DNA of 64,000 nt from Streptomyces sp. NBC_00569 (GTDB lineage Bacteria; Actinomycetota; Actinomycetes; Streptomycetales; Streptomycetaceae). The stretch is from positions 9,789,001 through 9,853,000 of the forward strand of contig NZ_CP107783.1 in assembly GCF_036345255.1 (NCBI RefSeq), in the 5' to 3' direction. How positions within the stretch are numbered: position 1 is the stretch's first letter; the number at the start of each line of letters is the position of its first letter. Positions 1-64,000 of the stretch are shown here, piece by piece. The notes beneath the pieces were generated by a model that was not told where the DNA came from, made no database searches, and was given only the letters and a program-made list of their open reading frames with translations. Made by a program: the position numbers and the translations under genes.

Positions 1-276
1 GACCTGCTCTCGGGTTCGCGCAGGTCCAAGCGCGAGGAGGCCGAGCGCGTCGCGGCCCGCCAGCTCGTGCAGGTCGTCGAGCGGGACTGGACGAACCTGC
101 TGGTGAAGGGCATGTCCCAGGGCGCGTTCCCGCTGCGGGACGCGCAGTTGCTGGGCGCGGGCGTGCTCGGTCTGATCGTCAGCGTGTGGCGCTGGTACCG
201 GCCGTCCGGAGCCACTCCGCTTTCCGAGATCAGCGAGCTGATCGAGGGCGCCTGCGTGCGGATGGTCGCCGCCTGA
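1..276 (+). CDS. TetR-family regulator, C-terminal part (5' end outside window)
   Basis: The frame is open from base 1 and stops at 276, giving about 91 residues. No start is visible, so this is the tail of a gene beginning upstream. The sequence is helical and ends in a pattern (VWRWYRPSGATPLSEISELI, then GACVRMVAA) that is usual for the last helices of TetR ligand-binding domains. The DNA-binding domain is not in the window, so the family call rests on the tail alone. A strong hairpin follows 24 bases after the stop, so the gene ends its own transcript and is not in an operon with the binding protein at 470. Confidence 0.55.
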   Translation, partial: DLLSGSRRSKREEAERVAARQLVQVVERDWTNLLVKGMSQGAFPLRDAQLLGAGVLGLIVSVWRWYRPSGATPLSEISELIEGACVRMVAA

Positions 277-299
277 CGCACTGAGCGTCCCACGATCGT

Positions 300-333
300 G
301 CGGCCCCCTGACGGATGCCCGTCAGGGGGCCGC
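300..333 (+). terminator. Rho-independent-type hairpin
   Basis: Perfect 13-bp inverted repeat (300-312 with 321-333, beginning GCGGCCCCCTGAC) around an 8-nt loop, 24 bases after the TetR stop. There is no T tract, which is common for actinobacterial terminators. Confidence 0.75.
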
Positions 334-469
334 CGTGCTGTCGCGGCCGGTGCCCCGCCGCGAATCCGCGGTGATCGCGTACGTAACCAGCCATTGCCAG
401 CGGTGTTTCCTCAGGATTAAGATCCGACGTGTGAATTGAACTGAACTCAGGTTGATTCCTGGAGGGGTC

Positions 470-1663
470 ATGCGACGCCGCACGACACGCGCGCTCATCG
501 CCGCACTCGCCGCCATGCTCGCCGTGGTGGCCAGCGCCTGCGGCACCAAGAACCCCTCGGCGGTAGGGGACGACAACGTCATCAAGATCGGTGCCTGGTA
601 CCCGCTCACCGGTGCCCTCGCATCCTTCGGCATCCCTGAACGGGCAGGTGCTGACGCGTACTTCAAGTCCGTCAACGCCGCCGGCGGGATCAACGGCCGC
701 AAGATCGACTGGGTCGTCAAGGACAGTGCCTTCGATCCGCAGCAGACCGTGCAGGTGGCCCGCCGCCTCGTGGACCAGGACGGAGTCGTCGCGATCGTCG
801 CGGCCAACGGCACCGCTCAGTCCCAGGCCACGTTCCCCTTCGTCCTGGACCAGAGGAAGGTGCCGGTGCTGAACCCGCTGGGCGGGGACGCGACGTGGTA
901 CCAGCCTGCCAGGGACGGACTGTTCGGTCTGCAGACCCTCTACGAGGACCAGGCGGCCGCGCTCGGGGACTGGGTCGCGCGCGACGGAGCCAAGAAAGTG
1001 CTGGTCGTGCACAGCGACCCGGCCGCCTTCGTGAACGTCGCGAAGGAGATAGGCCCCGCCGCCCACAAGGTCGACCCGTCGGTCCGGGTGAAGCAGCTGA
1101 AGGTCAAGTTCCAGACCTCCGACTACAGCCCGGTCATCAGCAAGGTGAAGGCCGAGAAGCCCGACGCGGTCGTGATGATCCTCGCGTCCGCCGAGGCCGC
1201 CTCGTACCTCAAGGAGGCGAAGTTGCAGGGACTGTCCACTCCCGTGTACGGCTACGCGCCCGTGGCCGCCCAGTCCACGCTCACGCTGGCGGGCAAGGCG
1301 GCCGAAGGGGTCAGGGCGGTGCAGCTGGTCAAGTCGCCGAACGACGACGACCCCGCGGTCGAGGAGTTCCGTGCGGCGATGGCGAAGTACGAGAAGGGGC
1401 AGCCGGCCGACTTCATCACCTTGTGGGGCTGGGAAGCCGCCAAGGCTTTCGTGGAGATCGCCAAGACGATCGATGGTCCGGTCACCTCCAAGGCCCTGAC
1501 CGCCGCGTACGACAAAGCCAAAGCGGTCGACACCGGGGTCGGACCGGTCCTGAACTTCTCCACGGACAACCACCTCGGCACCCGCGACGTACAGAAGGTC
1601 GTCGTCAGGAACGGGCGCTGGGAGTCGCAGGGCGACTTCTTCACCCCGCCGACCCGCGACTGA
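470..1663 (+). CDS. Branched-chain amino acid-type ABC transporter substrate-binding lipoprotein
   Basis: A 397-residue extracytoplasmic solute-binding protein of the LivK/periplasmic-binding type 1 family. The ATG at 470 was chosen because GGAGG sits five bases upstream; a TTG at 452 lies before that site. The N terminus is a lipoprotein signal: RRR, a hydrophobic run, then ASAC with the lipidated Cys at residue 24. The mature part begins with the family's typical IKIGAWYPLTG strand. No permease or ATPase gene is near, so it is an orphan binding protein that may share another transporter or act as a sensor. The SnoaL, EthD, ligase and hydrolase genes that follow on the same strand suggest that it binds the substrate they degrade; that is inference. 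Confidence 0.88.
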   Translation: MRRRTTRALIAALAAMLAVVASACGTKNPSAVGDDNVIKIGAWYPLTGALASFGIPERAGADAYFKSVNAAGGINGRKIDWVVKDSAFDPQQTVQVARRLVDQDGVVAIVAANGTAQSQATFPFVLDQRKVPVLNPLGGDATWYQPARDGLFGLQTLYEDQAAALGDWVARDGAKKVLVVHSDPAAFVNVAKEIGPAAHKVDPSVRVKQLKVKFQTSDYSPVISKVKAEKPDAVVMILASAEAASYLKEAKLQGLSTPVYGYAPVAAQSTLTLAGKAAEGVRAVQLVKSPNDDDPAVEEFRAAMAKYEKGQPADFITLWGWEAAKAFVEIAKTIDGPVTSKALTAAYDKAKAVDTGVGPVLNFSTDNHLGTRDVQKVVVRNGRWESQGDFFTPPTRD

Positions 1664-1740
1664 CATCTGTCCGCGGCCCGCAACGGTCCCGACAGTGACC
1701 GCTAGTGATCAATTTGTGCGAAGAGCGAGAGGACCACCCC

Positions 1741-2106
1741 ATGGCCAGTGTGTTGCGCGCCTATATGGCACGGATGGACAGCGAGCAGCCCGAGACGGCT
1801 CTCGAACTCCTCGCGCCCGACTTCCGTTTCCGTATCGCCCTGCCGAACCGTGAGGAGACCGGCTGGTCCAGGGACGACTTCGCGGCGTACATCTCCGGCC
1901 GCAACGCCGTAGAGCGGACCCACGAGATCCTCCGGCACAGCTCCGACGGCGACCTGGAGACCGTGTACGGAGTGGTCGTCGAGTCCGGCAAGGCCGTCGG
2001 ATCCTTCCTCTCCGCCGCCGTGATCACGCCGGGCGGACAGATGGCGCGCTACCAGTCGTACTTCACCACGACCTACGACCTCATCGAGTTTCCGGAGCAG
2101 TCATGA
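1741..2106 (+). CDS. SnoaL/NTF2-like protein 1
   Basis: A 121-residue protein of the SnoaL-like (NTF2 fold) type: an N-terminal helix (VLRAYMARMDSEQPETALEL) followed by strands with FRF and a C-terminal sheet ending SYFTTTYDLIEF. Such proteins can be small isomerases, hydratases or binding proteins; no catalytic residue can be assigned here. The ATG at 1741 follows a GAGAGG site; a GTG at 1705 in the same frame has no ribosome site. It overlaps the next gene by ATGA (2103-2106), so the two SnoaL genes are translationally coupled and may form a heteromer. Confidence 0.7.
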   Translation: MASVLRAYMARMDSEQPETALELLAPDFRFRIALPNREETGWSRDDFAAYISGRNAVERTHEILRHSSDGDLETVYGVVVESGKAVGSFLSAAVITPGGQMARYQSYFTTTYDLIEFPEQS

Positions 2107-2495
2107 GCGATACCACCATGTCCACCGACACAACCCCCGCGCCTTTCCTCACCGCCTGGTTCGAGATCCTCGACACCGATGAGCCGAACCGAATTCTCGA
2201 CCTGATCAGCGACGACTTCACGCTCTCCATCTTGTTCTCCACCGGTGACGGGAACGCGACCGACTTCGCGGGCGACCGGGCCGCTCTGGTCGGCTATCTC
2301 GAACAGCGCGAGCGCGGCACGCGCACCCACCACCGGCTGTCCGCGACCACTCTGGGCCAGGAGGAGCTGTTCCTCGGCGAGGTGCGGCGCGCGGGCGTGC
2401 CCGAGGCGACCTTCGTCGCCGCAGGGCGGGTGGACGACGGCGGCCGGCTGCAGCGGCTGCTGATCGGGCGGTCGTCCGAGATCCGCTTCGCCTGA
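2103..2495 (+). CDS. SnoaL/NTF2-like protein 2
   Basis: A 130-residue protein similar in layout to the gene before it (FLTAWFEILDTDEPNRILDL, a DDFTLSILFS strand, then a sheet region), again of the SnoaL-like NTF2 fold. It starts inside the stop of the first SnoaL gene (ATGA). The pair differ enough in sequence that they look like old paralogues and not a recent duplication. Function unknown; the context is acyl-CoA-linked catabolism. Confidence 0.65.
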   Translation: MSDTTMSTDTTPAPFLTAWFEILDTDEPNRILDLISDDFTLSILFSTGDGNATDFAGDRAALVGYLEQRERGTRTHHRLSATTLGQEELFLGEVRRAGVPEATFVAAGRVDDGGRLQRLLIGRSSEIRFA

Positions 2496-2566
2496 CTCCA
2501 GCCAGTCAGGACTACGTACGGGAACACCTACGGGACCGCGTCAGGGACCACATTCGGAGGCAACTC

Positions 2567-2887
2567 ATGTACAACCTCGTTCTGTTGGCCGCCCGCCCGC
2601 CGGAGTGGACGCACGAGCGGTTCATCGACTGGTGGCGCGGCGACCACGCGGAGCTGACCTACCGGCTGCCCGGTCTTCGCGCATGGCGGCACACCGAGAT
2701 CGACCAGGCTCTGGAGCCGCGCTCCGAGGGCTGGGACGGGATCTCCGTGCTCAGCTTCGATTCCCCGGAAGCTCTGAAGAAGGCGCTCGCGAGCCCGGAG
2801 TGGGCGGACGCGGTGGCCCAGGTGGGTGACATGAAGGGCCGCCGGATCGCGGTGATGGGCGGCGAGGCGGAGATGTTCACCGCCTGA
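2567..2887 (+). CDS. EthD-domain protein
   Basis: A 106-residue dimeric alpha/beta-barrel protein of the EthD family, recognised from the opening MYNLVLLAARPP, the FIDWWRGDHAEL motif and the closing MGGEAEMFTA. EthD proteins occur in ether, polycyclic and polyketide-like degradation clusters, where some act as small decarboxylases, cyclases or ring-opening helpers. The ATG is preceded by CGGAGG at good spacing. It lies between the SnoaL genes and an acyl-CoA ligase on the same strand, so it is probably co-transcribed with them. Confidence 0.78.
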   Translation: MYNLVLLAARPPEWTHERFIDWWRGDHAELTYRLPGLRAWRHTEIDQALEPRSEGWDGISVLSFDSPEALKKALASPEWADAVAQVGDMKGRRIAVMGGEAEMFTA

Positions 2888-2997
2888 GGTCACCACAGTT
2901 CCAGCACGACTGTTTCCACAACGTCCAGTACATCCAGCACGGCATGCACAGAGCAGGGTTCATCGCGGAGTTCGGCACAGCGTAGCGAGGAAGCGGG

Positions 2998-4524
2998 ATG
3001 CGACAGGTAGTGCAGGAGTTCCAACGACGGGCCGAGCAAGCGGACTTCGTCGCTGTCATCGACGACTCGGGCAGCCACACGGCGCGCGAGCTGCTCGCCC
3101 AGGCGGGCCGGCTCGCGTCGGCGATGTCTGCCGGCGCGGGCGACGAGTGCGGCGGGACCGTCATGCTCCAGGCCGACAACTCATGGCGGACCGTCGCGGG
3201 CGCGCTGGCCGTGGGCCTCGGCGGCGGGGTTCTGGCGGTGGTGAACCGGCACACCACACGTGCCGAGTTCGCGGCCGCCTTCGAGGACATCCGCCCCGAC
3301 GCCGTGGTCGCCGAGCCCTCGGCGATGGCCGAATGGGGGGTGTCCGAGCTGTTGAAGGGCGAGGCCGGGACCGCCTTCACCTCGGACCCGGTGCTCGACG
3401 GCTGGACCTGTCACGCCGTGCCCGGGCAGCGGGAGGTGGGCCGCTGGTCGGGCGGCGTCCTCATCGGGCTGACCTCCGGCTCGACCGGGCGCCCCAAAGG
3501 CGTCGTCCAGTCCGAGGGGGCCCTGCGCTACGCGGGCACGAGCACCATCGAGATCAACGGCCTGACGCGCGGCGACGCGGTGGCCGCGATCGTCCCGCTG
3601 TCGTCGACGGCCGCGTACTGCTTCGGCGTCTATCTCGCACTTCTCCTGGGAGGTCCGCTCGTCCTGATGACGAAGTGGGACCGGGCCGTCGCGCTGCGGC
3701 GGATGGCCGAGGCACAGGTCCGCTGGACCATGTGCGTGCCGACCATGGCCCTGCAGATGGGGGCCGAGGCGGCCGGCTCCGGCATTCTCGGGGGAGTCCG
3801 CGCGATCACCGTGGGGGGCGGCCCGATGGACCGTGGCGCCCTCGCGCGCGCCGAACAGTCCCTGGGTACGAAGATCCTGCGCGTCTTCGGCATGTCCGAG
3901 TGCCTCGGCCACACCTCACCCCGCCCCGACGAACCCGAGGAGATCCGGCTCGGCAGGGACGGCTGCCCCTTTCCCGGCACGGACCTGCGCGCCGTCACCC
4001 CCGAGGGCGACCCGGCCGGACCGGGGGTGTCGGGCCGGGCGCAGGTGCGCGGCCCCTCCCTCTTCGTCGGCTACGCACGCGACGGCAAGGTCGAGGCGCC
4101 GGCACTGACCGAGGACGGCTACTTCCCCACCGGCGACCTGCTGATGACCCATGACGACGGGACCGTCACCATCATGGGCCGCGAGAAGGACATCATCATC
4201 CGCGGCGGCCGGAACATCGACATCACCGAGATCGAGCGAGCCGTCGCCAGCTATCCACGGGTCGCACGGGCCTGCGTCGCGGCCGTCCCGGACGAGGTGC
4301 TCGGCGAACGCATCGCGCTGCTCGTCGTCACCGAGGACGGCGGCGACATCGACCTGGCGGAGGTGACAGGCCACCTCGACAGCGTCGGCCTGTCCCGGAC
4401 CAAGTGGCCCGAGTTCGTCTACGGGATCGAGGAGCTGCCGCAGACCAAGGTCGGCAAGCTCGACCGGTCCGGGGCCCGCGAACTGGCCCACCGGCTGCGC
4501 ACGCAGACTCCCGGCCCGGCCTGA
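2998..4524 (+). CDS. Acyl-CoA synthetase (AMP-dependent ligase, ANL family)
   Basis: A 508-residue adenylate-forming enzyme that activates a carboxylic acid with ATP and transfers it to CoA. Visible motifs: the phosphate loop LTSGSTGRPKGVV at residues 158-170, the acyl-adenylate motif FGMSEC near 297, the hinge region TGDL followed by MGREKDIIIRGGRNI, and the C-terminal catalytic Lys in PQTKVGKLDR. All key residues are present and length is normal. The start ATG has GAGGAAGCGG just upstream. It is probably the entry step of the 0.5-8.7 kb catabolic set, which also has an acyl-CoA dehydrogenase at 7501. The acid substrate is not readable from sequence. Confidence 0.88.
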   Translation: MRQVVQEFQRRAEQADFVAVIDDSGSHTARELLAQAGRLASAMSAGAGDECGGTVMLQADNSWRTVAGALAVGLGGGVLAVVNRHTTRAEFAAAFEDIRPDAVVAEPSAMAEWGVSELLKGEAGTAFTSDPVLDGWTCHAVPGQREVGRWSGGVLIGLTSGSTGRPKGVVQSEGALRYAGTSTIEINGLTRGDAVAAIVPLSSTAAYCFGVYLALLLGGPLVLMTKWDRAVALRRMAEAQVRWTMCVPTMALQMGAEAAGSGILGGVRAITVGGGPMDRGALARAEQSLGTKILRVFGMSECLGHTSPRPDEPEEIRLGRDGCPFPGTDLRAVTPEGDPAGPGVSGRAQVRGPSLFVGYARDGKVEAPALTEDGYFPTGDLLMTHDDGTVTIMGREKDIIIRGGRNIDITEIERAVASYPRVARACVAAVPDEVLGERIALLVVTEDGGDIDLAEVTGHLDSVGLSRTKWPEFVYGIEELPQTKVGKLDRSGARELAHRLRTQTPGPA

Positions 4525-4580
4525 TCCACGAGCCCGGGCCGACACACAGACACACCAGCACCAGCCAGCAAGGGAGAATC

Positions 4581-5621
4581 ATGACCACGCGGTTCGACCA
4601 GGGCCCATGGGCCGCAGCCGGAATCCAGACCGTGCAGCCCGGGGTACACCGCGTTCCCCTGCCGCTGCCGAACGACGGACTGCACGCCGTCAACGTCTAT
4701 CTGCTGGAGAACCTGGCGGAAGACGACGGCATCGTCATGATCGACGGCGGCTGGGCGATCCCCGAGGCGCGCAAGGCACTTGAGGAGGCCCTCGCCGCCA
4801 TCGGCCGCGATCTCGGCGACATCAGCCACATCCTGGTCACACACATCCATCGCGACCACTACACGAACGCCGTCGAGCTGCGCCGACTCCTTGGCTCGCG
4901 TGTGTACCTGGGCGCGGGTGAGCGCCCGGGTCTGGAGATGCTGGACCGGCTGCGCAGCGACGAACCCGCGGGCTCGCTGGAGACGTTGCGCAGGGCGGGC
5001 GCCGGCGACCTGGCCGACCGCGTCCAGGCGATGCACCACGGCGGCTACGACCCGAGCGTGTGGGAGGCCCCCGACCGCTGGCTCGGCGCGGAGACCCTGA
5101 GCTTCGGCGACCGTGCACTACGCGTCGTACCAACTCCTGGACACACCAGAGGACATGTGGTCTTCCTGGACGAAGAGCGCGGACTGATGTTCTCCGGGGA
5201 CCACGTCCTGCCGCACATCACGCCGTCCATCGGCTTCGAACTGGCCGAGCCCGGGGGCAAGCCGCTCGCCGACTACCTGGACTCCCTGCACCTGATGACC
5301 CAGTACGCGGACGCGCGCCTGCTGCCCGCGCACGGACCGGTCACCGACAGCGCCCACACCCGCGTCGCCGAGCTGCTCACGCACCACGACGACCGGCTGG
5401 CGAAGAGCCTGGCGGCGCTGGGTGACGGCACACTCGATGCCCATGCGGTGGCACGCGCACTGGGCTGGACGCGCCGCGAGGTGCCCTTCGGTGAGCTCAG
5501 CGAGTTCAACCAGATGCTCGCGGTCAACGAGACGGCGGCGCACCTGGACGTGCTCGTGCTGCGGGGCCGGTGCACGGTGGCGTTCCGGGACGGGGTGAAC
5601 CGGTACACGCGCGTGCGGTGA
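4581..5621 (+). CDS. Metallo-beta-lactamase-fold hydrolase
   Basis: A 346-residue zinc hydrolase. The signature HIHRDH is at residues 88-93 (metal ligands and catalytic Asp), with later metal residues in PGHTRGHVVF, FSGDHVLP and LPAHGP. The ATG at 4581 follows AAGGGAG; upstream in-frame starts lie inside the ligase. About 100 residues after the core (HHDDRLAKSL to GWTRREVPFG) match the helical tail found in glyoxalase II-like MBL proteins that act on thioesters. Directly behind an acyl-CoA ligase, a role in hydrolysing a CoA thioester or a lactone is plausible but unproven. Confidence 0.82.
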   Translation: MTTRFDQGPWAAAGIQTVQPGVHRVPLPLPNDGLHAVNVYLLENLAEDDGIVMIDGGWAIPEARKALEEALAAIGRDLGDISHILVTHIHRDHYTNAVELRRLLGSRVYLGAGERPGLEMLDRLRSDEPAGSLETLRRAGAGDLADRVQAMHHGGYDPSVWEAPDRWLGAETLSFGDRALRVVPTPGHTRGHVVFLDEERGLMFSGDHVLPHITPSIGFELAEPGGKPLADYLDSLHLMTQYADARLLPAHGPVTDSAHTRVAELLTHHDDRLAKSLAALGDGTLDAHAVARALGWTRREVPFGELSEFNQMLAVNETAAHLDVLVLRGRCTVAFRDGVNRYTRVR

Positions 5622-5635
5622 CGGCGCACGCACGG

Positions 5636-5673
5636 GCGAAGAGGGGAGCGGCGGTTGCCGTTCCCCTCTTCGC
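5636..5673. terminator. Bidirectional terminator between convergent genes
   Basis: A 16-bp stem (5636-5651 with 5658-5673, beginning GCGAAGAGGGGA) with one G-T wobble and a 6-nt loop. It fills the gap between the + strand hydrolase stop at 5621 and the - strand SDR stop at 5676, so it can serve both transcripts. Confidence 0.75.
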
Positions 5674-5675
5674 TG

Positions 5676-6434
5676 TCAGCGCGCCGTCCAGCCGCCGTCC
5701 ACGTACAGCTCGGAGCCGGTGACGAAGCTTGCGTCCTCCGAGGCCAGGAACGCGACCGCCCCCGCGACCTCGTGGGGGCTGCCGAGGCGGGCCATGGGCG
5801 TGCCCTCGACCATCGCGGTGTGCCGGGGCGTGCCCAGCCACAGTTCGCGGGACAGGGGCGTTTCGATGAAGCCGGGGTGGATCGAGTTGACGCGGACGCC
5901 GCGCGTGGCCCAGTGCAGGGCCGCGTTCTTGGTCATCAGCCGGACCGCGCCCTTGGCCGCGTGGTACGAGAACTGGCTGCCGAAGCCGCCGACCGTGCCG
6001 AAGATCGATGCGACGTTGACGATCGAGCCGCCACCGGAGCGCTCGATCGCCGGTCCGCCGTGCTTCATGCCGAGCCAGACTCCGCCCTGCGTCACCGCGA
6101 TGACCTTGTCCCAGGACTCCTGCGTCTCCGTCTCCACGGTCCGCATCTCCGCTATGCCCGCGTTGTTGACGAGTACCGTCAGGCCGCCCAGTTCGGCGAC
6201 CACCCGCTCGACCGCGTCGCGCCACGCGGCCTCATCGCTGACGTCCAGGGCGAGGCCGAGCGCTCGCGCCCCGCCGGCCGTCAGCTCCTTCGCCATCTCT
6301 TCGCAGCGGCCGGCGTCGACGTCGGTCACCACGACCGCGGCGCCCTCCGCCGCCAGCCGCCGCGACACGGCGTCTCCGATGCCGCCGGTGGCTCCGGTGA
6401 CGAGGGCGATCTGTCCGGACAGTCGGTCTCGCAC
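5676..6434 (-). CDS. SDR-family NAD(P)-dependent oxidoreductase
   Basis: A 252-residue classical short-chain dehydrogenase. Nucleotide-binding TGATGGIG is near residues 13-20, the structural NNAG is present, and the catalytic Ser (NVASIFG) and YHAAK motif are intact; the C terminus SELYVDGGWTAR is typical. The GTG at 6434 was chosen because AAGGAG lies five bases upstream; an alternative GTG at 6479 would give a 4-bp overlap with the phosphotransferase stop and 15 extra residues. It is the last gene of a - strand operon with the phosphotransferase-like protein and acyl-CoA dehydrogenase, so a beta-oxidation-like hydroxyacyl-CoA oxidation is likely. Confidence 0.85.
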   Translation of the reverse strand: MRDRLSGQIALVTGATGGIGDAVSRRLAAEGAAVVVTDVDAGRCEEMAKELTAGGARALGLALDVSDEAAWRDAVERVVAELGGLTVLVNNAGIAEMRTVETETQESWDKVIAVTQGGVWLGMKHGGPAIERSGGGSIVNVASIFGTVGGFGSQFSYHAAKGAVRLMTKNAALHWATRGVRVNSIHPGFIETPLSRELWLGTPRHTAMVEGTPMARLGSPHEVAGAVAFLASEDASFVTGSELYVDGGWTAR

Positions 6435-6475
6435 GGTGTCTCCTTCGGTTCTTTCGTACGACGGTGTGGTCGCGG

Positions 6476-7504
6476 TCACGACAGCAGCTCCAGACCTGAG
6501 TTCAGCAGCGCGGGCACCGCGGACCCCACGCGCTCAAAACCGGTGCCGACGGTCTGCCCCGCCGCGTAGCGGGCGTGGATGCCCTCCGCGATGACGGCGA
6601 GCTTGAAGCAGGCCAACGCCTGGTAGCAGTGCAGAGATTGAATGTCACGGCCGGACTGGGCGGCATAGCGCTCGGCCAGCTCCTGCCCGGAGGGGAATCC
6701 TGAGTTGGCCGTCGGGACGTGGCGTGCCCCCAGGACCGGTTCGCAGGTCGCGTCCCAGTACATGAGGAGCATTCCGAGGTCGGCGAGCGGATCGCCGAGC
6801 GTGGCCATCTCCCAGTCGACGATGGCGGCGATCCGGCCGAAGTCGCCCGGGGCCAGGATGGTGTTGTCGAGGCGGTAGTCGCCGTGCACGATCGTCGGGG
6901 CGCCGCTCGCGGGTAGCGCGCGGGCGAGTCTGCGGTGCAGCTCGTCGACGTCGGGCAGCGTCCGGGTGGCGACCTTGTCCCACTGGCCGCGCCACCGGCG
7001 CACTTGGCGCTCCAGGTAGCCGTCGGGGCGGCCGAAGTCGCCGAGTCCGACAGCGGCGGCGTCGACCGAGTGCAGTGCCACCAGCGCGTCCACGAGCGCC
7101 TCGGCGGCGCTTCGCGCGTCGGCGGGCGGAAGCTCGGTGGCCCGGTCGCCGTCGCGCAGCACCGTGCCCTCCACGAAGTCGACGACGCAGAACGGCGCGC
7201 CGATCACCTCCGCGTCCGTGCACGACAGCACGGCCCCGGCGACCGGCACCCCGCTGTCGCCGAGCGCGGCGACGACGCGGTACTCACGGTCCATGTCGTG
7301 CGCGGTCGGCGTCAGCACGCCCAGCGGCGGCCGGCGCAGCACCCACCGGTGTGTCCCGTCAGCGACGTCGTACGTGAGGTTGGAGCGCCCGCCCTGCAGC
7401 AGTGCGATCCGCAACTGGCCCGTGAAATCAGGTACATGGTGCTCGAAGTAGCGTCGCAGGGCGGGCACGTCGACGCCGACCACGGCCTCCTGGGAGGTGG
7501 TCAC
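6476..7504 (-). CDS. Phosphotransferase (APH/ACAD10-like) family protein
   Basis: A 342-residue protein with the aminoglycoside-phosphotransferase kinase fold: LLQGGRSNLTYDV near the N terminus, the catalytic loop VHGDYRLDN, and the metal-binding VDWEMATLGDPLADLG. This subgroup is regularly found beside or fused to acyl-CoA dehydrogenases, as in mammalian ACAD10/ACAD11, where kinase action on 4-hydroxyacyl-CoA feeds the dehydrogenase. That is exactly the layout here: its GTG start overlaps the dehydrogenase stop by GTGA (7501-7504). An antibiotic-resistance role is unlikely. Inference: a hydroxyacyl-CoA kinase of this catabolic operon. Confidence 0.82.
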   Translation of the reverse strand: MTTSQEAVVGVDVPALRRYFEHHVPDFTGQLRIALLQGGRSNLTYDVADGTHRWVLRRPPLGVLTPTAHDMDREYRVVAALGDSGVPVAGAVLSCTDAEVIGAPFCVVDFVEGTVLRDGDRATELPPADARSAAEALVDALVALHSVDAAAVGLGDFGRPDGYLERQVRRWRGQWDKVATRTLPDVDELHRRLARALPASGAPTIVHGDYRLDNTILAPGDFGRIAAIVDWEMATLGDPLADLGMLLMYWDATCEPVLGARHVPTANSGFPSGQELAERYAAQSGRDIQSLHCYQALACFKLAVIAEGIHARYAAGQTVGTGFERVGSAVPALLNSGLELLS

Positions 7505-8703
7505 CGCGCGGCCCTCCGTTCCTGTGCCGTCCGCACCGCGCGCTTGGCGATCGCCCAGCGGTGGGTCTCGGACGGTCCGTCGTAGATGCGGAACGGACGC
7601 ACCTCCCGGTACAGCCGCGACAGCGGGGCGTCCCCCGAGATGCCGAGCGCGCCGCACACCTGCACCGCGCGGTCGACGACCCGGTTCACGGCCTCGGAGA
7701 CGTATGTCTTCGCGATGGAGGTGTGCTGGGCGGCCGAGCGGCCCTGGTCCAGCTCCCAGCAGGCCCGCCACAGGACCGCGCGGCTGGTCTCGATGTCGAT
7801 CTCGGAGTCGGCCAACAGCTGTTGCACCATGCCCAGTTCGGCCAGCGGCATACCGAAGGCCGAGCGCTCCGCCGCGCGCTCCAGGGCGATGTCCTGCGCC
7901 CGGCGTGCCACCCCGAGCCAGCGCATGCAGTGCGTCATCCGGGCGGGGCCCAGCCGCACCTGCGCGTACCTGAAGCCTTCGTTCACCTCGCCGAGGACGG
8001 CGTCGTCGCCCACTTCGCAGCGATCGAACACGACTTCGCTGTGTCCGCCGAACAGCCCCTGGTCGAGGGTGTCGATGTTCCGGACGATCTTCATGCCAGG
8101 GTTGTCGGCGTCGACGAGGAGCATCGTCGCGCCGCCCGCGTCGCCGGGGCCGCCGCTGGTGCGGGCCATGCAGATGGCGAAGTCGGCGCCGTCCGCGCCG
8201 CTGATGAACCACTTGCGGCCGTCGATCCGCCAGCCGCCGTCGACTCTCGTCGCGGTCGTGGCGAGCGCACGCGGGTCGGAACCCGCGCCCGGCGAGGGTT
8301 CGGTCATCGCGAAGCAGGACCGCATCTCACCGGCGGCCAAACCTCGCAGATACCGCTGTTTCTGTTCCCCGGTGGCGATCACTTCGAGCAGATGCATGTT
8401 GCCCTCGTCGGGCGCGGCGCAGTTGAGTGCGAGCGGCCCCAGCAGCGAGTGCCCCGCCGCCTCGAACACCACGGCCTGCCCACACAGGTCGAGCCCGAGC
8501 CCGCCCCACTCGGCGCCCACGTGCGGGGCGAACACCCCTGCTGCACGGGCGGCCTCCTGCAATCGGCGGCGCAGTGGTTCCGGCCCCGTATGGACGTTCC
8601 CGTCGCACGCCTGTTCCTCAGGTATCACCACATCTCGTACGAAGTCGGTGGTGCGCCGCGCGATGTCGGCGACCCTGTCGTCGATCTCGAACCCGATGGT
8701 CAT
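7501..8703 (-). CDS. Acyl-CoA dehydrogenase
   Basis: A 400-residue FAD enzyme of the acyl-CoA dehydrogenase superfamily, full length. The FAD/substrate motif CFAMTEPSPGAGSDP is at 130-144; the middle domain has DGRKWFISGA, and the C-terminal helical domain includes QVCGALGISGDAPLSRLYR and ends with the family's SETHRWAIAKR motif. It is first in a three-gene - strand operon (dehydrogenase, phosphotransferase-like, SDR) and diverges from a TetR gene across a perfect operator palindrome 18 bases upstream, so it is probably the main target of that repressor. Confidence 0.9.
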   Translation of the reverse strand: MTIGFEIDDRVADIARRTTDFVRDVVIPEEQACDGNVHTGPEPLRRRLQEAARAAGVFAPHVGAEWGGLGLDLCGQAVVFEAAGHSLLGPLALNCAAPDEGNMHLLEVIATGEQKQRYLRGLAAGEMRSCFAMTEPSPGAGSDPRALATTATRVDGGWRIDGRKWFISGADGADFAICMARTSGGPGDAGGATMLLVDADNPGMKIVRNIDTLDQGLFGGHSEVVFDRCEVGDDAVLGEVNEGFRYAQVRLGPARMTHCMRWLGVARRAQDIALERAAERSAFGMPLAELGMVQQLLADSEIDIETSRAVLWRACWELDQGRSAAQHTSIAKTYVSEAVNRVVDRAVQVCGALGISGDAPLSRLYREVRPFRIYDGPSETHRWAIAKRAVRTAQERRAAR

Positions 8704-8720
8704 GCTTCACCTCTGATCCT

Positions 8721-8838
8721 GGCTAATGACCATTAGCCATGAGAGGCGTGTTGGAAGTCCTATGTCAAGAGGGTTGGCGAATGCCACCGCTATAGTGTGG
8801 TGACTTGAGGTCGGAAGCTCGGCTAATGATGGATAGCT
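8721..8838. promoter_or_regulatory. TetR-type operators in divergent promoter
   Basis: A perfect 18-bp palindrome, GGCTAATG-AC-CATTAGCC, lies at 8721-8738, 18 bases before the acyl-CoA dehydrogenase start. The same left half (GGCTAATG) recurs at 8821-8828 followed by a degraded right half, 23 bases before the TetR start at 8851. The positions fit a local TetR repressor controlling both directions. Binding is inferred. Confidence 0.65.
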
Positions 8839-8850
8839 TCGGGGGTTCGC

Positions 8851-9522
8851 ATGCGTACATCTGAAGGTGCGGCCCAGGGTGGGTCCTACGAACGTGCGCA
8901 CCGGCCCGCACGGCCCGGGGGCGCCTCCCCGGCCGACCGTCGGTCGGCGATCCTGCAGGCCGCGCTGCAGCTGTTCGCCGCGCAGGGCTACCGGTCCACC
9001 ACGATGGCCGACATCGGAGCCGCCGTCGGCATCCGCGGTCCCAGCCTGTACAAACACGTGGCGTCCAAGCACGAGCTGCTGGTCGAGATCATGATCGGCA
9101 CGATGGAGCAGCTCATCGCCGACAACATGGCGGCCGTCGCCGGGGTGGACGACGTCCACGAGCAGTTGCGCCGCTCTGTGGAGGCGCACATCCGCTATCA
9201 CGCGCGCCATCGCTTGGAGGCGTTCGTCGGCAACCGTGAGATCGGCAGCCTGGAGCAGCCCGACCAGGACCGGGTGCTCAGCCGCCGCAGCGCCTACGAA
9301 GGCCGTTTCCGCGAACTCATCGAGCGGGGCGTCGCCGAGGGCGTCTTTCATGTGCAGTCGGCGAGGATCGCCTCGTACTCGATCCTGGACATGGGTATCG
9401 GTGTGTCCAGCTGGTTCCACGAGGTGGGCGAGTTCTCCGTCGACCAACTCGCGTATCAGTACGGCGACATCGCGCTTCGCATCGTCGGTGTGGCTGCGGA
9501 GCGGTCAGCTACCCGGTCGTGA
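8851..9522 (+). CDS. TetR/AcrR-family regulator
   Basis: A 223-residue one-component regulator. An arginine/proline-rich leader (about 30 residues) precedes the TetR HTH, seen as TTMADIGAAVGIRGPSLYKH around residues 50-70, followed by the helical ligand domain. It is divergent from the acyl-CoA dehydrogenase operon, with repeated GGCTAATG half-sites in the gap. The likely effector is an acyl-CoA or acid of the linked pathway, as in FadR/PsrA-type TetR repressors; this is inference from context. Confidence 0.88.
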   Translation: MRTSEGAAQGGSYERAHRPARPGGASPADRRSAILQAALQLFAAQGYRSTTMADIGAAVGIRGPSLYKHVASKHELLVEIMIGTMEQLIADNMAAVAGVDDVHEQLRRSVEAHIRYHARHRLEAFVGNREIGSLEQPDQDRVLSRRSAYEGRFRELIERGVAEGVFHVQSARIASYSILDMGIGVSSWFHEVGEFSVDQLAYQYGDIALRIVGVAAERSATRS

Positions 9523-9582
9523 ACGGCCAGGTTTGCTGCTCGCGTCATCACTGGCTGTGATGGGTCCGGCCGCGTCCGGGAC

Positions 9583-9741
9583 TCACGCGATGAGGGTGAG
9601 TTCGGAGGCCGTTGACTGGGCCCCGCAGGCCCACGCCATCCAGCGGCGTCGGCGGATGTTGTGGGACGCGTTGTGGTCTGCGTGATCAACGAATCCACAG
9701 GTAGACGCAGGGATGATCGGGTCGACAAGCTCGCCCCACCT
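9583..9741 (-). pseudogene. tnpB (IS605 OrfB-type) C-terminal remnant
   Basis: The - strand frame ending at 9583 reads WGELVDPIIPASTCGFVDHA, then DHNASHNI and a basic tail ending LTLIA. CG-x-VDHADHNASHNI is the last zinc-finger and RuvC Asp segment of TnpB. The frame is closed upstream by a TGA at 9742-9744, so about 52 codons survive; nothing upstream resembles the rest of TnpB. It matches the C terminus of the intact tnpB at 39349 (HADRNASHNI). A dead scar of an IS605/IS1341-type insertion lying between the TetR and formylglycine-generating enzyme genes. Confidence 0.75.
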
Positions 9742-9853
9742 TCAGTGACGGCGGCCCCTTTGGCGTGCTCCGAAGCGGCGGGCCGTACCCTCCAGCTCGC
9801 GGGCGGATGCATGATCACTCGCCGAGGAACGGCCGCCCGCGGTGGGAGGAACG

Positions 9854-10834
9854 ATGTCTGGAGCATGTTGTGCCCCCGGGGCCGGGGGCGACCGGGGGAT
9901 TCCGGAGCCGTCCGCCGTGCGGCCCCAGGCCCCGGAGCGCGACCGGGAGCAGGGGCTGCGCGCCATGCTGCGTATCCCTGGAGGGGCCTTCCTCATGGGA
10001 GGCGACGATGCTGACGCGTTTCCCGAGGACGGTGAAGGGCCGGTCCGGGAGGTGCGGCTGGCGCCGTTCCTGATCGACGCGACCACGGTCACCAACCGGC
10101 AGTTCGCGAAGTTCGTGCGCAGCAGCGGCTACCGGACCGACGCCGAGCACTACGGCTGGTCCTTCGTGTTCTACGCACTCGTCCACCCGGCGGCCCGGCA
10201 CGCGGTGCGCGACGGCGCGGTGGAGCAGGCGCCCTGGTGGCTCGCGGTCGAGGGGGCGTGCTGGAGTGCCCCCTACGGGCCGGGGTCGGCCTGGACCGAT
10301 CTGCCTAACCATCCCGTCGTCCATGTCTCCTGGCGTGACGCGTCCGCCTACGCGGCATGGGCGGGCAAGCGCCTGCCCACGGAGGCGGAGTGGGAGAGGG
10401 CGGCGCGCGGCGGTCTGGAGGGTGCCCGCTTCCCCTGGGGGGACGAGCTCCTGCCTCGGGGACAGCACCGCTGCAACATCTGGCAGGGGCGGTTCCCGCA
10501 GGACAACACGGGCGAGGACGGGTACCTGGGAACCGCGCCGGTGAAGAGTTACCGAGCCAACAACTACGGCCTGTACAACACTTCGGGCAACGTGTGGGAA
10601 TGGTGCTCCGACTGGTGGAGCACCACATGGCACACGGCCGGCCGCCCGGAGACCCGCCATGACCCGGCCGGACCTCCCGCGGGGGCGGCGAAGGTGATCC
10701 GCGGCGGCTCGTACTTGTGCCACGCGTCGTACTGCAATCGCTACCGGGTCGCCGCGCGCACCTCCAACACACCTGACAGCAGCACTGGGCACATGGGCTT
10801 CCGCTGCGCGGCGGATCTCCCCGGGACACGCTGA
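9854..10834 (+). CDS. Formylglycine-generating enzyme (sulfatase-modifying factor)
   Basis: A 326-residue FGE-sulfatase domain protein, cytoplasmic, that oxidises the Cys of a CxPxR motif in sulfatases to formylglycine using O2 and copper. The active-site pair lies in SYLCHASYCNRYRVAAR (Cys289 and Cys294), with the family motifs LPTEAEWERAARGG, NHPVVHVSW, GNVWEWCSDW and the end MGFRCA. It is very close in sequence pattern to the characterised S. coelicolor FGE. The ATG at 9854 follows GGAGGA; an in-frame GTG at 9842 precedes that site. A 9-bp inverted repeat (9798-9806 with 9833-9841) lies directly before the ribosome site. The substrate is evidently the sulfatase encoded 170 bases downstream. 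Confidence 0.93.
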   Translation: MSGACCAPGAGGDRGIPEPSAVRPQAPERDREQGLRAMLRIPGGAFLMGGDDADAFPEDGEGPVREVRLAPFLIDATTVTNRQFAKFVRSSGYRTDAEHYGWSFVFYALVHPAARHAVRDGAVEQAPWWLAVEGACWSAPYGPGSAWTDLPNHPVVHVSWRDASAYAAWAGKRLPTEAEWERAARGGLEGARFPWGDELLPRGQHRCNIWQGRFPQDNTGEDGYLGTAPVKSYRANNYGLYNTSGNVWEWCSDWWSTTWHTAGRPETRHDPAGPPAGAAKVIRGGSYLCHASYCNRYRVAARTSNTPDSSTGHMGFRCAADLPGTR

Positions 10835-10948
10835 GGTCTCGCCGGCGGCCGGGGCGTCGGTGGATGAACTGCCGCCCGCAGACGGACACATGGGCATGCG
10901 GCGACTGGTTGACATGGCAATGGAGGGAGGACAGAGTTGCCTCAGGCT

Positions 10949-10963
10949 ACTGGTAAGGCCAGT
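10949..10963. promoter_or_regulatory. GntR/FadR-like operator ACTGG-N5-CCAGT before the sulfatase
   Basis: Perfect 5-bp arms ACTGG and CCAGT around TAAGG, 41 bases upstream of the sulfatase start. The same arms and spacing occur at 22063-22077 in the amidase/dehydrogenase divergent promoter, next to a FadR-type GntR gene, and resemble the known E. coli FadR site pattern. The rest of the 170-base gap holds only the AAGGAG ribosome site at 10991-10996. Confidence 0.6.
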
Positions 10964-11004
10964 TAACTTGAGCGGTCTCACGCCCGCGCAAAGGAGCGTC
11001 CTCG

Positions 11005-13272
11005 ATGACCAACGCCTCTCCACATCAGTCGTCCACCAGCGGTACTTTCCAAGGCAAGATCGGTACGACCTACGACGAGTCGACGCCGTGGTGGCCGGAA
11101 CAGCAGGCGCTTACCGAGGACACGCCCAATGTCGTGGTCATCGTGCTCGACGACGTCGGCTTCTCCGACCTCGGCTGTTTCGGCTCGGACATCGAGACCC
11201 CGGCCATGGACGCCCTCGCCACCGGCGGTCTGCGCTACACCAACTTCCACACCACCACGCTGTGTTCTCCGACGCGGGCGTCCCTGCTGACCGGCCGGAA
11301 CCACCACTCCGTCGGCATGCGGATGCTGTCCAACTTCGACACCGGATTCCCCAGCGGCCGTGGACGGGTCACCAAGGCCGCCGCGATGCTGCCCGAGGTG
11401 CTGCGGGACAACGGCTTCAACACCATGGCCGTGGGCAAGTGGCACCTGGCGCCGATGGAGCAGACCACCGCGTCCGGGCCGTACACCCAATGGCCGCTGT
11501 CCCGCGGGTTCGAGCGCTACTACGGCTTCCTGGAGGCCGAGACCGACAGCTTCTATCCGGAACTGTTCTACGACAACCACGCCGTGGCTCCGCCGAAGAC
11601 CCCGGAAGAGGGCTATCACCTCAGTGAGGACCTGGTGGACCGGGCGATCGAATTCGTCACGGACCAGACGTCGGTCACTCCGGAGAAGCCCTTCTTCATG
11701 TACATGGCCTTCGGTGCGGCGCATGCCCCGCACCAGGCTCCGCAGGAGTACCTGGAGAAGTACCGGGGCCGGTTCGACCACGGCTGGGACGTCGAGCGCG
11801 CCACACGCCACGCCCGCCAGATCGAGCGGGGCATTCTGCCGCCCGGCACCGAACTGGCCCCGCGCAATCCCGGGGTCGAGCCCTTCGACGCACTGTCGGA
11901 CAACGAGAAGAAGCTGTCCGTACGCCTCCAGGAGGCCTACGCGGCGATGCTCGACCACACCGACCACCACATCGGCCGGTTCATGGAATTCCTGGAGCAG
12001 ATAGGGCAGATGGAGAACACCATCACCATCCTGCTCTCGGACAACGGGGCCAGCCAGGAAGGCGGGCAGAAGGGTTCCCTCAACCCGACCGCGTTCCAGA
12101 ACGGTCTCTCCGAGGACTTCGACGAGATGCTCGCGCGGATCGACGAGATCGGCACCACGCGCGCGCACGCCAACTATCCCTGGGGCTGGGCGCAGGCGGG
12201 CAACACGCCCTTCAAGCGCTACAAGCAGAACACCCACGAAGGCGGCGTCCGCTGCCCGCTCATTGTGCGGTGGCCCCGCGGGCTGCCCCGCACCGACGAG
12301 AACCGGCAGCAGTTCCACCACGTCAGCGACATCATGCCGACCCTCTTCGAACTGCTCGGTCTGCAGGCGCCCGAGGTCTACAACGGCATCCCGCAGATGC
12401 CGATCCACGGCACCAGTATGGCCTACACCTTCGACGCGCCGACCGCGCCGACGCGCAAGGAGGCCCAGTACTTCGAGATGTTCGGGCACCGCGCGATCTG
12501 GCACGACGGCTGGAAGGCGGTCTCCTTCCACCAGCGCGGATCGTCCTTCGACGACGACAAGTGGGAGCTCTACCACCACGACACCGACTTCTCGGAGTGC
12601 AACGACCTGGCGGAGGAACGGCCTGAGCAACTCCAGAAGATGGTTGCCCGCTTCTGGGTGGAAGCCGGGAAGTACGATGTGCTGCCGCTGGACGACAACG
12701 GATTCGCCCTCCGGGCGAAGATTCCGCGCCCCGGTTCCCCGCGCAGGCGCACCACTTTCACGTACTACCCGGACATGGCCCATCTGCCCGGCGCCGCGGT
12801 GCCACCGGTGATGAACCGCGCCCACCGCATCACCGCGTTCGTCGACCGGGCCACCGCGTCGGACGAGGGTGTCCTGGTGTCACTGGGCAACATCAGCAGC
12901 GGATACGTCCTGTACATCAAGGACAACAGGCTCGTCTACGAGTACAACTTCCTCGGCACCCGCTACACGGTGACATCGGAGGACGAACTCCCCATCGGAG
13001 CAGTCGAGTTGATTTTCGAGTTCATCAAGACCGGTGACGTGCAGGGTGTCGGTCACCTGTACGTGTCGGGAAAGCCGGCCGGGGAGACGGACATGCCGCA
13101 GGTCCTGCCGCACTTCTTCGGATGGCAGGGCCTCGACGTCGGCCGGGACACCCTGTCACCCTCCTCGCCCAGCTACGACGGCGAATTCGCGTTCACCGGA
13201 AAGCTCGAGAAGGTCGTCTTCGACGTCGCACCCGACGAAGAGGGCGCGGAGCCCTTCGAGCGCATCGACTGA
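11005..13272 (+). CDS. Arylsulfatase (type I, formylglycine-dependent)
   Basis: A 755-residue sulfatase of the alkaline phosphatase superfamily that hydrolyses sulfate esters. The modified-Cys motif CSPTR is at 87-91; the Ca-binding Asp pair is at 49-50 (VLDDVGFSDLG), with further active-site motifs GKWHL, LSDNGASQEGG and NTHEGGVRCP. There is no signal peptide, so it acts in the cytoplasm, consistent with oxidation by the adjacent cytoplasmic FGE. Length is greater than in Pseudomonas AtsA (about 530) because of a C-terminal beta-rich extension of roughly 200 residues, as in the long mycobacterial/actinobacterial form. The start has AAGGAG eight bases upstream. A 15-bp operator lies in its promoter. 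Confidence 0.93.
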   Translation: MTNASPHQSSTSGTFQGKIGTTYDESTPWWPEQQALTEDTPNVVVIVLDDVGFSDLGCFGSDIETPAMDALATGGLRYTNFHTTTLCSPTRASLLTGRNHHSVGMRMLSNFDTGFPSGRGRVTKAAAMLPEVLRDNGFNTMAVGKWHLAPMEQTTASGPYTQWPLSRGFERYYGFLEAETDSFYPELFYDNHAVAPPKTPEEGYHLSEDLVDRAIEFVTDQTSVTPEKPFFMYMAFGAAHAPHQAPQEYLEKYRGRFDHGWDVERATRHARQIERGILPPGTELAPRNPGVEPFDALSDNEKKLSVRLQEAYAAMLDHTDHHIGRFMEFLEQIGQMENTITILLSDNGASQEGGQKGSLNPTAFQNGLSEDFDEMLARIDEIGTTRAHANYPWGWAQAGNTPFKRYKQNTHEGGVRCPLIVRWPRGLPRTDENRQQFHHVSDIMPTLFELLGLQAPEVYNGIPQMPIHGTSMAYTFDAPTAPTRKEAQYFEMFGHRAIWHDGWKAVSFHQRGSSFDDDKWELYHHDTDFSECNDLAEERPEQLQKMVARFWVEAGKYDVLPLDDNGFALRAKIPRPGSPRRRTTFTYYPDMAHLPGAAVPPVMNRAHRITAFVDRATASDEGVLVSLGNISSGYVLYIKDNRLVYEYNFLGTRYTVTSEDELPIGAVELIFEFIKTGDVQGVGHLYVSGKPAGETDMPQVLPHFFGWQGLDVGRDTLSPSSPSYDGEFAFTGKLEKVVFDVAPDEEGAEPFERID

Positions 13273-13281
13273 CCCTTCTGA

Positions 13282-13363
13282 CTGCTCACCCTCCCCAGGA
13301 GGGTGAGCAGTTCGCAGCGGCATGAGAAGGCCCGCCACCGAATCGGTGGCGGGCCTTCTCATG
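13282..13363. terminator. Tandem hairpins, bidirectional terminator
   Basis: Two perfect stems follow the sulfatase: a 13-bp stem (13282-13294 with 13298-13310, loop CCA) and a 20-bp stem (13321-13340 with 13344-13363, loop AAT). They separate the + strand sulfatase from the convergent - strand SDR at 13372; the second stem is placed to end the long ABC operon. Confidence 0.85.
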
Positions 13364-13371
13364 CCGAACTG

Positions 13372-14169
13372 TCAGCTGGGCGGCGTGTAGCGTCCGTCGA
13401 TCGCCGTCCAGCCTCCGTCCACGAAAAGCTGGCTCCCCGTCACGAAGGACGACGCGTCCGACGCCAGATAGACGACGGCGCCGGCCAGTTCGTCGGGCCG
13501 GGACCAGCGGCCCAGGGCGCTCTTGGACGCGTAGGCCTCCGACCACTCCGGCACGGACCTGATCTGCGCGGTCAGCGGTGTGTCCACGACGCCCGGAGCG
13601 ACGGCGTTGACCCGCACGCCCGAGGGGCCCAGCTCGGCCGCCGCGGTGCGCAGCAGTTGGACGAGGCCGGCCTTCGTGGCCGCGTACACGCCCTGGCCCG
13701 GCTCGACGGCCACCGACCGGATCGAGCTGAAGCCGATGATGCTCCCGCGGCCGCGTTCGGCCATGCCGCGGCCGAACGCCCGCACGAGGTCGAAGGAGGC
13801 GCGCAGATTGAGCGACACGACTCGGTCGAACTCGTCCGTCGTGTAGTCGAGCAGATGCTTGCGCACGTTCGTCGCGGCGGTGAAGACGAGCACGTCGACG
13901 GCGCCGAGGTTCTCGGCGGCGCGCGCGACCGCCTCGCCGTCCAGTACGTCAAGGGCGTACGCCGACATCTCCTTGCCCATCGACGCCGTCTCCGTGGCGG
14001 CCTTCAGGTCGCGGTCGGCGCACACCACCGTGGCGCCGTGAGCGGCGAGCGCCAGGGCGCTCTCGCGGCCGATTCCGCTGCCGGCGCCCACCACGACGGC
14101 CTTGCGGCCGTCGAGCCGGAACAGACGGGAGTAGGTGTCCACCGCATCGGTGTGGTCGTTGTCCTGCAT
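13372..14169 (-). CDS. SDR-family NAD(P)-dependent oxidoreductase
   Basis: A 265-residue classical SDR. Nucleotide-binding GAGSGIG follows the KAVVV strand near residue 25; the catalytic Ser (GFSSIRS) and YAATK motif are intact, and the end QLFVDGGWTAID is typical. The ATG at 14169 was chosen; a GTG at 14178 would instead give the GTGA overlap with the aldehyde dehydrogenase that this operon uses elsewhere, so the start is uncertain by three codons. It is the last gene of the - strand operon running from 22041. With the aldehyde dehydrogenase next to it, an alcohol to aldehyde to acid oxidation is a reasonable guess for the pair. Confidence 0.85.
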   Translation of the reverse strand: MQDNDHTDAVDTYSRLFRLDGRKAVVVGAGSGIGRESALALAAHGATVVCADRDLKAATETASMGKEMSAYALDVLDGEAVARAAENLGAVDVLVFTAATNVRKHLLDYTTDEFDRVVSLNLRASFDLVRAFGRGMAERGRGSIIGFSSIRSVAVEPGQGVYAATKAGLVQLLRTAAAELGPSGVRVNAVAPGVVDTPLTAQIRSVPEWSEAYASKSALGRWSRPDELAGAVVYLASDASSFVTGSQLFVDGGWTAIDGRYTPPS

Positions 14170-14174
14170 GGTCC

Positions 14175-15668
14175 TCACGGCTTCTTCGTCGTCGGGCGGA
14201 TCACTGCCATACGGGTCACGGTGAGCTCTTCGATGGCGAACCTCGGGCCCTCCCGTCCGGCCCCGGAGTCCTTCACGCCGCCGTACGGCATGACGTCGGA
14301 GCGGAAGCCGGGAACTTCGTTGACGACCACTCCGCCCACCTCCAGGCGGTCGAGAGCGGCGAACGCGGTGTCGAGGGCGCTGGTGTAGACGCTCGCGTGC
14401 AGTCCGTAGCGCGAGTCGTTGACCAGGTCGAAGGCCTTCTCCAGATCGGGGACCGAGCGGATCGCGACGACAGGGCCGAAGATCTCCTCGTCCCAGAGGG
14501 GGAGGCCGCGGTCCACGTCGAGCAGCACGGCGGGCTCGATCACCCCGTCGGTCACCTTGCCCCCGGTCAGCAGCGAAGCGCCCGCCGTCACCGCCTCCTC
14601 CAGCCACGTGCACACCCGCTCGGTCGACCGCTCGTCGATGAGGGCCGAGACACGTGTCTGCGGATCGCGGGGATCGCCGACGGTCACCTCGGCCACCCGC
14701 TCCTTCACGCGGGCCACGAACTCCTCGCGCACGGCGTCCACCACGACGACCCGCTGCACACTGATGCAGGCCTGGCCCGACGCGTAGAACCCGCCGCGCA
14801 CCACCGCGTCGGCGGCGGCGTCTAGATCGGCGTCGGCGGCCACCACCAGGGCGGCGTTGGAACCGAGTTCGAGCAGCACCTTGGTGGGGGCCGCGTCCTT
14901 GGCGATCCGGTGGCCCACGGCTGCGGAGCCGGTGAAGGACACCGCTCCGATCCGGCGGTCGGTGGTCAGCGCGGAGCCGACCTCCGGACCGCCGGTCACC
15001 AGCTGCACCGCTGCCTGGGGCGCGCCGCAGGCATGCAGGGCCTCGCGGAGGAGGTGCACCAGCCACAGGGTGGCCAGCGGTGTCTGCGGCGCGGGCTTGG
15101 CGATGATCGGGCAGCCCGCGGCAAGGGCGGGCGCGATCTTGTGCGTGGCGAGCAGCAGCGGGTAGTTGAAGCCCGCGATGCCCACCACGACGCCGATCGG
15201 CTTGCGGGTCCAGAAGCCGAGCAGTCCCTCGCCCGACGGAAGCAAATCGAGCGGCACCGTCTCGCCGTGCAGCCGGGCCACTTCCTCGGCCGCGGTCAGC
15301 AGGGTCAGCAGGGTGCGGTCCACCTCGACGCGGCAGTCGACCAGCGGCTTGCCGGTCTCCAGGACCAGGAGCCGCTCGAAGTCGTCGCGGCGGGCGGTGA
15401 CCGCTTCGTGCGTCGCGAGGAGCGCCGCTCTGCGGGGGTGTGAGGGGAGTCGGCCGACCTGGTGGCGGACCGCGACCGCCGCGTCCAGGGCCTGACGCGC
15501 GAGGTCGGTGTCCCCGACCGGCGCGGAGGCGACGAGCGTCCCGTCGTAGGGGAAGCGGACGTCCTCGGCGGCGGGGGCCGCCACCCAGCTGTCGCCGATG
15601 GGAAGTCCCTCGGGGAACTCCTTCACCAACGGGTTTGCGCCGCTGGTGGGTTGGTCGTGCGTAGTCAC
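14175..15668 (-). CDS. Aldehyde dehydrogenase family protein
   Basis: A 497-residue NAD(P)-dependent aldehyde dehydrogenase. Motifs: the cofactor region FNYPLLL and AKPAPQTPLAT, the general base Glu in LLELGSNAAL, the catalytic Cys in SGQACISVQRV, and the C-terminal EIFGPVVAI and PYGGVKDSG motifs. Full length for the family. The GTG start at 15668 overlaps the preceding ATPase stop by GTGA. It belongs with the dipeptide-type transporter operon and so probably oxidises an aldehyde derived from the imported compound. Substrate specificity cannot be read from sequence. Confidence 0.88.
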   Translation of the reverse strand: MTTHDQPTSGANPLVKEFPEGLPIGDSWVAAPAAEDVRFPYDGTLVASAPVGDTDLARQALDAAVAVRHQVGRLPSHPRRAALLATHEAVTARRDDFERLLVLETGKPLVDCRVEVDRTLLTLLTAAEEVARLHGETVPLDLLPSGEGLLGFWTRKPIGVVVGIAGFNYPLLLATHKIAPALAAGCPIIAKPAPQTPLATLWLVHLLREALHACGAPQAAVQLVTGGPEVGSALTTDRRIGAVSFTGSAAVGHRIAKDAAPTKVLLELGSNAALVVAADADLDAAADAVVRGGFYASGQACISVQRVVVVDAVREEFVARVKERVAEVTVGDPRDPQTRVSALIDERSTERVCTWLEEAVTAGASLLTGGKVTDGVIEPAVLLDVDRGLPLWDEEIFGPVVAIRSVPDLEKAFDLVNDSRYGLHASVYTSALDTAFAALDRLEVGGVVVNEVPGFRSDVMPYGGVKDSGAGREGPRFAIEELTVTRMAVIRPTTKKP

Positions 15669-16546
15669 GGTCGGTACTCCCGGTTGAGGTCGGCCGCCGT
15701 CACTCCGGACAGTGCCTTGCCCAGCGTCGGCACGGCGGCGATCAGCCTGCGTGTGTAGGGGTGTTGGGGATCCTCGTAGACCTCCTGCGTGGACCCGGTC
15801 TCCACGATCTGCCCGTCGTGCATGACCGCGACCCGGTCGCACACATGACGCACCACGGACAGGTCGTGGGAGACGAAGACCAGCGTCAGGGACAGCTCGT
15901 CGACGAGGTCCGCGACGAGGTTGAGCACCTGGGCCCGTACGGACACGTCGAGGGCGCTCACGGGCTCGTCGGCCACGATGATCTTCGGGCGGGGGGCGAG
16001 GGCGCGGGCGATCGAGATGCGCTGGCGCTGGCCGCCGGAGAACTGGTGCGGATACCGGTTCGCCGCGTCTGCCCGCAGGCCGACCGCCTCGAGCAGTTCG
16101 GCCACCCGCTCCCGGCGGTTCCCGTGCCCCTGCGCGACGAGCGGCTCGGCCACGATGTCGCCCACGCGCATGCGTGGGTCGAGGGCGCTCATCGGGTCCT
16201 GGAAGACGACCTGGAGTCGTTCGCGGACGAACCGGAGCTGTCTCTCCCGGAGCCTGGTGATGTCCCGGCCGTCGATCTCGACGCTTCCGCCGGTGGGACG
16301 GTCGAGCCCGGCCAGGATCCGCAGCAGGGTCGACTTGCCGCAGCCCGACTCGCCCACGATGCCGAAGCGTTGACCCTGCGGGACGGTGAAGCTGACGCCG
16401 CGCAGGGCGTGCACCGGTGGGCTCGGGTGGCGCAGCGAGGTGCGGGGGCGCCGGTAGTCGCGGGTGACGTCGCGGACACTGATGGCGTCCACGGGGCCGG
16501 ACGGGGAACCGGGGGAGAGGGGGGCGTCGGTCAGTTGCTCAGCCAA
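15665..16546 (-). CDS. Oligopeptide/dipeptide ABC transporter ATP-binding protein (DppF-like)
   Basis: A 293-residue ABC ATPase. Walker A GESGCGKST, signature FSGGQRQRISIARALA, Walker B IIVADEPVSALD and the H-loop VFVSHDLSV are all intact; the C terminus (HPYTRRLIAAVP) is the oligopeptide/dipeptide C-terminal extension. The start was set at TTG 16546: it has AGGAGG at six bases and overlaps the upstream ATPase by eight bases, whereas longer in-frame starts lie deep inside that gene. With its neighbour it forms the heterodimeric ATPase of the importer. Confidence 0.9.
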   Translation of the reverse strand: MAEQLTDAPLSPGSPSGPVDAISVRDVTRDYRRPRTSLRHPSPPVHALRGVSFTVPQGQRFGIVGESGCGKSTLLRILAGLDRPTGGSVEIDGRDITRLRERQLRFVRERLQVVFQDPMSALDPRMRVGDIVAEPLVAQGHGNRRERVAELLEAVGLRADAANRYPHQFSGGQRQRISIARALAPRPKIIVADEPVSALDVSVRAQVLNLVADLVDELSLTLVFVSHDLSVVRHVCDRVAVMHDGQIVETGSTQEVYEDPQHPYTRRLIAAVPTLGKALSGVTAADLNREYRP

Positions 16547-17579
16547 GGCCGGCCTCCTGGTTCGTGGGTACGCCGGTCGTATGTGTGTCGCTCTCGGACA
16601 CCGGGTGGAAGCAGGCGTAGCCGGAGTCCGGCCCGCTCGCGACCCAGTCCGGCCTGGTGGCGCACACGTCGGTGGCCTGGGCGCACCTGTTCCTGAACAC
16701 GCATCCGGCGGGGAACTGTCCCGCCGACGGAACCGAGCCGCCGATCGTGGCAAGCCGCCCGCGGTCGTCGACCACGGTCAGGTCCGATGCACCGATCAGG
16801 CCCTGGGTGTACCGGTGTCGGGGGCGGGTGAACACCTCGCGGACCGGTCCCGACTCGACGACCCGCCCGCCGTACATGACCATGACGCGTTCGCAGACGG
16901 TGGCCACCACGGCCAGGTCGTGGGTGATGAAGAGCATGGCCGACCTGCGGTCCTGCACGCCGCGCACGATCAGGTCGAGGACCCGGGCCTGCACGGTGAC
17001 GTCGAGTGCGGTGGTGGGTTCGTCGCAGACCAGGAGCGCGGGGTCGTTCGCAAGGGCGATGGCCAGCACTACGCGCTGGCGCTGGCCGCCGGAGAGCTGG
17101 TGCGGATAGGCCCGCGCGGCAGCCGCGGGGTCGGGCAGCCCCACCTGGGCGAGGAGCTCCACGGCGGCGTTCCGGGCGGAGGCGCGGTCGGGCCTGGTCC
17201 GGTGGATCAGCAGCACCTCGGCGATCTGCCGTCCGACCCGCATCGTGGGGTTCAGCGCGGTCATGGGCTCCTGGAAGACCATGGCGATCTCCTTGCCCCG
17301 GATCCGGGACATCCGCGCCTCGTCGGCGCCGACCAGGTCGTGGTCGACTCCGGCGAGCCGCACCGATCCCGTGGCCCGCAGCCCTTCGGGGAGCAGGCCC
17401 ATGACGCTCAGTGAGGTCAGCGACTTGCCGGACCCCGACTCACCGATCAGGCCGACGCGTTCGCCGGCCCGGATGGTGAAGTCGACGCTGTCGATGAGCT
17501 TGCGGCCGCCCACCGTCACGTCCAGATCGCGTACGGCCAGGACGTCCCGGACATCGTCGGATACGGGTGCCGCGGTCAT
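16539..17579 (-). CDS. Oligopeptide/dipeptide ABC transporter ATP-binding protein (DppD-like)
   Basis: A 346-residue ABC ATPase with Walker A GESGSGKS, signature LSGGQRQRVVLAIALA, Walker B LLVCDEPTTALD and H-loop LFITHDLAVVA. The C-terminal extension has the Cys pattern of dipeptide transporter ATPases (CVFRNRCAQATDVC and a later Cys), known in the family as an iron-sulfur-type cysteine cluster. ATGA overlap with the permease gene upstream shows tight coupling. Confidence 0.92.
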   Translation of the reverse strand: MTAAPVSDDVRDVLAVRDLDVTVGGRKLIDSVDFTIRAGERVGLIGESGSGKSLTSLSVMGLLPEGLRATGSVRLAGVDHDLVGADEARMSRIRGKEIAMVFQEPMTALNPTMRVGRQIAEVLLIHRTRPDRASARNAAVELLAQVGLPDPAAAARAYPHQLSGGQRQRVVLAIALANDPALLVCDEPTTALDVTVQARVLDLIVRGVQDRRSAMLFITHDLAVVATVCERVMVMYGGRVVESGPVREVFTRPRHRYTQGLIGASDLTVVDDRGRLATIGGSVPSAGQFPAGCVFRNRCAQATDVCATRPDWVASGPDSGYACFHPVSESDTHTTGVPTNQEAGLG

Positions 17580-18454
17580 CGGCGGTCCTCCAGCTTGGGG
17601 TCGAAACGGTCGCGCAGGCCGTCACCGAGCAGATTGAATCCGAGCACCGCCACCGCGATCGCCACGCCCGGAAATACGGCGAGTCGGGGAGCGGACGCCA
17701 GCAGCTCCTGGCTCTCCTGCAGCATCCGGCCCCAGGACGGAGTCGGGGGCGGGGTGCCGAAGCCCAGGAAGGACAGCGCGGCCTCGGCGAGTACGGCGAT
17801 GGCGAAACCGACCGACGCCTGCACGATGACGAGACTGCTGACGTTGGGCAGGACGTGCCGCAGTCCGATCGCGAACGGTCCACGGCCCGCCGCACGCGCG
17901 GCGGTGACGTACTCGGTCTGCATGACCTGCAGCGTGCCGCCGCGGATCAGCCGGGCGAACGTGGGGATGGACGCGATGCCGATGGCGATCATCGCGACCA
18001 GCGTGCCGGCGCCGTACACGGCGGCGAACATGATGGCCAGCAGGAGCGCGGGGAAGGCGAGAAGCAGGTCGTTCCCGCGCATCAGCAGCTCGCCGAACCA
18101 GCGGGGCGCCATCCCGGCGACGATGCCGAGGGGCACGCCGACCACGGCGGCGACCCCCACGGCCACGAAGCCGACGAACAGCGTGGTGCGCGAACCCACC
18201 AGGATCTGGCTGAACACATCGCGGCCGAACTTGTCCGTGCCGAACCAGTACTCCGGCGACGGCTTCTGCAGCCGCACCGAGGCATCGACCAGGGTCGGGT
18301 CGTGAGGGGTCCACACGAAGGACAGCAGCGCCATGCCGATCACGAGCGTGACGATGAGGCCGCCCACCAGGAGGCTGCCCGTGATCGGGCGGCGCCGCCG
18401 CCGAGGCTCGGGCGCGGCTGAGGCGACGGCGGTCTGCGGGTCCAGAACACTCAT
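17576..18454 (-). CDS. ABC transporter permease (DppC-like)
   Basis: A 292-residue inner-membrane permease of the dipeptide/oligopeptide/nickel type. A basic N terminus (PRRRRRPITGS) leads into the first membrane segment; the periplasmic loop begins with HDPTLVDAS, and the EAA-type loop GIASIPTFARLIRGG is visible. Six membrane segments are expected. It starts at ATG 18454, overlapping the DppB-like stop by ATGA. Confidence 0.9.
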   Translation of the reverse strand: MSVLDPQTAVASAAPEPRRRRRPITGSLLVGGLIVTLVIGMALLSFVWTPHDPTLVDASVRLQKPSPEYWFGTDKFGRDVFSQILVGSRTTLFVGFVAVGVAAVVGVPLGIVAGMAPRWFGELLMRGNDLLLAFPALLLAIMFAAVYGAGTLVAMIAIGIASIPTFARLIRGGTLQVMQTEYVTAARAAGRGPFAIGLRHVLPNVSSLVIVQASVGFAIAVLAEAALSFLGFGTPPPTPSWGRMLQESQELLASAPRLAVFPGVAIAVAVLGFNLLGDGLRDRFDPKLEDRR

Positions 18455-19401
18455 GACGCACCCACCCTGAGTCGCGGGTCGATCAACAGATAGACCATGT
18501 CCACCAGGAAGTTCACGAGCAGCACCGCGACGGCGATGATCATGACCACGTCCTGCACCATGGTGAGGTCCCGGCCGGCGACGCTGTCCAGCAGCAGACT
18601 TCCGAGCCCGGGTATGACGAAGACCCGCTCGATGACGACGGAGCCGACCAGCAGCGTGGCGAGCTGCAACGCCAGGACGGTGACCACGGGCACCGATGCG
18701 TTGCGAAGACCGTGCCGCAGCAGCGCCTTCGTAGGGCGAAGTCCCTTGGCGCGAGCAGTGCGCAGATAGTCCTCGCGCAGGACGTCGAGCACGGCGCTGC
18801 GCACATAGCGGGTGAGTACGGCCGCCTGCACGATGCCGAGCGACAGCGCGGGCATGACCAGCTGTTTGAGGAAGAGGACCGGATCCTGCACCGGTGGCGT
18901 CCAGCCGTTCGCCGGCAGCCATCCGAGCCCCACCGCGAACACGGTGATCATGAGGATGCCCGCGAGGAAGGCAGGGACGGCGACGCCGATCTGGGAAACG
19001 GCGGAGAGCATGAGCCCGGACGGCTTGCGGTGCCGCACGGCCATGATCGTGCCCATGGGGATCGCCAGGATGCACGCGATCACCATCCCGGTGCCGACGA
19101 GCCACAAGGTGACCAGGAGGCGGTCGGCGAGCTGCGGGCCGATCGCCGTGTGGGAGATGTAGGAGGAGCCCGGGTCGAAGGTCACCAGGCCGTGGACCCA
19201 GCTGAAGTACTGGGCCACCAGCGGCCGGTCGAGCTCGAATTCCGTACGCAGTTGTGCCACCGCCGAGTCCGACGCGCTGACGCCGAGGGCGACGCGGGCC
19301 GGATCCCCCGGCAGCACCGCCATGAACGCGAACACCACGACGGAGCACACGACGAGGCTGGCCAGGAGGACAGCGATCCGCCGCACGAGACGGACGATCA
19401 T
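18451..19401 (-). CDS. ABC transporter permease (DppB-like)
   Basis: A 316-residue permease, partner of the DppC-like protein. The opening VRLVRRIAVLLASLVVCSVV, the motif LPGDPARVALG and the cytoplasmic coupling loop YLRTARAKGLRPTKALLRHGLRNA are family hallmarks. The start is embedded in a short ORF (19398-19442) that overlaps it by ATGA, so translation probably arrives from that ORF and, before it, from the binding-protein gene. Confidence 0.9.
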   Translation of the reverse strand: MIVRLVRRIAVLLASLVVCSVVVFAFMAVLPGDPARVALGVSASDSAVAQLRTEFELDRPLVAQYFSWVHGLVTFDPGSSYISHTAIGPQLADRLLVTLWLVGTGMVIACILAIPMGTIMAVRHRKPSGLMLSAVSQIGVAVPAFLAGILMITVFAVGLGWLPANGWTPPVQDPVLFLKQLVMPALSLGIVQAAVLTRYVRSAVLDVLREDYLRTARAKGLRPTKALLRHGLRNASVPVVTVLALQLATLLVGSVVIERVFVIPGLGSLLLDSVAGRDLTMVQDVVMIIAVAVLLVNFLVDMVYLLIDPRLRVGAS

Positions 19402-19442
19402 GGGATGAGGCCGCCTTTCATGATGATGAGGTCGCCTTTCAT
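19398..19442 (-). CDS. 14-codon coupling ORF between binding protein and permease
   Basis: On the - strand an ATG at 19442 overlaps the binding-protein TGA (ATGA), reads MKGDLIIMKGGLIP and stops with a TGA that overlaps the ATG of the DppB-like gene (ATGA). The peptide is a near-perfect duplication (MKGDLII / MKGGLIP) produced by a tandem DNA repeat of about 21 bases. Each copy carries an AAAGGCG stretch that could pair with 16S rRNA. The simplest reading is a duplicated ribosome site that became an in-phase bridge for translational coupling. Whether the peptide matters is unknown. Confidence 0.5.
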   Translation of the reverse strand: MKGDLIIMKGGLIP

Positions 19443-20962
19443 GACCGGCCCAGGCCGGTGAGGTCCAGTGATTCGGAGATGGAGTTCTTGGGCAGGCCGG
19501 TGATGTCCGCGTCCGCCACCATCAGGTTCGGCAGCAGGAACAGCCAGTCGGCCGCGGCGTCCTTCGACAGCAGCCGGGCAGCCGCCCTCATGGACGCGAC
19601 CTGCTGCTCCTGGGTGCCCTGGTCCGCCTTCTTCAACAGGGCGCGGAAAGCAGGGCTGTCGTAGCGCGTGTAGTACGTCTTGGATCCGAACACCGCCTGC
19701 ATGTCCCGGGGTTCGGCATGGGAGATGATGGACATGTCGTAGTCCGCGTTCTTGAACACGGTGGTCAGCCAGGCGGCGGGGAACTCCAGCTGGTCGAGCT
19801 TCACCTTGAATCCGGCCTGTTCCAACTGGCTCTTCACGACAGTGCCGCACGCCGTGGCATAGGGAAGCGTAGGAATCCGCAGCCGCAGCGTACGGCCGGC
19901 CTCACCGGACTCCTTGAGCAGCTTCTCGGCCTTGTCGCGGTCGTACGGATACAGGTCCGTGAGGTCCTGGTACCAGGGGTCGGTCGACGGGACCATGCTG
20001 CCGATGAGCTTGCCGCGGCCTGCCCAGCAGGTGTCCAGCAGGGCCTTGTGGTCGATCGCGTAGCGGACCGCCCGGCGGACCTTGGGATTGCGCAGCGGGC
20101 CCGAGCCGTTGTTGAAGGAGAGGAGCACCTCGCCGTTGGTCGAGCCTTCGATGACCTTGTACTTCGGGTTGTTCTCGAACCGGTACAGGGAATCCGGGGA
20201 CTGCATCGCGCCGATCACGTTGATGGTGTTGGTGAGCAGCGCGTTGTTGAGGGCCGTCGGATCCTTGAAGTACTTGAGGGCGACCGTCTTGAAGTGCGGC
20301 GTCCGGCCCCAGTAGTCGGTTCTGCGGGCCAGGGTGATCGAGTCGCCGCGGTTCCACCGCTTCACCACGTACGGTCCGGTGCCCACCGGCTCGGTGGCCA
20401 GCTTCTTCACGCCGGTCCGGCTGAACATGGCGCCGACGCGGGTGGTCATCCGGTACAGCCAGTCGTTGCTCGGTGTCTTGAGGGTGACCCTCAGTTCGTC
20501 GGAGGCCACCACCCGCACCGTGTCGACGACACTCATCTGGGACTTCTGCGCCACCGTCCAGCGGGACGCGACGCGCTCGATGGAGAACTTGGCGTCCTCG
20601 GCGGTGAACCGGGCGCCATTGCTGAACGTGGCGTCCTTCACCAGATGGAACGTGTACGTCCTGCGGTCCTTCGACAGCTTCCACGACGTGGCCAGAGCGG
20701 GCCGGATCTTCCCGGCCTGGTCCAGCTTCACCAGGTTCTCGTAGACGTTGTAGAGCAGCGCCTGCGGAATGGCGGCTCCCTCGGTCTTGGTGAAGTCGAG
20801 GTTCGCCGGCTCGGCGGTGAGGCCGACGCTCAAGGTGGTCTCGGGGTCGCCGGCGCTGCCCCCGGCCGCCAGGGAGCCGGCCGAACAGGCGGTCAGCAGC
20901 AGGCAGGTGAGCGTGGCCGCGGCCGCCCCGACATGCCGCATCAGCGGTTTGTTGCGCCACAT
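19439..20962 (-). CDS. ABC transporter substrate-binding lipoprotein (SBP_bac_5, dipeptide type)
   Basis: A 507-residue family 5 solute-binding protein. The signal peptide ends with LLLTAC, lipidated Cys at residue 26; the mature protein has the TTLSVGLTAEPANLDFTKTE opening and the family motif LKLSKDRRTYTFHLVKDATF-like segment (here WKLSKDRRTYTFHL), NGARFTAEDAKFS. The ATG at 20962 has GGAGG eight bases upstream. It anchors substrate capture outside the membrane for the permease and ATPase pairs downstream. Family members bind peptides, nickel, sugars or opines, so the ligand stays open. Confidence 0.9.
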   Translation of the reverse strand: MWRNKPLMRHVGAAAATLTCLLLTACSAGSLAAGGSAGDPETTLSVGLTAEPANLDFTKTEGAAIPQALLYNVYENLVKLDQAGKIRPALATSWKLSKDRRTYTFHLVKDATFSNGARFTAEDAKFSIERVASRWTVAQKSQMSVVDTVRVVASDELRVTLKTPSNDWLYRMTTRVGAMFSRTGVKKLATEPVGTGPYVVKRWNRGDSITLARRTDYWGRTPHFKTVALKYFKDPTALNNALLTNTINVIGAMQSPDSLYRFENNPKYKVIEGSTNGEVLLSFNNGSGPLRNPKVRRAVRYAIDHKALLDTCWAGRGKLIGSMVPSTDPWYQDLTDLYPYDRDKAEKLLKESGEAGRTLRLRIPTLPYATACGTVVKSQLEQAGFKVKLDQLEFPAAWLTTVFKNADYDMSIISHAEPRDMQAVFGSKTYYTRYDSPAFRALLKKADQGTQEQQVASMRAAARLLSKDAAADWLFLLPNLMVADADITGLPKNSISESLDLTGLGRS

Positions 20963-20967
20963 ACGCG

Positions 20968-22041
20968 CTACCTCCGGCTTTCCATCGCGTGCAGCACGGC
21001 GGCAGAGACGTCCGCAGTCGTCGCGTTGCCGCCGAGGTCGGCTGTGTGGTTCCGGGCATCGCGCAGGACGTCCGCCACCGCGTCGCGGATGCGTACGGCC
21101 GCGTCGGTGTGTCCGAGGTCGTCGAGCAGCAGCGCACCAGAGAGCAGGCAGGCCACCGGATTCGCCACGCCCTTCCCGGCGATGTCGGGCGCGGAGCCGT
21201 GCACTGGTTCGTAGATGCCTGGCACGTCCGCGCCGGGAAGGACGTTGGCGCTGGGCGCCATTCCCATGCCGCCCGCGAGCACTGCGGCGAGATCGGACAG
21301 GATGTCGCCGAACAGGTTGCTCGTGAGCAGCACGTCGAGGGAGCGCGGAGCCTGGATCATCCGGGCGGCCATGGCGTCGACCAGCACCGTCTCCAGCTCG
21401 ACCTCGGGGTACTGCGAGCCGATCTCGCGCACTACGCGGTCCCACAGCGGATAGCCGTGGCGCATCGCGTTGGACTTGGTCACCAGGCACAGGCGGCCCG
21501 ATCGCCGCCCGGCCAGGGCGAAGGCCTGGTGCGCCGCCCGTTCGATGGCGCGGCGGGAGTGCACGGCGACCTCGATGCCGAGATCGTGGCCGCTGCCCGC
21601 GTGCGCCACCCCGCCCGCGCCGACGTACTCGCCCTCGGTGTTCTCCCGGACGATCACCAGGTCCACACCGTCGGTGTCGCGCACCTTGGTGGGAACGCCG
21701 GGGAACGCGCGCACCGGGCGGATGTTCACGGCGAGGTCGAGTTGCTGCCGCAGACCGATGATCAGGCCCCAGATCAGCTCGTGCTCGGGCACGTCGGGCC
21801 GTCCGACGGCGCCGAAGAGCACGGCGTCAGCCTGTTTGACGAGGTCGGCCGCGTCGGCCGGCATCGCCGCGCCCTCCCGGAGGAACCGTTCGCCGCCCCA
21901 GTCGAGTTCGGTCACGTCCAGCCGGTGACCGTCGGCCTCCAGCGCGGCCCGGAGCGTGGGCACGGTCGCCGCGACGACCTCGGGGCCGATTCCGTCGCCC
22001 GGAATGACGGCGAGCCGAACCGTCTTGGTGTCTCGCGTCAT
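20968..22041 (-). CDS. Isocitrate/isopropylmalate-type dehydrogenase (tartrate dehydrogenase-like)
   Basis: A 357-residue NAD-dependent beta-decarboxylating dehydrogenase. Motifs: AVIPGDGIGPEVV, NIRPVRAFPGV, the substrate Arg/Tyr region VIVRENTEGEYVG, the metal-binding signature LLTSNLFGDILSDLAA, and EPVHGSAPDIAGKG in the cofactor site. NIRPVR and ENTEGEY recall tartrate/D-malate dehydrogenases (TtuC/DmlA) as well as LeuB. Being first in a transporter operon instead of a leu operon, it more likely acts on a 2- or 3-substituted malate-like acid from the imported substrate. Start ATG 22041 has GAAAGGG upstream; a start three codons earlier is possible. Only five bases separate it from the binding-protein gene. 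Confidence 0.85.
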   Translation of the reverse strand: MTRDTKTVRLAVIPGDGIGPEVVAATVPTLRAALEADGHRLDVTELDWGGERFLREGAAMPADAADLVKQADAVLFGAVGRPDVPEHELIWGLIIGLRQQLDLAVNIRPVRAFPGVPTKVRDTDGVDLVIVRENTEGEYVGAGGVAHAGSGHDLGIEVAVHSRRAIERAAHQAFALAGRRSGRLCLVTKSNAMRHGYPLWDRVVREIGSQYPEVELETVLVDAMAARMIQAPRSLDVLLTSNLFGDILSDLAAVLAGGMGMAPSANVLPGADVPGIYEPVHGSAPDIAGKGVANPVACLLSGALLLDDLGHTDAAVRIRDAVADVLRDARNHTADLGGNATTADVSAAVLHAMESRR

Positions 22042-22062
22042 GCACGCCACCCTTTCGCTGCA

Positions 22063-22077
22063 ACTGGCCTGACCAGT
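22063..22077. promoter_or_regulatory. GntR/FadR-like operator ACTGG-N5-CCAGT in divergent promoter
   Basis: Perfect arms ACTGG and CCAGT around CCTGA, inside AACTGGCCTGACCAGTA, which differs little from the E. coli FadR consensus (AACTGGTC-N-GACC-N-GTT). It lies 22 bases upstream of the dehydrogenase start and about 90 bases before the amidase start, and the identical arms occur before the sulfatase (10949). The likely binder is the GntR protein at 23596. Confidence 0.65.
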
Positions 22078-22165
22078 AAGCTCACTTGCCAGGTACCGTG
22101 ACGACTGAAACTGTCGTTGTCAAGGGTTCGCCTACCTCAGGCATCGCGAGTGAAGGAGAGTGCGG

Positions 22166-23599
22166 GTGCCCATCGAACAGAGCCTGGCCGCCATGTCGGC
22201 CGTCGAGATGGTGGCCGGATTCGCAGACCGCACGTTGTCGCCGGTCGACGTCCACGAGGCCGTCCAGTCGGTGATCGAGGCACGTGAGGGCGTGCTCAAC
22301 GCGTTCTGGGTGCGGGACCCGGACGAGTCGCGCAAGGCGGCTCAGGCCAGCGAGGCCCGATGGTCGGCGGGCGAACCGCTCGGACCCATCGACGGCGTGC
22401 CCGTGACGCTGAAGGAGAACGTCGCGCGTGCGGGCGTGCCCATGTCCTCGGGCAACGCGGGGGCCGAACCGGTCGTCCCCGACGCGGACGCGCCCATCAC
22501 CGCCCGGGTGCTCGAATCCGGCGGAGTGGTCCTCGGGTCGACCGTCATGCCCGACTGGGGCATGCTCTCCTCGGGCGTCTCCAGCCGGCACGGCATCACC
22601 CGCAGCCCCTGGAACTCCGGCTGGACGACGGGCGGTTCCAGCTCCGGCGCGGGCGCCGCGGCCGCCGGGGGATACGGGCCGCTGCACGTCGGAACCGACA
22701 TCGGCGGATCGATCCGGCTGCCGGGCACCTGGCTGGGACTTGCCACACTCAAACCCAGCTACGGGCGGATCCCGCTGGACGCCCCGTACCAGGGGCGCTG
22801 CGCCGGCCCCCTGACGCGCACCGTGGCGGACGCCGCCCTGCTCATGCGGGTCCTGAGCCAACCGGATCCCCGGGACTGGTCGAGCCTGCCGCCGCAGGAC
22901 ATCGACTGGTCGGCCCTGGACGTCGAGGTCCGTGGACTGCGCGTGGGGGTGCAGATGGACGCCGGGTGCGGGGAGCCGGCCGACGCGGAGACCGTCGCCG
23001 CGGTGCGGCGTGCCGCCGAGGTCTTCGAAGCGGCGGGAGCCGTCGTGGAGCCGGTCGAGCCGTTCATGACCCAGGATCTCCTGGACGACCTGGATCTGTT
23101 CTGGCGCGTGCGGTCCTGGAACGACTTCCGTGCCCTGACGCCCGAAGCCCGGCAGCGTGTCCTGCCCTACATCGTCCAGTGGTGCCAGGAAGGCGCTGAC
23201 GTGCCGGGCACGAAGGTGCTCCGGTGCTACCAGCAGGTCATGCGCATCCAGGAGCAGACCGTGGCGGCGACGCTCCCGTACGATCTGGTGCTCTCGCCGA
23301 CCGCTCCGGTGGCGGCGTTCCCCGCTGATCAGCCGATGCCGTTCATGGGGGACGGGAAGACGATGTACCACATCGGATTCACCGCGCCGTACAACATGTC
23401 GGGGCAGCCTGCCGCGACCGTCAACTGCGGCTTCACGGTGGACCGCCGGCCCATTGGAGTGCAGATCTCGGGTCGCCGCTTCGACGATCTCGGGGTCCTG
23501 AGGGCGGCGGCATGGTACGAACGGAACCGTCCTGCCGGGGCGGTTCCGCACTGGCCGGACAGCGTCCCCGGGACGCCCACGGGGGAGAGGACGACATGA
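22166..23599 (+). CDS. Amidase (amidase signature family)
   Basis: A 477-residue serine amidohydrolase. The catalytic triad is visible: Lys in VTLKENVAR, the cis-Ser in WTTGGSSSGAGAA and the nucleophile Ser in GTDIGGSIRLPG. The C-terminal part (SPTAPVAAF, PYNMSGQPAATVNCGF, PIGVQISG) is complete. GTG 22166 was chosen because AAGGAG is seven bases away, whereas GTG 22160 sits too close. It hydrolyses a carboxamide or amide bond; the linked importer suggests an amide-containing substrate. Divergent from the ABC operon and coupled by ATGA to the GntR gene. Confidence 0.92.
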   Translation: MPIEQSLAAMSAVEMVAGFADRTLSPVDVHEAVQSVIEAREGVLNAFWVRDPDESRKAAQASEARWSAGEPLGPIDGVPVTLKENVARAGVPMSSGNAGAEPVVPDADAPITARVLESGGVVLGSTVMPDWGMLSSGVSSRHGITRSPWNSGWTTGGSSSGAGAAAAGGYGPLHVGTDIGGSIRLPGTWLGLATLKPSYGRIPLDAPYQGRCAGPLTRTVADAALLMRVLSQPDPRDWSSLPPQDIDWSALDVEVRGLRVGVQMDAGCGEPADAETVAAVRRAAEVFEAAGAVVEPVEPFMTQDLLDDLDLFWRVRSWNDFRALTPEARQRVLPYIVQWCQEGADVPGTKVLRCYQQVMRIQEQTVAATLPYDLVLSPTAPVAAFPADQPMPFMGDGKTMYHIGFTAPYNMSGQPAATVNCGFTVDRRPIGVQISGRRFDDLGVLRAAAWYERNRPAGAVPHWPDSVPGTPTGERTT

Positions 23600-24390
23600 A
23601 CGACGCTCGAGGGGAAACAGCCGTGAGCAGCGGGGCACAGTTCCGGCAGGTGGCGCCGGTACGGCTCTACCAGCGCATCGTGGAGCAGATCGAGCAGGCG
23701 ATCACGCGAGGTGACCTGAAGCCGGGTCAACGGCTGCCGAGCGAGCGGGAGCTGGTGACACAGTTCGGGGCGAGCCGGCCCACCGTGCGGGAGGCCTTGC
23801 GTGTACTGGAGAGCAACGGGCTCGTCCGCTCCCGCCCGGGCGACCCGAACGGCCCGGAGATCCTGCCGTTCTCGCCGGCCGGCCTGACCAAGGAGATGAC
23901 CCGGCTCGTCCAGTTCGACAACATGTCGATGGCCGAGTTGATCTCGTTCCGCATGATGCTCGACGGCTCGGCGAGCCAGCTGGCGGCCCGGCTGCGGTCC
24001 GAGGAGGAGCTGTCCGCCATGGAGCGGACGCTCGCCGTCATGTCGGACGCGATCGAGAAAGGCTACGAGGAGTTCAGCAAGGCCGATGTCGCCTTCCACG
24101 AGGCGGTGGCCGTGGCCAGCCGCAACTCCCTCATCGAGGTGTGCAATCACGTCGTCAGGGGCGCGGTCCTCTCTCTGATCTCGGACAAGGTCGCCCACGC
24201 GACCAACAGCACGGAGCTCATGCGGGAGTCGCTCCATCACCATCAGGAGGTACTGGAGGCGATCCGCGTGAGAGACGGCCTGGCGGCGGCACGCCTCTCA
24301 CGGCGCTCGCTCTACGACTACTACGCCGGCTACGTCCCCGAGGACGAACAGGGGCTGCTGATCGCGCTCGTGGACGACGAAGACGCCTGA
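23596..24390 (+). CDS. GntR-family regulator, FadR subfamily
   Basis: A 264-residue regulator: winged helix about residues 25-90 (GDLKPGQRLPSERELVTQFG, ASRPTVREALRVLESNGLV) and an FCD helical ligand domain thereafter (MLDGSASQLAARL, VAFHEAVAVASRN). Metal-ligand His residues of FCD domains are present. The ATG overlaps the amidase stop (ATGA), so it is made with the amidase. The FadR-like inverted repeat in the divergent promoter at 22063 and another before the sulfatase at 10949 are its probable targets, making it a pathway-specific repressor responding to a carboxylate. A strong terminator follows. Confidence 0.88.
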   Translation: MNDARGETAVSSGAQFRQVAPVRLYQRIVEQIEQAITRGDLKPGQRLPSERELVTQFGASRPTVREALRVLESNGLVRSRPGDPNGPEILPFSPAGLTKEMTRLVQFDNMSMAELISFRMMLDGSASQLAARLRSEEELSAMERTLAVMSDAIEKGYEEFSKADVAFHEAVAVASRNSLIEVCNHVVRGAVLSLISDKVAHATNSTELMRESLHHHQEVLEAIRVRDGLAAARLSRRSLYDYYAGYVPEDEQGLLIALVDDEDA

Positions 24391-24405
24391 GGCCGCCTTC
24401 GTCCC

Positions 24406-24449
24406 GCCCGCGCCCCCGGAGATGTCTCTCCGGGGGCGCGGGCGTTTTT
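24406..24449 (+). terminator. Strong rho-independent terminator after gntR
   Basis: Perfect 17-bp stem (24406-24422 with 24427-24443, beginning GCCCGCGCCCCCGGAGA), TGTC loop, followed by a run of five T from 24445. It also lies in front of the convergent AsnC gene stop (24482). Confidence 0.92.
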
Positions 24450-24481
24450 GTCTTCGGATATGAGATGCCGCCACGCCGTGC

Positions 24482-24943
24482 TCAGGGCACGGGAGTTCCC
24501 CGATGCCACGAGGCGATGACGATCAGCGTCTTTGTCTGCAGCACGCCAACACCCTTGCGGCGCAGGCGATTCACCACCTTCTGCAGCTCGTCGACGTTGT
24601 CGACGTGCAGTCTGACGAGTGCGTCCACGTCACCGGTGAGCGTCAGTACCTCGTCGACCTCCGGCAGGGTCGACGCGAACTCCACGATGTCGTGGATGTC
24701 GGTGTCGCCCGTGAACCGCAGCTCGGTGACCGCCTGAAGGCCCGGACCGAGCTTGGCCTGATCCGTGGTGATCGTGTAACCGGTGATGACCCCCGACTCC
24801 TCGAGGTGCCGGATACGCCGGCGGACCGGCGCCGGTGAGAGCTTCACCAGGCGGGCGATGTCGCGGACGGTGCGCCGCCCGTCGGCTCGCAACAACTCCA
24901 GGATCTGCAGGTCTACCGAGTCGAGATGTACCGGCGCTGGCAT
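24482..24943 (-). CDS. Lrp/AsnC-family regulator
   Basis: A 153-residue feast/famine regulator: N-terminal HTH (LDSVDLQILELLRADGRRTV, then SPAPVRRRIRHLEESGVI) and C-terminal RAM ligand domain (VTELRFTGDTDIHDIVEF to KTLIVIASW). The ATG at 24943 begins the HTH domain at the usual distance; longer in-frame forms add sequence overlapping the promoter. It diverges from the ACT/E1/E2 genes, an arrangement known for BkdR-type regulators of branched-chain oxoacid dehydrogenase operons. A branched-chain amino acid effector is likely. Confidence 0.88.
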   Translation of the reverse strand: MPAPVHLDSVDLQILELLRADGRRTVRDIARLVKLSPAPVRRRIRHLEESGVITGYTITTDQAKLGPGLQAVTELRFTGDTDIHDIVEFASTLPEVDEVLTLTGDVDALVRLHVDNVDELQKVVNRLRRKGVGVLQTKTLIVIASWHRGTPVP

Positions 24944-24948
24944 TCCAC

Positions 24949-24965
24949 AAGTGTACGTAGCACTT
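24949..24965. promoter_or_regulatory. Lrp/AsnC-type operator
   Basis: Inverted repeat AAGTG-TACGTAG-CACTT in the divergent region, five bases before the AsnC start. Spacing and AT content suit an Lrp-type dimer site and suggest self-control as well as control of the dehydrogenase operon. Confidence 0.5.
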
Positions 24966-25074
24966 ACCTCGTTGCCCACTCTCCACCTGGATGGACTTCC
25001 CGAAAGGAGCGTGATCCGTATCGCTGTGCGCACTTCTGTTGTGGACGGATCAGGCCCTTGGAACCGTGTCCTTC

Positions 25075-25638
25075 ATGCCAGCCGCCACAGAGACACCAAC
25101 ACGCCCTGTCCCCTCCGTCGTTGAGACACCACGCACACACCAACTGGGCGCCGTGCTGCGCATCGACGTCGTCGCCATGCCCTTGGCGATCACCCGGGTC
25201 GCGTCGATCATGGCGCAGCGCCAGTTCGACGTGGTGACCATGGACGTCGCCGCGCCCGTCGACGGGCTGCGCAGGATCACCGTCGAGGTCGACACGACGG
25301 ACGAGATCAGGCTGGGCAGGCTCGTCAAGTTCCTGAACCGGTCGCCCGACGTCGTCAAGGTCGTACACCTCTCCGACGAAAGGTCGCACACCCGGCGGGA
25401 GGTGTTCGTCACGGTCACCTTCCCCGAGGGCCGACTTGCCGATGCCGTCGCCATCGCGCAGGCGTTCTCCGCCGAGATCGTGGACGCCGACCGCACGCGC
25501 TGCACCGTGTTCGCCGCCGCCGAGCCCGCTCGGGTCGACGCTCTCGTCAAAGCCCTCTCCGGCTTCACGGTTCGGGACCTCGTGATGGCGTCGCCGCTAC
25601 GGATCGCGCGTGTATCCCGAAAGGGACACCAGTGGTGA
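25075..25638 (+). CDS. ACT-domain protein resembling acetolactate synthase small subunit
   Basis: A 187-residue protein with an N-terminal ACT domain (AVLRIDVVAMPLAITRVASI, then FDVVTMDVAAPVDGLRRITV) and a second similar region (FVTVTFPEGRLADAVAIAQA), like IlvN/IlvH regulatory subunits, but with no acetolactate synthase catalytic gene nearby. Start is uncertain: the ATG at 25075 is used, a GTG at 25039 is the alternative. It overlaps the E1alpha gene by GTGA. Inference: a branched-chain amino acid sensor for the dehydrogenase complex or its pathway. Confidence 0.7.
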   Translation: MPAATETPTRPVPSVVETPRTHQLGAVLRIDVVAMPLAITRVASIMAQRQFDVVTMDVAAPVDGLRRITVEVDTTDEIRLGRLVKFLNRSPDVVKVVHLSDERSHTRREVFVTVTFPEGRLADAVAIAQAFSAEIVDADRTRCTVFAAAEPARVDALVKALSGFTVRDLVMASPLRIARVSRKGHQW

Positions 25639-26732
25639 GCCCCGACTCCCCTGCGGCGTCCATGTCTTCCGGCACCGACGACGTCCTGCAGCTGGTGGAT
25701 CTTTCCGGGAACCTGAACGAACAGAGGGCCGCGGGCCTGCTCGACGTGACCGGACAGCTGGTACGCGGGCTGTACCGGGACATGGTGCTCGGTCGCCGCT
25801 TCGACCAGGAGGCGTACTCCCTGCAGCGCCAGGGTGAACTCGGACTCTGGCTGATGTCCCTCGGACAGGAAGCCGCACAGGTCGGGTCGATCCGCGCGCT
25901 GCGGGCCGACGACCGGGTCTTCCCGTCCTACCGCGAACACGTGGCGGCCCTGTGCCGCGGTGTCTCACCGACCGAGCTGCTGTCGCAGTGGCGCGGCACG
26001 AGCCATGGTGCCTGGGACCCCGAGCGGTACCACTTCCACATCTACAGCCTCGTCCTGGCCACGCAGACACTGCATGCGGTCGGCTATGCGATGGGTGTCC
26101 GCTACGACCGCAGCGACAGCGTCGTGTTCGCCTGTTTCGGCGATGGCGCGTCCAGCCAGGGTGACGCCAACGAGGCACTCAACTGGGCCGCTGTGACATC
26201 CGCCCCCATCGTGTTCTTCTGCCAGAACAACGGATGGGCGATCTCGACACCCGCGAGCAAGCAGTACGCCCGCCCACTCCGCGCACGCGCGCAAGGCTTC
26301 GGACTCGACGCGGTGTCCGTGGACGGCAACGACGTACTGGCCGTCTATGCCGCCACTCGGAGCATGGCCGAGCGCATCCGGGCCGGTGGGGCACCCGGGT
26401 TCATCGAAGCGCACACCTACCGTATGTCCGGGCACAGCACGTCCGACGATCCCAAGCGCTATCGCGACAACGACGAGCTCGCCCGGTGGCAGGCCAACGA
26501 CCCGGTGGAACGTGTACGCCTGCTGCTCAAGGCGCGTGACTGGGCCGACGAGGACTACTTCGCCACGGTCGCAGCCGACGCCGAGGAACTCGCGGAGCGG
26601 ACGCGCCAGGAGTGTCGCGCACTTCCCGAGCCGTCCCTGAGCGACACCTTCCGCACCACCTTGCACGAGGAGACCGTGGCCCTCCGACGCGAACGCGAAG
26701 GCTACGAGACATTCAAGGAGTCCTTCCTGTGA
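25635..26732 (+). CDS. 2-oxoacid dehydrogenase E1 alpha subunit (branched-chain type)
   Basis: A 365-residue thiamine-diphosphate enzyme subunit. The TPP/Mg motif starts with GDGASSQG at residues 169-176 and ends at CQNNGWAIS near 196-204; the substrate region LGQEAAQVGSIRAL and the phosphorylation-loop-like TYRMSGHSTSDDPKRYR are present. It decarboxylates a 2-oxoacid together with E1 beta. Sequence features (SMAERIR, HSTSDDPKRYR) favour the branched-chain complex (bkd) over pyruvate. GTG 25635 gives a GTGA overlap with the ACT gene; GTG 25632 is also possible. Confidence 0.9.
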   Translation: MSPDSPAASMSSGTDDVLQLVDLSGNLNEQRAAGLLDVTGQLVRGLYRDMVLGRRFDQEAYSLQRQGELGLWLMSLGQEAAQVGSIRALRADDRVFPSYREHVAALCRGVSPTELLSQWRGTSHGAWDPERYHFHIYSLVLATQTLHAVGYAMGVRYDRSDSVVFACFGDGASSQGDANEALNWAAVTSAPIVFFCQNNGWAISTPASKQYARPLRARAQGFGLDAVSVDGNDVLAVYAATRSMAERIRAGGAPGFIEAHTYRMSGHSTSDDPKRYRDNDELARWQANDPVERVRLLLKARDWADEDYFATVAADAEELAERTRQECRALPEPSLSDTFRTTLHEETVALRREREGYETFKESFL

Positions 26733-27757
26733 CCGTCACCGCTGGGGCCGCCCCTGCCAGGAACGCCGGCCGCGGCAAGGCCACCAGGACCACGCTCGGA
26801 CGCGCACTGAACGAGGGCCTGCGGCAGGCGATGCGCGACGACGATCGAGTGGTACTGCTCGGCGAGGACATCGCATCCCTGGGCGGGGTGTTCCGGGTGA
26901 CCGACGGCCTGGCCGCCGAGTTCGGAGACCGCGTCGTGGACACCCCGCTGGCCGAATCGGGGATCATCGGAACGGCGATCGGCCTGGCGCTGCGGGGCTA
27001 CCGACCGGTGTGCGAGATCCAGTTCGACGGATTCGTCTACCCCGCCTTCGACCAGATCGTCAGCCAACTGGCGAAGATGCGGGCGCGGTCCCGCGGGCTC
27101 CTGAGCCTTCCCGTCACCATCCGGATTCCGGTGGGCGGCGGGATCGGAGCGGTCGAGCACCACAGCGAGTCGAACGAGGCGTACTTCTGCCACACGGCCG
27201 GCCTGCGCGTCGTCGCGTGCTCCCACCCGCAGGACGCGCACGACATGCTGCGCGCCGCGATCGCCTGCGACGATCCCGTCATCTTCTACGAGCCCAAGCG
27301 CCGGTACTGGGACAAGGCCGAGGTCGACCTCGGCCGTCCCGTGGACAGTGACACGCTGGAGCGCGCCCACGTTCTGCGCGAGGGCACCGATGTCACCGTG
27401 GTCGCCTACGGGCCCACGGTCGCGCTCGCACTCAACGCGGCCGAGGTCGCCGCCTCCGAAGGCCGCTCGCTGGAAGTACTGGACCTCCGCTCGTTGTCAC
27501 CGCTGGACACCACCGAACTGTGCCGCTCGGCAGCGAAGACGGGACGCGTCGTGGTCGTCCACGAGGCACCCGTCAACGTAGGCCTGGGCGCGGAGATCGC
27601 CGCGACGGTCATGCGGCACTGCTTCTACGACCTCCGCGCCCCCGTAGAACGGGTCGGTGGCTACAACATCCCCTATCCGCCGGCCCGCGCCGAGGACGAC
27701 TACCTGCCCGATCTCGATCGAGTTCTCGACGCCGTTGACCGAGTGTCCGCTCCGTGA
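26729..27757 (+). CDS. 2-oxoacid dehydrogenase E1 beta subunit (branched-chain type)
   Basis: A 342-residue transketolase-fold subunit. Typical segments: ALNEGLRQAMRDDDRVVLLG, DTPLAESGIIGTAIGLALRG, PVGGGIGAVEHHSESNEAYF and VVVHEAPVNVGLGAEIAA. The GTG at 26729 has AAGGAG eight bases upstream and overlaps the E1 alpha stop by GTGA. It pairs with E1 alpha to make the alpha2beta2 decarboxylase. Confidence 0.92.
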   Translation: MTVTAGAAPARNAGRGKATRTTLGRALNEGLRQAMRDDDRVVLLGEDIASLGGVFRVTDGLAAEFGDRVVDTPLAESGIIGTAIGLALRGYRPVCEIQFDGFVYPAFDQIVSQLAKMRARSRGLLSLPVTIRIPVGGGIGAVEHHSESNEAYFCHTAGLRVVACSHPQDAHDMLRAAIACDDPVIFYEPKRRYWDKAEVDLGRPVDSDTLERAHVLREGTDVTVVAYGPTVALALNAAEVAASEGRSLEVLDLRSLSPLDTTELCRSAAKTGRVVVVHEAPVNVGLGAEIAATVMRHCFYDLRAPVERVGGYNIPYPPARAEDDYLPDLDRVLDAVDRVSAP

Positions 27758-27788
27758 GCCGTGCGGCGCGCCTGTCCTGGAGGACGCC

Positions 27789-29093
27789 ATGCTCGTGACC
27801 AAGCACTTCCGTCTCCCCGATGTCGGCGAGGGACTCACCGAGGCAGAGATCCTCGACTGGCGCGTGGGACCAGGCGACCGGGTCGGCGTCAACGACATCA
27901 TCGTGGAGATCGAGACGGCGAAGGCGGCGGTGGAACTGCCCAGCCCGTACACCGGGACCGTCACCGAAGTTCTCTGCGCCGAAGGTGAGGAAGTGGCCGT
28001 CGGCGCGCCGATCATCGCGATCGCGGTCGAGGACGACGGCGGCCGGCAGGCGGAACCCGAACCCGGCGGCACGGCCCACCAGCCGGCCGAGTCACCGGAG
28101 GAGGACGAGCCTGCATCCGTCCCCGCCCGTGAGCCCGTCCTCGTCGGCTACGGGCCGGCGCACGCGCAGACTGAGCGACGCCCGCGAAAGACGAAGCCCG
28201 AGCCCCCGGCCGTCGCACCTTCCACGCAGACGTTCCTCGCCACCCCGCCGGTGCGCAAGCTCGCCCGTGACCTCGGGGTCGACCTCCACCAGGTGACTGC
28301 CACAGGCCCGTCGGGACGCATCACACGCGAGGACATCCACCACGCCGTCGAGCAGCGGGCCACCGCGCCGAACACCCCCGACGTCCCCCGCGAGGACGTG
28401 ATGCGCACACCGATTCGCGGAGTGCGCAAGCACGTCGCGGAGGCCATGGTCGAGAGCGCCTTCACCGCTCCGCACGCCACGGAGTGGGTCACGGTGGACG
28501 TGACGCGGTCCCTCAGGCTGCTGGAACGGGCGCGCGCTGACAAGGCGTTCACCGGTGTGCGCCTGACACCGCTGTGCCTCGTCATCAAGGCGGCATTGAC
28601 CGCGATCGCGCGGCATCCCGAGATCAACGCGAAGTGGGACGCCGCGGGCGGTGAGATCGTCCAGTACTCCGACATCAATCTGGGCATCGCCGCGGCGACA
28701 CCGAGAGGGCTCATCGTCCCCAACATCGCCGCGGCCCAGCGGCTGTCGCTGCGGGAGATCGCCCTGGCGCTCACCGACCTCATCGATCAGGCCCGCGCCG
28801 GCCGGACGCCGCCGGAGCGGATGAGGAACGGGACATTCACGATCACCAACATCGGTGTGTTCGGCATCGACGGCGGGACACCGATCCTCAACCCGGGTGA
28901 AGCGGCGATCCTCTGCTTCGGCCAGGTGCGGCGCACGCCGTGGGAGCACAAGGGACGTGTACGGCTGCGCGACACCACGACCCTGGCCATGTCGTTCGAC
29001 CACCGCCTCGTCGACGGCGAGCTCGGTTCACTCGTCCTGCGCGACATCGCCCGGTTCCTGGAGCGGCCGGACCTGATGGTGCTCCATCACTGA
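27789..29093 (+). CDS. Dihydrolipoamide acyltransferase (E2) of branched-chain 2-oxoacid dehydrogenase
   Basis: A 434-residue E2. Domains in order: one lipoyl domain with the modified Lys45 in EIETAKAAVELPSP, a proline/glutamate-rich linker (about 80-145), a peripheral-subunit-binding domain (ATPPVRKLARDLGVDLHQV, then GRITREDI, about 150-185), and the catalytic domain ending in SFDHRLVDGELG with the catalytic His. Start ATG 27789 has TGGAGG six bases upstream. No E3 (dihydrolipoamide dehydrogenase) gene follows, so the complex must use one encoded elsewhere. Confidence 0.93.
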   Translation: MLVTKHFRLPDVGEGLTEAEILDWRVGPGDRVGVNDIIVEIETAKAAVELPSPYTGTVTEVLCAEGEEVAVGAPIIAIAVEDDGGRQAEPEPGGTAHQPAESPEEDEPASVPAREPVLVGYGPAHAQTERRPRKTKPEPPAVAPSTQTFLATPPVRKLARDLGVDLHQVTATGPSGRITREDIHHAVEQRATAPNTPDVPREDVMRTPIRGVRKHVAEAMVESAFTAPHATEWVTVDVTRSLRLLERARADKAFTGVRLTPLCLVIKAALTAIARHPEINAKWDAAGGEIVQYSDINLGIAAATPRGLIVPNIAAAQRLSLREIALALTDLIDQARAGRTPPERMRNGTFTITNIGVFGIDGGTPILNPGEAAILCFGQVRRTPWEHKGRVRLRDTTTLAMSFDHRLVDGELGSLVLRDIARFLERPDLMVLHH

Positions 29094-29220
29094 CCCGGCA
29101 CTGACGGCGTGGAGGTGTGGCGACGTCGCGGCACTCCAGGCGGTGAACCAGCGCCCAACAGTTCATCAACGGGTGCCGCGGACATCGCAGGTGTTGCCGA
29201 CATGCGTCCGTCTTGCCCGC

Positions 29221-29913
29221 TCACCCTGCGGCGGCAGGCTGGGGTGAGGGTGTGCCAAGCCGATTGATGTCGTCACTGTTGAGTACGTGCGACCCTTCGC
29301 CCTTCTGCCTGGCGACGGCGATCATCGCCTGCCCGAGGTGCTCGGTCGTCGTGGTGTAACGCGGCACGAGGCGGCGCAGGATCGGGTAGAGCCACGCCGT
29401 GAGCCGGTACAGCACCCGGTAACTGCCCGTCTGCGAGACGGCTCCGTGCCGGGGCTGGATGTAGCCGGGGCGGAACATGTAGGCGTGGAAGTCCATTGCC
29501 AACAGGGCGTTCTCCGTACGGCCTTTGACACGCGCCCACATCGCGCGGCCCCGCTCTGTGCTGTCGGTACCCTCGCCCGAGACGTAGATGAAGGTCAGGG
29601 TGGGGTTGTCTGCGCCGACCGCGCGGGCGGCGGCGAGCGTGTAGTCGTGCGTGATGCGGGTGTAGTCGGCTTCGCTGCACCCTGCCGCCGAGACGCCCAG
29701 ACAGTAGAAGCAGGCGTCCAGTCCCTTCACCTCGTCCTCGATCGCTGAGAAGTCCGTGAAGTCCGCGTGCACGACTTCACGGATCTTCGGGTGGATCTTG
29801 TTCAGGGGCTTACGGACGACCAACAGGATGTCGGTGACGCTGTCGTCCAGGAGACAGGCGCGCAGGACGCCCTGCCCGACCATGCCGGAGGCGCCGAAGA
29901 TGACCACACGCAT
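29221..29913 (-). CDS. Atypical SDR / NAD(P)-binding epimerase-like protein
   Basis: A 230-residue Rossmann-fold protein: VIFGASGMVGQGVLRACL at the N terminus is the cofactor motif, followed by HADFTDFSAIEDEVKGLDAC, FYCLGVSAAG and FIYVSGEGTDSTERG. It lacks the classical YxxxK and resembles the TIP30/HTATIP2-like and NmrA-like group of sensor or reductase proteins. It lies 40 bases downstream of the TetR gene at 29953 on the same strand and is likely in its operon. Physiological substrate unknown. Confidence 0.8.
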   Translation of the reverse strand: MRVVIFGASGMVGQGVLRACLLDDSVTDILLVVRKPLNKIHPKIREVVHADFTDFSAIEDEVKGLDACFYCLGVSAAGCSEADYTRITHDYTLAAARAVGADNPTLTFIYVSGEGTDSTERGRAMWARVKGRTENALLAMDFHAYMFRPGYIQPRHGAVSQTGSYRVLYRLTAWLYPILRRLVPRYTTTTEHLGQAMIAVARQKGEGSHVLNSDDINRLGTPSPQPAAAG

Positions 29914-29952
29914 ATCTGCTCCAGGGGGAGTTGAGTGAAGGGGGCACGCGCG

Positions 29953-30627
29953 TCAGGATTGCGCGCGAGCCAGGGTGCCGGCGACGAGGGTGGCCAGGAT
30001 TTCGTGCAGGGAGGGCGCGAATTCCATCCGGTGCACGGCCAGGGAGGGGTCGTCCTCGTAGGCGGAGAGCATGGCGGCTGACGGGCGGGCGTGTGTCCAT
30101 ACTGCCCCAGCAGCCATGATCATCTGTCCGCACAACTGCTCGGCACGCTCGCCGAGTTCGGGCAGGTGGACGCGGGCCAGGGCGGCGAGGCCGGCGACGC
30201 TGGAGAGCGCGGCCTTCTTGTAGCGAGCGGCGACTTCGGGTGAGACGTTGTGTTCCAGTACGCCGGCTTGCGCGCTGAGAAGGTCGCACAGGATCCGCCG
30301 GTCCGCGAGGGTGCGGGTGATGACGCCGGCGAACTGCTCGCCGCGCCGGACCACCGGTGCGGCGGCGTCGACGGCGGCGTCCAGCTGCTCGGGCAGGTCG
30401 GCGTTCCACTGCTGCCACGCCTGGTCGAGGAGCTCCAGCAGAATCGCTTCGCGCGACTCGAAGTAGCGCAGCACGTTCGACTTGGCGAGGCCGACCCGGC
30501 GGCTCAGCTCGTTGAGAGCGACCGCGGTCACGGGCATCTCGTCGAGCATCGCGGCCGTGGTGTCCAGGATCGCCTGGCGGCGCACCTCGCGCTGCTCCTC
30601 GCTGCGCGCGCGCTGGAAAGTCGTCAT
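29953..30627 (-). CDS. TetR-family regulator
   Basis: A 224-residue regulator with N-terminal HTH (ILDTTAAMLDEMPVTAVALN, then ELSRRVGLAKSNVLRYFESREA) and a helical ligand domain. ATG 30627 is used; a GTG three codons earlier is the only alternative. It diverges from the aldehyde dehydrogenase at 30816, and the gap contains three copies of one inverted repeat (AGACCG-N-CGGTCT type), the obvious binding sites. It probably represses itself, the epimerase-like gene and the dehydrogenase. Confidence 0.9.
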   Translation of the reverse strand: MTTFQRARSEEQREVRRQAILDTTAAMLDEMPVTAVALNELSRRVGLAKSNVLRYFESREAILLELLDQAWQQWNADLPEQLDAAVDAAAPVVRRGEQFAGVITRTLADRRILCDLLSAQAGVLEHNVSPEVAARYKKAALSSVAGLAALARVHLPELGERAEQLCGQMIMAAGAVWTHARPSAAMLSAYEDDPSLAVHRMEFAPSLHEILATLVAGTLARAQS

Positions 30628-30641
30628 GCACCCCACTTTAC

Positions 30642-30709
30642 AGACTCGCGGTCTTTTGACATCAGACCGACGGTCCCTTACGTTCGAGCACGTAATAGAC
30701 CGGCGGTCT
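30642..30709. promoter_or_regulatory. Three TetR operators, AGACCG-N-CGGTCT type
   Basis: 13-bp sites at 30642-30654 (AGACTCGCGGTCT), 30664-30676 (AGACCGACGGTCC) and 30697-30709 (AGACCGGCGGTCT, perfect). They sit between the TetR start and the dehydrogenase; centres are 22 and 33 bases apart, that is, about two and three helical turns. Confidence 0.75.
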
Positions 30710-30815
30710 GAAATGGCTCGCCGGAATTCCCCATGCAGCGAGCCACGCCCGCCGCAGGCAGAAGGCGAGATACGTCACGACGTCCTACGACCAGCTCTTC
30801 ATCGGTGGCCACTGG

Positions 30816-32201
30816 GTGGCCCCGGCCGGTTCCGAGATCATCGAGGTCCATTCCCCGCACGACCAGTCGCTCGTCGGTACGGTGCCGCACGCGACCGCGG
30901 CGGACGTGGACGCGGCGGTGGCCGCCGCCCGCGAGGCGTTCGACAACGGCCCGTGGCCACGGCTGACGCCCGAGGAGCGGCAGGCGACGGTCACGCGTTT
31001 CCAGGAGCTGTACAACAACCGGTCCGCCGAGATGGCCGCACTGATCACCGCGGAGAACGGTTCGCCGATCGCGGTCACCACGGGCCTGAACGTGCACGGC
31101 CTGTCCGAACAGACCGCCGCCTACTTGCGCGCCGCCGCAAGCCTGCAGTGGGAGCAGCAGCTCGCGTCCGGGGCGCTGCTGCGCCGCGAGGCGGTCGGCG
31201 TCGTCGCCGCCGTCATCCCCTGGAACGCTCCGCACCAGTCGGCCCTGGCCAAGATGGTTCCCGCGCTGCTCGCCGGCGCCACCGTCGTCCTCAAGGCGTC
31301 GCCGGAGACGGCGATCGATGCCCTGGCGCTCGCGGAGGTCTTCGCGGAGGCCGGCTTCCCCGAGGGTGTCATTTCGGTGCTGCCCGCGGGCCGGGAGACC
31401 AGCGAGTACCTCGTCGCCCATCCAGGCGTCGACAAGATCGCGTTCACCGGGTCGACGGCGGCCGGCCGCCAGATCGCCTCCCTGGCCGGTGAGCAGCTCA
31501 AGCGGGTCAGCCTGGAGCTGGGCGGCAAGTCCGCCGCGATCATCCTGGAGGACGCCGATGTCACCGCGGTCGCCGAGGGCCTGAAGTACCACTCGCTCGG
31601 CAACAACGCGGAGAACTGCCAGGCCCACACCCGGATCCTGGTCCCGCGCAGCCGCTACGAAGAGGTCGTCGACGCGGTCAGGACGATGATGGAGTCGCTG
31701 ACCGTCGGCGACCCGTCCGACCCGGCCACGTTCATCGGCCCCATGGTCCGCGCCGACCAGCAGGAGCGCGTGCGCTCGTACATCGAACTCGGCATCGCCG
31801 AGGGCGCGCGCCTGGTGACCGGCGGGCCGCAGGTCCCCGAGGGCCTGGAGGGCGGCTTCTACGTCTCCCCGACCCTCTTCGCCGACGTCGACAACTCGAT
31901 GCGCATCGCCCGCGAGGAGATATTCGGCCCGGTCCTGGTCGTCATCCCCTTCGACGACGAGGACGACGCGGTCCGCATCGCCAACGACTCCGACTACGGC
32001 CTGGGCGGCGGCGTCTGGTCCGCCGACCGTGAACGCGCGCTGGCCGTCGCCCGCCGGGTGCGCACCGGACTGATGCTCGTCAACGGCGCCATGCCTGCCT
32101 TCGACGGCCCCTTCGGCGGCTTCAAGGCCAGCGGCACAGGCCGCGAGTTCGGGGCCGTCGGCCTGGGCCAGTACATCGAGTACAAGACCATCGCCGTCTG
32201 A
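30816..32201 (+). CDS. Aldehyde dehydrogenase
   Basis: NAD(P)-dependent aldehyde dehydrogenase, 461 residues from the first plausible start, GTG 30816. Motifs: VIPWNAPHQSALAKMVPAL, LKASPETAIDALAL, FTGSTAAGR, general base in LELGGKSAA, catalytic Cys in NNAENCQAH, and EEIFGPVLVVIPF. Homology continues upstream of this GTG: the frame reads TTSYDQLFIGGHWV before MAPAGS, exactly the usual N terminus of the family, but the expected initiator codon reads GTC (30774). AAGGCGAG lies just before that GTC. So either the start codon has been lost and a shortened protein is made, or a non-standard start is used. Confidence 0.85.
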   Translation: MAPAGSEIIEVHSPHDQSLVGTVPHATAADVDAAVAAAREAFDNGPWPRLTPEERQATVTRFQELYNNRSAEMAALITAENGSPIAVTTGLNVHGLSEQTAAYLRAAASLQWEQQLASGALLRREAVGVVAAVIPWNAPHQSALAKMVPALLAGATVVLKASPETAIDALALAEVFAEAGFPEGVISVLPAGRETSEYLVAHPGVDKIAFTGSTAAGRQIASLAGEQLKRVSLELGGKSAAIILEDADVTAVAEGLKYHSLGNNAENCQAHTRILVPRSRYEEVVDAVRTMMESLTVGDPSDPATFIGPMVRADQQERVRSYIELGIAEGARLVTGGPQVPEGLEGGFYVSPTLFADVDNSMRIAREEIFGPVLVVIPFDDEDDAVRIANDSDYGLGGGVWSADRERALAVARRVRTGLMLVNGAMPAFDGPFGGFKASGTGREFGAVGLGQYIEYKTIAV

Positions 32202-32816
32202 TCCGTACTACCCGTCCGAGGCCGACGCCGCCTGGCGCACGGTGTCGCAATCCGCGGCCGAGCCCGCCTCAGGCGCGCAGAGGAAATGACGCGGCCGTGA
32301 GCAGCACCGCTCCTGCCGATCCGTGAGCGAGCCAGGGAAGTCGCACGTACAGCTGCGCCGAATGCCACGGAAGCGGAGACCCCACAGCAACACCGAAACG
32401 CGTGTGTGGGGTGGACCACCGGAAGGGCGGGGGCTGGCGTCGCGCCCCTTGGCGGGCCTCCCTTGAGGTCTGGGATTCCGCTGCACACTCTCGCGCCTGA
32501 CTCTCCACCGACTGGACTGCTGGAGTGGCCGTGAGTCAGGCAGGCACGAGTCGTGTCGCGCTGCAGCCGGGAGGTTCACCCTCCGCCTCATCGGAACGGG
32601 CGGCTTCTCAACTGCCGTCGCTGTCACAGCAATCGAGCCGCATCGCTGCCTGACGCATCCCTGCACCTCAGTCAGGTAGCGTGACGCGCATGGAGTGCTT
32701 CGCGGCCTGGCGCATTCGCCACTGAGGATCGGCCCGCTGCCGCGTCTGCGGTCGAGCGAGCCAGTCGACGACTGTTGTGTTCAGCGTTCGACCCCTCGTT
32801 CAGAGAGGCATGTTCC
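32202..32816. other. 615-base stretch without a recognisable gene
   Basis: Short frames exist on both strands but none has a ribosome site, family motif or consistent codon pattern. The last 60 bases carry the GAGAGG ribosome site for the acetyltransferase at 32817. It may be decayed coding sequence; nothing can be named. Confidence 0.4.
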
Positions 32817-33299
32817 ATGTTCATTCGCCCCTTCGCTCAGCGTGACCAGGCACGTCTGATCGAGCTGACCATCGAGACGTTCCGGCCGTTCTTCGAGGGT
32901 TCCTTCCGCCCTCTCGTGGGCGATGCCATTTTCACTCTCCAGCACGGCAACTGGCGTGACGACTACCGCAAGCAGGTCGCCGAACTCCACAACCCCCACC
33001 GGCACAAGTACGTCGCGGTCGCCGAAATCGACGGTGCCATCGCCGGGTACGTGGGGTGGAGCGTCGACCCGGCCCGCAGGCACGGAACCATCGCGATCCT
33101 GGCCATCGCAACCGAGCACCGCCGCGACCACGCGGGCACCGTGGTCTGCCGGCACGCATTCGACGAAATGAAATCGCTCGGAGCCGAGATGGTCGAGATC
33201 GGCACCGGAGGTGACACCTTCCACGCGCCGGCCAGAGCCCTGTACGAGAGCCTCGGGTGCATCCAAGTCCCGGCCGCCGTCTACTTCCGCCAGCTCTGA
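32817..33299 (+). CDS. GNAT-family N-acetyltransferase
   Basis: A 160-residue acetyl-CoA-dependent transferase: FIRPFAQRDQARLIELTIET opens the fold, VAVAEIDGAIAGYVGWSV is beta4, and the acetyl-CoA loop region IAILAIATEHRRDHAGTVVC replaces the usual V-x-P-x-RGxG with EHRRDHAG, a slightly divergent form. The C terminus (FHAPARALYESLGCIQVPA) is typical. ATG 32817 has GAGAGG nine bases upstream. No neighbour hints at the acceptor. A weak hairpin (33308-33315 with 33339-33346) follows. Confidence 0.85.
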   Translation: MFIRPFAQRDQARLIELTIETFRPFFEGSFRPLVGDAIFTLQHGNWRDDYRKQVAELHNPHRHKYVAVAEIDGAIAGYVGWSVDPARRHGTIAILAIATEHRRDHAGTVVCRHAFDEMKSLGAEMVEIGTGGDTFHAPARALYESLGCIQVPAAVYFRQL

Positions 33300-33590
33300 C
33301 GAGCTTTCGCCCGGGACGGACCGCACCCACGCACCCGACCCGGGCGGGGTGAGCTCACGGGTGATCCATCAGCGCCAGTGATGTTGTGCCCCACTGGAGA
33401 CCCTGCTCAGGAGGACGGGACCCCACGGCGAGTGCGGAGCGCAGGCGCCCGGCGAGTGCACCCACCGGGCTCCCGCCCCGCACCCCGGACACGATGGCGG
33501 ACGTATGACGACCGCAAGCCGATCCGCATACGTCGAAGCCCAGTTGCTGCACGCCGCAGCGGCCGGTCCGCGCCCCTCGTCGGCCCTACG

Positions 33591-34102
33591 TCAGTCCTCG
33601 CCGGTCGGGGCAATGGTCGCTGATTCGGTGCGGGTTTCGGCGCCGAGTTTGGCCGGGATGTGGGAGACATGCATGCCTGCTGTGCTGGGGGAGATGCGGC
33701 GCCGTTCGGCGATGCGGCGGTTGCCCAATCCCTCGGCGATCAGGGTCAGCACATCGCGTTCCCGTGAGGTGAGCCTGCCCGCGTCGGGGGCAGGACACGT
33801 GGCCAGGGCGATCTGGCGGCCGAGGGGCGCCGCCCTCTTTGCAGGAACGGCCGGACGCCGTCTCGGTCACCGGCAGCGCGCGCGGCCCGCCCGCCGTGCA
33901 ACAGGCTCTGCGCCAATTCGTAGCGGTGGGGTAGCCCGGTCGCCGTCGGCTGATGCCGGGTCAAGTAGTCGGCGGGCTGCGGCGGCAGTGCGCGGGCCGT
34001 GCAGGAGGTGACACGCGGACTGTCCGGGTCCGTTCGTCCGCGTGGGCCAGCGCTTCCTTCGCGCGCGGCGCGCCACATCACGCGTGAGCGTCCGGCTCGC
34101 AT
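33591..34102 (-). pseudogene. LuxR-family regulator, decayed C-terminal end
   Basis: The - strand frame ending at TGA 33591 reads a LuxR HTH: LTSRERDVLTLIAEGLGNRR, IAERRRISPSTAGMHVSHIP, AKLG. The upstream helical part typical of large LuxR/MalT-like regulators (HRYELAQSLLHGGRAARAAG, DRDG) is readable only in a different frame around 33850-33950, and residues that should join the two are missing. At least one frameshift and a deletion have occurred, and no start or sensor domain exists. A dead remnant. Confidence 0.7.
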
Positions 34103-34127
34103 TTAAGGTGACGCCCGGAGGTGGAAG

Positions 34128-35009
34128 ATGCGAGTGGGGTTGCACGCGCTCGGTATCGGTGACGGTGCTCGTCCAGAGGTGATCCGTACGGTGGCCACAG
34201 CCGCGGAGACACACGGCTTCGCAAGGCTTTGGTGCGGCGAGCACGTGGTGCTCGTGGACGCGCCCGCCTCGCGCTACCCCTACTCCGCCGACGGCCGGAT
34301 CGCCGTGCCCCCGGACGCGGACTGGCTGGACCCGCTGCTTGCCCTGACCTTCGCGGCGGCGGTCACCAGCAGGATCGAGATCGCCTCCGGCGTACTCCTG
34401 CTGCCTGAGCACAACCCGGTCCTGGTCGCCAAACAGGCCGCCACACTCGACGTGCTCTCCGCCGGGCGGTTCACCCTCGGGGTCGGGGTCGGCTGGTCGG
34501 CCGAGGAATTCGCGGCGCTCGGGGTCCCCTTTGCCAAGCGCGGGCGGCGGGCCGAAGAGTACCTCGCCGCGATGCGCACCCTGTGGGCCGAGGACCCGGC
34601 CTCCTTCACAGGGGAGTTCACCCGCTTCGAGGCGATCCGGGTCAATCCGAAGCCGCTGCGCGGCGGCCGGCTCCCGGTCGTGGTCGGCGGCAACAGCGAC
34701 GCCGCCTTGCGCCGCGCGGCCACGCTCGCCGACGGCTGGTACGGCTTCAACGTTGCGGCGGCCGACGTCCCGGCGCGCATCGCTGTCCTGGCCGATGAGT
34801 GCGCCCGCCACGGTCGCCCCTTCGACGAGCTCACGGTCGCCGTAGCGCTGAGCGACGGTGTCCCGGAGCACCTTCCCGCACTCGATGCGGCGGGCGTCAC
34901 CGAACTCGTCGTCGTCGGCGCGCCGCCGCCCGCTGCCGACGCGGCAGCCGACTGGGTCGCGGAACTCGCCCGGACCTGGATTCGTCCTGCGGACCTGGAT
35001 TCGTCCTGA
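34128..35009 (+). CDS. LLM-class F420-dependent oxidoreductase
   Basis: A 293-residue TIM-barrel luciferase-like monooxygenase/oxidoreductase of the F420 type. Motifs: ETHGFARLWCGEHVVLV, ASGVLLLPEHNPVLVAKQAA, RFTLGVGVGWSAEEFAALGV, and PVVVGGNSDAALRRAATLAD. ATG follows GGAGGTGGAAG. The coding end contains a 19-bp tandem duplication (34971-35008) that shifts frame: with one copy the protein would end RTWIRPEG, with two it ends WIRPADLDSS. The extra residues are unlikely to affect the barrel. Reaction unknown. Confidence 0.88.
   Translation: MRVGLHALGIGDGARPEVIRTVATAAETHGFARLWCGEHVVLVDAPASRYPYSADGRIAVPPDADWLDPLLALTFAAAVTSRIEIASGVLLLPEHNPVLVAKQAATLDVLSAGRFTLGVGVGWSAEEFAALGVPFAKRGRRAEEYLAAMRTLWAEDPASFTGEFTRFEAIRVNPKPLRGGRLPVVVGGNSDAALRRAATLADGWYGFNVAAADVPARIAVLADECARHGRPFDELTVAVALSDGVPEHLPALDAAGVTELVVVGAPPPAADAAADWVAELARTWIRPADLDSS
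34971..35008 (+). repeat. Perfect 19-bp tandem duplication in a coding end
   Basis: CGGACCTGGATTCGTCCTG occurs twice back to back (34971-34989, 34990-35008) at the 3' end of the LLM gene. Identity of the two copies suggests a recent slippage or duplication. Confidence 0.95.
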
Positions 35010-35228
35010 GGGATGACCCGGGCCGGCCGGAGCACCAGCCGAACCGTTTCGCGCTCGCAAGTCGTCTCCCAGGCGACAGGGTGGCAGACCTGAGCCCCGG
35101 CGGGCGCGCGCCACTTGGCGTACAGCAGGGGGCAAGGCCCGCAGGCTCCGTCATGAAAAGGCAGCCCTTCTTCGCGTCAAGAATGAGCGAGCCCTTCCAA
35201 CCTGAACGCTCTGCACGCGCGTATGGGT

Positions 35229-35269
35229 GTGGCGGCGTACTCCGACGTGGTGTCGGGGTGCGCCGCCAC
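35229..35269. terminator. Hairpin between convergent genes
   Basis: An 18-bp stem with two mismatches or wobbles (35229-35246 with 35252-35269, beginning GTGGCGGCG), loop GTGGT, between the LLM gene and the convergent ABC permease. No T tract. The rest of the 340-base gap shows nothing recognisable. Confidence 0.55.
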
Positions 35270-35350
35270 GAGGTGGTGCGGTAGGGGTTGTGTTGCCGTC
35301 ACGGGGTGGTGCGTGCGGGTTTTGCGTGGTGGTCCGCCTGGTCATGCGGG

Positions 35351-36142
35351 CTACTTCGGGTCGTTGTTGAACTTGGCTTTGGACCAGTAGTAGCCGAGGA
35401 CGGTCAGGCCGAGGCTCCAGGCGATGGTGAGCCAGCAGTTGATGCCGATCTCGGTGCCGAGGAGGAGGCCGCGGAGGGTTTCGATGGCGGGGGTGAAGGG
35501 CTGGTACTCGGCGATGGGTCGGAACCAGCCGGGCATGGTGTCGGTGGGGATGAAGGCGCTGGACAGGAGGGGGAGGAGGATGAGGGGCATGGCGTTGTTG
35601 CTGGCGGCTTCGGCGTTGGGGCTGATGAGGCCCATGCCGACGGCGATCCAGGTGAGCGCCGTCGCGAACAGGACGAGGAGTCCGAACGCGGCGAGCCATT
35701 CGAGGGCGGTCGCGTCGGTGGAGCGGAAGCCGATGGCGACGGCGACGGCCCCGACGAGGATGACGCTGGCGATGCACTGCAGGACGCTGCCGATGACGTG
35801 TCCGATGAGGACGGAGCCGCGGTGGATGGCCATGGTGCGGAAGCGGGCGATGATGCCTTCGGTCATGTCGTTGGAGACGGAGACGGCGGTGCCGATGGTG
35901 GTGGAGCCGATGGTCATCAGCAGCAGGCCGGGGACGATGTAGGCGATGTAGACGGAGCGGTCGGCGTCGTGGCCGCCGATGCCGGTGCTCATGACGTCGC
36001 CGAAGATGTAGACGAACAGCAGGAGCAGCATGATCGGTGTGAGCAGCAGGTTGAGGGTGAGCGACGGGTAGCGGCGGGCGTGCAGGAGGTTGCGACGCAG
36101 CATGGTGGTCGAGTCGCGCACGGCGAGGGACAGGGAGCTCAT
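35351..36142 (-). CDS. ABC-2 type transporter permease (DrrB-like)
   Basis: A 263-residue membrane protein of the ABC-2 exporter class with about six membrane segments (for instance TLNLLLTPIMLLLLFVYIFG and FGLLVLFATALTWIAVGMGL). The loop VPGLLLMTIGSTTIGTAVSV, NDMTEGIIARFRTMAIHRGS and the end PFTPAIETLRGLLLG are typical of DrrB/daunorubicin-type permeases. ATG 36142 overlaps the ATPase stop by ATGA. With the ATPase it exports a lipid, drug or secondary metabolite. Confidence 0.9.
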   Translation of the reverse strand: MSSLSLAVRDSTTMLRRNLLHARRYPSLTLNLLLTPIMLLLLFVYIFGDVMSTGIGGHDADRSVYIAYIVPGLLLMTIGSTTIGTAVSVSNDMTEGIIARFRTMAIHRGSVLIGHVIGSVLQCIASVILVGAVAVAIGFRSTDATALEWLAAFGLLVLFATALTWIAVGMGLISPNAEAASNNAMPLILLPLLSSAFIPTDTMPGWFRPIAEYQPFTPAIETLRGLLLGTEIGINCWLTIAWSLGLTVLGYYWSKAKFNNDPK

Positions 36143-37107
36143 CGGACGGTCTCCTTGGGCTGGTTGGGCTGGGCCGGCACGTTGGTGGTGGTGAGGGCGA
36201 AGAACACGTCGTCGAGGTCGGGGGTGTGCACGGTCAGCTCGTCCGCCTCGATGCCGGCCGAGTCCAGCCGGTCGAGGACGGAGCGCAGGTCGCGCTGGCT
36301 GCCGTCGCTGGGGATCTGCAGGGTGAGGGCCTCGTCGTCGCGGCTGGAGCCGCTCATTGCGGAGGCTGCGTTCTGGTAGGCGTCGGGGTCGGTGAAGCGG
36401 AGCCGGATGTGTCCGCCGGGGATGAGTCGCTTGAGTTCGTCGGCGCTGCCTTCGGCGGCGATCTTGCCGTTGTTGAGGACGGCGATACGGTCGGCGAGTT
36501 CGTCGGCCTCGTCGAGGTACTGGGTGGTGAGGAAGACGGTGACCCCGTCGGTGACGAGTTCGCGGATGATGCCCCACATGTTGTGGCGGGCGCGGGGGTC
36601 GAGGCCGGTGGTCGGCTCGTCGAGGAAGATGATCCGGGGGTTGCCGACCAGGGTCATGGCGATGTCGAGGCGGCGCTTCATGCCGCCCGAGTAGGTGGAG
36701 GCGGGCTTCGATGCGGCGTCCACCAGGTCGAACCGCTCCAGCAACTCGGCGGCGACGCGGCGCCCTTCGCGCTTGGGGAGGTGGTGGAGATCGGCCATGA
36801 GGAGCATGTTCTCCTCGCCGGTGATCAGGCCGTCGACGGCGGAGAACTGCCCGGTGACACCGATCGCTCCGCGCACCGCCTGCGCCTGGGTGGCGAGGTC
36901 GTGCCCGCCGACGCGGATCTCGCCGGAGGCGGGGTCGGGGGAGAGGAGGGTGGACAGGATCTTGACGGCGGTGGTCTTGCCGGCGCCGTTCGGGCCGAGC
37001 AGGGCGAAGACCGTTCCTTCGGGGACGGCGAGGTCGATGCCGTCCAGGACGGTCTTGTCGCCGTACGACTTGCGCAGCCCGTTCGCCGCGATGGCCGAAG
37101 TGCTCAT
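36139..37107 (-). CDS. ABC transporter ATP-binding protein (DrrA-like)
   Basis: A 322-residue exporter ATPase. Walker A LGPNGAGKTT, signature YSGGMKRRLDIAMTLVG, Walker B IIFLDEPTTGLDPRAR and H-loop LTTQYLDEADELADRI are intact, and the C-terminal extension (LTLQIPSDGSQRDLRSVLDR) is that of the daunorubicin-resistance DrrA subfamily. ATG 37107 starts the domain directly; the gap to the DUF4097 gene is 31 bases. It is third in order from the promoter at 37.8 kb only by one gene, so the operon is DUF4097, ATPase, permease. Confidence 0.92.
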   Translation of the reverse strand: MSTSAIAANGLRKSYGDKTVLDGIDLAVPEGTVFALLGPNGAGKTTAVKILSTLLSPDPASGEIRVGGHDLATQAQAVRGAIGVTGQFSAVDGLITGEENMLLMADLHHLPKREGRRVAAELLERFDLVDAASKPASTYSGGMKRRLDIAMTLVGNPRIIFLDEPTTGLDPRARHNMWGIIRELVTDGVTVFLTTQYLDEADELADRIAVLNNGKIAAEGSADELKRLIPGGHIRLRFTDPDAYQNAASAMSGSSRDDEALTLQIPSDGSQRDLRSVLDRLDSAGIEADELTVHTPDLDDVFFALTTTNVPAQPNQPKETVR

Positions 37108-37138
37108 GAGGGGTGTTCCTTTGGGGGTTGTGGGTGGG

Positions 37139-37810
37139 TTAGAGGCTGTGGGCGGTGATGTCGCCGTGGGCGGTGGTGGCGTGGATGGTGAGTGCGGCGT
37201 TGGTGCCTGTGGTGTTCTGGAGGGTGTTGTGGATGCGGCCGTAGGTGGTGCCGGCGTTGAGGGTGGCGGAGGTGTTGCGGGCGGCGCCGATGGTGATGTC
37301 ACCGAACTCGGTGCGCAGTTCGACCGTCCCGCTCGTGGCCTCGGCGACGTTCAGGTCGCCCTTTTGGGTGCTGATCTGCGCGGGGCCGTTCAGGCGGCCG
37401 ACCAGGATGTCGCCGGCCTGGAGGGTGAGGTGGGTCTTGGTGGTCTCGTCGAGCTTGACGGTGGCCTGTGCGGCTTCGAAGGTGACGTCGCCGAGACGTC
37501 CCACACCGCGCAGTTCGGCGGCGGCAGTCTTCGCCTCGATGCGGGAGCCGGCGGGCAGTTGGACGGTCACTTCGACGGAACCGGAGTTGCCGAGGATCCG
37601 GTTCTTCGCGGCGGCAGCCTCGATGCGCAGAACACCGTCGGCGTAGGTGACCGTGGTCTGTTCTGCGGCCTTGAGGTCGCGGCTCTTGGACTTGTCGGCG
37701 GGCAGGATCTCGACGGTGGTGTCGGCGCGGTCAGCGGCGATGAACTGGATGCGGCCTGCGGGGATGTTCAGGGTGGTGGTGATGGGGGTGGGGGTGTCGA
37801 ACTTCTGCAT
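37139..37810 (-). CDS. DUF4097-family beta-strand repeat protein
   Basis: A 223-residue cytosolic protein made of short alternating strands with a repeating GD(I/V)-type turn (ILVGRLNGPAQISTQKGDLN, RTEFGDITIGAARN, HATTAHGDITAHSL), the signature of DUF4097 putative adhesin-like proteins. It has no signal peptide or membrane segment. ATG 37810 has AAGGAG at six bases. In Streptomyces this family is common next to DrrAB-type exporters and MarR-like regulators, as here; its role is not established. It is first in the exporter operon. Confidence 0.85.
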   Translation of the reverse strand: MQKFDTPTPITTTLNIPAGRIQFIAADRADTTVEILPADKSKSRDLKAAEQTTVTYADGVLRIEAAAAKNRILGNSGSVEVTVQLPAGSRIEAKTAAAELRGVGRLGDVTFEAAQATVKLDETTKTHLTLQAGDILVGRLNGPAQISTQKGDLNVAEATSGTVELRTEFGDITIGAARNTSATLNAGTTYGRIHNTLQNTTGTNAALTIHATTAHGDITAHSL

Positions 37811-37854
37811 GGTGTGCTCCTTGGCTCCGTTGTTTCTGATGGGCGAAACGCTAC

Positions 37855-37984
37855 GTTGCATTCAAGGATCGGGCAACGGTCTTGTTGCTCAATAACCCTA
37901 TAACCGCAGGTAGTTGCCGAGATTTCATTGCAATGGTCTGGACTCGAATGCAACAGAACTCACCCCCGGTCGTTGCAATGAAAT
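37855..37984. promoter_or_regulatory. Four-part inverted-repeat operator region between exporter operon and regulator
   Basis: Four related elements: GTTGCATTC (37855-37863), ATTTCATTGCAA (37922-37933), GAATGCAAC (37946-37954) and TTGCAATGAAAT (37973-37984). The first and third are exact reverse complements, as are the second and fourth. This local AT-rich pocket in a GC-rich sequence lies in the 367-base gap between the DUF4097 gene and the regulator at 38178, and is a strong candidate for that regulator's binding sites. The part from 38003 to 38177 is a GC-rich leader with no clear fold. Confidence 0.65.
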
Positions 37985-38002
37985 GAGAGTGAACGCTATA
38001 GT
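37973..38002 (+). promoter_or_regulatory. Promoter for the HTH regulator at 38178
   Basis: TTGCAA (37973-37978), 18 bases, then TATAGT (37997-38002), a good vegetative-type promoter. Its -35 box is within the last operator element, so binding there would repress it. The predicted 5' leader is about 170 bases. Confidence 0.55.
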
Positions 38003-38177
38003 CGACCCGCCGGACCCCAGCTACGGATGCCGGCCGCCAGGTACTGGTTGCTGGGTATGGAGTCAGGGCGCCGGACACCGGAGGCGAACGCCGGCGTCCG
38101 GGCGCAGTTGCCGGGTACGGATGCCACGCACGGGCGCCGGGGCCGGTGCAGGGCTGTGAAGGAGAGGGAGAGCGTAA

Positions 38178-38909
38178 ATGCCGGGAGGCAGACTTACCCA
38201 GCCGGAGCGTCAGCAGATCGCGCTGGGGCTGGCCGACGGCCTCGCCTACGCCGAGATCGCCAGAAATCTGGAGCGCCCGACGTCGACGATCACGCGTGAG
38301 GTGATGCGTAACGGCGGCCCGACCGCCTACCGCGCGGACCTCGCACACCGGGCCACGGAACAGCGGGCCCGCCGCAAGCAGGCCACGCCCCGGGAAGCGG
38401 GAACGCCGGCGCAGGCTTATGGGCGTGACGCGGAGGCGGTGCGCGCGTATGAGGAGACGTTCACGACCGTCCTCATACAGTCGGGCACACCGAAGATGAT
38501 GGCGCGGGTGATGTCCTGCCTCACCCTCACCGACACCGGCAGTCTCACCGCCGCCGAACTCGTCCAGCGTCTCCAGGTCAGCCCCGCGTCCATCTCGAAG
38601 GCGGTCGCGTTTCTGGAGAGTCAGGGCATGGTCCGCCGGGAGCGCGATGAGCGTCGCCGTGAGCGATATGTCGTGGACAACGACATCATGTACCAGTCGA
38701 TGATGGCGTCCGCCCGCTCCACCGCCCACATGGTCGACATCGCGCGGCAGGGTGTCGGTGTCCTCGGTTCAGGCACTCCGGCCGCGACCCGTCTGGAGAA
38801 CATCGCCCGCTTCCTCGATTACGTCTCCGAAAGCATTGCGCGCGCGGCGGAACAGGCCCGCGACATCCTCCACACCCAACCCGAACCACCCAAGGACAGC
38901 ACCACCTGA
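38178..38909 (+). CDS. Two-HTH regulator: IS30-like HTH plus MarR/GbsR-like domain
   Basis: A 243-residue protein with two DNA-binding parts. Residues 1-50 (GGRLTQPERQQIALGLADGL, AYAEIARNLERPTSTITREV) match the helix-turn-helix of IS30-type transposases; residues about 95-170 (TGSLTAAELVQRLQVSPASI, SKAVAFLESQGMVRRERDER, RRERYVVD) form a MarR/GbsR-type winged helix. A helical C terminus follows. The transposase-type HTH may have been captured by the regulator. ATG has GGAGAGGGAGAG upstream. Divergent from the DUF4097/ABC exporter operon across repeated inverted elements, it is the probable local repressor. Confidence 0.82.
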   Translation: MPGGRLTQPERQQIALGLADGLAYAEIARNLERPTSTITREVMRNGGPTAYRADLAHRATEQRARRKQATPREAGTPAQAYGRDAEAVRAYEETFTTVLIQSGTPKMMARVMSCLTLTDTGSLTAAELVQRLQVSPASISKAVAFLESQGMVRRERDERRRERYVVDNDIMYQSMMASARSTAHMVDIARQGVGVLGSGTPAATRLENIARFLDYVSESIARAAEQARDILHTQPEPPKDSTT

Positions 38910-39206
38910 GCCGCCCTGAGGCCGCAGCCGGACAGCCGCCGGCTGCGTCGATGACGAGTGACGACGCGAGTTGGTGAGTTCGCGCACCGGTCGGTGAGCG
39001 CAGGATCAGAAGGCGTCGGCGGGTTGTGGCAGCACCTGCGCGGCCAAGGGCCGTTATGTGCCGGGATCTTGTGACGCGATGAACGGCCCGCCCAGCCGGC
39101 CCCGCGCCGCGGGCTGCTTCGGATCAGGGCTTGGCGGACAGCGATGACGAAGACCAGTCGGGTGGTGGCGAGCCGGGTCTGCGCCCGCTGCGATTCGGTC
39201 CGATCT

Positions 39207-39264
39207 TGGCCGACGCCATGGCCCAGGTGAGCCTCCTCGCTCACCCGGGCCATGGCGTCGGCCA
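39207..39264. repeat. 26-bp near-perfect inverted repeat upstream of tnpB
   Basis: Arms 39207-39232 and 39239-39264 pair at 25 of 26 positions around CTCCTC. It lies in the 439-base stretch 38910-39348 that holds no recognisable gene. The arms look like an inverted duplication of a piece of coding sequence, since both strands read ADAMA followed by R/Q and V. It is much longer than the short end hairpins of IS605 elements; its relation to the tnpB element is unknown. Confidence 0.7.
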
Positions 39265-39348
39265 GGTCGTTGGCTTCGTGGGGGACTCTCTTGTGGAGCA
39301 GACGCACGGATATGCACGCTTGTCAGTGGCTCTGGCTAGGCTGAACGC

Positions 39349-40506
39349 GTGAAGATTGTGGTGCAGGTGAAGCTGATGCCGGAGGCCGACCAGGCCGCCG
39401 CGCTGGCGGCGACCCTGCACACCGTGAACGAAGCGGCATGCTGGGTGTCACAGGTGGCGTTCGAACATGGTGTTCCGCGTGAGTACGAGCTGCGCAAGCA
39501 CACCTACGCCCAGTTGAAAGCACGCGGTCTCGGGGCGCAGTCGGCGCAGCACGTCATCAAGAAGACCCGCGACGCCTACACCACCCTGGCCGCGAACCTG
39601 CGCGCCGGGAACCTGGGCAGGCCGGGCTCGAAGCGGCGGCGCAAAGCAGAGTCCAAGCCAATCACGTTCCGGCCGGAGGCGGCGCAGCCGTACGACGACC
39701 GGTGCCTGTCGTGGCAGTACGACGCGCAGACCGTGTCTGTCTGGACGACCGCCGGACGTATGCGAGGCGTACGGTTCGCCTGCTCGCCAGGCGCGCTCGA
39801 GACGCTGCGCGAGCACCGGCGCGGCGAGTGTGATCTGATCAGCCGGGACGGCGTGTTCTATCTGGTCGCCACCTGCGATGTCCCCGAGCAAGAGGCGTAC
39901 GCGCCGGACGGCTTTATCGGCGTGGACCTCGGCATCGTCAACATTGCCACCACCTCCACCGGACACCAGGCGGCCGGACGCGGCCTCAACCGGTACCGCA
40001 AGCGGCAGTTGAATCTGCGGCGCAAGCTCCAGAAGAAGCGCACCAAGTCGGCGCGCCGGGTCCTGGTACGTCAGCGCGCCAGGGAAGCTCGCCACGTCCG
40101 CAACACCAACCACATCATCGCCAAGACGATCGTGACCGAGGCTGAACGCACCGGACGCGGTATTGCCCTGGAAGAACTCAAGGGCATCCGCGCACGGGTA
40201 CGGCTCCGCAAGCCACAACGGGTCACGTTCCACTCCTGGGCCTTCGCCCAGCTCGGGGATTTCATCGTCTACAAGGCCCGCCGGGCCGGTGTACCACTCG
40301 TCCACGTCGATCCGGCCTACACCTCGCAGCAGTGCTGCCAGTGCGACCACATCGACAAGAACAACCGTGTCGACCAGGCACGTTTTATCTGCCGGGGCTG
40401 CGGCGTCGTTGCGCACGCGGACCGGAACGCTTCCCACAACATCGCTCGCAAGGGCGAGAGCGTGTGGAACGCGGGGCGTGAGTCACGCGTCCCTGCCACC
40501 TCCTAG
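39349..40506 (+). CDS. tnpB: TnpB, IS605/IS1341-type RNA-guided endonuclease
   Basis: A 385-residue TnpB. RuvC residues are all present: Asp193 in IGVDLGIVNIATT, Glu275 in GIALEELKGI, Asp358 in HADRNASHN. The zinc finger is intact (Cys329/Cys332 in QQCCQCDH and Cys348/Cys351 in FICRGCG). The N-terminal domain is complete, so the protein should be an active omega-RNA-guided nuclease. GTG start at 39349, with only a weak ribosome site. No tnpA (Y1 transposase) is adjacent, so this is an IS1341-like, non-autonomous element. The gene ends 75 bases before the stop of a convergent xanthine dehydrogenase-type gene. Confidence 0.93.
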   Translation: MKIVVQVKLMPEADQAAALAATLHTVNEAACWVSQVAFEHGVPREYELRKHTYAQLKARGLGAQSAQHVIKKTRDAYTTLAANLRAGNLGRPGSKRRRKAESKPITFRPEAAQPYDDRCLSWQYDAQTVSVWTTAGRMRGVRFACSPGALETLREHRRGECDLISRDGVFYLVATCDVPEQEAYAPDGFIGVDLGIVNIATTSTGHQAAGRGLNRYRKRQLNLRRKLQKKRTKSARRVLVRQRAREARHVRNTNHIIAKTIVTEAERTGRGIALEELKGIRARVRLRKPQRVTFHSWAFAQLGDFIVYKARRAGVPLVHVDPAYTSQQCCQCDHIDKNNRVDQARFICRGCGVVAHADRNASHNIARKGESVWNAGRESRVPATS

Positions 40507-40580
40507 GGGTGGTTGGACGGAGGAGTCCACCCGGCAGCCAGTCGGGCGCTACCTCCAAGCCCGGTTCTTTAAGGGCCGGG
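40400..40580 (+). ncRNA. Probable omega RNA and right end of the tnpB element
   Basis: Omega RNAs of TnpB cover the 3' end of tnpB and run to the element's right end. Here the sequence after the stop folds: TGGAC-GGAGGA-GTCCA near 40514, then CCCGG (40560-40564) with CCGGG (40576-40580) around a TTCTTTAAGG-like loop, followed by TCAAGTTGAC. The guide would be read from the flank just after this. The 5' end given is approximate; boundaries are inference from the family. Confidence 0.45.
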
Positions 40581-42815
40581 TCAAGTTGACGTCTCCATCA
40601 GTGGCAGACCGGGGAGCACCTTCTCGATGGTGATGGGGAAGTCGCGCACGCGCAGGCCGGTGGCGTTGAACACCGCGTTCGCGATGGACGCACCGGCCCC
40701 GCAGATGCCCACCTCGCCGACGCCCTTCGCGCCCAGGGCGTTGGCCTTGTCGTCGTACCCGTCAAGGATGACCGCGTCGACGTCGGGGATGTCGGCGTGG
40801 ACCGGCACCAGGTATTGCGCGAAGTCCCGGTTGACGAAGGCACCGGTTCGCAGGTCGACCACGGCCTCTTCTTCGAGGGCTGCGCCGGCTCCCCAGATCA
40901 TGCCGCCGATCAGCTGCGAGCGAGCCGTCTTCGCGTTGAGCGCGCGGCCGATGGAGAACACGCCGAGCATGCGCCGCAGCCGGATCTCGGCGGTGTCCGC
41001 GTCGACCCCCACTTCGGCGAAGTGGGCTCCGTAGGTGTTGATCGAGTAGTCGGTGTAGTTCGGATCGTCGCCCATGAAGCGGGTACCGCCCTCCGCCTCG
41101 ACGCCTTCCGGATGGTTGCGTGCGACGATCTTGCTCAGCGCCTCGGACGCGCCGCCGATGACCACGTTGCCATCGGAGAACACGGCGTCTGCCGGGTCCA
41201 GTCCGTGCAGCGGCGAGCGCGTGTCGCCGCATGCCGCGTCCAGGAGCTGCTCGCGCAGGGCCATACACGCGCCGTGCACCGCATTGCCCGAGCTGGCGGC
41301 GCCCCACGAGCCGCCGGACCCCCAGCTGGTGGGAAACTCGGAACGCCCGAGCTCGATCCGCACCCGATCGGGCGGCAGTCCGAGCCCGTCGGCCGCGACC
41401 TGGGTCAGGACGGTGTACGTGCCCGTGCCGAGGTCGGTCATGTCCGTCTGGACGACGGCGGTGCCGTCGGCCTCCAGCCGGACCCGTGCCGCGGTGGGCC
41501 CTTGGAAGTGCCCGCGGATGGCGGCCGACATGCCGTAGCCGACCAGCCATCGGCCGTCACGCACACTCGCCGGGGTGGCCGGGCGGTGCTCCCAGCCGAA
41601 CCGGCGCGCGCCTTCGCGCAGGCAGTCGATCAGGTGCCGGTCGCTGTACGGGACGGCTCGCTCGGGATCGACGGTGGGCTCGTTGAGGATGCGCAGCTCG
41701 ACGGGGTCCATCCCGAGCGCGTGGGCCAGTTCGTCCATCGCCGACTCGACCGCGAGCATGCCCGGCGCTTCGCCCGGTGCGCGTACGTCGGTCCCCGGCG
41801 GCAGATCGAGCGGCGCCAGCCGGTGGCTGGTCAACCGGTGGGGTGCGGCGTAGAGGCTGCGGGTCGTGGCGGCGGTCTGTTCGGCGTACTCCACGTCGGG
41901 GTTGGTGTGCATGGTGACGTCATGGGCGATCGCGGTCAGTTGTCCGTCCGGCTCCGCGCCCAGTCGAACCCGCTGGCTGGTGGTGGGGCGGTTGCCGACG
42001 AGCTGGAAGATCTGTTGCCTGGTCATCGCTACCTTGACCGGTTGGCGCAACTCGCGGGCGGCGAGCGCCGCCAGGATCGTCTCGGAATGGATGCCCAGCT
42101 TGGAGCCGAATCCCCCGCCGACGAAGGGGGTGACGATGTGCACGCGCTCCGGGGCGATCCGAAGCGTGGCGGCGACCGAGGCCCGCGCCGCGTCGACGAT
42201 CTGGCAGCTGACGTAGACGACCAGGTCCTCGTCGCGGGGTTCCACGAGGCACGCGTGCGGTTCCATCGGCATCGAGAGCTCGTACGGTGTCGTGTACTGC
42301 TGGTCGACCTTGACCGCCGCGCTGTTGAACCCGGCGTCGAAGTCGCCGACCGCGGTGTCGGTGGGGAGACCGGCGTTGACCACCTTCGGGATGTACACCT
42401 CGTCGTCCTGTTCGGCGAAATTGAAACGCCCCTGCCCGCTGGTGTATTCGACTTCGACCAGATCGGCCGCCGCTCGGGCCTGCTCGAAGGCCGTGGCGAC
42501 GACGAGTGCGACCGGCTCGCCGTAGTGGTGGATGTCGGGGCCGGTCAGCACCGGCTGGGCGCGCCAGTACTCGGCCGGAACGGACTCGTCACGGACACCC
42601 TGTGTGGGGGCGTTGTGATGGGTCATCACCATCTTTACGCCGGGTGCGCGTTCGGCGTCCTCGGTGTCGATTCGGGTGATGCGGCCTTTGCCGATCGTCG
42701 CGCCGACGATGAACCCGTAGAGAGGCTGGCCGGCCCCCCACTGCTCGTAGGCGTAGGTGGCCTGCCCGGTGACCTTCAGCGGGCCGTCGACGCGGTTCAG
42801 AGCTTGCCCGATCAT
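40581..42815 (-). CDS. Xanthine dehydrogenase-family molybdenum-binding subunit
   Basis: A 744-residue large subunit of a molybdenum hydroxylase (YagR/PaoC or isoquinoline oxidoreductase-like). The first domain (PLKVTGQATYAYEQWGAGQP, then LYGFIV) and the cofactor-binding parts (TPFVGGGFGSKLGIHSETIL, GTGTYTVLTQVAADGLGLPP, ALGAKGVGEVGICGAGASIA with the catalytic-type Glu) are present. It oxidises an aldehyde or N-heterocycle with water as oxygen donor. The last codons and the TGA lie in sequence that looks like the right end of the neighbouring tnpB element, so the C terminus (after VLPGLP) may have been replaced by insertion. Confidence 0.88.
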   Translation of the reverse strand: MIGQALNRVDGPLKVTGQATYAYEQWGAGQPLYGFIVGATIGKGRITRIDTEDAERAPGVKMVMTHHNAPTQGVRDESVPAEYWRAQPVLTGPDIHHYGEPVALVVATAFEQARAAADLVEVEYTSGQGRFNFAEQDDEVYIPKVVNAGLPTDTAVGDFDAGFNSAAVKVDQQYTTPYELSMPMEPHACLVEPRDEDLVVYVSCQIVDAARASVAATLRIAPERVHIVTPFVGGGFGSKLGIHSETILAALAARELRQPVKVAMTRQQIFQLVGNRPTTSQRVRLGAEPDGQLTAIAHDVTMHTNPDVEYAEQTAATTRSLYAAPHRLTSHRLAPLDLPPGTDVRAPGEAPGMLAVESAMDELAHALGMDPVELRILNEPTVDPERAVPYSDRHLIDCLREGARRFGWEHRPATPASVRDGRWLVGYGMSAAIRGHFQGPTAARVRLEADGTAVVQTDMTDLGTGTYTVLTQVAADGLGLPPDRVRIELGRSEFPTSWGSGGSWGAASSGNAVHGACMALREQLLDAACGDTRSPLHGLDPADAVFSDGNVVIGGASEALSKIVARNHPEGVEAEGGTRFMGDDPNYTDYSINTYGAHFAEVGVDADTAEIRLRRMLGVFSIGRALNAKTARSQLIGGMIWGAGAALEEEAVVDLRTGAFVNRDFAQYLVPVHADIPDVDAVILDGYDDKANALGAKGVGEVGICGAGASIANAVFNATGLRVRDFPITIEKVLPGLPLMETST

Positions 42816-42824
42816 CTCGTCTCC

Positions 42825-43808
42825 TCAGCTCGCCTGAGCTGCTTGTGCCAGCGTGCGGCACAGCGTGCGCTTGGCCAGCTCGATCTTGAAGTCGTTGTGC
42901 CCCTGCCCCACGGCGTCGCGCATCGCGTCCTCGGCGGCGGCGCGATAGGTGGCCATCGTGGCGGGACGGCCGGTCAGCGCGGCCTCCGCCTCGATGGACC
43001 GCCAGGGCTTGTGCGCGACACCGCCGAAAGCCACCCGCACCTCACTGATCGCTCCCTGATCGGTCGAGACGACGGCCGCCACGGAGATCAGCGCGAACTC
43101 GTACGACGCCCGGTCTCGCACCTTGCGGTAGACCTGCCGGCCCGACGGCGGCGGGGGAAGGAGCACGCCGGTGATCATCTCGCCAGGACGCAGGACGGTC
43201 TCGATGTGTGGGGTGTCGCCCGGCAGCCGGTAGAAGTCCGCGATGGCGACGCGGCGTACCGACCCGTCGGCGTCGAGCAGTTCGATCTCCGCCTCCAGCA
43301 TGGTCATCGCGACGGCCATGTCCGAGGGGTGGGTGGCGATGCAGGAGTCGCTGACTCCGAGGACGGCGTGAATCCGGTTGAATCCGCCGATGGCCGAGCA
43401 TCCGGAACCGGGATCCCGTTTGTTGCAGCCCGCAGCTGTGTCGTAGAAGTAGGGGCAGCGAGTGCGCTGCAACAGATTTCCCCCGGTGGACGCCTTGTTG
43501 CGCAGCTGGCCCGAGGCACCGGCCACCAGTGCCTCCGACAGCACCGGGTAGCGGGTACGGACTCGGGCATCGGCGGCCACATCGGAGTTAGCCGCCTGTG
43601 CACCGATCCGCAGTCCGCCGTCCGGGAGCTCCTCGATGTCCCGCAACGGCAGGCGGCTGATGTCGACCAGGTGGCTGGGCTTCTCGATGTCGAGCTTCAT
43701 GAGGTCGAGCAGGTTGGTGCCGCCGCTGATGAACTTCGCGCCGGTTCTGGACACCGCAGTGACGGCGGCCTGTGCGTCCGTCGCCCGCTCGTAGGTGAAG
43801 GACCTCAT
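42825..43808 (-). CDS. FAD-binding subunit of molybdenum hydroxylase
   Basis: A 327-residue CoxM/YagS-type flavin subunit. FAD-binding motifs: [30 protein letters not shown], and [20 protein letters not shown]; the region [20 protein letters not shown] is characteristic of the PaoB/YagS subgroup, which carries an extra 4Fe-4S cluster site. ATG 43808 overlaps the iron-sulfur subunit stop by ATGA. It passes electrons between the 2Fe-2S subunit and an acceptor. No MoCo-insertion chaperone (XdhC/PaoD type) gene is seen next to the operon. Confidence 0.9.
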
Positions 43809-44377
43809 GCAGAGCCTCCGTCCGCGATGCCGCGGATGGCCGCGACGATGTTCGGATAGGCGGCGCACCGACAGATGTTGCCGCTCATCCGCTCGCGGAT
43901 CTCCTCATCGGTCAACGCGATCCGCGGCGAGGTCACGTCAGCGGTGGCATGGCTGGGCCAGCCCGCCTCCACTTCGGCGATCATGCCTACGGCCGAACAG
44001 ATCTGGCCGGGGGTGCAGTAGCCACATTGGAAACCGTCACGCTCGATGAAGGCGCGTTGCATGGGGTGCAGGGCATCAGGAACGCCCAGGCCTTCGATCG
44101 TCACGATCTCGTCGTCCTCATGCATCACGGCGAGCGTCAGGCAGGAGTTGACGCGCCGGCCGTTGATCAGCACCGTGCAGGCGCCGCACTGCCCGTGATC
44201 ACACCCCTTTTTGGTCCCGCTCAGGCGCAGGTGCTCGCGCAGCGCGTCGAGCAGCGAGGTCCGTGGATCCACCTCAAGCCGTCGCACCTGGTCATTGACG
44301 TTCAACTCGATCGCCGAGAGTTGGGCCAGCTCACCCTGGCTCCGCCCCGCGGTGCCCGGATCCGCATCACTCACCAC
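43805..44377 (-). CDS. 2Fe-2S subunit of molybdenum hydroxylase
   Basis: A 190-residue iron-sulfur subunit with the plant-ferredoxin-type cluster ([20 protein letters not shown], then VNSC) and the helical second cluster domain ([12 protein letters not shown] and [12 protein letters not shown]). Unlike many PaoA-type subunits, the N terminus has no twin-arginine signal, so the enzyme should be cytoplasmic. It is first in the three-gene operon; start GTG 44377 or 44374. Confidence 0.92.
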
Positions 44378-44700
44378 GGCCCGCCTTCCTCGCTGGATGT
44401 GGGTGTCACCCTGGATATGCGTCGCCGCTGTGGGGCGGCATCCTCCTCAAGGTCTCGCAGAAACCGCTGAACCGCTCGCCGGAAGGCGCTCAACGGCGCC
44501 CGCCTCACCCGGCCGGGCGCTTCCACGCGACAGCTGGGCGCGCATCTCATGCGGCCGCCGCGAGAACCGGCGCCGGGTGGCGAAGACGGGCCCGGGCGTC
44601 GGCCCGCCCCATATGCGCTTGTCTGCATCGTCCACCTGACGACCGGCGGCTTCCACCAGGACAACCGCGGGGGCGGCACACCTTCGCCGCCCGCAGCACG

Positions 44701-44844
44701 GCCTTGTGCGGCATGGTCGGGGAACGGGCGCCGAACATGATCAGCGGCCTCTTCGGCGTGCACAGGAACACCGCGACCCAGTGGGCGGCGCCCGCCCGGA
44801 ACAGCTGCGCCGACCACCTCGCGGCCCTCAGCGCCATCGAATGA
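44701..44844 (+). pseudogene. Tail of a recombinase/integrase-like gene
   Basis: The + strand frame ending at TGA 44844 reads ALCGMVGERAPNMISGLFGV, HRNTATQWAAPARNSCADHL, AALSAIE. The NTA-x2-WA-x2-AR-x2-xADYLAA pattern is familiar from the C-terminal tails of Streptomyces integrase/recombinase-like proteins. Upstream of it the frame loses any family pattern, and no start exists. The rest of the 490-base gap (44378-44700) shows nothing else recognisable. Tentative. Confidence 0.4.
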
Positions 44845-44865
44845 GGACGTGCTCGTCGGACGCGG

Positions 44866-46005
44866 TCAGCCCTTGACGATCGTCCGCTCGACCTCGGGAA
44901 ACCCCTTGTCCCACCAGTGTCCGTAGCGCCGGTAGACGGCTGGATCGCGGTCGGCGAGCAGCAATGACAGCTTTTCCGCTTCCTCGGTCAGACCTTGCCA
45001 CGCAGCCCTGCCGAGCTTGCGGAAGGCGGTCAGTTCCAGTCCGCCGTGGACTGCGTGCCACACTCCGACGACCTGCCCGTCGACGAGCATGCAGGGCAGC
45101 ACGTCGCCGTTACGCCGGACGGCTAGTGGCCGGTACTCCGGGGGCATGAGCCGCCCGGGGACGGCGTGAGCCAGCAGCGTGCTGTCCCACATCGGCAGCA
45201 ACCTCGGCGGCGCCGGAGTGTCATCGGCGGGCACGGCAGCGCCGGCCAGGTCGAACAGGGCGGCGCGGCCGGGGCCTGGAACCCGTACCACCTGGTCGCC
45301 GAGCTCATTCAGCGCTTTGGTTATCACGGTGCGTGTCAGCAGGGTGAACCGGGCGAAGTCCTGGGCCGACGCGGGACCGAACGCACGCAGGTAGGCGAGC
45401 AGCAGGCGCTGGACCCCGGCGTCGGCCTCCTGCGGCGCGGCCGCAGGACCGGCCGTGGAGGCGCGGTAGGTGTTTGGCTGTGTGAACGACCACGGGCCGC
45501 CGGTCGGGGCATGGTGCACCGGCGCGAACGTACGCAGCGCCCACCACACGCGGTGTGCGTGCTCGCCGTGTCTCCCCGCGACCTCGTCCTCCACCTGAGC
45601 GCCGGTGCGGGGCCGCTCCAGGAACGCGGCGAGCTCTGGGAGCAGCGCGTCGGCGTCGTTGGGGGTCAGCCCTGTTGCGGTGAAACGGCGGTCGTACAGC
45701 CGCGACGCCCGCAGCGTGCTCAGCATGGCGGCGCGGTAGGGCTCGTAGTCCTCGGCATGGACGACGTGCAGCGTGATCCGCATGAGGGTTGCTTTCACGA
45801 TCCGGCCGTGTGTGAACGCTGCGTCGAGGTCCTCGGGCGCGAAGTCCTGCACACGGTTCCACAGCGCCAGATACGGGGACGCCGGTGTCTGCGCCTGCAG
45901 AGCGCAGACCCGGCGTACAGCCTCCGCCACATCGAGGCGCCGGCGTTCGAGCAAGAGCTGACGGTCCAAGGTGGCCAGGGTGAGCTGTCGCGCAGTGAGG
46001 CTCAT
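44866..46005 (-). CDS. HTH_42 winged-helix protein, AlkZ-like DNA glycosylase candidate
   Basis: A 379-residue protein of the HTH_42 (DUF1006) family. The motif ALQAQTPASPYLALWNRV near residue 35 has the Gln-x-Gln of AlkZ, the Streptomyces glycosylase that unhooks azinomycin-type crosslinks; the YcaQ group instead has Gln-x-Asp. Tandem winged-helix regions and the C-terminal RHGDVLPCMLVDGQVVG-like strand (here RRNGDVLPCMLVDGQVVGVW) are present, and length matches. ATG 46005 is used; a start 15 codons earlier lacks domain support. No biosynthetic cluster is near, so it would be of the AlkZ-like (AZL) general set. Repair function is inferred from the family. Confidence 0.8.
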   Translation of the reverse strand: MSLTARQLTLATLDRQLLLERRRLDVAEAVRRVCALQAQTPASPYLALWNRVQDFAPEDLDAAFTHGRIVKATLMRITLHVVHAEDYEPYRAAMLSTLRASRLYDRRFTATGLTPNDADALLPELAAFLERPRTGAQVEDEVAGRHGEHAHRVWWALRTFAPVHHAPTGGPWSFTQPNTYRASTAGPAAAPQEADAGVQRLLLAYLRAFGPASAQDFARFTLLTRTVITKALNELGDQVVRVPGPGRAALFDLAGAAVPADDTPAPPRLLPMWDSTLLAHAVPGRLMPPEYRPLAVRRNGDVLPCMLVDGQVVGVWHAVHGGLELTAFRKLGRAAWQGLTEEAEKLSLLLADRDPAVYRRYGHWWDKGFPEVERTIVKG

Positions 46006-46737
46006 GGCCGGATCATGCCACCTCGGGCTCTCGCGCGAAGCAATTGCCAATGGGGGGAGGTCAGTTGAAGGAGCTTTGCTGTTCGAGCTTCCCGCCTCTT
46101 CGAGGTCGATTCGGTCAGGCAGCGTAGAACCTTGGCGCTGGATGAATTGACCGCGTTGGAACCGGGCGCCGGCATCCGAAGCGAGCGATACCTGGTTGTG
46201 CTGGGGCCGGAATGACGCCGGGTTCGAGCACAGTTATGAACTGTCGGCATCAACATTGGTGGGCGGGTGGCACGGGTGGTGTACGGGGTGCTCCGTCGCC
46301 AGAATGCGAAAGGTGCCCGGTACCCCGAATCGCCGGGCTCCCTCTGTCAACCGCTCCCCGCGCTCGTACGGTCCGCTACCCAACGGGGGCGAGCCGTACG
46401 AGCTCATGCCGGTGGAGGAGGCTTGCGTGTAAGGCGCTCCACCTGGTTTTCTGCGACCCTTGGCGAGGCCGGATGCCAGCGGGTGCGGTGCGTGTCCGGT
46501 ACGCGGTGAGGTGCGCTGAGGGAGAGGACGAGGCCGGTCGGTGGCCCAGGTGTGACGCAACTCCCTCTCGGTGCACAGCAGTTCCGGAATGGCGAGCTCG
46601 CGCTCCCGTGGTGCGTGCCGGTGGTGCTCGCCTCTCGTTCCCCCGCCGTCGCGTCTCGACGAGCGGGACACGGCAGCGACGGGCGGAGAGTTGTGGCTGC
46701 GGGCGAGGGGCATCAAGGGGTCTGGCCCCGAAGGGGA
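46006..46737. other. 730-base stretch without a recognisable gene
   Basis: Contains the promoter side of the HTH_42 gene and scattered short frames on both strands, none with a motif or a convincing ribosome site. The composition is patchy, suggesting decayed sequence between two unrelated operons. Confidence 0.4.
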
Positions 46738-47499
46738 CTACTCGGCCGCGTCGAGTTCCACGCCCAGGTCCTGTGCCGCGTTCCAGAACTCGGGGCCCGC
46801 CTTTTGGAGCCTGGCCGCCGCGTGTTTGAGGTGGCGGCGGGCGGCGGTGCGGGCCGCCTTGGCGTTGCCCTCCTCGATGGCCGCCAGGATGGCGTGGTGT
46901 TCCTCGCGGACCGCGTCGAAGAAGTCGTTCCGGCGGGCCTCGTTCGCGCGGGTGACGCGGATACCGCCGCGGGACACCTCGCCGAGGTAGCGGACGGTGG
47001 AGACCATGACCGCGTTGCCGGTCGACTCCGCGATGGAGCGGTGGAAGGCCAGGTCCTCGTCGGCGCCGTCGCCGCCCGCCGCGACTGCCGCGTCGATCGC
47101 GTCCAGGGCCTGCCGCATCCGGGCGTGGTCGGCGGCGGTGGCACGGGTGGCGGCCAGTTCGGCCGCCTCGCCCTCCATGGCGCGGCGGACCTCGACGATC
47201 TGCAGCACCTTGGCCTTGGTGTCGGAGGTGCCGGTGGTGTCGGCTTCGAGGTCAAGGGGACGGGTGCGCCGGGGCAGGACGAAGACGCCCCGCCCCTGGC
47301 GCGCCTCGACCAGGCCCGCGTTGCTCAGCCGGGACACGGCCTCGCGGATCACGGTGCGGCTCACGCCGAGCTGCTTGACCAGTTCCACCTCGGTCGGCAG
47401 CTTGTCGCCCGTGGTCAGCCGCCCGGACTCGATCTCGTCCGCGAGCATCGCGGCGACGCGGTCCGCGAGCCGGACCGGCCCGTCCACCTTGGTAAACAT
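46738..47499 (-). CDS. GntR-family regulator, FadR subfamily
   Basis: A 253-residue regulator: winged helix in residues 10-75 (IESGRLTTGDKLPTEVELVK, QLGVSRTVIREAVSRLSNAG, LVEARQGRGVFV) and an FCD ligand domain (DLAFHRSIAESTGNAVMVST, HHAILAAIEEGNAKAA). It is last in the - strand threonate/erythronate operon, five bases after denD, and is the likely controller; the inverted repeat GGTCAT-ATG-ATGACC at 53742 upstream of the first gene is its candidate site. Confidence 0.88.
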   Translation of the reverse strand: MFTKVDGPVRLADRVAAMLADEIESGRLTTGDKLPTEVELVKQLGVSRTVIREAVSRLSNAGLVEARQGRGVFVLPRRTRPLDLEADTTGTSDTKAKVLQIVEVRRAMEGEAAELAATRATAADHARMRQALDAIDAAVAAGGDGADEDLAFHRSIAESTGNAVMVSTVRYLGEVSRGGIRVTRANEARRNDFFDAVREEHHAILAAIEEGNAKAARTAARRHLKHAAARLQKAGPEFWNAAQDLGVELDAAE

Positions 47500-47504
47500 G
47501 GTCG

Positions 47505-48539
47505 TCAGTCTATCGGCGTGGGCTTGGCCGCCTCGGCGGTGACTGCCTGCGGGTGGTCGGCGACGTACTGGTGCACCACGGCCGCGAAGTCCGCGTCGGG
47601 CTCAAGGCCGAGCCGGGCCGCGCGGGCGTTGTCGAAGGCGGCCGGCCAGGAGCCGACGATGGCTTCGACGGCCGGGTCCGGCGCGACCTTCACCAGGTCG
47701 GCGACGGCGTCCCCTGCGACCTGACGCAGCGTGTCGAGGATCTCGGCGACCGTGACCGTGAGGGCAGGGAGGTTGACCGGGAGGCCGCCGGACAGCTGCC
47801 CGGGGCCCTCGCCGCGCTCGGCCTGCGCCACGCGCAGAATGCCCTCGACGGTGCGGCGCGGGGAGGCGAGGGCGACCCGCAGATCCGGGCTGACCGGGCA
47901 GGTCGCCTCGAGGCCGGCCAGCGGCTCGCGGACGATGCCGGACAGGAAACCGGAGGCCGCCGCGTTCGGCTTGCCGGGGCGCACCGAGACCGTCATCAGG
48001 CGGGTGACGCGCCCGTCGAGGAAGCCGCGGCGGGTGTACTCGGCGATCAGCTGCTCGCAGATCCGCTTCTGGACTCCGTAGCTGGACTGCGGCGTGGGCA
48101 GCGTCGACTCGCTGACGACCTCCGGAAGCGGCAGCGCCGCGTCCGAGCCGTAGACGGCGACGCTGCTGGCGAAGACCACCCGTACCGTCGCACCGCCGGC
48201 GGCCGACTGGGCGCGCGCGGCCTCGAGGAGGGCGCGGGTCGTGTCCAGGTTGGCGCCCATACCGAGGTCGAAGTCCACCTCGCACTCGGCGGAGACCGCG
48301 GCCGCGAGGTGGATGACCACGTCCACGGGCTGTGCGAACAGGTCGCCGAGGTGCTCGGTCAGGTCACCCTGGACCACGTCCACGAGCGGGTCGGCGGCCA
48401 GCGTCGAGTCCTGCGGCACGAAGAGGTCGGCGAGCACGAGGCGGGTGATGGGTGCGCCGTCGAACGAGCGCTGCTCCAGAAGGGCCTGTGCGACCTGGCG
48501 GCCCAGGAAGCCGAAGCCACCCGTGATGACGATCCTCAT
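47505..48539 (-). CDS. denD: D-erythronate dehydrogenase (NAD-dependent, extended SDR)
   Basis: A 344-residue extended SDR: cofactor motif [18 protein letters not shown], catalytic [10 protein letters not shown] and YGVQK. The family member in this context is DenD, which oxidises D-erythronate to 2-oxo-tetronate; the segments [20 protein letters not shown] and [20 protein letters not shown] are characteristic of DenD. It is coupled by ATGA to otnI and lies in one operon with otnK and otnC, which process the 2- and 3-oxo-tetronates. Confidence 0.85.
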
Positions 48540-49330
48540 GCGTTGTCTCCTTGGAACTTGTGTCGCCAGCCGAGACCCTCGCTTGTGCCGGCCTTGGGGA
48601 AGTACTCGCAGCCGATCCAGCCGTCGAAGCCCAGCTCGTCGACGACGGACATGAGATGACGGAGGTTCAGTTCCCCGGCATCGGGCTCGTGACGGTCGGG
48701 CACGCCCGCGATCTGGAGGTGGGCGACGCGGCCGGTGGGCAGGTCGCGGCGGAGTGTGGCGGTGAGGTCGCCCTCGACGATCTGGCAGTGGTACAGGTCG
48801 AGCTGGACCTTCAGGTTGGGAGCGCCCACCTCCTTCACGACCGTGTGGGCGTCGGCCTGCCGGCTCAGGAAGTAGCCCGGCATGTCGCGGCCGTTGATCG
48901 GCTCGATCAGGATGTCGACGCCGACGGCCGCTGCCTGTCCGGCGGCGTAGGCGAGGTTCGACAGGTAGGTCGCGCGGTACGGCGCCGGGTCGGCGTTCTG
49001 CGGTACCAGGCCCGCCATCATGTGCACGCGCGGGCAGTCGAGCGCGGCGGCGTACTCCAGGGCGCGGTCGACGCCGTCGCGCACCTCCGCCTCGCGTCCG
49101 GGCAGCGCCGCGATCCCGCGCTCACCCGCGTCCCAGTCCCCGGGCGGCGCGTTGAACAGCACCTGCCGCAGTCCGTGCGCGTCGAGACGGCGCCGCAGTT
49201 CGGTCGCCTCGTACGCGTACGGGAAGAGGTACTCGACGGCCTCGAAGCCGTCCGCAGCGGCCGCGGCGAAGCGGTCGAGGAAGTCGTGTTCGGGATACAG
49301 GGTGGACAGGTTCGCGGCGAACCTCGGCAT
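48536..49330 (-). CDS. otnI: 2-oxo-tetronate isomerase (hydroxypyruvate isomerase family)
   Basis: A 264-residue TIM-barrel isomerase. [20 protein letters not shown] opens the fold; metal and catalytic Glu residues are in [18 protein letters not shown] and [15 protein letters not shown]. In acid-sugar operons with OtnK and OtnC this family member is OtnI, which converts 2-oxo-tetronate to 3-oxo-tetronate; hydroxypyruvate isomerase (Hyi) is the close alternative. It sits between the MFS transporter and denD. Confidence 0.85.
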
Positions 49331-49361
49331 GGTGACTCCGTAAGGTGTGAGGCAGGCTCGG

Positions 49362-50669
49362 TCAGCGGTTGACGACGCTCTTCTTGGTGACGAGGACGGC
49401 CGCGGCGCCGATGACCAGGCCCAGCGCCAGGACGTACATCGGGATCGCCGTCGAGTCGGTGGCGTCCTTGAGCGAGCCGATCATGTACGGGCTGACGAAG
49501 CCGGCCAGGTTGCCCACCGAGTTGATGACGGCGAGCCCGGCGGCGGCCGCGGTCCCGCTGAGGAAGGCGGTCGGCAGCGACCAGAACAGCGGGGCGCAGG
49601 TCAGCACGCCCGCGGCGGCGATCGAGAGCGCGACCAGGGAGAGGGCGGTCGACCCGGTCCAGCTCGCGGCCAGCGAGAAGCCGACGGCGCCCATCAGGCT
49701 CGGGATCACCAGGTGCCAGCGGCGCTCGCGCCGCTTGTCGGCGGAGCGGCCGAAGAGGTTCATCGCGACGAGCGCGGCCAGGTACGGCACGGCGCTCAGC
49801 GCGCCGATCGCGAAACCGCCCTTGATGCCGGTGGACTCGACGAAGGTGGGCATCCAGAAGGTGAGCGCGTACTGGCCCATCACGAAGAAGAAGTAGATGA
49901 GGCACATCAGCCACACCTTGGGGTCGCGGAACGCGTCCCACGTCTTGCCGTGCTCGGTGTGGTGCTTGGTGTCCTTCGCGATTGCGCGCTCGATCACGCT
50001 CTTCTCGTCGTCGCTCAGCCACTTCGCGTCGCGCACACTGTTGTCCAGGTAGAACAGCGTCATCACGCCGACCGCGATGGCGGGCAGCGCCTCGATGAGG
50101 AACAGCCACTGCCAGCCGTTCCAGCCGCCGGTGCCCTCGAAGACGTCCATGATCCAGCCCGAGAGCGGGTTGCCGAAGATGCCCGCCACGGGGATGGCCG
50201 ACATGAACATCGCGATCACCCGGGCCCGCCGCGCGGACGGGAACCAGTACGTGCAGTAGAGGATCACGCCCGGGTAGAACCCGGCCTCGGCGGCGCCGAG
50301 CAGGAACCGGAGCACGTAGAACGTCGCCTCGTTGTTGACGAAGACGAACAACGCGGAGACCACGCCCCAGCTGATCATGATCCGGGCGATCCAGGTGCGG
50401 GCACCGACCTTTTGCAGCATCAGGTTCGAGGGGACTTCGAACAGGAAGTAGCCGATGAAGAACAGTCCGGCGCCGAGGCCGTACGCCGCCTCGCTGAAGC
50501 CGAGGTCCTCGGACATCTGCAGCTTGGCGAAGCCGACGTTGACCCGGTCCAGGTAGGAGACGACGTAACAGAGGATGAGGAAGGGGACGATGTGCCGGAT
50601 GACCTTGCGGAACACGGCGTTCTCGCGAGCGAGTTCGGGGGTGTCGGCCGTTGTCACAGTCGTGGACAT
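49362..50669 (-). CDS. MFS transporter, anion:cation symporter family
   Basis: A 435-residue, 12-segment major facilitator of the tartrate/phthalate/hexuronate (ACS) family. Typical segments: [80 protein letters not shown]. The MFS loop between segments 2 and 3 is present ([11 protein letters not shown]). ATG 50669 has AAGGAAG eight bases upstream. By operon position, between otnC and otnI, it should import threonate or erythronate. Confidence 0.9.
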
Positions 50670-50735
50670 GAGGGGCACTTCCTTGTGCGGCTCAGTGGTT
50701 CTCGAGCGAATGGGGACGGGAGCGGGAGCGGGGTT

Positions 50736-51440
50736 CTACCAGGAGGCGCCGAAGGCGGTCCTCAGTTCGGCGATGGCGTCGTCGGTCAGGGGCTCGGGCC
50801 GGCGGCCGGTCGTCAGCCACAGGCGTGCGGTCTCCTCCAGCTCTTCGAGGACGGCCAGTGCGGACGCGGCGTCGGGGCCCCAGACGACGGGGCCGAGCCG
50901 GTCGAGCAGCACCGCCCGGACAGGAGTGCCGTTCGCCGCACGGGAGTTGATCCGTTCGGTGACCAGATCGGCGACGCGCGGGTCACCGGGCCGGTGGTAG
51001 GGGACCAGCGGGACGTGACCCACCTTCATCACGTAGTACGGGGTGAGAGGAGGGAGCACGTCGTCCTGCTGCCACACCCCGGCCAGCGTCAGCGCGACCA
51101 GGTGCGTGGAGTGGGTGTGGATGACGAACCGGGCGGTGGGGTCGGCCGCGTAGATGCGCCGGTGCAGGGTGAGCGTCTTGCTGGCACGGTCGCCCGCGAT
51201 CTGCTCGCCGTCGCCGTCGACCTGGGCGAGCCGGGCGGCGTCGAGGAAGCCGAGGGCCGCATCGGTCGGCGTGATCAGGTGGCCGTCGTCGAGCTTCGCG
51301 CTGATGTTGCCGGCGCTGGCGTGGACGTAGCCGCGGGCGAACAGGCTGGTGCCGACGCGGACGATCTCGGCGCGTGCGCGGTCGGCGGCCGTGTCGATGC
51401 CGCCAGTCCCGCGGTCCGGCGTGTCGCGGTCCTGTGTCAC
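50736..51440 (-). CDS. otnC: 3-oxo-tetronate 4-phosphate decarboxylase (class II aldolase family)
   Basis: A 234-residue class II aldolase/adducin protein: HASAGNISAKLDDGHLITPT near the N terminus, zinc ligands in FVIHTHSTHLVALT (HTHSTH), and a third His in the PLVPYHRPGD strand. In this operon it matches OtnC, which turns 3-oxo-tetronate 4-phosphate into dihydroxyacetone phosphate and CO2. GTG 51440 overlaps the otnK stop by GTGA. Confidence 0.87.
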   Translation of the reverse strand: MTQDRDTPDRGTGGIDTAADRARAEIVRVGTSLFARGYVHASAGNISAKLDDGHLITPTDAALGFLDAARLAQVDGDGEQIAGDRASKTLTLHRRIYAADPTARFVIHTHSTHLVALTLAGVWQQDDVLPPLTPYYVMKVGHVPLVPYHRPGDPRVADLVTERINSRAANGTPVRAVLLDRLGPVVWGPDAASALAVLEELEETARLWLTTGRRPEPLTDDAIAELRTAFGASW

Positions 51441-52717
51441 TCGGACTCCCCGGTCAGGACGGCGAAGGCTGCGGTGAAGAAGTCCGGGCCACCGAAGTTG
51501 CCCGACTTGAGCGTGATGTGGAGGGTGTCGCCGCCGGGCAGCGGTGCCGCGCACCACGGCACACCCGGGTCGATCTGCCCACCGATGCGCAGGCCCGTGA
51601 GGCCGAGCGCCTGTACGACGGCGCCGGAGGTCTCGCCGCCCGCGACCACGAGCTGCCGTACGCCGCGCCGGACGAGCCCCTGGGCGACGCGGGCGAGCGT
51701 TTGCTCCACCAGCTCACCCGCCTCGGCGGCGCCGAGCTGCCCCTGCACCGAGCGGACCGCGTCGGGCGACTCGGTCGAGTAGACGAGCACGGGCCCGTCG
51801 GCGAGGTGCTTGTCGGCGAAGGCGAGCGCCTGGGCGGCGACGTCCTCGCCGGCGGCGATCCGCAGGGGGTCTACGCTGAACGCGGGGCGGCCGGTGCTGA
51901 GGAACTCCCGTACCTGGCCGTTCGTGGCGGCGGACACGGAACCGGCGACGATGGCCTGCCGGCCGCCGGCAGGCGGCAGCTGGGCGGCGGCCGAGGACGG
52001 TTCGAAACCCCAGTTCGCGGGCAGCCCGATCGCCAGGCCCGAACCGGCGGTCACCAGCGGCAGGTCCTTGACCGCCGCACCGAGCCGTACGAGATCGTCA
52101 TTGGACACGGCGTCGACGATCGCGGCGCCGACCCCCTGCGACCGCAGCTGCGCGATCCGGGCCCGGACCGCGTCAGCGCCTTGTGCCACCACCTTGTGGT
52201 CGACGAGGCCGATGGGCCGCGTCGTCTGCGCGTCGAGCACGGACACCAGATTGGAGTCCGTCATCGGCGTGAGCGGGTGGTGGCGCATGCCGGACTCGGC
52301 GAGCAGGACGTCGCCGACGAACAGGTGCCCCTTGAAGACGGTGCGCCCGTTGTCGGGGAACGCGGGCGTCGCCACGGTGAAGTCGGTGCCGAGCGCGTCC
52401 ATCAGGGCCTCGGTGACCTGGCCGATGTTGCCGGCCGGCGTCGAGTCGAAGGTGGAGCAGTACTTGAAGTAGATCTGCTCGGCGCCCGCGGCGCGCAGCC
52501 ACTCAAGGGCGCGAAGGGACTCCTCGACGGCCTCGGCCGCCGGGACCGTACGCGACTTGAGGGCGATGACCACCGCGTCCGCGTCGGCCGCGGGATCAGT
52601 GCCCCCGGCCGGTACGTCGATCAGCTGGACCACGCGCATGCCCGCGCGCACCAGGTTGTTGGCCAGGTCGGTGGCGCCGGTGAAGTCGTCGGCGATGCAC
52701 CCGAGGCGGACGCTCAC
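51437..52717 (-). CDS. otnK: 3-oxo-tetronate kinase (four-carbon acid sugar kinase, DUF1537)
   Basis: A 426-residue kinase of the DUF1537 family. The N-terminal domain has LGCIADDFTGATDLANNLVR and the YFKYCSTFDSTPAGNIG substrate loop; the C-terminal nucleotide-binding domain has RRGVRQLVVAGGETSGAVVQ and GVPWCAAPLP. It phosphorylates 3-oxo-tetronate at O4. It is the second gene of the operon, one base after ltnD. Confidence 0.92.
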   Translation of the reverse strand: MSVRLGCIADDFTGATDLANNLVRAGMRVVQLIDVPAGGTDPAADADAVVIALKSRTVPAAEAVEESLRALEWLRAAGAEQIYFKYCSTFDSTPAGNIGQVTEALMDALGTDFTVATPAFPDNGRTVFKGHLFVGDVLLAESGMRHHPLTPMTDSNLVSVLDAQTTRPIGLVDHKVVAQGADAVRARIAQLRSQGVGAAIVDAVSNDDLVRLGAAVKDLPLVTAGSGLAIGLPANWGFEPSSAAAQLPPAGGRQAIVAGSVSAATNGQVREFLSTGRPAFSVDPLRIAAGEDVAAQALAFADKHLADGPVLVYSTESPDAVRSVQGQLGAAEAGELVEQTLARVAQGLVRRGVRQLVVAGGETSGAVVQALGLTGLRIGGQIDPGVPWCAAPLPGGDTLHITLKSGNFGGPDFFTAAFAVLTGESE

Positions 52718-52718
52718 G

Positions 52719-53669
52719 TCAGTCCTCCTTCTTGGGCTGGTCGGTCGGCTGGGGCTGGTTCACGGGCTGCGGCAGGTCGATGCCGGGGAAGATCTTGATG
52801 ACCGCACTGTCGTCCTCACCGCCGAGTCCGGAGGCGGACGCCTGCAGAAACATCTGGTGGGCGGTGGCGGACAGCGGCAGAGGGAACTTCTGCGGCCGGG
52901 CCGAATCCAGTACGAGTCCCAGGTCCTTGACGAAGATGTCGACGGCGGACAGTGGCGTGTAGTCGCCCGCCAGCACATGGGCCATACGGTTCTCGAACAT
53001 CCATGAGTTGCCGGCGCTGTGCGTGATGACCTCGTAGAGCGCCTCGGCCGGAACGCCGGCCTTGATCCCCAGAGCCATCGCCTCGGCCGCAGCGGCGATG
53101 TGCACGCCGGCGAGCAGCTGATTCACGATCTTGACCTTCGAGCCCAGCCCGGCGTGGTCGCCGAGACGGTACACGGTGGCGCTCATGGCCTCGAGTACCG
53201 GGTCGGCGACGGCGTACGCCGCGGCGCGGCCCGACGTCATCATCGTCAGCTCACCGGCGGCCGCGCGAACGGCGCCGCCGGAGATGGGCGCGTCCAGGTA
53301 GAGCACGCCCAACTCGTCCAGACGGCCCTCCAGCCCGGCGGACCAGTCCGGGTCGACCGTGGAGCACATCACGTAGACGGAACCGGGGCGCAGCCGCTCC
53401 GCCGCTCGGCCGTCGCCGAAGAGGACCGACTCGACCTGCGCCGCGTTGACCACGACGCCGATCAGGACGTCCACCTCCGCCGCCAGCTCGGCGGGGGAGG
53501 CGAACGCCGTCCCGCCGTCACGGGCGAACCCGGCGGCCACCTCCGGCCGCAGGTCGTGGACCCCCACGTCGTATCCGGCGTTGCGCAGGCTGCGGGCCAT
53601 GCCGAGGCCCATGGCCCCGAGCCCCACCACGCCCACACGCGCCCGCGTCGGCCGCTGCTGGTCGTTCAT
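52719..53669 (-). CDS. ltnD: L-threonate dehydrogenase (beta-hydroxyacid dehydrogenase family)
   Basis: A 316-residue NAD-dependent 3-hydroxyisobutyrate dehydrogenase-family protein: cofactor motif GVVGLGAMGLGMARSL, substrate motif YLDAPISGGAVRAAAGELTM, catalytic Lys in GSKVKIVNQLLAGVHIAAAA. In an operon with OtnI, OtnK and OtnC the family member is LtnD, oxidising L-threonate to 2-oxo-tetronate. ATG 53669 has GAGGG five bases upstream; ATG 53684 is a weaker choice. First gene of the operon. Confidence 0.85.
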   Translation of the reverse strand: MNDQQRPTRARVGVVGLGAMGLGMARSLRNAGYDVGVHDLRPEVAAGFARDGGTAFASPAELAAEVDVLIGVVVNAAQVESVLFGDGRAAERLRPGSVYVMCSTVDPDWSAGLEGRLDELGVLYLDAPISGGAVRAAAGELTMMTSGRAAAYAVADPVLEAMSATVYRLGDHAGLGSKVKIVNQLLAGVHIAAAAEAMALGIKAGVPAEALYEVITHSAGNSWMFENRMAHVLAGDYTPLSAVDIFVKDLGLVLDSARPQKFPLPLSATAHQMFLQASASGLGGEDDSAVIKIFPGIDLPQPVNQPQPTDQPKKED

Positions 53670-53741
53670 GTCCGCCCTCGTCATCGTTGACTCGTCGACT
53701 CGTACGTGTCGATGTGCTGCTCCAGTCACGAGCAGCGATCG

Positions 53742-53756
53742 GGTCATATGATGACC
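53742..53756. promoter_or_regulatory. Candidate GntR operator of the threonate/erythronate operon
   Basis: GGTCAT-ATG-ATGACC, perfect 6-bp arms, about 73 bases upstream of ltnD and directed at no other gene nearby. The GntR protein at the end of the operon is the expected binder. Nothing else is recognisable in 53670-54000 except promoter-like AT-richer patches. Confidence 0.5.
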
Positions 53757-54026
53757 TGCGGATGTCGCGAAGCACAAAGTGATGCCCGTCACATCCGCGG
53801 CGCCGCCCCTGTCCCTGCCGGCACCGGCTTCGGTGCCCGGTCTGCATTGCGGCGGTCGCTCCGCGGTGTGCTGCTCCTGGAGCCGGCCCGAGCCGGAAAC
53901 TCCCCTCATTCATGTGAGGGCGGATTCAAGAAATGCGACAGCGCGTGTTTCGCGGCTTCGGCGGGCATCGCCGCCTCGCCCTGAACCGAACGATGACGGG
54001 CGCGGCACTCAGTCAGGTCGGATAGG

Positions 54027-54048
54027 CTAGGTAGACTGACCTACCTAG
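54027..54048. promoter_or_regulatory. TetR operator palindrome CTAGGTAG-N6-CTACCTAG
   Basis: Perfect 8-bp arms around ACTGAC, ending 11 bases before the TetR start at 54060. The position implies autorepression of the TetR/exporter pair. Confidence 0.75.
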
Positions 54049-54059
54049 TTTGGATTGTG

Positions 54060-54668
54060 ATGAGTAAGACCGATACCGATACGGGCGTGACGGGGCGTGT
54101 GCGGCGGCCGGCCCGGGAACGGCTCCTGGAGGCGGCGGCCCGGCGCTTCTACGCCGATGGTGTGGCGGCGACCGGCATCGACACGATCACCGCCGAGGCC
54201 GGCGTGGCGAAGATGAGCCTGTACAACAACTTCTCCTCCAAAGCCGACCTGGTCCGGGCCTACCTGGACGCCCGGCACGAGGAGTGGCTCGACCTGTACC
54301 GGGCACGCCTGGAGCAGGCCGACGGCCCGCGTGAGGGAGTGCTGGCGGTCTTCGACGCCTACGGCGATCACGCAGCTTTCGCGTACGAGCACGGCTTCCG
54401 CGGGTGCGGGCTACTGAACGCCGCCGCCGAACTGCCTGCCGGCGACGAGGGCCGGGCCGTGGTCCGCGCCCACAAGGAACAGGTCGAGCGCCTGATCGCC
54501 GACCACCTGGAGCAACTGCTGCCCGGCCGGCCCGACGAGGCCCGAGCGACGGCCGAGCATCTCTCCTTCCTGCTGGAAGGCGCCATGGCCCGCGCCGGCC
54601 TGGAGGGCGACGGCGAGCGGGTCCAGCACGCCCGCTCGATGGCCGCGGCCCTGCTGGACCGGCTGTGA
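54060..54668 (+). CDS. TetR-family regulator
   Basis: A 202-residue regulator: HTH in ARRFYADGVAATGIDTITAE, AGVAKMSLYNNFSSKADLVR, then a helical domain with GFRGCGLLNAAAELP typical of the AcrR/YbiH-like subgroup controlling efflux. ATG 54060 (GTG 54057 adjacent) has no clear ribosome site, so the mRNA may have a very short leader. A perfect palindrome lies just upstream. It is coupled by GTGA to the exporter that it presumably controls. Confidence 0.9.
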   Translation: MSKTDTDTGVTGRVRRPARERLLEAAARRFYADGVAATGIDTITAEAGVAKMSLYNNFSSKADLVRAYLDARHEEWLDLYRARLEQADGPREGVLAVFDAYGDHAAFAYEHGFRGCGLLNAAAELPAGDEGRAVVRAHKEQVERLIADHLEQLLPGRPDEARATAEHLSFLLEGAMARAGLEGDGERVQHARSMAAALLDRL

Positions 54669-55696
54669 AGGGCACCGGCCGCGGCCGGTCCGCAGGCACG
54701 GGAGCCCTGTGTGTGCTGGCCGCCTCCGTGCTGTGGGGCACGACCGGCACGGCCGCCACCTTCGCCCCGGACGTGGGACCGCTCGCCATCGGGGCCGTCG
54801 CGATGGGCCTCGGAGGTCTCCTCCAGGCCCTGATCGCCGCCCCGCAGATCCGCCGTCACACGTCCCGCTTGCGTGACCGGCGCGGCACGGTCCTGCTCGG
54901 CGCCGTCTCGGTGGCTGTCTACCCCCTGGCGTTCTACACCTCCATGCACCTGGCCGGAGTCGCCGTCGGCACCGTCGTCTCGATCGGCACCGCCCCGCTG
55001 GCATCGTCCCTGATCGAGCGCGTCGTGGACGGCCGCCGGCTCACCCGCCGCTGGATGCTGGCCGCCGCACTCGGCCTGCTCGGCACCGCCCTGCTGTGCG
55101 TCGCCGAAGCCGCCCACGCCACCGACGGCACAGGCCGCACCTCCATGGCCGGCACGCTGCTGGGCATCGGCCTCGGCCTGGTCGCCGCCGCCACGTACGC
55201 CCTCTACTCCTGGGCCGCACACCGGCTCATCACCCGCCAGATCCCTTCCCGGGCCGCGATGGGCGCCGTCTTCGGACTGGGCGGACTGCTCCTGGTGCCT
55301 GTCCTCCTCGCCACCGGTGCCCCGCTCCTCGCCTCCTGGTCCAACGCGTCCGTCGGCGCCTACATGGCGCTCGTCCCGATGCTCGCCGGGTACGTCCTGT
55401 TCGGCTGGGGCCTCGCCCACGTACCCGCCAGCACCGCCACCACCCTGTCCCTGCTCGAACCGGCCGTCGCCGCCGTCCTCGCCGTCCTGGTCGTCGGCGA
55501 ACTCCTGCCCGCGGCCGGCTGGATGGGCATCGCCCTCGTCATCGCCTGCCTCGCCGTCCTCACCACCCCCACACCCACCCGCCACCCACGCGGACAGGTG
55601 CGGAACAACTCTGTGGACCACGACAGCGGCCCTCCCGGGAAGGCAGTAGGCGCTGTACCAGCCACCTCTGGTGAACACCGGACACGACACAGCTGA
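54665..55696 (+). CDS. EamA-family drug/metabolite exporter
   Basis: A 343-residue DMT transporter with two EamA repeats and about ten membrane segments (GALCVLAASVLWGTTGTAAT, ASTATTLSLLEPAVAAVLAV). The tail after the last segment is proline/arginine-rich and ends at 55696. GTG 54665 overlaps the TetR stop by GTGA. Substrate unknown; TetR linkage suggests a drug or metabolite exported on induction. Confidence 0.9.
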   Translation: MKGTGRGRSAGTGALCVLAASVLWGTTGTAATFAPDVGPLAIGAVAMGLGGLLQALIAAPQIRRHTSRLRDRRGTVLLGAVSVAVYPLAFYTSMHLAGVAVGTVVSIGTAPLASSLIERVVDGRRLTRRWMLAAALGLLGTALLCVAEAAHATDGTGRTSMAGTLLGIGLGLVAAATYALYSWAAHRLITRQIPSRAAMGAVFGLGGLLLVPVLLATGAPLLASWSNASVGAYMALVPMLAGYVLFGWGLAHVPASTATTLSLLEPAVAAVLAVLVVGELLPAAGWMGIALVIACLAVLTTPTPTRHPRGQVRNNSVDHDSGPPGKAVGAVPATSGEHRTRHS

Positions 55697-55842
55697 TGCC
55701 CCGCCCGAAGCCATGAACAGGCGCTGTCCGCAATCGGGTTCGGGCTCACCCCCCGGCCGTCCTCGCGGCGATCCGGAACACGACCGCGATGGAGCTCGAC
55801 CACACGCAGGTCCGACCGGAACACCTCACCGGCAGGTGACCG

Positions 55843-56283
55843 TCATGCCCTCCTCAGCAGCCCGTTGACCGCCCGCCCGAACACCGCGCGTGCCACCCGC
55901 GCCAGGAGCGGGTCGAAGAGCGAGGGCAGCCACCGCAGCCGCAGCTCCTCCCGCCACAGCACGCGGGTACGGCCACCGGGGCCGGGCCGTACCTCCAGCT
56001 CGGCGTGGCCGAGGACGAACCGCCCACGCTTCTCCAGGCGGACCCGGCCCGGCTGCCCGTCCACCGGCGGGCACCAGACGGTGACCTCCATCGGGTCGTC
56101 GAAGGCGAGCGGCCCGATGCCGGAGCGGGCCACGAAACGTGTGCCCACCCGGTTCGGCGGGTCCGTGACCAAGGTGACGCGGGTCAGCGGGACCATGCCG
56201 GCGTGCCGGGGCCACTCGGTGAGCCGGCGCCACGCCTCGTCGATCGGGAGCGGCGCCGTGCGCTGCAGCAGGAAGTCGACCAC
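55843..56283 (-). CDS. SRPBCC-family protein
   Basis: A 146-residue START-like hydrophobic-cavity protein: VDFLLQRTAPLPIDEAWRRL, TEWPRHAGMVPLTRVTLV, and the C-terminal helix LFDPLLARVARAVFGRAVNG. Proteins of this type bind or transform small hydrophobic molecules. It diverges from the CapA gene with about 90 bases between; no operon partner. Confidence 0.82.
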   Translation of the reverse strand: MVDFLLQRTAPLPIDEAWRRLTEWPRHAGMVPLTRVTLVTDPPNRVGTRFVARSGIGPLAFDDPMEVTVWCPPVDGQPGRVRLEKRGRFVLGHAELEVRPGPGGRTRVLWREELRLRWLPSLFDPLLARVARAVFGRAVNGLLRRA

Positions 56284-56376
56284 GGGACGATCTTAAGGAG
56301 CGACAGCCCGGGGACGGACCCGCTCCCCGGTCTTACGCTGAGAAGGCAGCCGGGTTCTGAGAAGAGGTGGTTCCCG

Positions 56377-57378
56377 GTGCCCGTGACGCTGGCCCTGGCC
56401 GGTGACACCATGCTCGGCCGGGCGGTCGCCGAGAGGACGGTCCGCCGCGGCCCCGGAGGGCTCTTCGCGCCCGGGCTGGTGGAGGTGGCCGCCGAGGCGG
56501 ACGCCGTCCTGCTCAACCTGGAGTGCTGTATCTCCGCACGCGGCGAGCCCACCACCGCCGTCCCGGGCAAGCCGTTCTTCTTCCGGGCGCCGCCACGCGC
56601 CGTCGAGGCACTCAACGACCTCGGGGTCACCGCGGTGACGCTGGCCAACAACCACGCCTTGGACTACGGTCCCCAGGCGCTGCTGGACACCCTCGCGCTC
56701 CTGGAGGCGGCCGGGATCCGCGCGGTGGGCGCCGGCCCCGGCCAGGCTGAGGCACGCGCCCCCGAGGTGCTCACCGTGGGCGGACGGCGGATCGGGCTGC
56801 TCGGTCTCTGTGACCACCCCGAGGAGTACGCGGCCGGACCGGACACACCCGGCGTCGCCTACGCCGATCTGTGGAGCGGCGTGGTGCCGGAGTGGGTGGT
56901 CGCGTCCGTCCGCGAGCTGCGCCGGCGCACCGACGCCGTCCTGGTCGAGGTGCACTGGGGCCCCAACATGGAAGCCCTGCCCCGTACGCACGTGAGGCAG
57001 GCGGCACCGGTGCTGCTTCAGGCCGGCGCGACGCTGGTGGTGGGCCACTCCGCGCACGTCTTCCAGGGGATGGCCCCGCAGGTCCTGTTCGACCTGGGCG
57101 ACTTCATCGACGACTACGCCGTCGACCCGGAACTCCGCAATGACCTGGGACTGCTGTTCTTGGTCGAGCTGGACGAGCACGGACCCGGTCGGATCGAGGC
57201 GGTGCCGATAGCCCTGGAGTACTGCCACACCCGGCTCGCCCGCCCCGCCGAGTACCGCTGGATCCGCGAGCGACTGGCCCGGGCCTGCGCCGAGTTCGGC
57301 ACCGAGGTCACCGACGAGGGCCGCCGGCTGGCCGTACGGACGAGCAGCGACGCGCCCTGCCCGCGGAACGCGGGCTGA
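56377..57378 (+). CDS. CapA-family (PGA_cap) metallophosphoesterase-like protein
   Basis: A 333-residue protein of the CapA/PgsA fold: metal motif LALAGDTMLGRAV, then LLNLECCIS, VTLANNHALDYG, VEVHWGPNMEALPR and VVGHSAHVFQGM, all in the usual order. Start GTG 56377 follows GAAGAGG; there is no signal peptide or anchor, unlike CapA of Bacillus, so it is cytoplasmic. CapA is tied to poly-gamma-glutamate synthesis in Bacillus, but no capB/capC genes are here, so that role is not supported. Confidence 0.85.
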   Translation: MPVTLALAGDTMLGRAVAERTVRRGPGGLFAPGLVEVAAEADAVLLNLECCISARGEPTTAVPGKPFFFRAPPRAVEALNDLGVTAVTLANNHALDYGPQALLDTLALLEAAGIRAVGAGPGQAEARAPEVLTVGGRRIGLLGLCDHPEEYAAGPDTPGVAYADLWSGVVPEWVVASVRELRRRTDAVLVEVHWGPNMEALPRTHVRQAAPVLLQAGATLVVGHSAHVFQGMAPQVLFDLGDFIDDYAVDPELRNDLGLLFLVELDEHGPGRIEAVPIALEYCHTRLARPAEYRWIRERLARACAEFGTEVTDEGRRLAVRTSSDAPCPRNAG

Positions 57379-57741
57379 GGAGGCGGCCGGTCGACGCCCC
57401 GGCCTTCGCGAACACACCATGACCGGCTCTGCCCGGATCCGCGGGCCGAACACGGAACCCGTCCCGGTCGTACCGCTTTCCCGCTCCCGCTCGCGGGCTT
57501 CCTCGCCGGCCGAGACCCGCGGCCCGCAGCTGTTTTGGGCGGCACGCGCTCGTGCCTCCGGCAGACGGAACAGGTCGCCATGCCCCTGCAGCTGGTCGTC
57601 AATACGGTGTAGGGCAACGACCTCACCACGGCGAGGGGCGAGAGACCTCGCCGCGGTGTTCCATGCTCTGCCTGGTTCCTGCCCTTTTACTGCACACGGG
57701 CCGGAAGCAAGCCGTCAACGTTGTTCACGTGTGAACGACCA
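57379..57741. other. 363-base convergent gap without a gene
   Basis: Lies between the CapA stop and the convergent aldehyde dehydrogenase stop (57742). The only structure seen is GTTCAC-GT-GTGAAC at 57723-57736, close to the dehydrogenase stop, possibly a short terminator stem. No coding pattern. Confidence 0.45.
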
Positions 57742-59076
57742 CTAGGCGACGGTGCGGATGAGCTTCTTGTTGACGAATTCCTCGATTCCCGGCCGGCCCA
57801 GTTCCCGGCCGTATCCGGAGCGCTTGATGCCGCCGAAAGGCAGCTCGGCTCCCTCGGCGCCGACCCCGTTGATGAAGACCATGCCGGCCTCGATGCGGTC
57901 GGCGACGCGCGTGGCCTGTGCGGGATCCGTCGTGAAGACGTACGAGCCCAGGCCGTAGGGGGTGTCGTTGGCGATCCGCAAGGCGTCTTCCTCGTCGGCC
58001 GCCTGGAAGATCATGGCGACCGGGCCGAAAAGCTCCTGGCGAGCCGTGGCGTGGTCGGTGGTGAGGCCGGTGAGAACTCCGGCCGGGAAGTAGGCGCCGC
58101 TGCGTTCGCCCGCGGTGTGCAGCGTCGCGCCTTCCGCTACGGCGGCGTCCACCTGACGTGCGAGGGTGTCGGCCGCCGCGACCGAGGACAACGGAGCGCC
58201 GGATTGGCGGGCGAGGAGCCCAGCGGTGAACTTCTCCGTGAACGTGTCGTAGAGATCGGAGATGACGACGAACCGCTTGGCGGCGTTGCAGGCCTGGCCG
58301 GTGTTGTCGAGACGGGCGGCGACGGCCGCCTCCACGACGGCGTCGAGGTCGTCGGTGGACAGCACGATGAACGGGTCGGAGCCGCCGAGTTCGAGTACGG
58401 CCTTCTTGAGGTGCCGTCCGGCGATCTCGGCGACGGCGGCGCCGGCCCGTTCCGAGCCGGTGAGGGACACGCCCTGGACGCGTGGGTCGGCTATCACCTG
58501 GGCGATCTGCTCGTTGGTGGCGTAGACGTTGACATACGCGCCGACGGGGAAGCCTGCCTCAGCGCACAGGCGCTCGAGCAGGGCCGCGGTGGCGGGGCAC
58601 TGCGGGGCGTGCTTGAGGACGATGGTGTTGCCCAGGGCGAGGTTCGGGGCAGCGAACCTCGCGACCTGATAGGCGGGGAAGTTCCACGGCATGATGCCGA
58701 GCAGCACACCCACCGGGGCACGACGGACAACGGCGCGGCCGGGGCCGGAGGTGACGGTGAGCTCCTCGTCGGCAAGGAACTCCTCGGCGTGGTCGGCGTA
58801 GTAGTGGTAGATGTCGACGCAGAAGTCGATTTCGCCCTCCGCTTCCTCGAGCGGCTTGCCCATCTCCTTCACGATGTTCGTCGCCAGTTCGGCACGATGC
58901 TGGACATGCAGCTCGCCGAGGCGGCGAAGCAGCGCGGCGCGCTCGGCGACCGAGCTGCTGCGTCCCCACGCGGTGGCCGCGTGGGCGGCGTCGACGGCCG
59001 CGGTCATGTCGGCGTCGGTGGCGGTCGGGAAGGTCTGTGTGGTCTTGCCGGTGGACGGGTCGGTGATGGCGTACAT
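57742..59076 (-). CDS. Succinate-semialdehyde-type aldehyde dehydrogenase
   Basis: A 444-residue aldehyde dehydrogenase of the GabD1/Sad type, shorter than GabD of E. coli. Motifs: GIMPWNFPAYQVARFAAPNL, LKHAPQCPATAALLERL, SLTGSERAGAAVAEIAG, LELGGSDPFIVL, catalytic Cys in NTGQACNAAKRF, ELPFGGIKRSGYGREL. ATG 59076 has GGAG upstream. It is divergent from a TetR gene, with two large palindromes between, and so is probably its repressed target. Substrate unproven. Confidence 0.87.
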   Translation of the reverse strand: MYAITDPSTGKTTQTFPTATDADMTAAVDAAHAATAWGRSSSVAERAALLRRLGELHVQHRAELATNIVKEMGKPLEEAEGEIDFCVDIYHYYADHAEEFLADEELTVTSGPGRAVVRRAPVGVLLGIMPWNFPAYQVARFAAPNLALGNTIVLKHAPQCPATAALLERLCAEAGFPVGAYVNVYATNEQIAQVIADPRVQGVSLTGSERAGAAVAEIAGRHLKKAVLELGGSDPFIVLSTDDLDAVVEAAVAARLDNTGQACNAAKRFVVISDLYDTFTEKFTAGLLARQSGAPLSSVAAADTLARQVDAAVAEGATLHTAGERSGAYFPAGVLTGLTTDHATARQELFGPVAMIFQAADEEDALRIANDTPYGLGSYVFTTDPAQATRVADRIEAGMVFINGVGAEGAELPFGGIKRSGYGRELGRPGIEEFVNKKLIRTVA

Positions 59077-59158
59077 CAGGTCTCCAGGAGGGTTGGGGCG
59101 GCGGCATAGGGGCAGGCCTCGCGGCGACTGTGCTGCGAGGCCGGGGCGGTCTTCGGTA

Positions 59159-59199
59159 ATTGGCTGTACAGCCAATTGATCTTTTGGCTGCACAGCCAA
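59159..59199. promoter_or_regulatory. Two TetR operators, TTGGCTG-N2-CAGCCAA type
   Basis: An 18-bp perfect palindrome ATTGGCTGTACAGCCAAT (59159-59176) and a second copy TTGGCTGCACAGCCAA (59184-59199) with one central asymmetry. Centres are 24 bases apart. They lie between the aldehyde dehydrogenase and the TetR gene (start 59213). Confidence 0.85.
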
Positions 59200-59212
59200 T
59201 AGCATCGGCGTC

Positions 59213-59851
59213 ATGACGTCAAGGGGCCCTGGGAAGCAAGTTCGCAAGTCAGCGGCCGAGCGTCGCCGCGAGATCGTGGCAGCGGCCGCGGCGGTCGGGC
59301 TCCAGGAAGGGCTTGAGTGCGTCACCCGGCAGCGGATCGCCGACGCCCTGGGAGTCCAGCCCGGACTCATCCACCACTATTTCCCGGTGGTCGAAGAGCT
59401 CGTGGCCGAGGCGTTCACCAGCGCCACCACGGCGGAATTGAACGGCTTGTTGCCGGAGGCGGGTACCGAGCGCGAAAACGGCTGCCCTTTGCACATCCTC
59501 CAGCGCTTCTTCACCCTGACTTCGGGCACCGAGTTCGACAACATCAGCAAGCTCTGGCTCAACGCGCGGAACCTGTCGCGCTACCGACCCGTGCTCCACG
59601 ACCAGGTGGTGAACCAGGAACTGCGGTGGTGCGGCCGCATCGAAGAGATCATCACGCAAGGAGTGAGGGAGCAGGCGTTCCAGTGCTCCGATCCGTGGGC
59701 GGCTGCCGTGCGCATTCTCGCCGTGATCGACGGGATCAGCGCCTACATCAACACCAGCGCCGATCACCGCATGGCGCCCCTCACCGACCTGGCCCGCACC
59801 ATCGCAGAAGCTGAACTGCGACTGCCGTCCGGCACGCTGCGATCCTCCTGA
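59213..59851 (+). CDS. TetR-family regulator
   Basis: A 212-residue regulator: KSAAERRREIVAAAAAVGLQ, ECVTRQRIADALGVQPGLIH, HYFPVVEELVAEAF is the HTH, followed by a TetR ligand domain with TSGTEFDNISKLWLNARNLS. ATG 59213 lies 13 bases after the second palindrome. It should repress itself and the divergent aldehyde dehydrogenase. Confidence 0.9.
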   Translation: MTSRGPGKQVRKSAAERRREIVAAAAAVGLQEGLECVTRQRIADALGVQPGLIHHYFPVVEELVAEAFTSATTAELNGLLPEAGTERENGCPLHILQRFFTLTSGTEFDNISKLWLNARNLSRYRPVLHDQVVNQELRWCGRIEEIITQGVREQAFQCSDPWAAAVRILAVIDGISAYINTSADHRMAPLTDLARTIAEAELRLPSGTLRSS

Positions 59852-60475
59852 CGAGCCACGGCCAAGGACGGCTCGCCGACGCCGCCCGACACGACAACCC
59901 TGCACCTGGACCAGATCCCGGGCCGCACGGAGGGCCCGGCCGCCAGTGCCGCCTCCCTTCACCCCGGCCGGCCTCTGACCGGTAATGACCTCGGGCAGTT
60001 CCTGGTCCTTGAACATCGGCGCCAACCGACCGGCGGAGGCCATGCGCTCGGGGTGGACGCTCGCGAGATCCGGGAACTGCAAGGCCCGCTCGATCACCCG
60101 GACATCGGCGTAGTCGGGTTCTCCTGCAGCGGGGCGAGTGCGTCCCGTGGCGCAGTCCACTTCCCAGACCGGCGGGCGTCGATGAACTGGCCTTCCATGC
60201 CCGAGAGTTCGTGGCCCGAGGGATGGGCCTGGGCTCAGGCAGGAGTGGCGTCATCGGTCGGCCGCACGAGTCGACGCCCTGCCTGAAGGAGTCCACCCCC
60301 GCCCGGTAATGAACCCGCATTCAGTCGATGGAACTCCCCGCTCATACGGCACCTGACCTGCAGAGGGGGCGCCCCATGGGAGGGGTCGCCCGAAAGTCGG
60401 CCAGGTCCACGAGGGGGATGGACTGTCCAGGGTGGCCGAAGGAGGCCGCGCTCAACAGCGGAAGACGATGCAGTC
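59852..60475. other. 620-base stretch without a recognisable gene
   Basis: Long overlapping frames exist on the - strand but change frame repeatedly and match no family. Decayed coding sequence is possible. The following bases hold the operators and promoter of the AlaX-like gene. Confidence 0.4.
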
Positions 60476-60541
60476 GTTCAGTAAAGTGAACGATGGGTTC
60501 ATCTTTCTAGCCTTCGTTTGTTATAGTGAACAGATGGTTCA
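60476..60541 (+). promoter_or_regulatory. Promoter and paired TGAAC-N5-GTTCA operators of the alaX-like operon
   Basis: Two inverted repeats with identical arms: TGAAC-GATGG-GTTCA (60487-60501) and TGAAC-AGATG-GTTCA (60527-60541), 40 bases apart, plus a GTTCA half-site at 60476. A -10 box TATAGT (60522-60527) touches the second repeat, with TTCATC 18 bases before it as a weak -35. Predicted transcription begins at or next to the ATG at 60534. The XRE regulator at 61256 is the likely binder. Confidence 0.65.
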
Positions 60542-61256
60542 TTCAAATGTGACTCTCCGGAGTACCTCCCAGGCCGGGGCCTATCTCGATGACACCTACC
60601 TGGAGCAGGTCAATACGCGGGTGATCGCGGTCGGCGAGCGGGACGGGATGCCATGGGCGGCCGTCGAGCGCTGTCTGTTCCATCCGCAAGGCGGCGGCCA
60701 GCCCGCCGACGCGGGCTGGCTGGAGGACGCGGAGATCGTCCCGGTCCGGGACCGTGAGTCGGGACTGATTGTGGCTATGGCGCCCGAGGGCGGGACTCTG
60801 CCGCCCCTGGCCGAGGGGCAGGAGGTCCGCTCGCGGATCGACCTTCAGCTCCGTATGACGCACGCGGCCCTGCACTCCGCCGGACATCTGGTCGAGGCGG
60901 CCGGGCGGATGCAGGGCTGGGAGATGACCGGCAGCATTCACTTCCCCGGCCAGGCCCGCATCGAGTTCCAGGTGCCCGAGGCCGACGGTCGGCTGACCGA
61001 CCCGGAAGGACGGGAGGAGGTGACCGCCGAGCTGCGTGCCGCAGTGGAGGCCGCGATCGCCGACGACCTGCCGGTCACTGCCCGGTATCTCACCGGGGGG
61101 CGGCGTGTGGTGCACCTGGGCGAGCTGCATGCGGCGCCGTGCGGCGGCACGCATGTGCGTAGCCTCGGCGACCTGGACGAGGTGGTCCTGCCGGCGCTGA
61201 AGGTCAAGAAGGGCCGCATCCGCGTGTCCTACACCGCAGCCCACAGGAGTCTTTGA
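60534..61256 (+). CDS. AlaX-like alanyl-tRNA editing protein
   Basis: A 240-residue stand-alone editing-domain protein, which in the family removes Ser or Gly from mischarged tRNA-Ala. LFHPQGGGQPADAGWL is the N-terminal beta domain; zinc ligands are His110 and His114 (HAALH) and Cys203/His207 (CGGTH). The ATG at 60534 is only seven bases after the -10 box, so the transcript is probably leaderless. It is followed by an XRE-cupin regulator and a threonine aldolase, so it may act on an amino acid or analogue of the serine/threonine group as well as on tRNA. Confidence 0.87.
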   Translation: MVHSNVTLRSTSQAGAYLDDTYLEQVNTRVIAVGERDGMPWAAVERCLFHPQGGGQPADAGWLEDAEIVPVRDRESGLIVAMAPEGGTLPPLAEGQEVRSRIDLQLRMTHAALHSAGHLVEAAGRMQGWEMTGSIHFPGQARIEFQVPEADGRLTDPEGREEVTAELRAAVEAAIADDLPVTARYLTGGRRVVHLGELHAAPCGGTHVRSLGDLDEVVLPALKVKKGRIRVSYTAAHRSL

Positions 61257-61831
61257 TGACGCCGTCTGCGGCAGGCCGCCAGGCGGCCAGCAGTACCGCG
61301 GCCGCGGTCGGGGCGAAGATTCGTCTGCGCCGCCAGCAGCGCGGCATGAGCGCGGCGGAGATGGCCCGGCGCGCCGGACTGAGCAAGGCCACGCTGTCGC
61401 AGCTGGAAGCCGGCAACGGCAACCCGACGATCGACACCCTGGACGCGATCGCGATCGCTCTGCGTATCCCGATCGCCGACCTTCTGGCGCGCGACGCAGA
61501 CACCGGGCCGGTCTTCCGGCCGGGCACCGACGCGGAGCCCGGCGAAGTCTCCCGGGAACTGCTGCGCCGCATCAGCAGCGGCAACAGCCTGGAGATCTGG
61601 CGGCTGCGCATCCCGCCCGAGACGGAACTGCCCGGCGTCCCGCACGCCACCGGCACGATCGAGCACCTGCTCATCGCCACCGGGCACGTCACCGCAGGCC
61701 CCGTCGACTCCCCTCAGGACCTGGGTCCCGGCGACATGCTCGCCTTCGCCGGGGACGCCCCGCACTTCTACCGCACCGGCGCCGAAGAAGTGGACATCAC
61801 CGTCGTCTTCGCCTCCCCGATCAGCACCTGA
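61256..61831 (+). CDS. XRE-family regulator with C-terminal cupin
   Basis: A 191-residue regulator: HTH_3 domain in residues 18-75 (KIRLRRQQRGMSAAEMARRA, GLSKATLSQLEAGNGNPTID, TLDAIAIALRIPIADLLARD), then a cupin domain (THLLIATGHVT-like strand IEHLLIATGHVTAGPV and GPGDMLAFAGDAPHFYR). ATG shares one base with the AlaX-like stop (TGATG). Such regulators sense small metabolites through the cupin; amino acid control of the AlaX/threonine aldolase operon is a reasonable inference. Confidence 0.9.
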   Translation: MTPSAAGRQAASSTAAAVGAKIRLRRQQRGMSAAEMARRAGLSKATLSQLEAGNGNPTIDTLDAIAIALRIPIADLLARDADTGPVFRPGTDAEPGEVSRELLRRISSGNSLEIWRLRIPPETELPGVPHATGTIEHLLIATGHVTAGPVDSPQDLGPGDMLAFAGDAPHFYRTGAEEVDITVVFASPIST

Positions 61832-61848
61832 AGCCAAGGAAACCGCTC

Positions 61849-63081
61849 ATGAGCACGACCATCACCACCACCCCTTCCAGTCGCGCCTTCATCAGCGACA
61901 ACATGGCCGGAGCCTCCCCGCAGATAGCCAAGGCCGTTGCCGAAGCGGCCACCGGGCAGGTCCTGCCGTACGGAAACGACCCCTTCACCGCCGACGCCCG
62001 CCGCAGGCTGGGCGAGATCTTCGAGCGGGATGTCGATGTCTTCATCGTCTCCACCGGCTCCGCAGCCAACGGCCTGAGCCTGGCCGCCCTCACCCCGCCC
62101 TGGGGCAGCGTGCTGTCCCACCCCGACAGCCATATCAACCACGACGAATGCGGCGCACCTGAGTTCTTCACCGGCGGCGCCAAACTCGTCTCCGTCCCGG
62201 GTGACGACGGCAAGATCGACCCCGACGCGGTGCCCGCGGCGGCGGGTCGCCGGGCCGGTGACGTACACAGCGTGCAGCCGTCCGCGGTGAGCATCAGCCA
62301 GGCCACCGAGAGCGGCAGCGTCTACACCCTGGAGGAGATCCGCCGCCTGTCCGCCATCGCCAAGGACGCCGGTCTGCGCGTCCACATGGACGGCGCGCGC
62401 TTCGCCAACGCACTGGACCACCTCGGCGCCACCCCGGCCGAGATGACCTGGAAGGCCGGCATCGACGTGCTGTCCTTCGGTGCCACCAAGAACGGTGCGA
62501 TGACCGCCGACGCCATCGTCTCCTTCGACCCCGCACTGGCCGCCGAGCTCGCCTTCCGCGCAAAGCGCGCCGGCCAACTCGCCTCCAAGATGCGTTTTCA
62601 CGCCGCCCAGATCGACGCCTACCTCACCGACGACCTGTGGCTGCGCAACGCCCGCCAGGCCAACGCGATGGCCACCCGGCTCGGCGACGGCCTCAAAGCC
62701 ATCCCCGGCACCGGCCTGCTGGCCGTCCCCCAGGCCAACATCCTCTTCTGCCGCCTGCCCCAGCAGGTCACCGAAGGACGCGAAGCCGACGAACTGGGTG
62801 GCGAAGGAGGCGAGGACGCCGGTGTAGTCGGACTGTCCGGGAAAGAACAGGTGCGGGAAGACGAGCGCCGCGGCCGTCCCGTAGAGAAAGAAGTCGTACC
62901 ACTCGATAGCGGTGCCCACCGTGCTGGCGACGACGGCTCGGTTGCGGTGGCTGCGCGTGGCAGCCGTCTGTCCGGTGCTCGTACCCACGGCGAATCCCTT
63001 GTCTTCGGCGGTCGCGCCGAGTTGATCGGGGGGAGGCTGCCGCGAGAGTGCTCTCAAGTCAGGGACATGTCAAGCAATTGA
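61849..63081 (+). pseudogene. L-threonine aldolase, 3' end lost and fused to antisense MFS sequence
   Basis: Residues 1-309 are a good beta-eliminating-lyase/threonine aldolase: STGSAANGLSL, the PLP-binding Lys214 in LSFGATKNGAM, HMDGARFANAL, NILFCRLPQQVTE. After codon 309 (62775) the frame continues for about 100 residues with no family similarity because it reads the opposite strand of an MFS transporter N terminus. The natural end (the usual small domain C-terminal strands) is missing. The gene was joined to the MFS sequence by a deletion or inversion. Start ATG 61849 follows AAGGAAA. The enzyme core is intact, but activity is doubtful. Confidence 0.8.
62779..62988 (-). pseudogene. MFS transporter (metabolite:H+ symporter type), N-terminal fragment
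   Basis: From GTG 62988 (AAGGGA six bases upstream) the - strand reads TRSHRNRAVVASTVGTAIEW, YDFFLYGTAAALVFPHLFFP, GQSDYTGVLASFATQFVGFA, which is the first two membrane segments of an MHS-type major facilitator. Homology stops at GFA (about 62779), precisely where the threonine aldolase stops on the other strand. The frame runs on to 61768 as antisense of the aldolase, so the transporter is dead. Confidence 0.8.
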
Positions 63082-63364
63082 GCGCGCGCCTGTCGGGCCG
63101 GTGTCCGACCGGCCCCGACGGCGGCCCGCTTGTCGAGACGATCTCGATCTTGAGTTGTCGTAGCCGCGATCGACTCGGTGGTTCTTGGGGTGGGTGTCCC
63201 GGCTTTGGTCGGTTCGGGTATGTGTGATCGGGTCTCTTGAGCGCAGACCCCTTCCTTTAGGGGTCGTCTCCCTTGGTTCGTGTGGTCTGGGGGGATGGCC
63301 CTGCGGGCCTGGTCCACCGACCTGTCATGATCATCTCGACGTGTTCCATGGTGGGAGGCAAGAG
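63082..63364. other. Gap with a short hairpin before the last gene
   Basis: No gene. A short stem GACCCCT/AGGGGTC (about 63248-63267) and the GGGAGGC ribosome site of the next gene are the only features seen. Confidence 0.4.
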
Positions 63365-64000
63365 ATGGCGATAGCGCTGCCCGATGGGCTGGCGACGCCG
63401 GCGCTCGTGGTCGATCCGGATGTGCTGGACAGAAACATCTCGCGGATGGCCGAGGCTTCGCGGTCCCAAGGGTTCGCCCTGCGACCGCACGCCAAGAGCC
63501 ACAAGTGCGCGCAGATCGCCGACCGTCAGCTTCGGGCGGGCGCGCGCGGGCTGTCGGTGGCCACGATCGGCGAGGCCGAGGCATTCGCCCGGGTCGGCGT
63601 GGATGACCTGTTCATCGCTTACCCCGTGTGGCTCGATGCCGACAAGGCGCAGCGGCTGCGCCGGTTGGCGGACGACGTTGCCCTGAGAGTCGGCGTCGAG
63701 TCGGTCGAAGGCGCGCAGCGGCTGGCGAAGGCCGTGCACGGCAGTGCCCGGCCGGTCGAGGTGCTCGTCGAGGTCGACAGTGGGAGCCACCGGACGGGAG
63801 TGCAGCCTCACGATGCTGGTGAGGTCGGGAAGGCAGCTGCCGACGCGGGACTGGATGTCGTCGGCGTGTTCACGTTCCCGGGACACGGCTATGGTCATGA
63901 CGCGCAGGCACGCGAGCGCGCCGCACGGGACGAGGAACGCACTCTGGGCGAGGCCGCACAGGCGCTGCGGGACCTTGGGCTCGACATCCGCGTGGTCAGT
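63365..64000 (+). CDS. D-threonine aldolase-like PLP enzyme (alanine racemase fold), 5' part
   Basis: 212 codons up to the window edge; the gene continues outside. ATG 63365 has GGGAGGC five bases upstream. The N terminus LPDGLATPALVVDPDVLDRN, the PLP Lys44 in RPHAKSHK, and EVDSGSHRTGV and FTFPGHGYGH are hallmarks of the DSD1/D-threonine aldolase family (metal-activated, alanine racemase-like barrel). The C-terminal metal-binding domain is not in the window. It may act on D-threonine or 3-hydroxy-D-amino acids, which fits the neighbouring threonine aldolase genes. Confidence 0.9.
   Translation, partial: MAIALPDGLATPALVVDPDVLDRNISRMAEASRSQGFALRPHAKSHKCAQIADRQLRAGARGLSVATIGEAEAFARVGVDDLFIAYPVWLDADKAQRLRRLADDVALRVGVESVEGAQRLAKAVHGSARPVEVLVEVDSGSHRTGVQPHDAGEVGKAAADAGLDVVGVFTFPGHGYGHDAQARERAARDEERTLGEAAQALRDLGLDIRVVS

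What the first reader, a model, noticed from the sequence alone, without database searches (positions are those of the whole stretch)
9854..24390. Sulfatase, its maturase, an oligopeptide-type importer, an amidase and dehydrogenases as one putative regulon
FGE (9854), a cytoplasmic CSPTR sulfatase (11005), a complete Dpp-type importer with binding lipoprotein (15665-20962), a tartrate/isopropylmalate-type dehydrogenase, an amidase, an aldehyde dehydrogenase and an SDR are contiguous, with a GntR regulator. Such a set could import a sulfated, amide-bearing molecule, remove sulfate inside the cell, hydrolyse the amide and oxidise the resulting alcohol. Neither the sulfatase nor the amidase has an export signal, so uptake must come first. 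I know of no characterised pathway with exactly this gene set; that statement is from memory.
Basis: partly seen in the sequence, partly recalled or inferred. Interest (0 to 1): 0.75.

Follow-up and report, generated by a model that had tools for sequence, protein, structure and literature searches.

The report
Vitamin B5 catabolism regulon with sulfatase
A Streptomyces-like soil bacterium carries a co-regulated gene set that appears to import a vitamin-B5-type amide and break it down, with a sulfatase as an add-on step; if right, it offers genes for enzymes long known only as activities.

Summary
In detail: FGE and sulfatase (9854-13272, +) face an importer/dehydrogenase operon, with amidase and GntR divergent from it (13372-24390). 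It looks like one regulon. A palindrome, ACTGG-N5-CCAGT, lies before the sulfatase (10949) and in the divergent dehydrogenase/amidase gap (22063). It recurs at core promoters in other genera, and sulfatase orthologs found among 392 Streptomyces genomes all sit in this block (7 of 7). The sulfatase is an accessory: other genera have the core without it, and it is gapped or missing in some Streptomyces.

The enzyme classes match the classical pantothenate breakdown: amide hydrolysis, alcohol to aldehyde, aldehyde to acid, oxidative decarboxylation of an alkylmalate. Independent support: some related cores carry a peptidase closest in PDB to the pantetheine hydrolase ThnT, and one also an aminotransferase with a semialdehyde dehydrogenase, as needed for released beta-alanine; Ensifer has a leuB copy beside its amidase. 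A 2023 paper calls the pantothenase protein unknown.

Against: no assay; curated cut-offs for tartrate dehydrogenase and LeuB (window enzyme) and panF (gammaproteobacterial symporters) were not met; only 8 of 80 amidase loci show all three dehydrogenases. What the sulfatase acts on is inferred.

The parts
9854..10834 (+). FGE (sulfatase maturase), 326 aa
   Evidence: PF03781 279.8 bits; 87-88% identical in G055, G096, G497, G645, G544, G635
10949..10963 (.). operator-like site ACTGGTAAGGCCAGT upstream of the sulfatase
   Evidence: exact palindromic pattern; same place in G507, G544, G635, G096; one-mismatch site before FGE in G055, G645, G497
11005..13272 (+). PAS-like FGly sulfatase, 755 aa, CSPTR at residue 87
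   Evidence: PF00884; best PDB P. aeruginosa arylsulfatase 4cxk/1hdh 287 bits
13283..13364 (.). two inverted repeats between the facing units, possible two-way terminator
   Evidence: read from the sequence; not listed
13372..14169 (-). SDR, proposed pantoate 4-dehydrogenase
   Evidence: adh_short_C2; function inferred
14175..15668 (-). ALDH, proposed 4-dehydropantoate dehydrogenase
   Evidence: PF00171 438.8 bits; start read from the sequence; function inferred
15665..16523 (-). ABC ATPase (OppF-like); start uncertain
   Evidence: PF00005, oligo_HPY
16539..17579 (-). ABC ATPase (OppD-like)
   Evidence: PF00005, oligo_HPY
17576..18457 (-). permease DppC-like; start approximate
   Evidence: PF00528
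18451..19401 (-). permease DppB-like
   Evidence: PF00528, PF19300
19439..20962 (-). family-5 substrate-binding lipoprotein
   Evidence: PF00496; N-terminus with LTAC
20968..22050 (-). Iso_dh-family oxidative decarboxylase, proposed 3,3-dimethylmalate dehydrogenase
   Evidence: PF00180 322.9 bits; best PDB tartrate dehydrogenase 3flk; below tartrate-DH and LeuB cut-offs
22063..22077 (.). operator-like site ACTGGCCTGACCAGT in the divergent IDH/amidase gap
22160..23599 (+). amidase-signature hydrolase, proposed pantothenase
   Evidence: PF01425 262.7 bits; NCBIfam NF005450 654.8 over cut-off 458; Lys85, Ser160 and Ser184 invariant in A1
23596..24390 (+). GntR-FCD regulator, proposed to bind the site
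   Evidence: PF00392, PF07729; overlaps the amidase stop
24405..24444 (+). terminator-like hairpin after GntR
25632..27757 (+). E1 alpha/beta of a 2-oxoacid dehydrogenase, beside an Lrp gene (24482-25033); possible sink for 2-oxoisovalerate, not part of the conserved unit

Best explanation
The block 9854-24390 is one GntR-controlled catabolic regulon for pantothenate/pantetheine-type amides. Proposed steps: the Dpp-type importer brings the amide in; in this lineage the FGly sulfatase, matured by an FGE, takes off a cap; the amidase splits the pantoyl amide to pantoate plus beta-alanine (or a beta-alanyl amine); the SDR oxidises the 4-hydroxyl to the aldehyde; the ALDH makes 3,3-dimethylmalate; the Iso_dh enzyme decarboxylates it oxidatively to 2-oxoisovalerate, which enters valine catabolism. 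Shown by computation: gene content, shared site, conservation as a unit, sulfatase as accessory, and the make-up of related loci. Inferred: every substrate, GntR as the binder, direction of regulation, and the role of the sulfatase.
For: Site: exact in the 170-bp FGE-sulfatase gap and the 109-bp IDH/amidase gap, against 19 places in the 10.3-Mb genome (backward control 57). It lies upstream of the amidase in the window and in all 11 further Streptomyces regions compared. Of 80 amidase loci, the GntR-type site is in 9 of the 12 with a GntR hit and in 0 of the other 68. It is also beside IDH in all 4 other genomes of an amidase-independent search of 394. Before FGE or sulfatase: 8 of 8 regions where a script found both genes, 5 exact and 3 with one mismatch. 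Linkage: amidase ortholog in 10 of 392 genomes, sulfatase ortholog in 7, all 7 among the 10, same contig, 11-13 kb apart. Chemistry: G1019 holds MMSDH (681.5, cut-off 448.5) and a class III aminotransferase beside GntR and amidase, opposite IDH-SBP-Dpp-S58-ALDH-SDR. S58 peptidases of Humibacillus, G839 and G692 match ThnT best among PDB chains, at 342, 221 and 247 bits; G1019's is 71% identical to Humibacillus'. ThnT degrades a pantetheinyl group to cysteamine (PMC6097109, one passage). All 5 Achromobacter loci have AptA and MMSDH upstream of Dpp and amidase. Ensifer has a leuB over cut-off after the amidase, 97% identical to a second leuB in that genome.
Against: No assay. The IDH misses the cut-offs for tartrate dehydrogenase (382/470) and LeuB (263/353; 353/393), and its pocket residues did not separate alkylmalate from tartrate. 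SSS symporters next to three gammaproteobacterial amidases score panF best (113, 108, 101 bits) but far below its cut-off of 328. SDR, ALDH and IDH hits occur together in only 8 of 80 amidase loci, IDH in 12, permease hits in 49, so the amidase family may be broader. The ThnT-like gene is not in the window and is in 2 of 80 amidase loci. IDH is missing or gapped in G624, G490 and L040. G839 and G766 show no such amidase in 30 kb (G692's contig is cut); all three have an M20 hydrolase. No exact site in L043, L056, three Brevibacterium loci or L102, one mismatch in L065. In some strains a second amidase/MFS unit has the same site (L041:18298), which pantothenate does not explain. Other FCD regulators may share such TGGT-N-ACCA sites (recalled).
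Confidence: 0.68

Rival explanations
1. Same regulon, other substrate: the amide of a polyhydroxy acid (threonate/erythronate type) is split, its terminal alcohol oxidised to a tartrate-like diacid, and the Iso_dh acts as a tartrate dehydrogenase.
For: Best PDB relative of the IDH is tartrate dehydrogenase 3flk. The Variovorax equivalent (L064) is over the tartrate dehydrogenase cut-off (556/470), and the HIBADH-like protein in L067 also scores L-threonate dehydrogenase, below cut-off.
Against: LeuB-type enzymes fill the place in Cryobacterium L052 (NF002898 449.9/393) and Ensifer (446.6/353). ThnT-like hydrolases and beta-alanine-type genes in related loci are unexplained.
Confidence: 0.15
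2. The FGE-sulfatase pair is a separate sulfur-scavenging unit that travels beside the amide regulon by shared transfer, without a common pathway.
For: Core without sulfatase in other genera; sulfatase gapped in G497 and G490, absent from the G411 and G624 stretches; facing orientation with inverted repeats between.
Against: The site precedes FGE or sulfatase in two different architectures, 8 of 8 regions; at the threshold used no sulfatase ortholog lies outside the block in 392 genomes (two candidates scored per genome).
Confidence: 0.15
3. The 'sulfatase' works as a phosphate-ester hydrolase on a phosphopantetheinyl compound, for example a 4'-phosphodiester left by digestion of carrier proteins, rather than on a sulfate.
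For: Closest solved relative is P. aeruginosa arylsulfatase, whose promiscuity towards phosphate diesters is recalled (papers of that theme seen as a listing only). A peptide-type importer would suit phosphopantetheinyl peptides (inference). No paper with six phrases for sulfated pantothenate.
Against: No catalytic data; sequence alone does not separate the two activities here.
Confidence: 0.15
4. Chance neighbourhood of unrelated catabolic genes.
For: None beyond the facing orientation and the losses.
Against: Same block, order and sites in many genomes; the core recurs rearranged across genera.
Confidence: 0.02

Closest known systems
Bacterial pantothenate degradation (Goodhue and Snell 1966; pantothenase). 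The four-step pathway is recalled; these works were seen only in reference lists
   Same: Enzyme classes match each of four steps: amidohydrolase, alcohol DH, aldehyde DH, malate-type decarboxylating DH
   Different: I found no gene for those enzymes in the listings seen; here a binding-protein importer, a GntR-linked site and a sulfatase are added
ThnT pantetheine hydrolase (thienamycin pathway)
   Same: S58 peptidases in or beside related cores match it best among PDB chains
   Different: Not in the window; acts there in biosynthesis; PDB holds few S58 families
P. aeruginosa arylsulfatase (PAS, 1hdh)
   Same: Catalytic half, C-x-P-x-R motif
   Different: About 200 further C-terminal residues; cluster-bound site; natural substrate unknown
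Tartrate dehydrogenase (3flk) and 3-isopropylmalate dehydrogenase
   Same: Iso_dh family
   Different: Below the curated cut-offs of both
FadR-type FCD GntR regulators (likeness of the palindrome recalled)
   Same: GntR plus FCD domain
   Different: Gene neighbourhood and likely effector

Membership tests
Pantothenate degradation pathway | amidohydrolase, alcohol DH, aldehyde DH and decarboxylating malate-type DH together | tested here: met
   window; relatives
Pantothenate degradation pathway | activity on pantothenate and its products | not testable with these tools
   no assay
Pantothenate degradation pathway | linked genes for the beta-alanine half | tested here: inconclusive
   G1019 and 5 of 5 Achromobacter loci: yes; class III aminotransferase alone in Rathayibacter L050; not adjacent in the window
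Pantothenate degradation pathway | pantothenate transporter family (panF) where a symporter is present | tested here: not met
   symporters beside Halomonas, Vreelandella, Salinicola amidases: 113/108/101 bits, cut-off 328; the window has a Dpp importer instead
FGly (S1) sulfatase | C-x-P-x-R motif, catalytic residues, maturase | tested here: met
   CSPTR at 87; alignment to 1hdh read by eye; FGE adjacent
PRK07042 amidase (NF005450) | score over curated cut-off | tested here: met
   654.8/458
Tartrate dehydrogenase (TIGR02089) | score over curated cut-off | tested here: not met
   382.2/470.4
3-isopropylmalate dehydrogenase (TIGR00169, NF002898) | score over curated cut-off | tested here: not met
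   263.4/353.2 and 352.8/393
FCD GntR regulator | GntR and FCD domains | tested here: met
FCD GntR regulator | binds the palindrome found | not testable with these tools
   co-occurrence only: 9 of 12 loci with a GntR hit, 0 of 68 without

The most novel reading that the evidence does not exclude
Nature holds a 4'-capped (sulfated, or phosphodiester-linked) pantothenate or pantetheine compound that Streptomyces import by a peptide-type transporter, uncap with a dedicated FGly hydrolase and use as food; the same loci give genes to pantothenase, pantoate 4-dehydrogenase, dehydropantoate dehydrogenase and dimethylmalate dehydrogenase.
Probability: 0.35. Interest if true: 0.9.

Novelty: new variant of a known kind. 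Interest (0 to 1): 0.8.

Why it matters
Pantothenate breakdown was described as chemistry in the 1960s (recalled; titles seen in reference lists), and a 2023 paper still calls the pantothenase protein unknown (PMC10393543, passages). This locus and its relatives offer testable genes for four steps, a regulator with a candidate site, and a route from pantetheine to central metabolism in soil bacteria. If the sulfatase acts on the imported molecule, it also predicts a capped vitamin derivative that I did not find described.

Tried and rejected
IDH pocket comparison with tartrate dehydrogenase and LeuB gave no clear call. PanF-type symporter as proof of substrate: best-named family but below cut-off, so only a hint. 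E1 genes as part of the unit: beside the cluster in G507, G544 and G635 of the 11 regions (and in L041 and L042; L042 and G635 appear to be the same genome), no hit in the other stretches. FGE as indispensable: it has a 400-base gap in G507, where the sulfatase is intact, and the host genome has seven PF03781 matches, one stronger than this one. Other exact copies of the site in the host genome: 5 of the 17 outside the block were looked at; none gave a clear further regulon member. Copies in eight Burkholderiales loci lack the GntR and have a different middle; taken as coincidence within the SBP gene, by eye. The window-wide motif count with one mismatch is not significant by itself (3 found, 1.65 expected); the case rests on place and conservation. 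Sulfated-pantothenate literature: 0 papers for six phrases. No structure was predicted.

tblastn hits under 40% or 30% of a query were dropped, as were overlapping weaker hits, and DNA matches under 150 bases. One search covered 17 of 18 loci asked: 6 of 17 genomes had a sulfatase match at 1e-60, the two Streptomyces at 89%, the other four at 37-47%. Genome searches scored few candidates per genome. overlap the samples. The Streptomyces genomes are not independent samples. L044's flank is too short to exclude a sulfatase beside its core. L043 is rearranged and its amidase match starts at residue 62. G490's FGE and sulfatase are cut by the contig start. Open-frame picks in scripts were mechanical and some were in the wrong frame. 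A search of the host genome for a ThnT homolog was not done.
Full report
What is there. FGE (9854-10834) and a 755-residue PAS-like sulfatase (11005-13272) run rightward. Facing them, an operon runs leftward from the Iso_dh gene (20968-22050) through a family-5 binding lipoprotein, DppB, DppC, OppD, OppF, ALDH and SDR to 13372. The amidase (22160) and GntR (to 24390) run rightward from the same 109-bp gap as the Iso_dh gene; a hairpin with a T run follows. Inverted repeats lie between the facing units (read). The sulfatase has CSPTR and aligns with 1hdh over residues 40-549.

It is a unit. In G055 the strong DNA match to the window starts at w9823 and ends near w24380-24582; in G645 and G497 it runs w9823-24383 (the sulfatase gapped in G497), with no further match of 150 bases or more in the stretches compared, apart from a GntR-like stretch in G055 and a match within the ATPase genes. 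G096, G507, G544 and G635 match further to the right. Among 392 Streptomyces genomes the amidase ortholog is in 10 and the sulfatase ortholog in 7, and these 7 are among the 10, on the same contig 11-13 kb apart. These species are not independent samples. An Actinoallomurus has the amidase (88%) and the sulfatase (87%) on contigs of the same length, 11,932,932 bases, which suggests transfer of the set (that it is one contig is inferred from the length).

It shares an operator-like site. ACTGG-N5-CCAGT occurs exactly at 10949 and 22063. The 10.3-Mb genome has 19 such places, and the pattern read backwards gives 57, so it is not a common word. In five regions (window, G507, G544, G635, G096) the exact site lies between FGE and sulfatase; in G055, G645 and G497 a one-mismatch site lies 69-81 bp before FGE instead. 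Thus two architectures place the sulfatase unit behind the site. At the core the site is exact in Humibacillus, Segeticoccus, Rathayibacter, Cryobacterium (two) and Allokutzneria, with one mismatch in Paeniglutamicibacter, and not found in L043, Ensifer L056, three Brevibacterium loci and L102. Over the 80 amidase loci the GntR-type site is in 9 of 12 with a GntR hit and in none of 68 without. A search of 394 class-level genomes with the Iso_dh protein, which did not use the amidase, found four others; all four carry the exact site next to the Iso_dh start and importer genes beside it.

The sulfatase is an accessory. The core is found without it in two Cryobacterium, Paeniglutamicibacter and Allokutzneria, whose genomes gave no sulfatase match at 1e-60, and in the stretches of the four class-level genomes (one is 7.5 kb). 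In 17 genomes searched, 6 had a match, at 89% only in the two Streptomyces and at 37-47% in the rest. In G497 and G490 the sulfatase is gapped, and in G624 and G411 neither FGE nor sulfatase is in the stretch.

What the core does. The four enzymes correspond to the steps recalled for bacterial pantothenate breakdown: pantothenase, pantoate 4-dehydrogenase, dehydropantoate dehydrogenase and 3,3-dimethylmalate dehydrogenase. Related loci supply further neighbours. Locus G1019 (L196+L197) has a CoA-acylating MMSDH (681.5 bits, cut-off 448.5) and a class III aminotransferase (nearest PDB chain taurine:2-oxoglutarate aminotransferase), then GntR and amidase, then across the site IDH, SBP, DppB, DppC, OppD, OppF, an S58 peptidase, ALDH and SDR. 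The S58 peptidase inside the Humibacillus operon matches ThnT at 342 bits, the next solved family at 142 and beta-peptidyl aminopeptidase at 25; copies in G839 and G692 also match ThnT best. PDB holds few S58 families, so this is strong but not proof of substrate. [quoted passage not shown] PMC13062082 names it pantetheine hydrolase (one passage). A pantetheine hydrolase, an amidase for the remaining amide, enzymes for pantoate and enzymes for beta-alanine make one coherent route.

Further hints. All five Achromobacter loci have AptA and MMSDH upstream of Dpp and amidase; they may be older neighbours, since a glycine-cleavage-like gene also lies near (by eye), and three of the five genomes have a second, 62% AptA elsewhere. 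In Ensifer the Iso_dh after the amidase is a LeuB over cut-off, and a second LeuB, 97% identical, lies elsewhere in that genome. In Cryobacterium L052 the enzyme is over a LeuB-type cut-off, and in Variovorax L064 over the tartrate dehydrogenase one; Variovorax L067 has a HIBADH-like protein where the SDR is missing.

Against. The amidase family is wider than this pathway: SDR, ALDH and IDH hits occur together in 8 of 80 loci. G839 and G766 show no such amidase in 30 kb and carry an M20 hydrolase, as does G692, whose contig is cut. Three Streptomyces regions have lost IDH sequence. The tartrate-DH and LeuB cut-offs are not met by the window's enzyme, nor panF by the gammaproteobacterial symporters. 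A second unit in some strains (SDR hits, polysaccharide deacetylase, GntR, amidase, MFS) has the same site and is unexplained.

Literature. The listings (11 papers; 28; 3; 15 of 133 shown; 1) pointed to no gene for pantothenase or the later steps; I saw titles and starts of abstracts there, not the papers. PMC10393543 states that the identity of pantothenase is unknown (passages). No paper in the library holds the six phrases tried for sulfated pantothenate. Subscription papers are largely missing from that library.

Verdict. Regulon: likely (about 0.9). Pantothenate/pantetheine as the imported class: about 0.7. A cap removed by the sulfatase from that same molecule: about 0.5 given the regulon; whether it is a sulfate or a phosphate ester is open.

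Noticed in passing
L041, about 12159-18312, and the same place in G635 and G624: A second catabolic unit (SDR hits, polysaccharide deacetylase, FCD GntR, amidase, MFS) lies right of GntR in S. sabulosicollis/S. iranensis-type strains, with an exact ACTGGTCGGACCAGT just before the MFS gene.
   Followed up: partly
L031:10909-11778: G055 has a second FCD GntR, 55% identical to the cluster's, divergent from FGE with the one-mismatch site between.
   Followed up: partly
window 9573-9731, minus strand: Looks by eye like a remnant of a TnpB-type protein C-terminus just left of the conserved block; Pfam gave no match for the fragment.
   Followed up: partly
window 24482-29093: Lrp gene and E1 alpha/beta (and further) genes of a 2-oxoacid dehydrogenase next to the block, found beside it only in some strains.
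   Followed up: partly
window 46738-53909: GntR, epimerase-like, isomerase-like, MFS and kinase-like genes that resemble a four-carbon acid sugar pathway; judged from sequence starts only.
   Followed up: no
L057, L061, L063, L070, L114, L086: M81 (MlrC-type) metallopeptidase genes accompany Dpp and amidase in Achromobacter and Bradyrhizobium loci.
   Followed up: partly
G000:C1:1606112-1608089: A sulfatase and an FGE-domain gene in the host genome give split or partial matches, one with a TGA inside.
   Followed up: no
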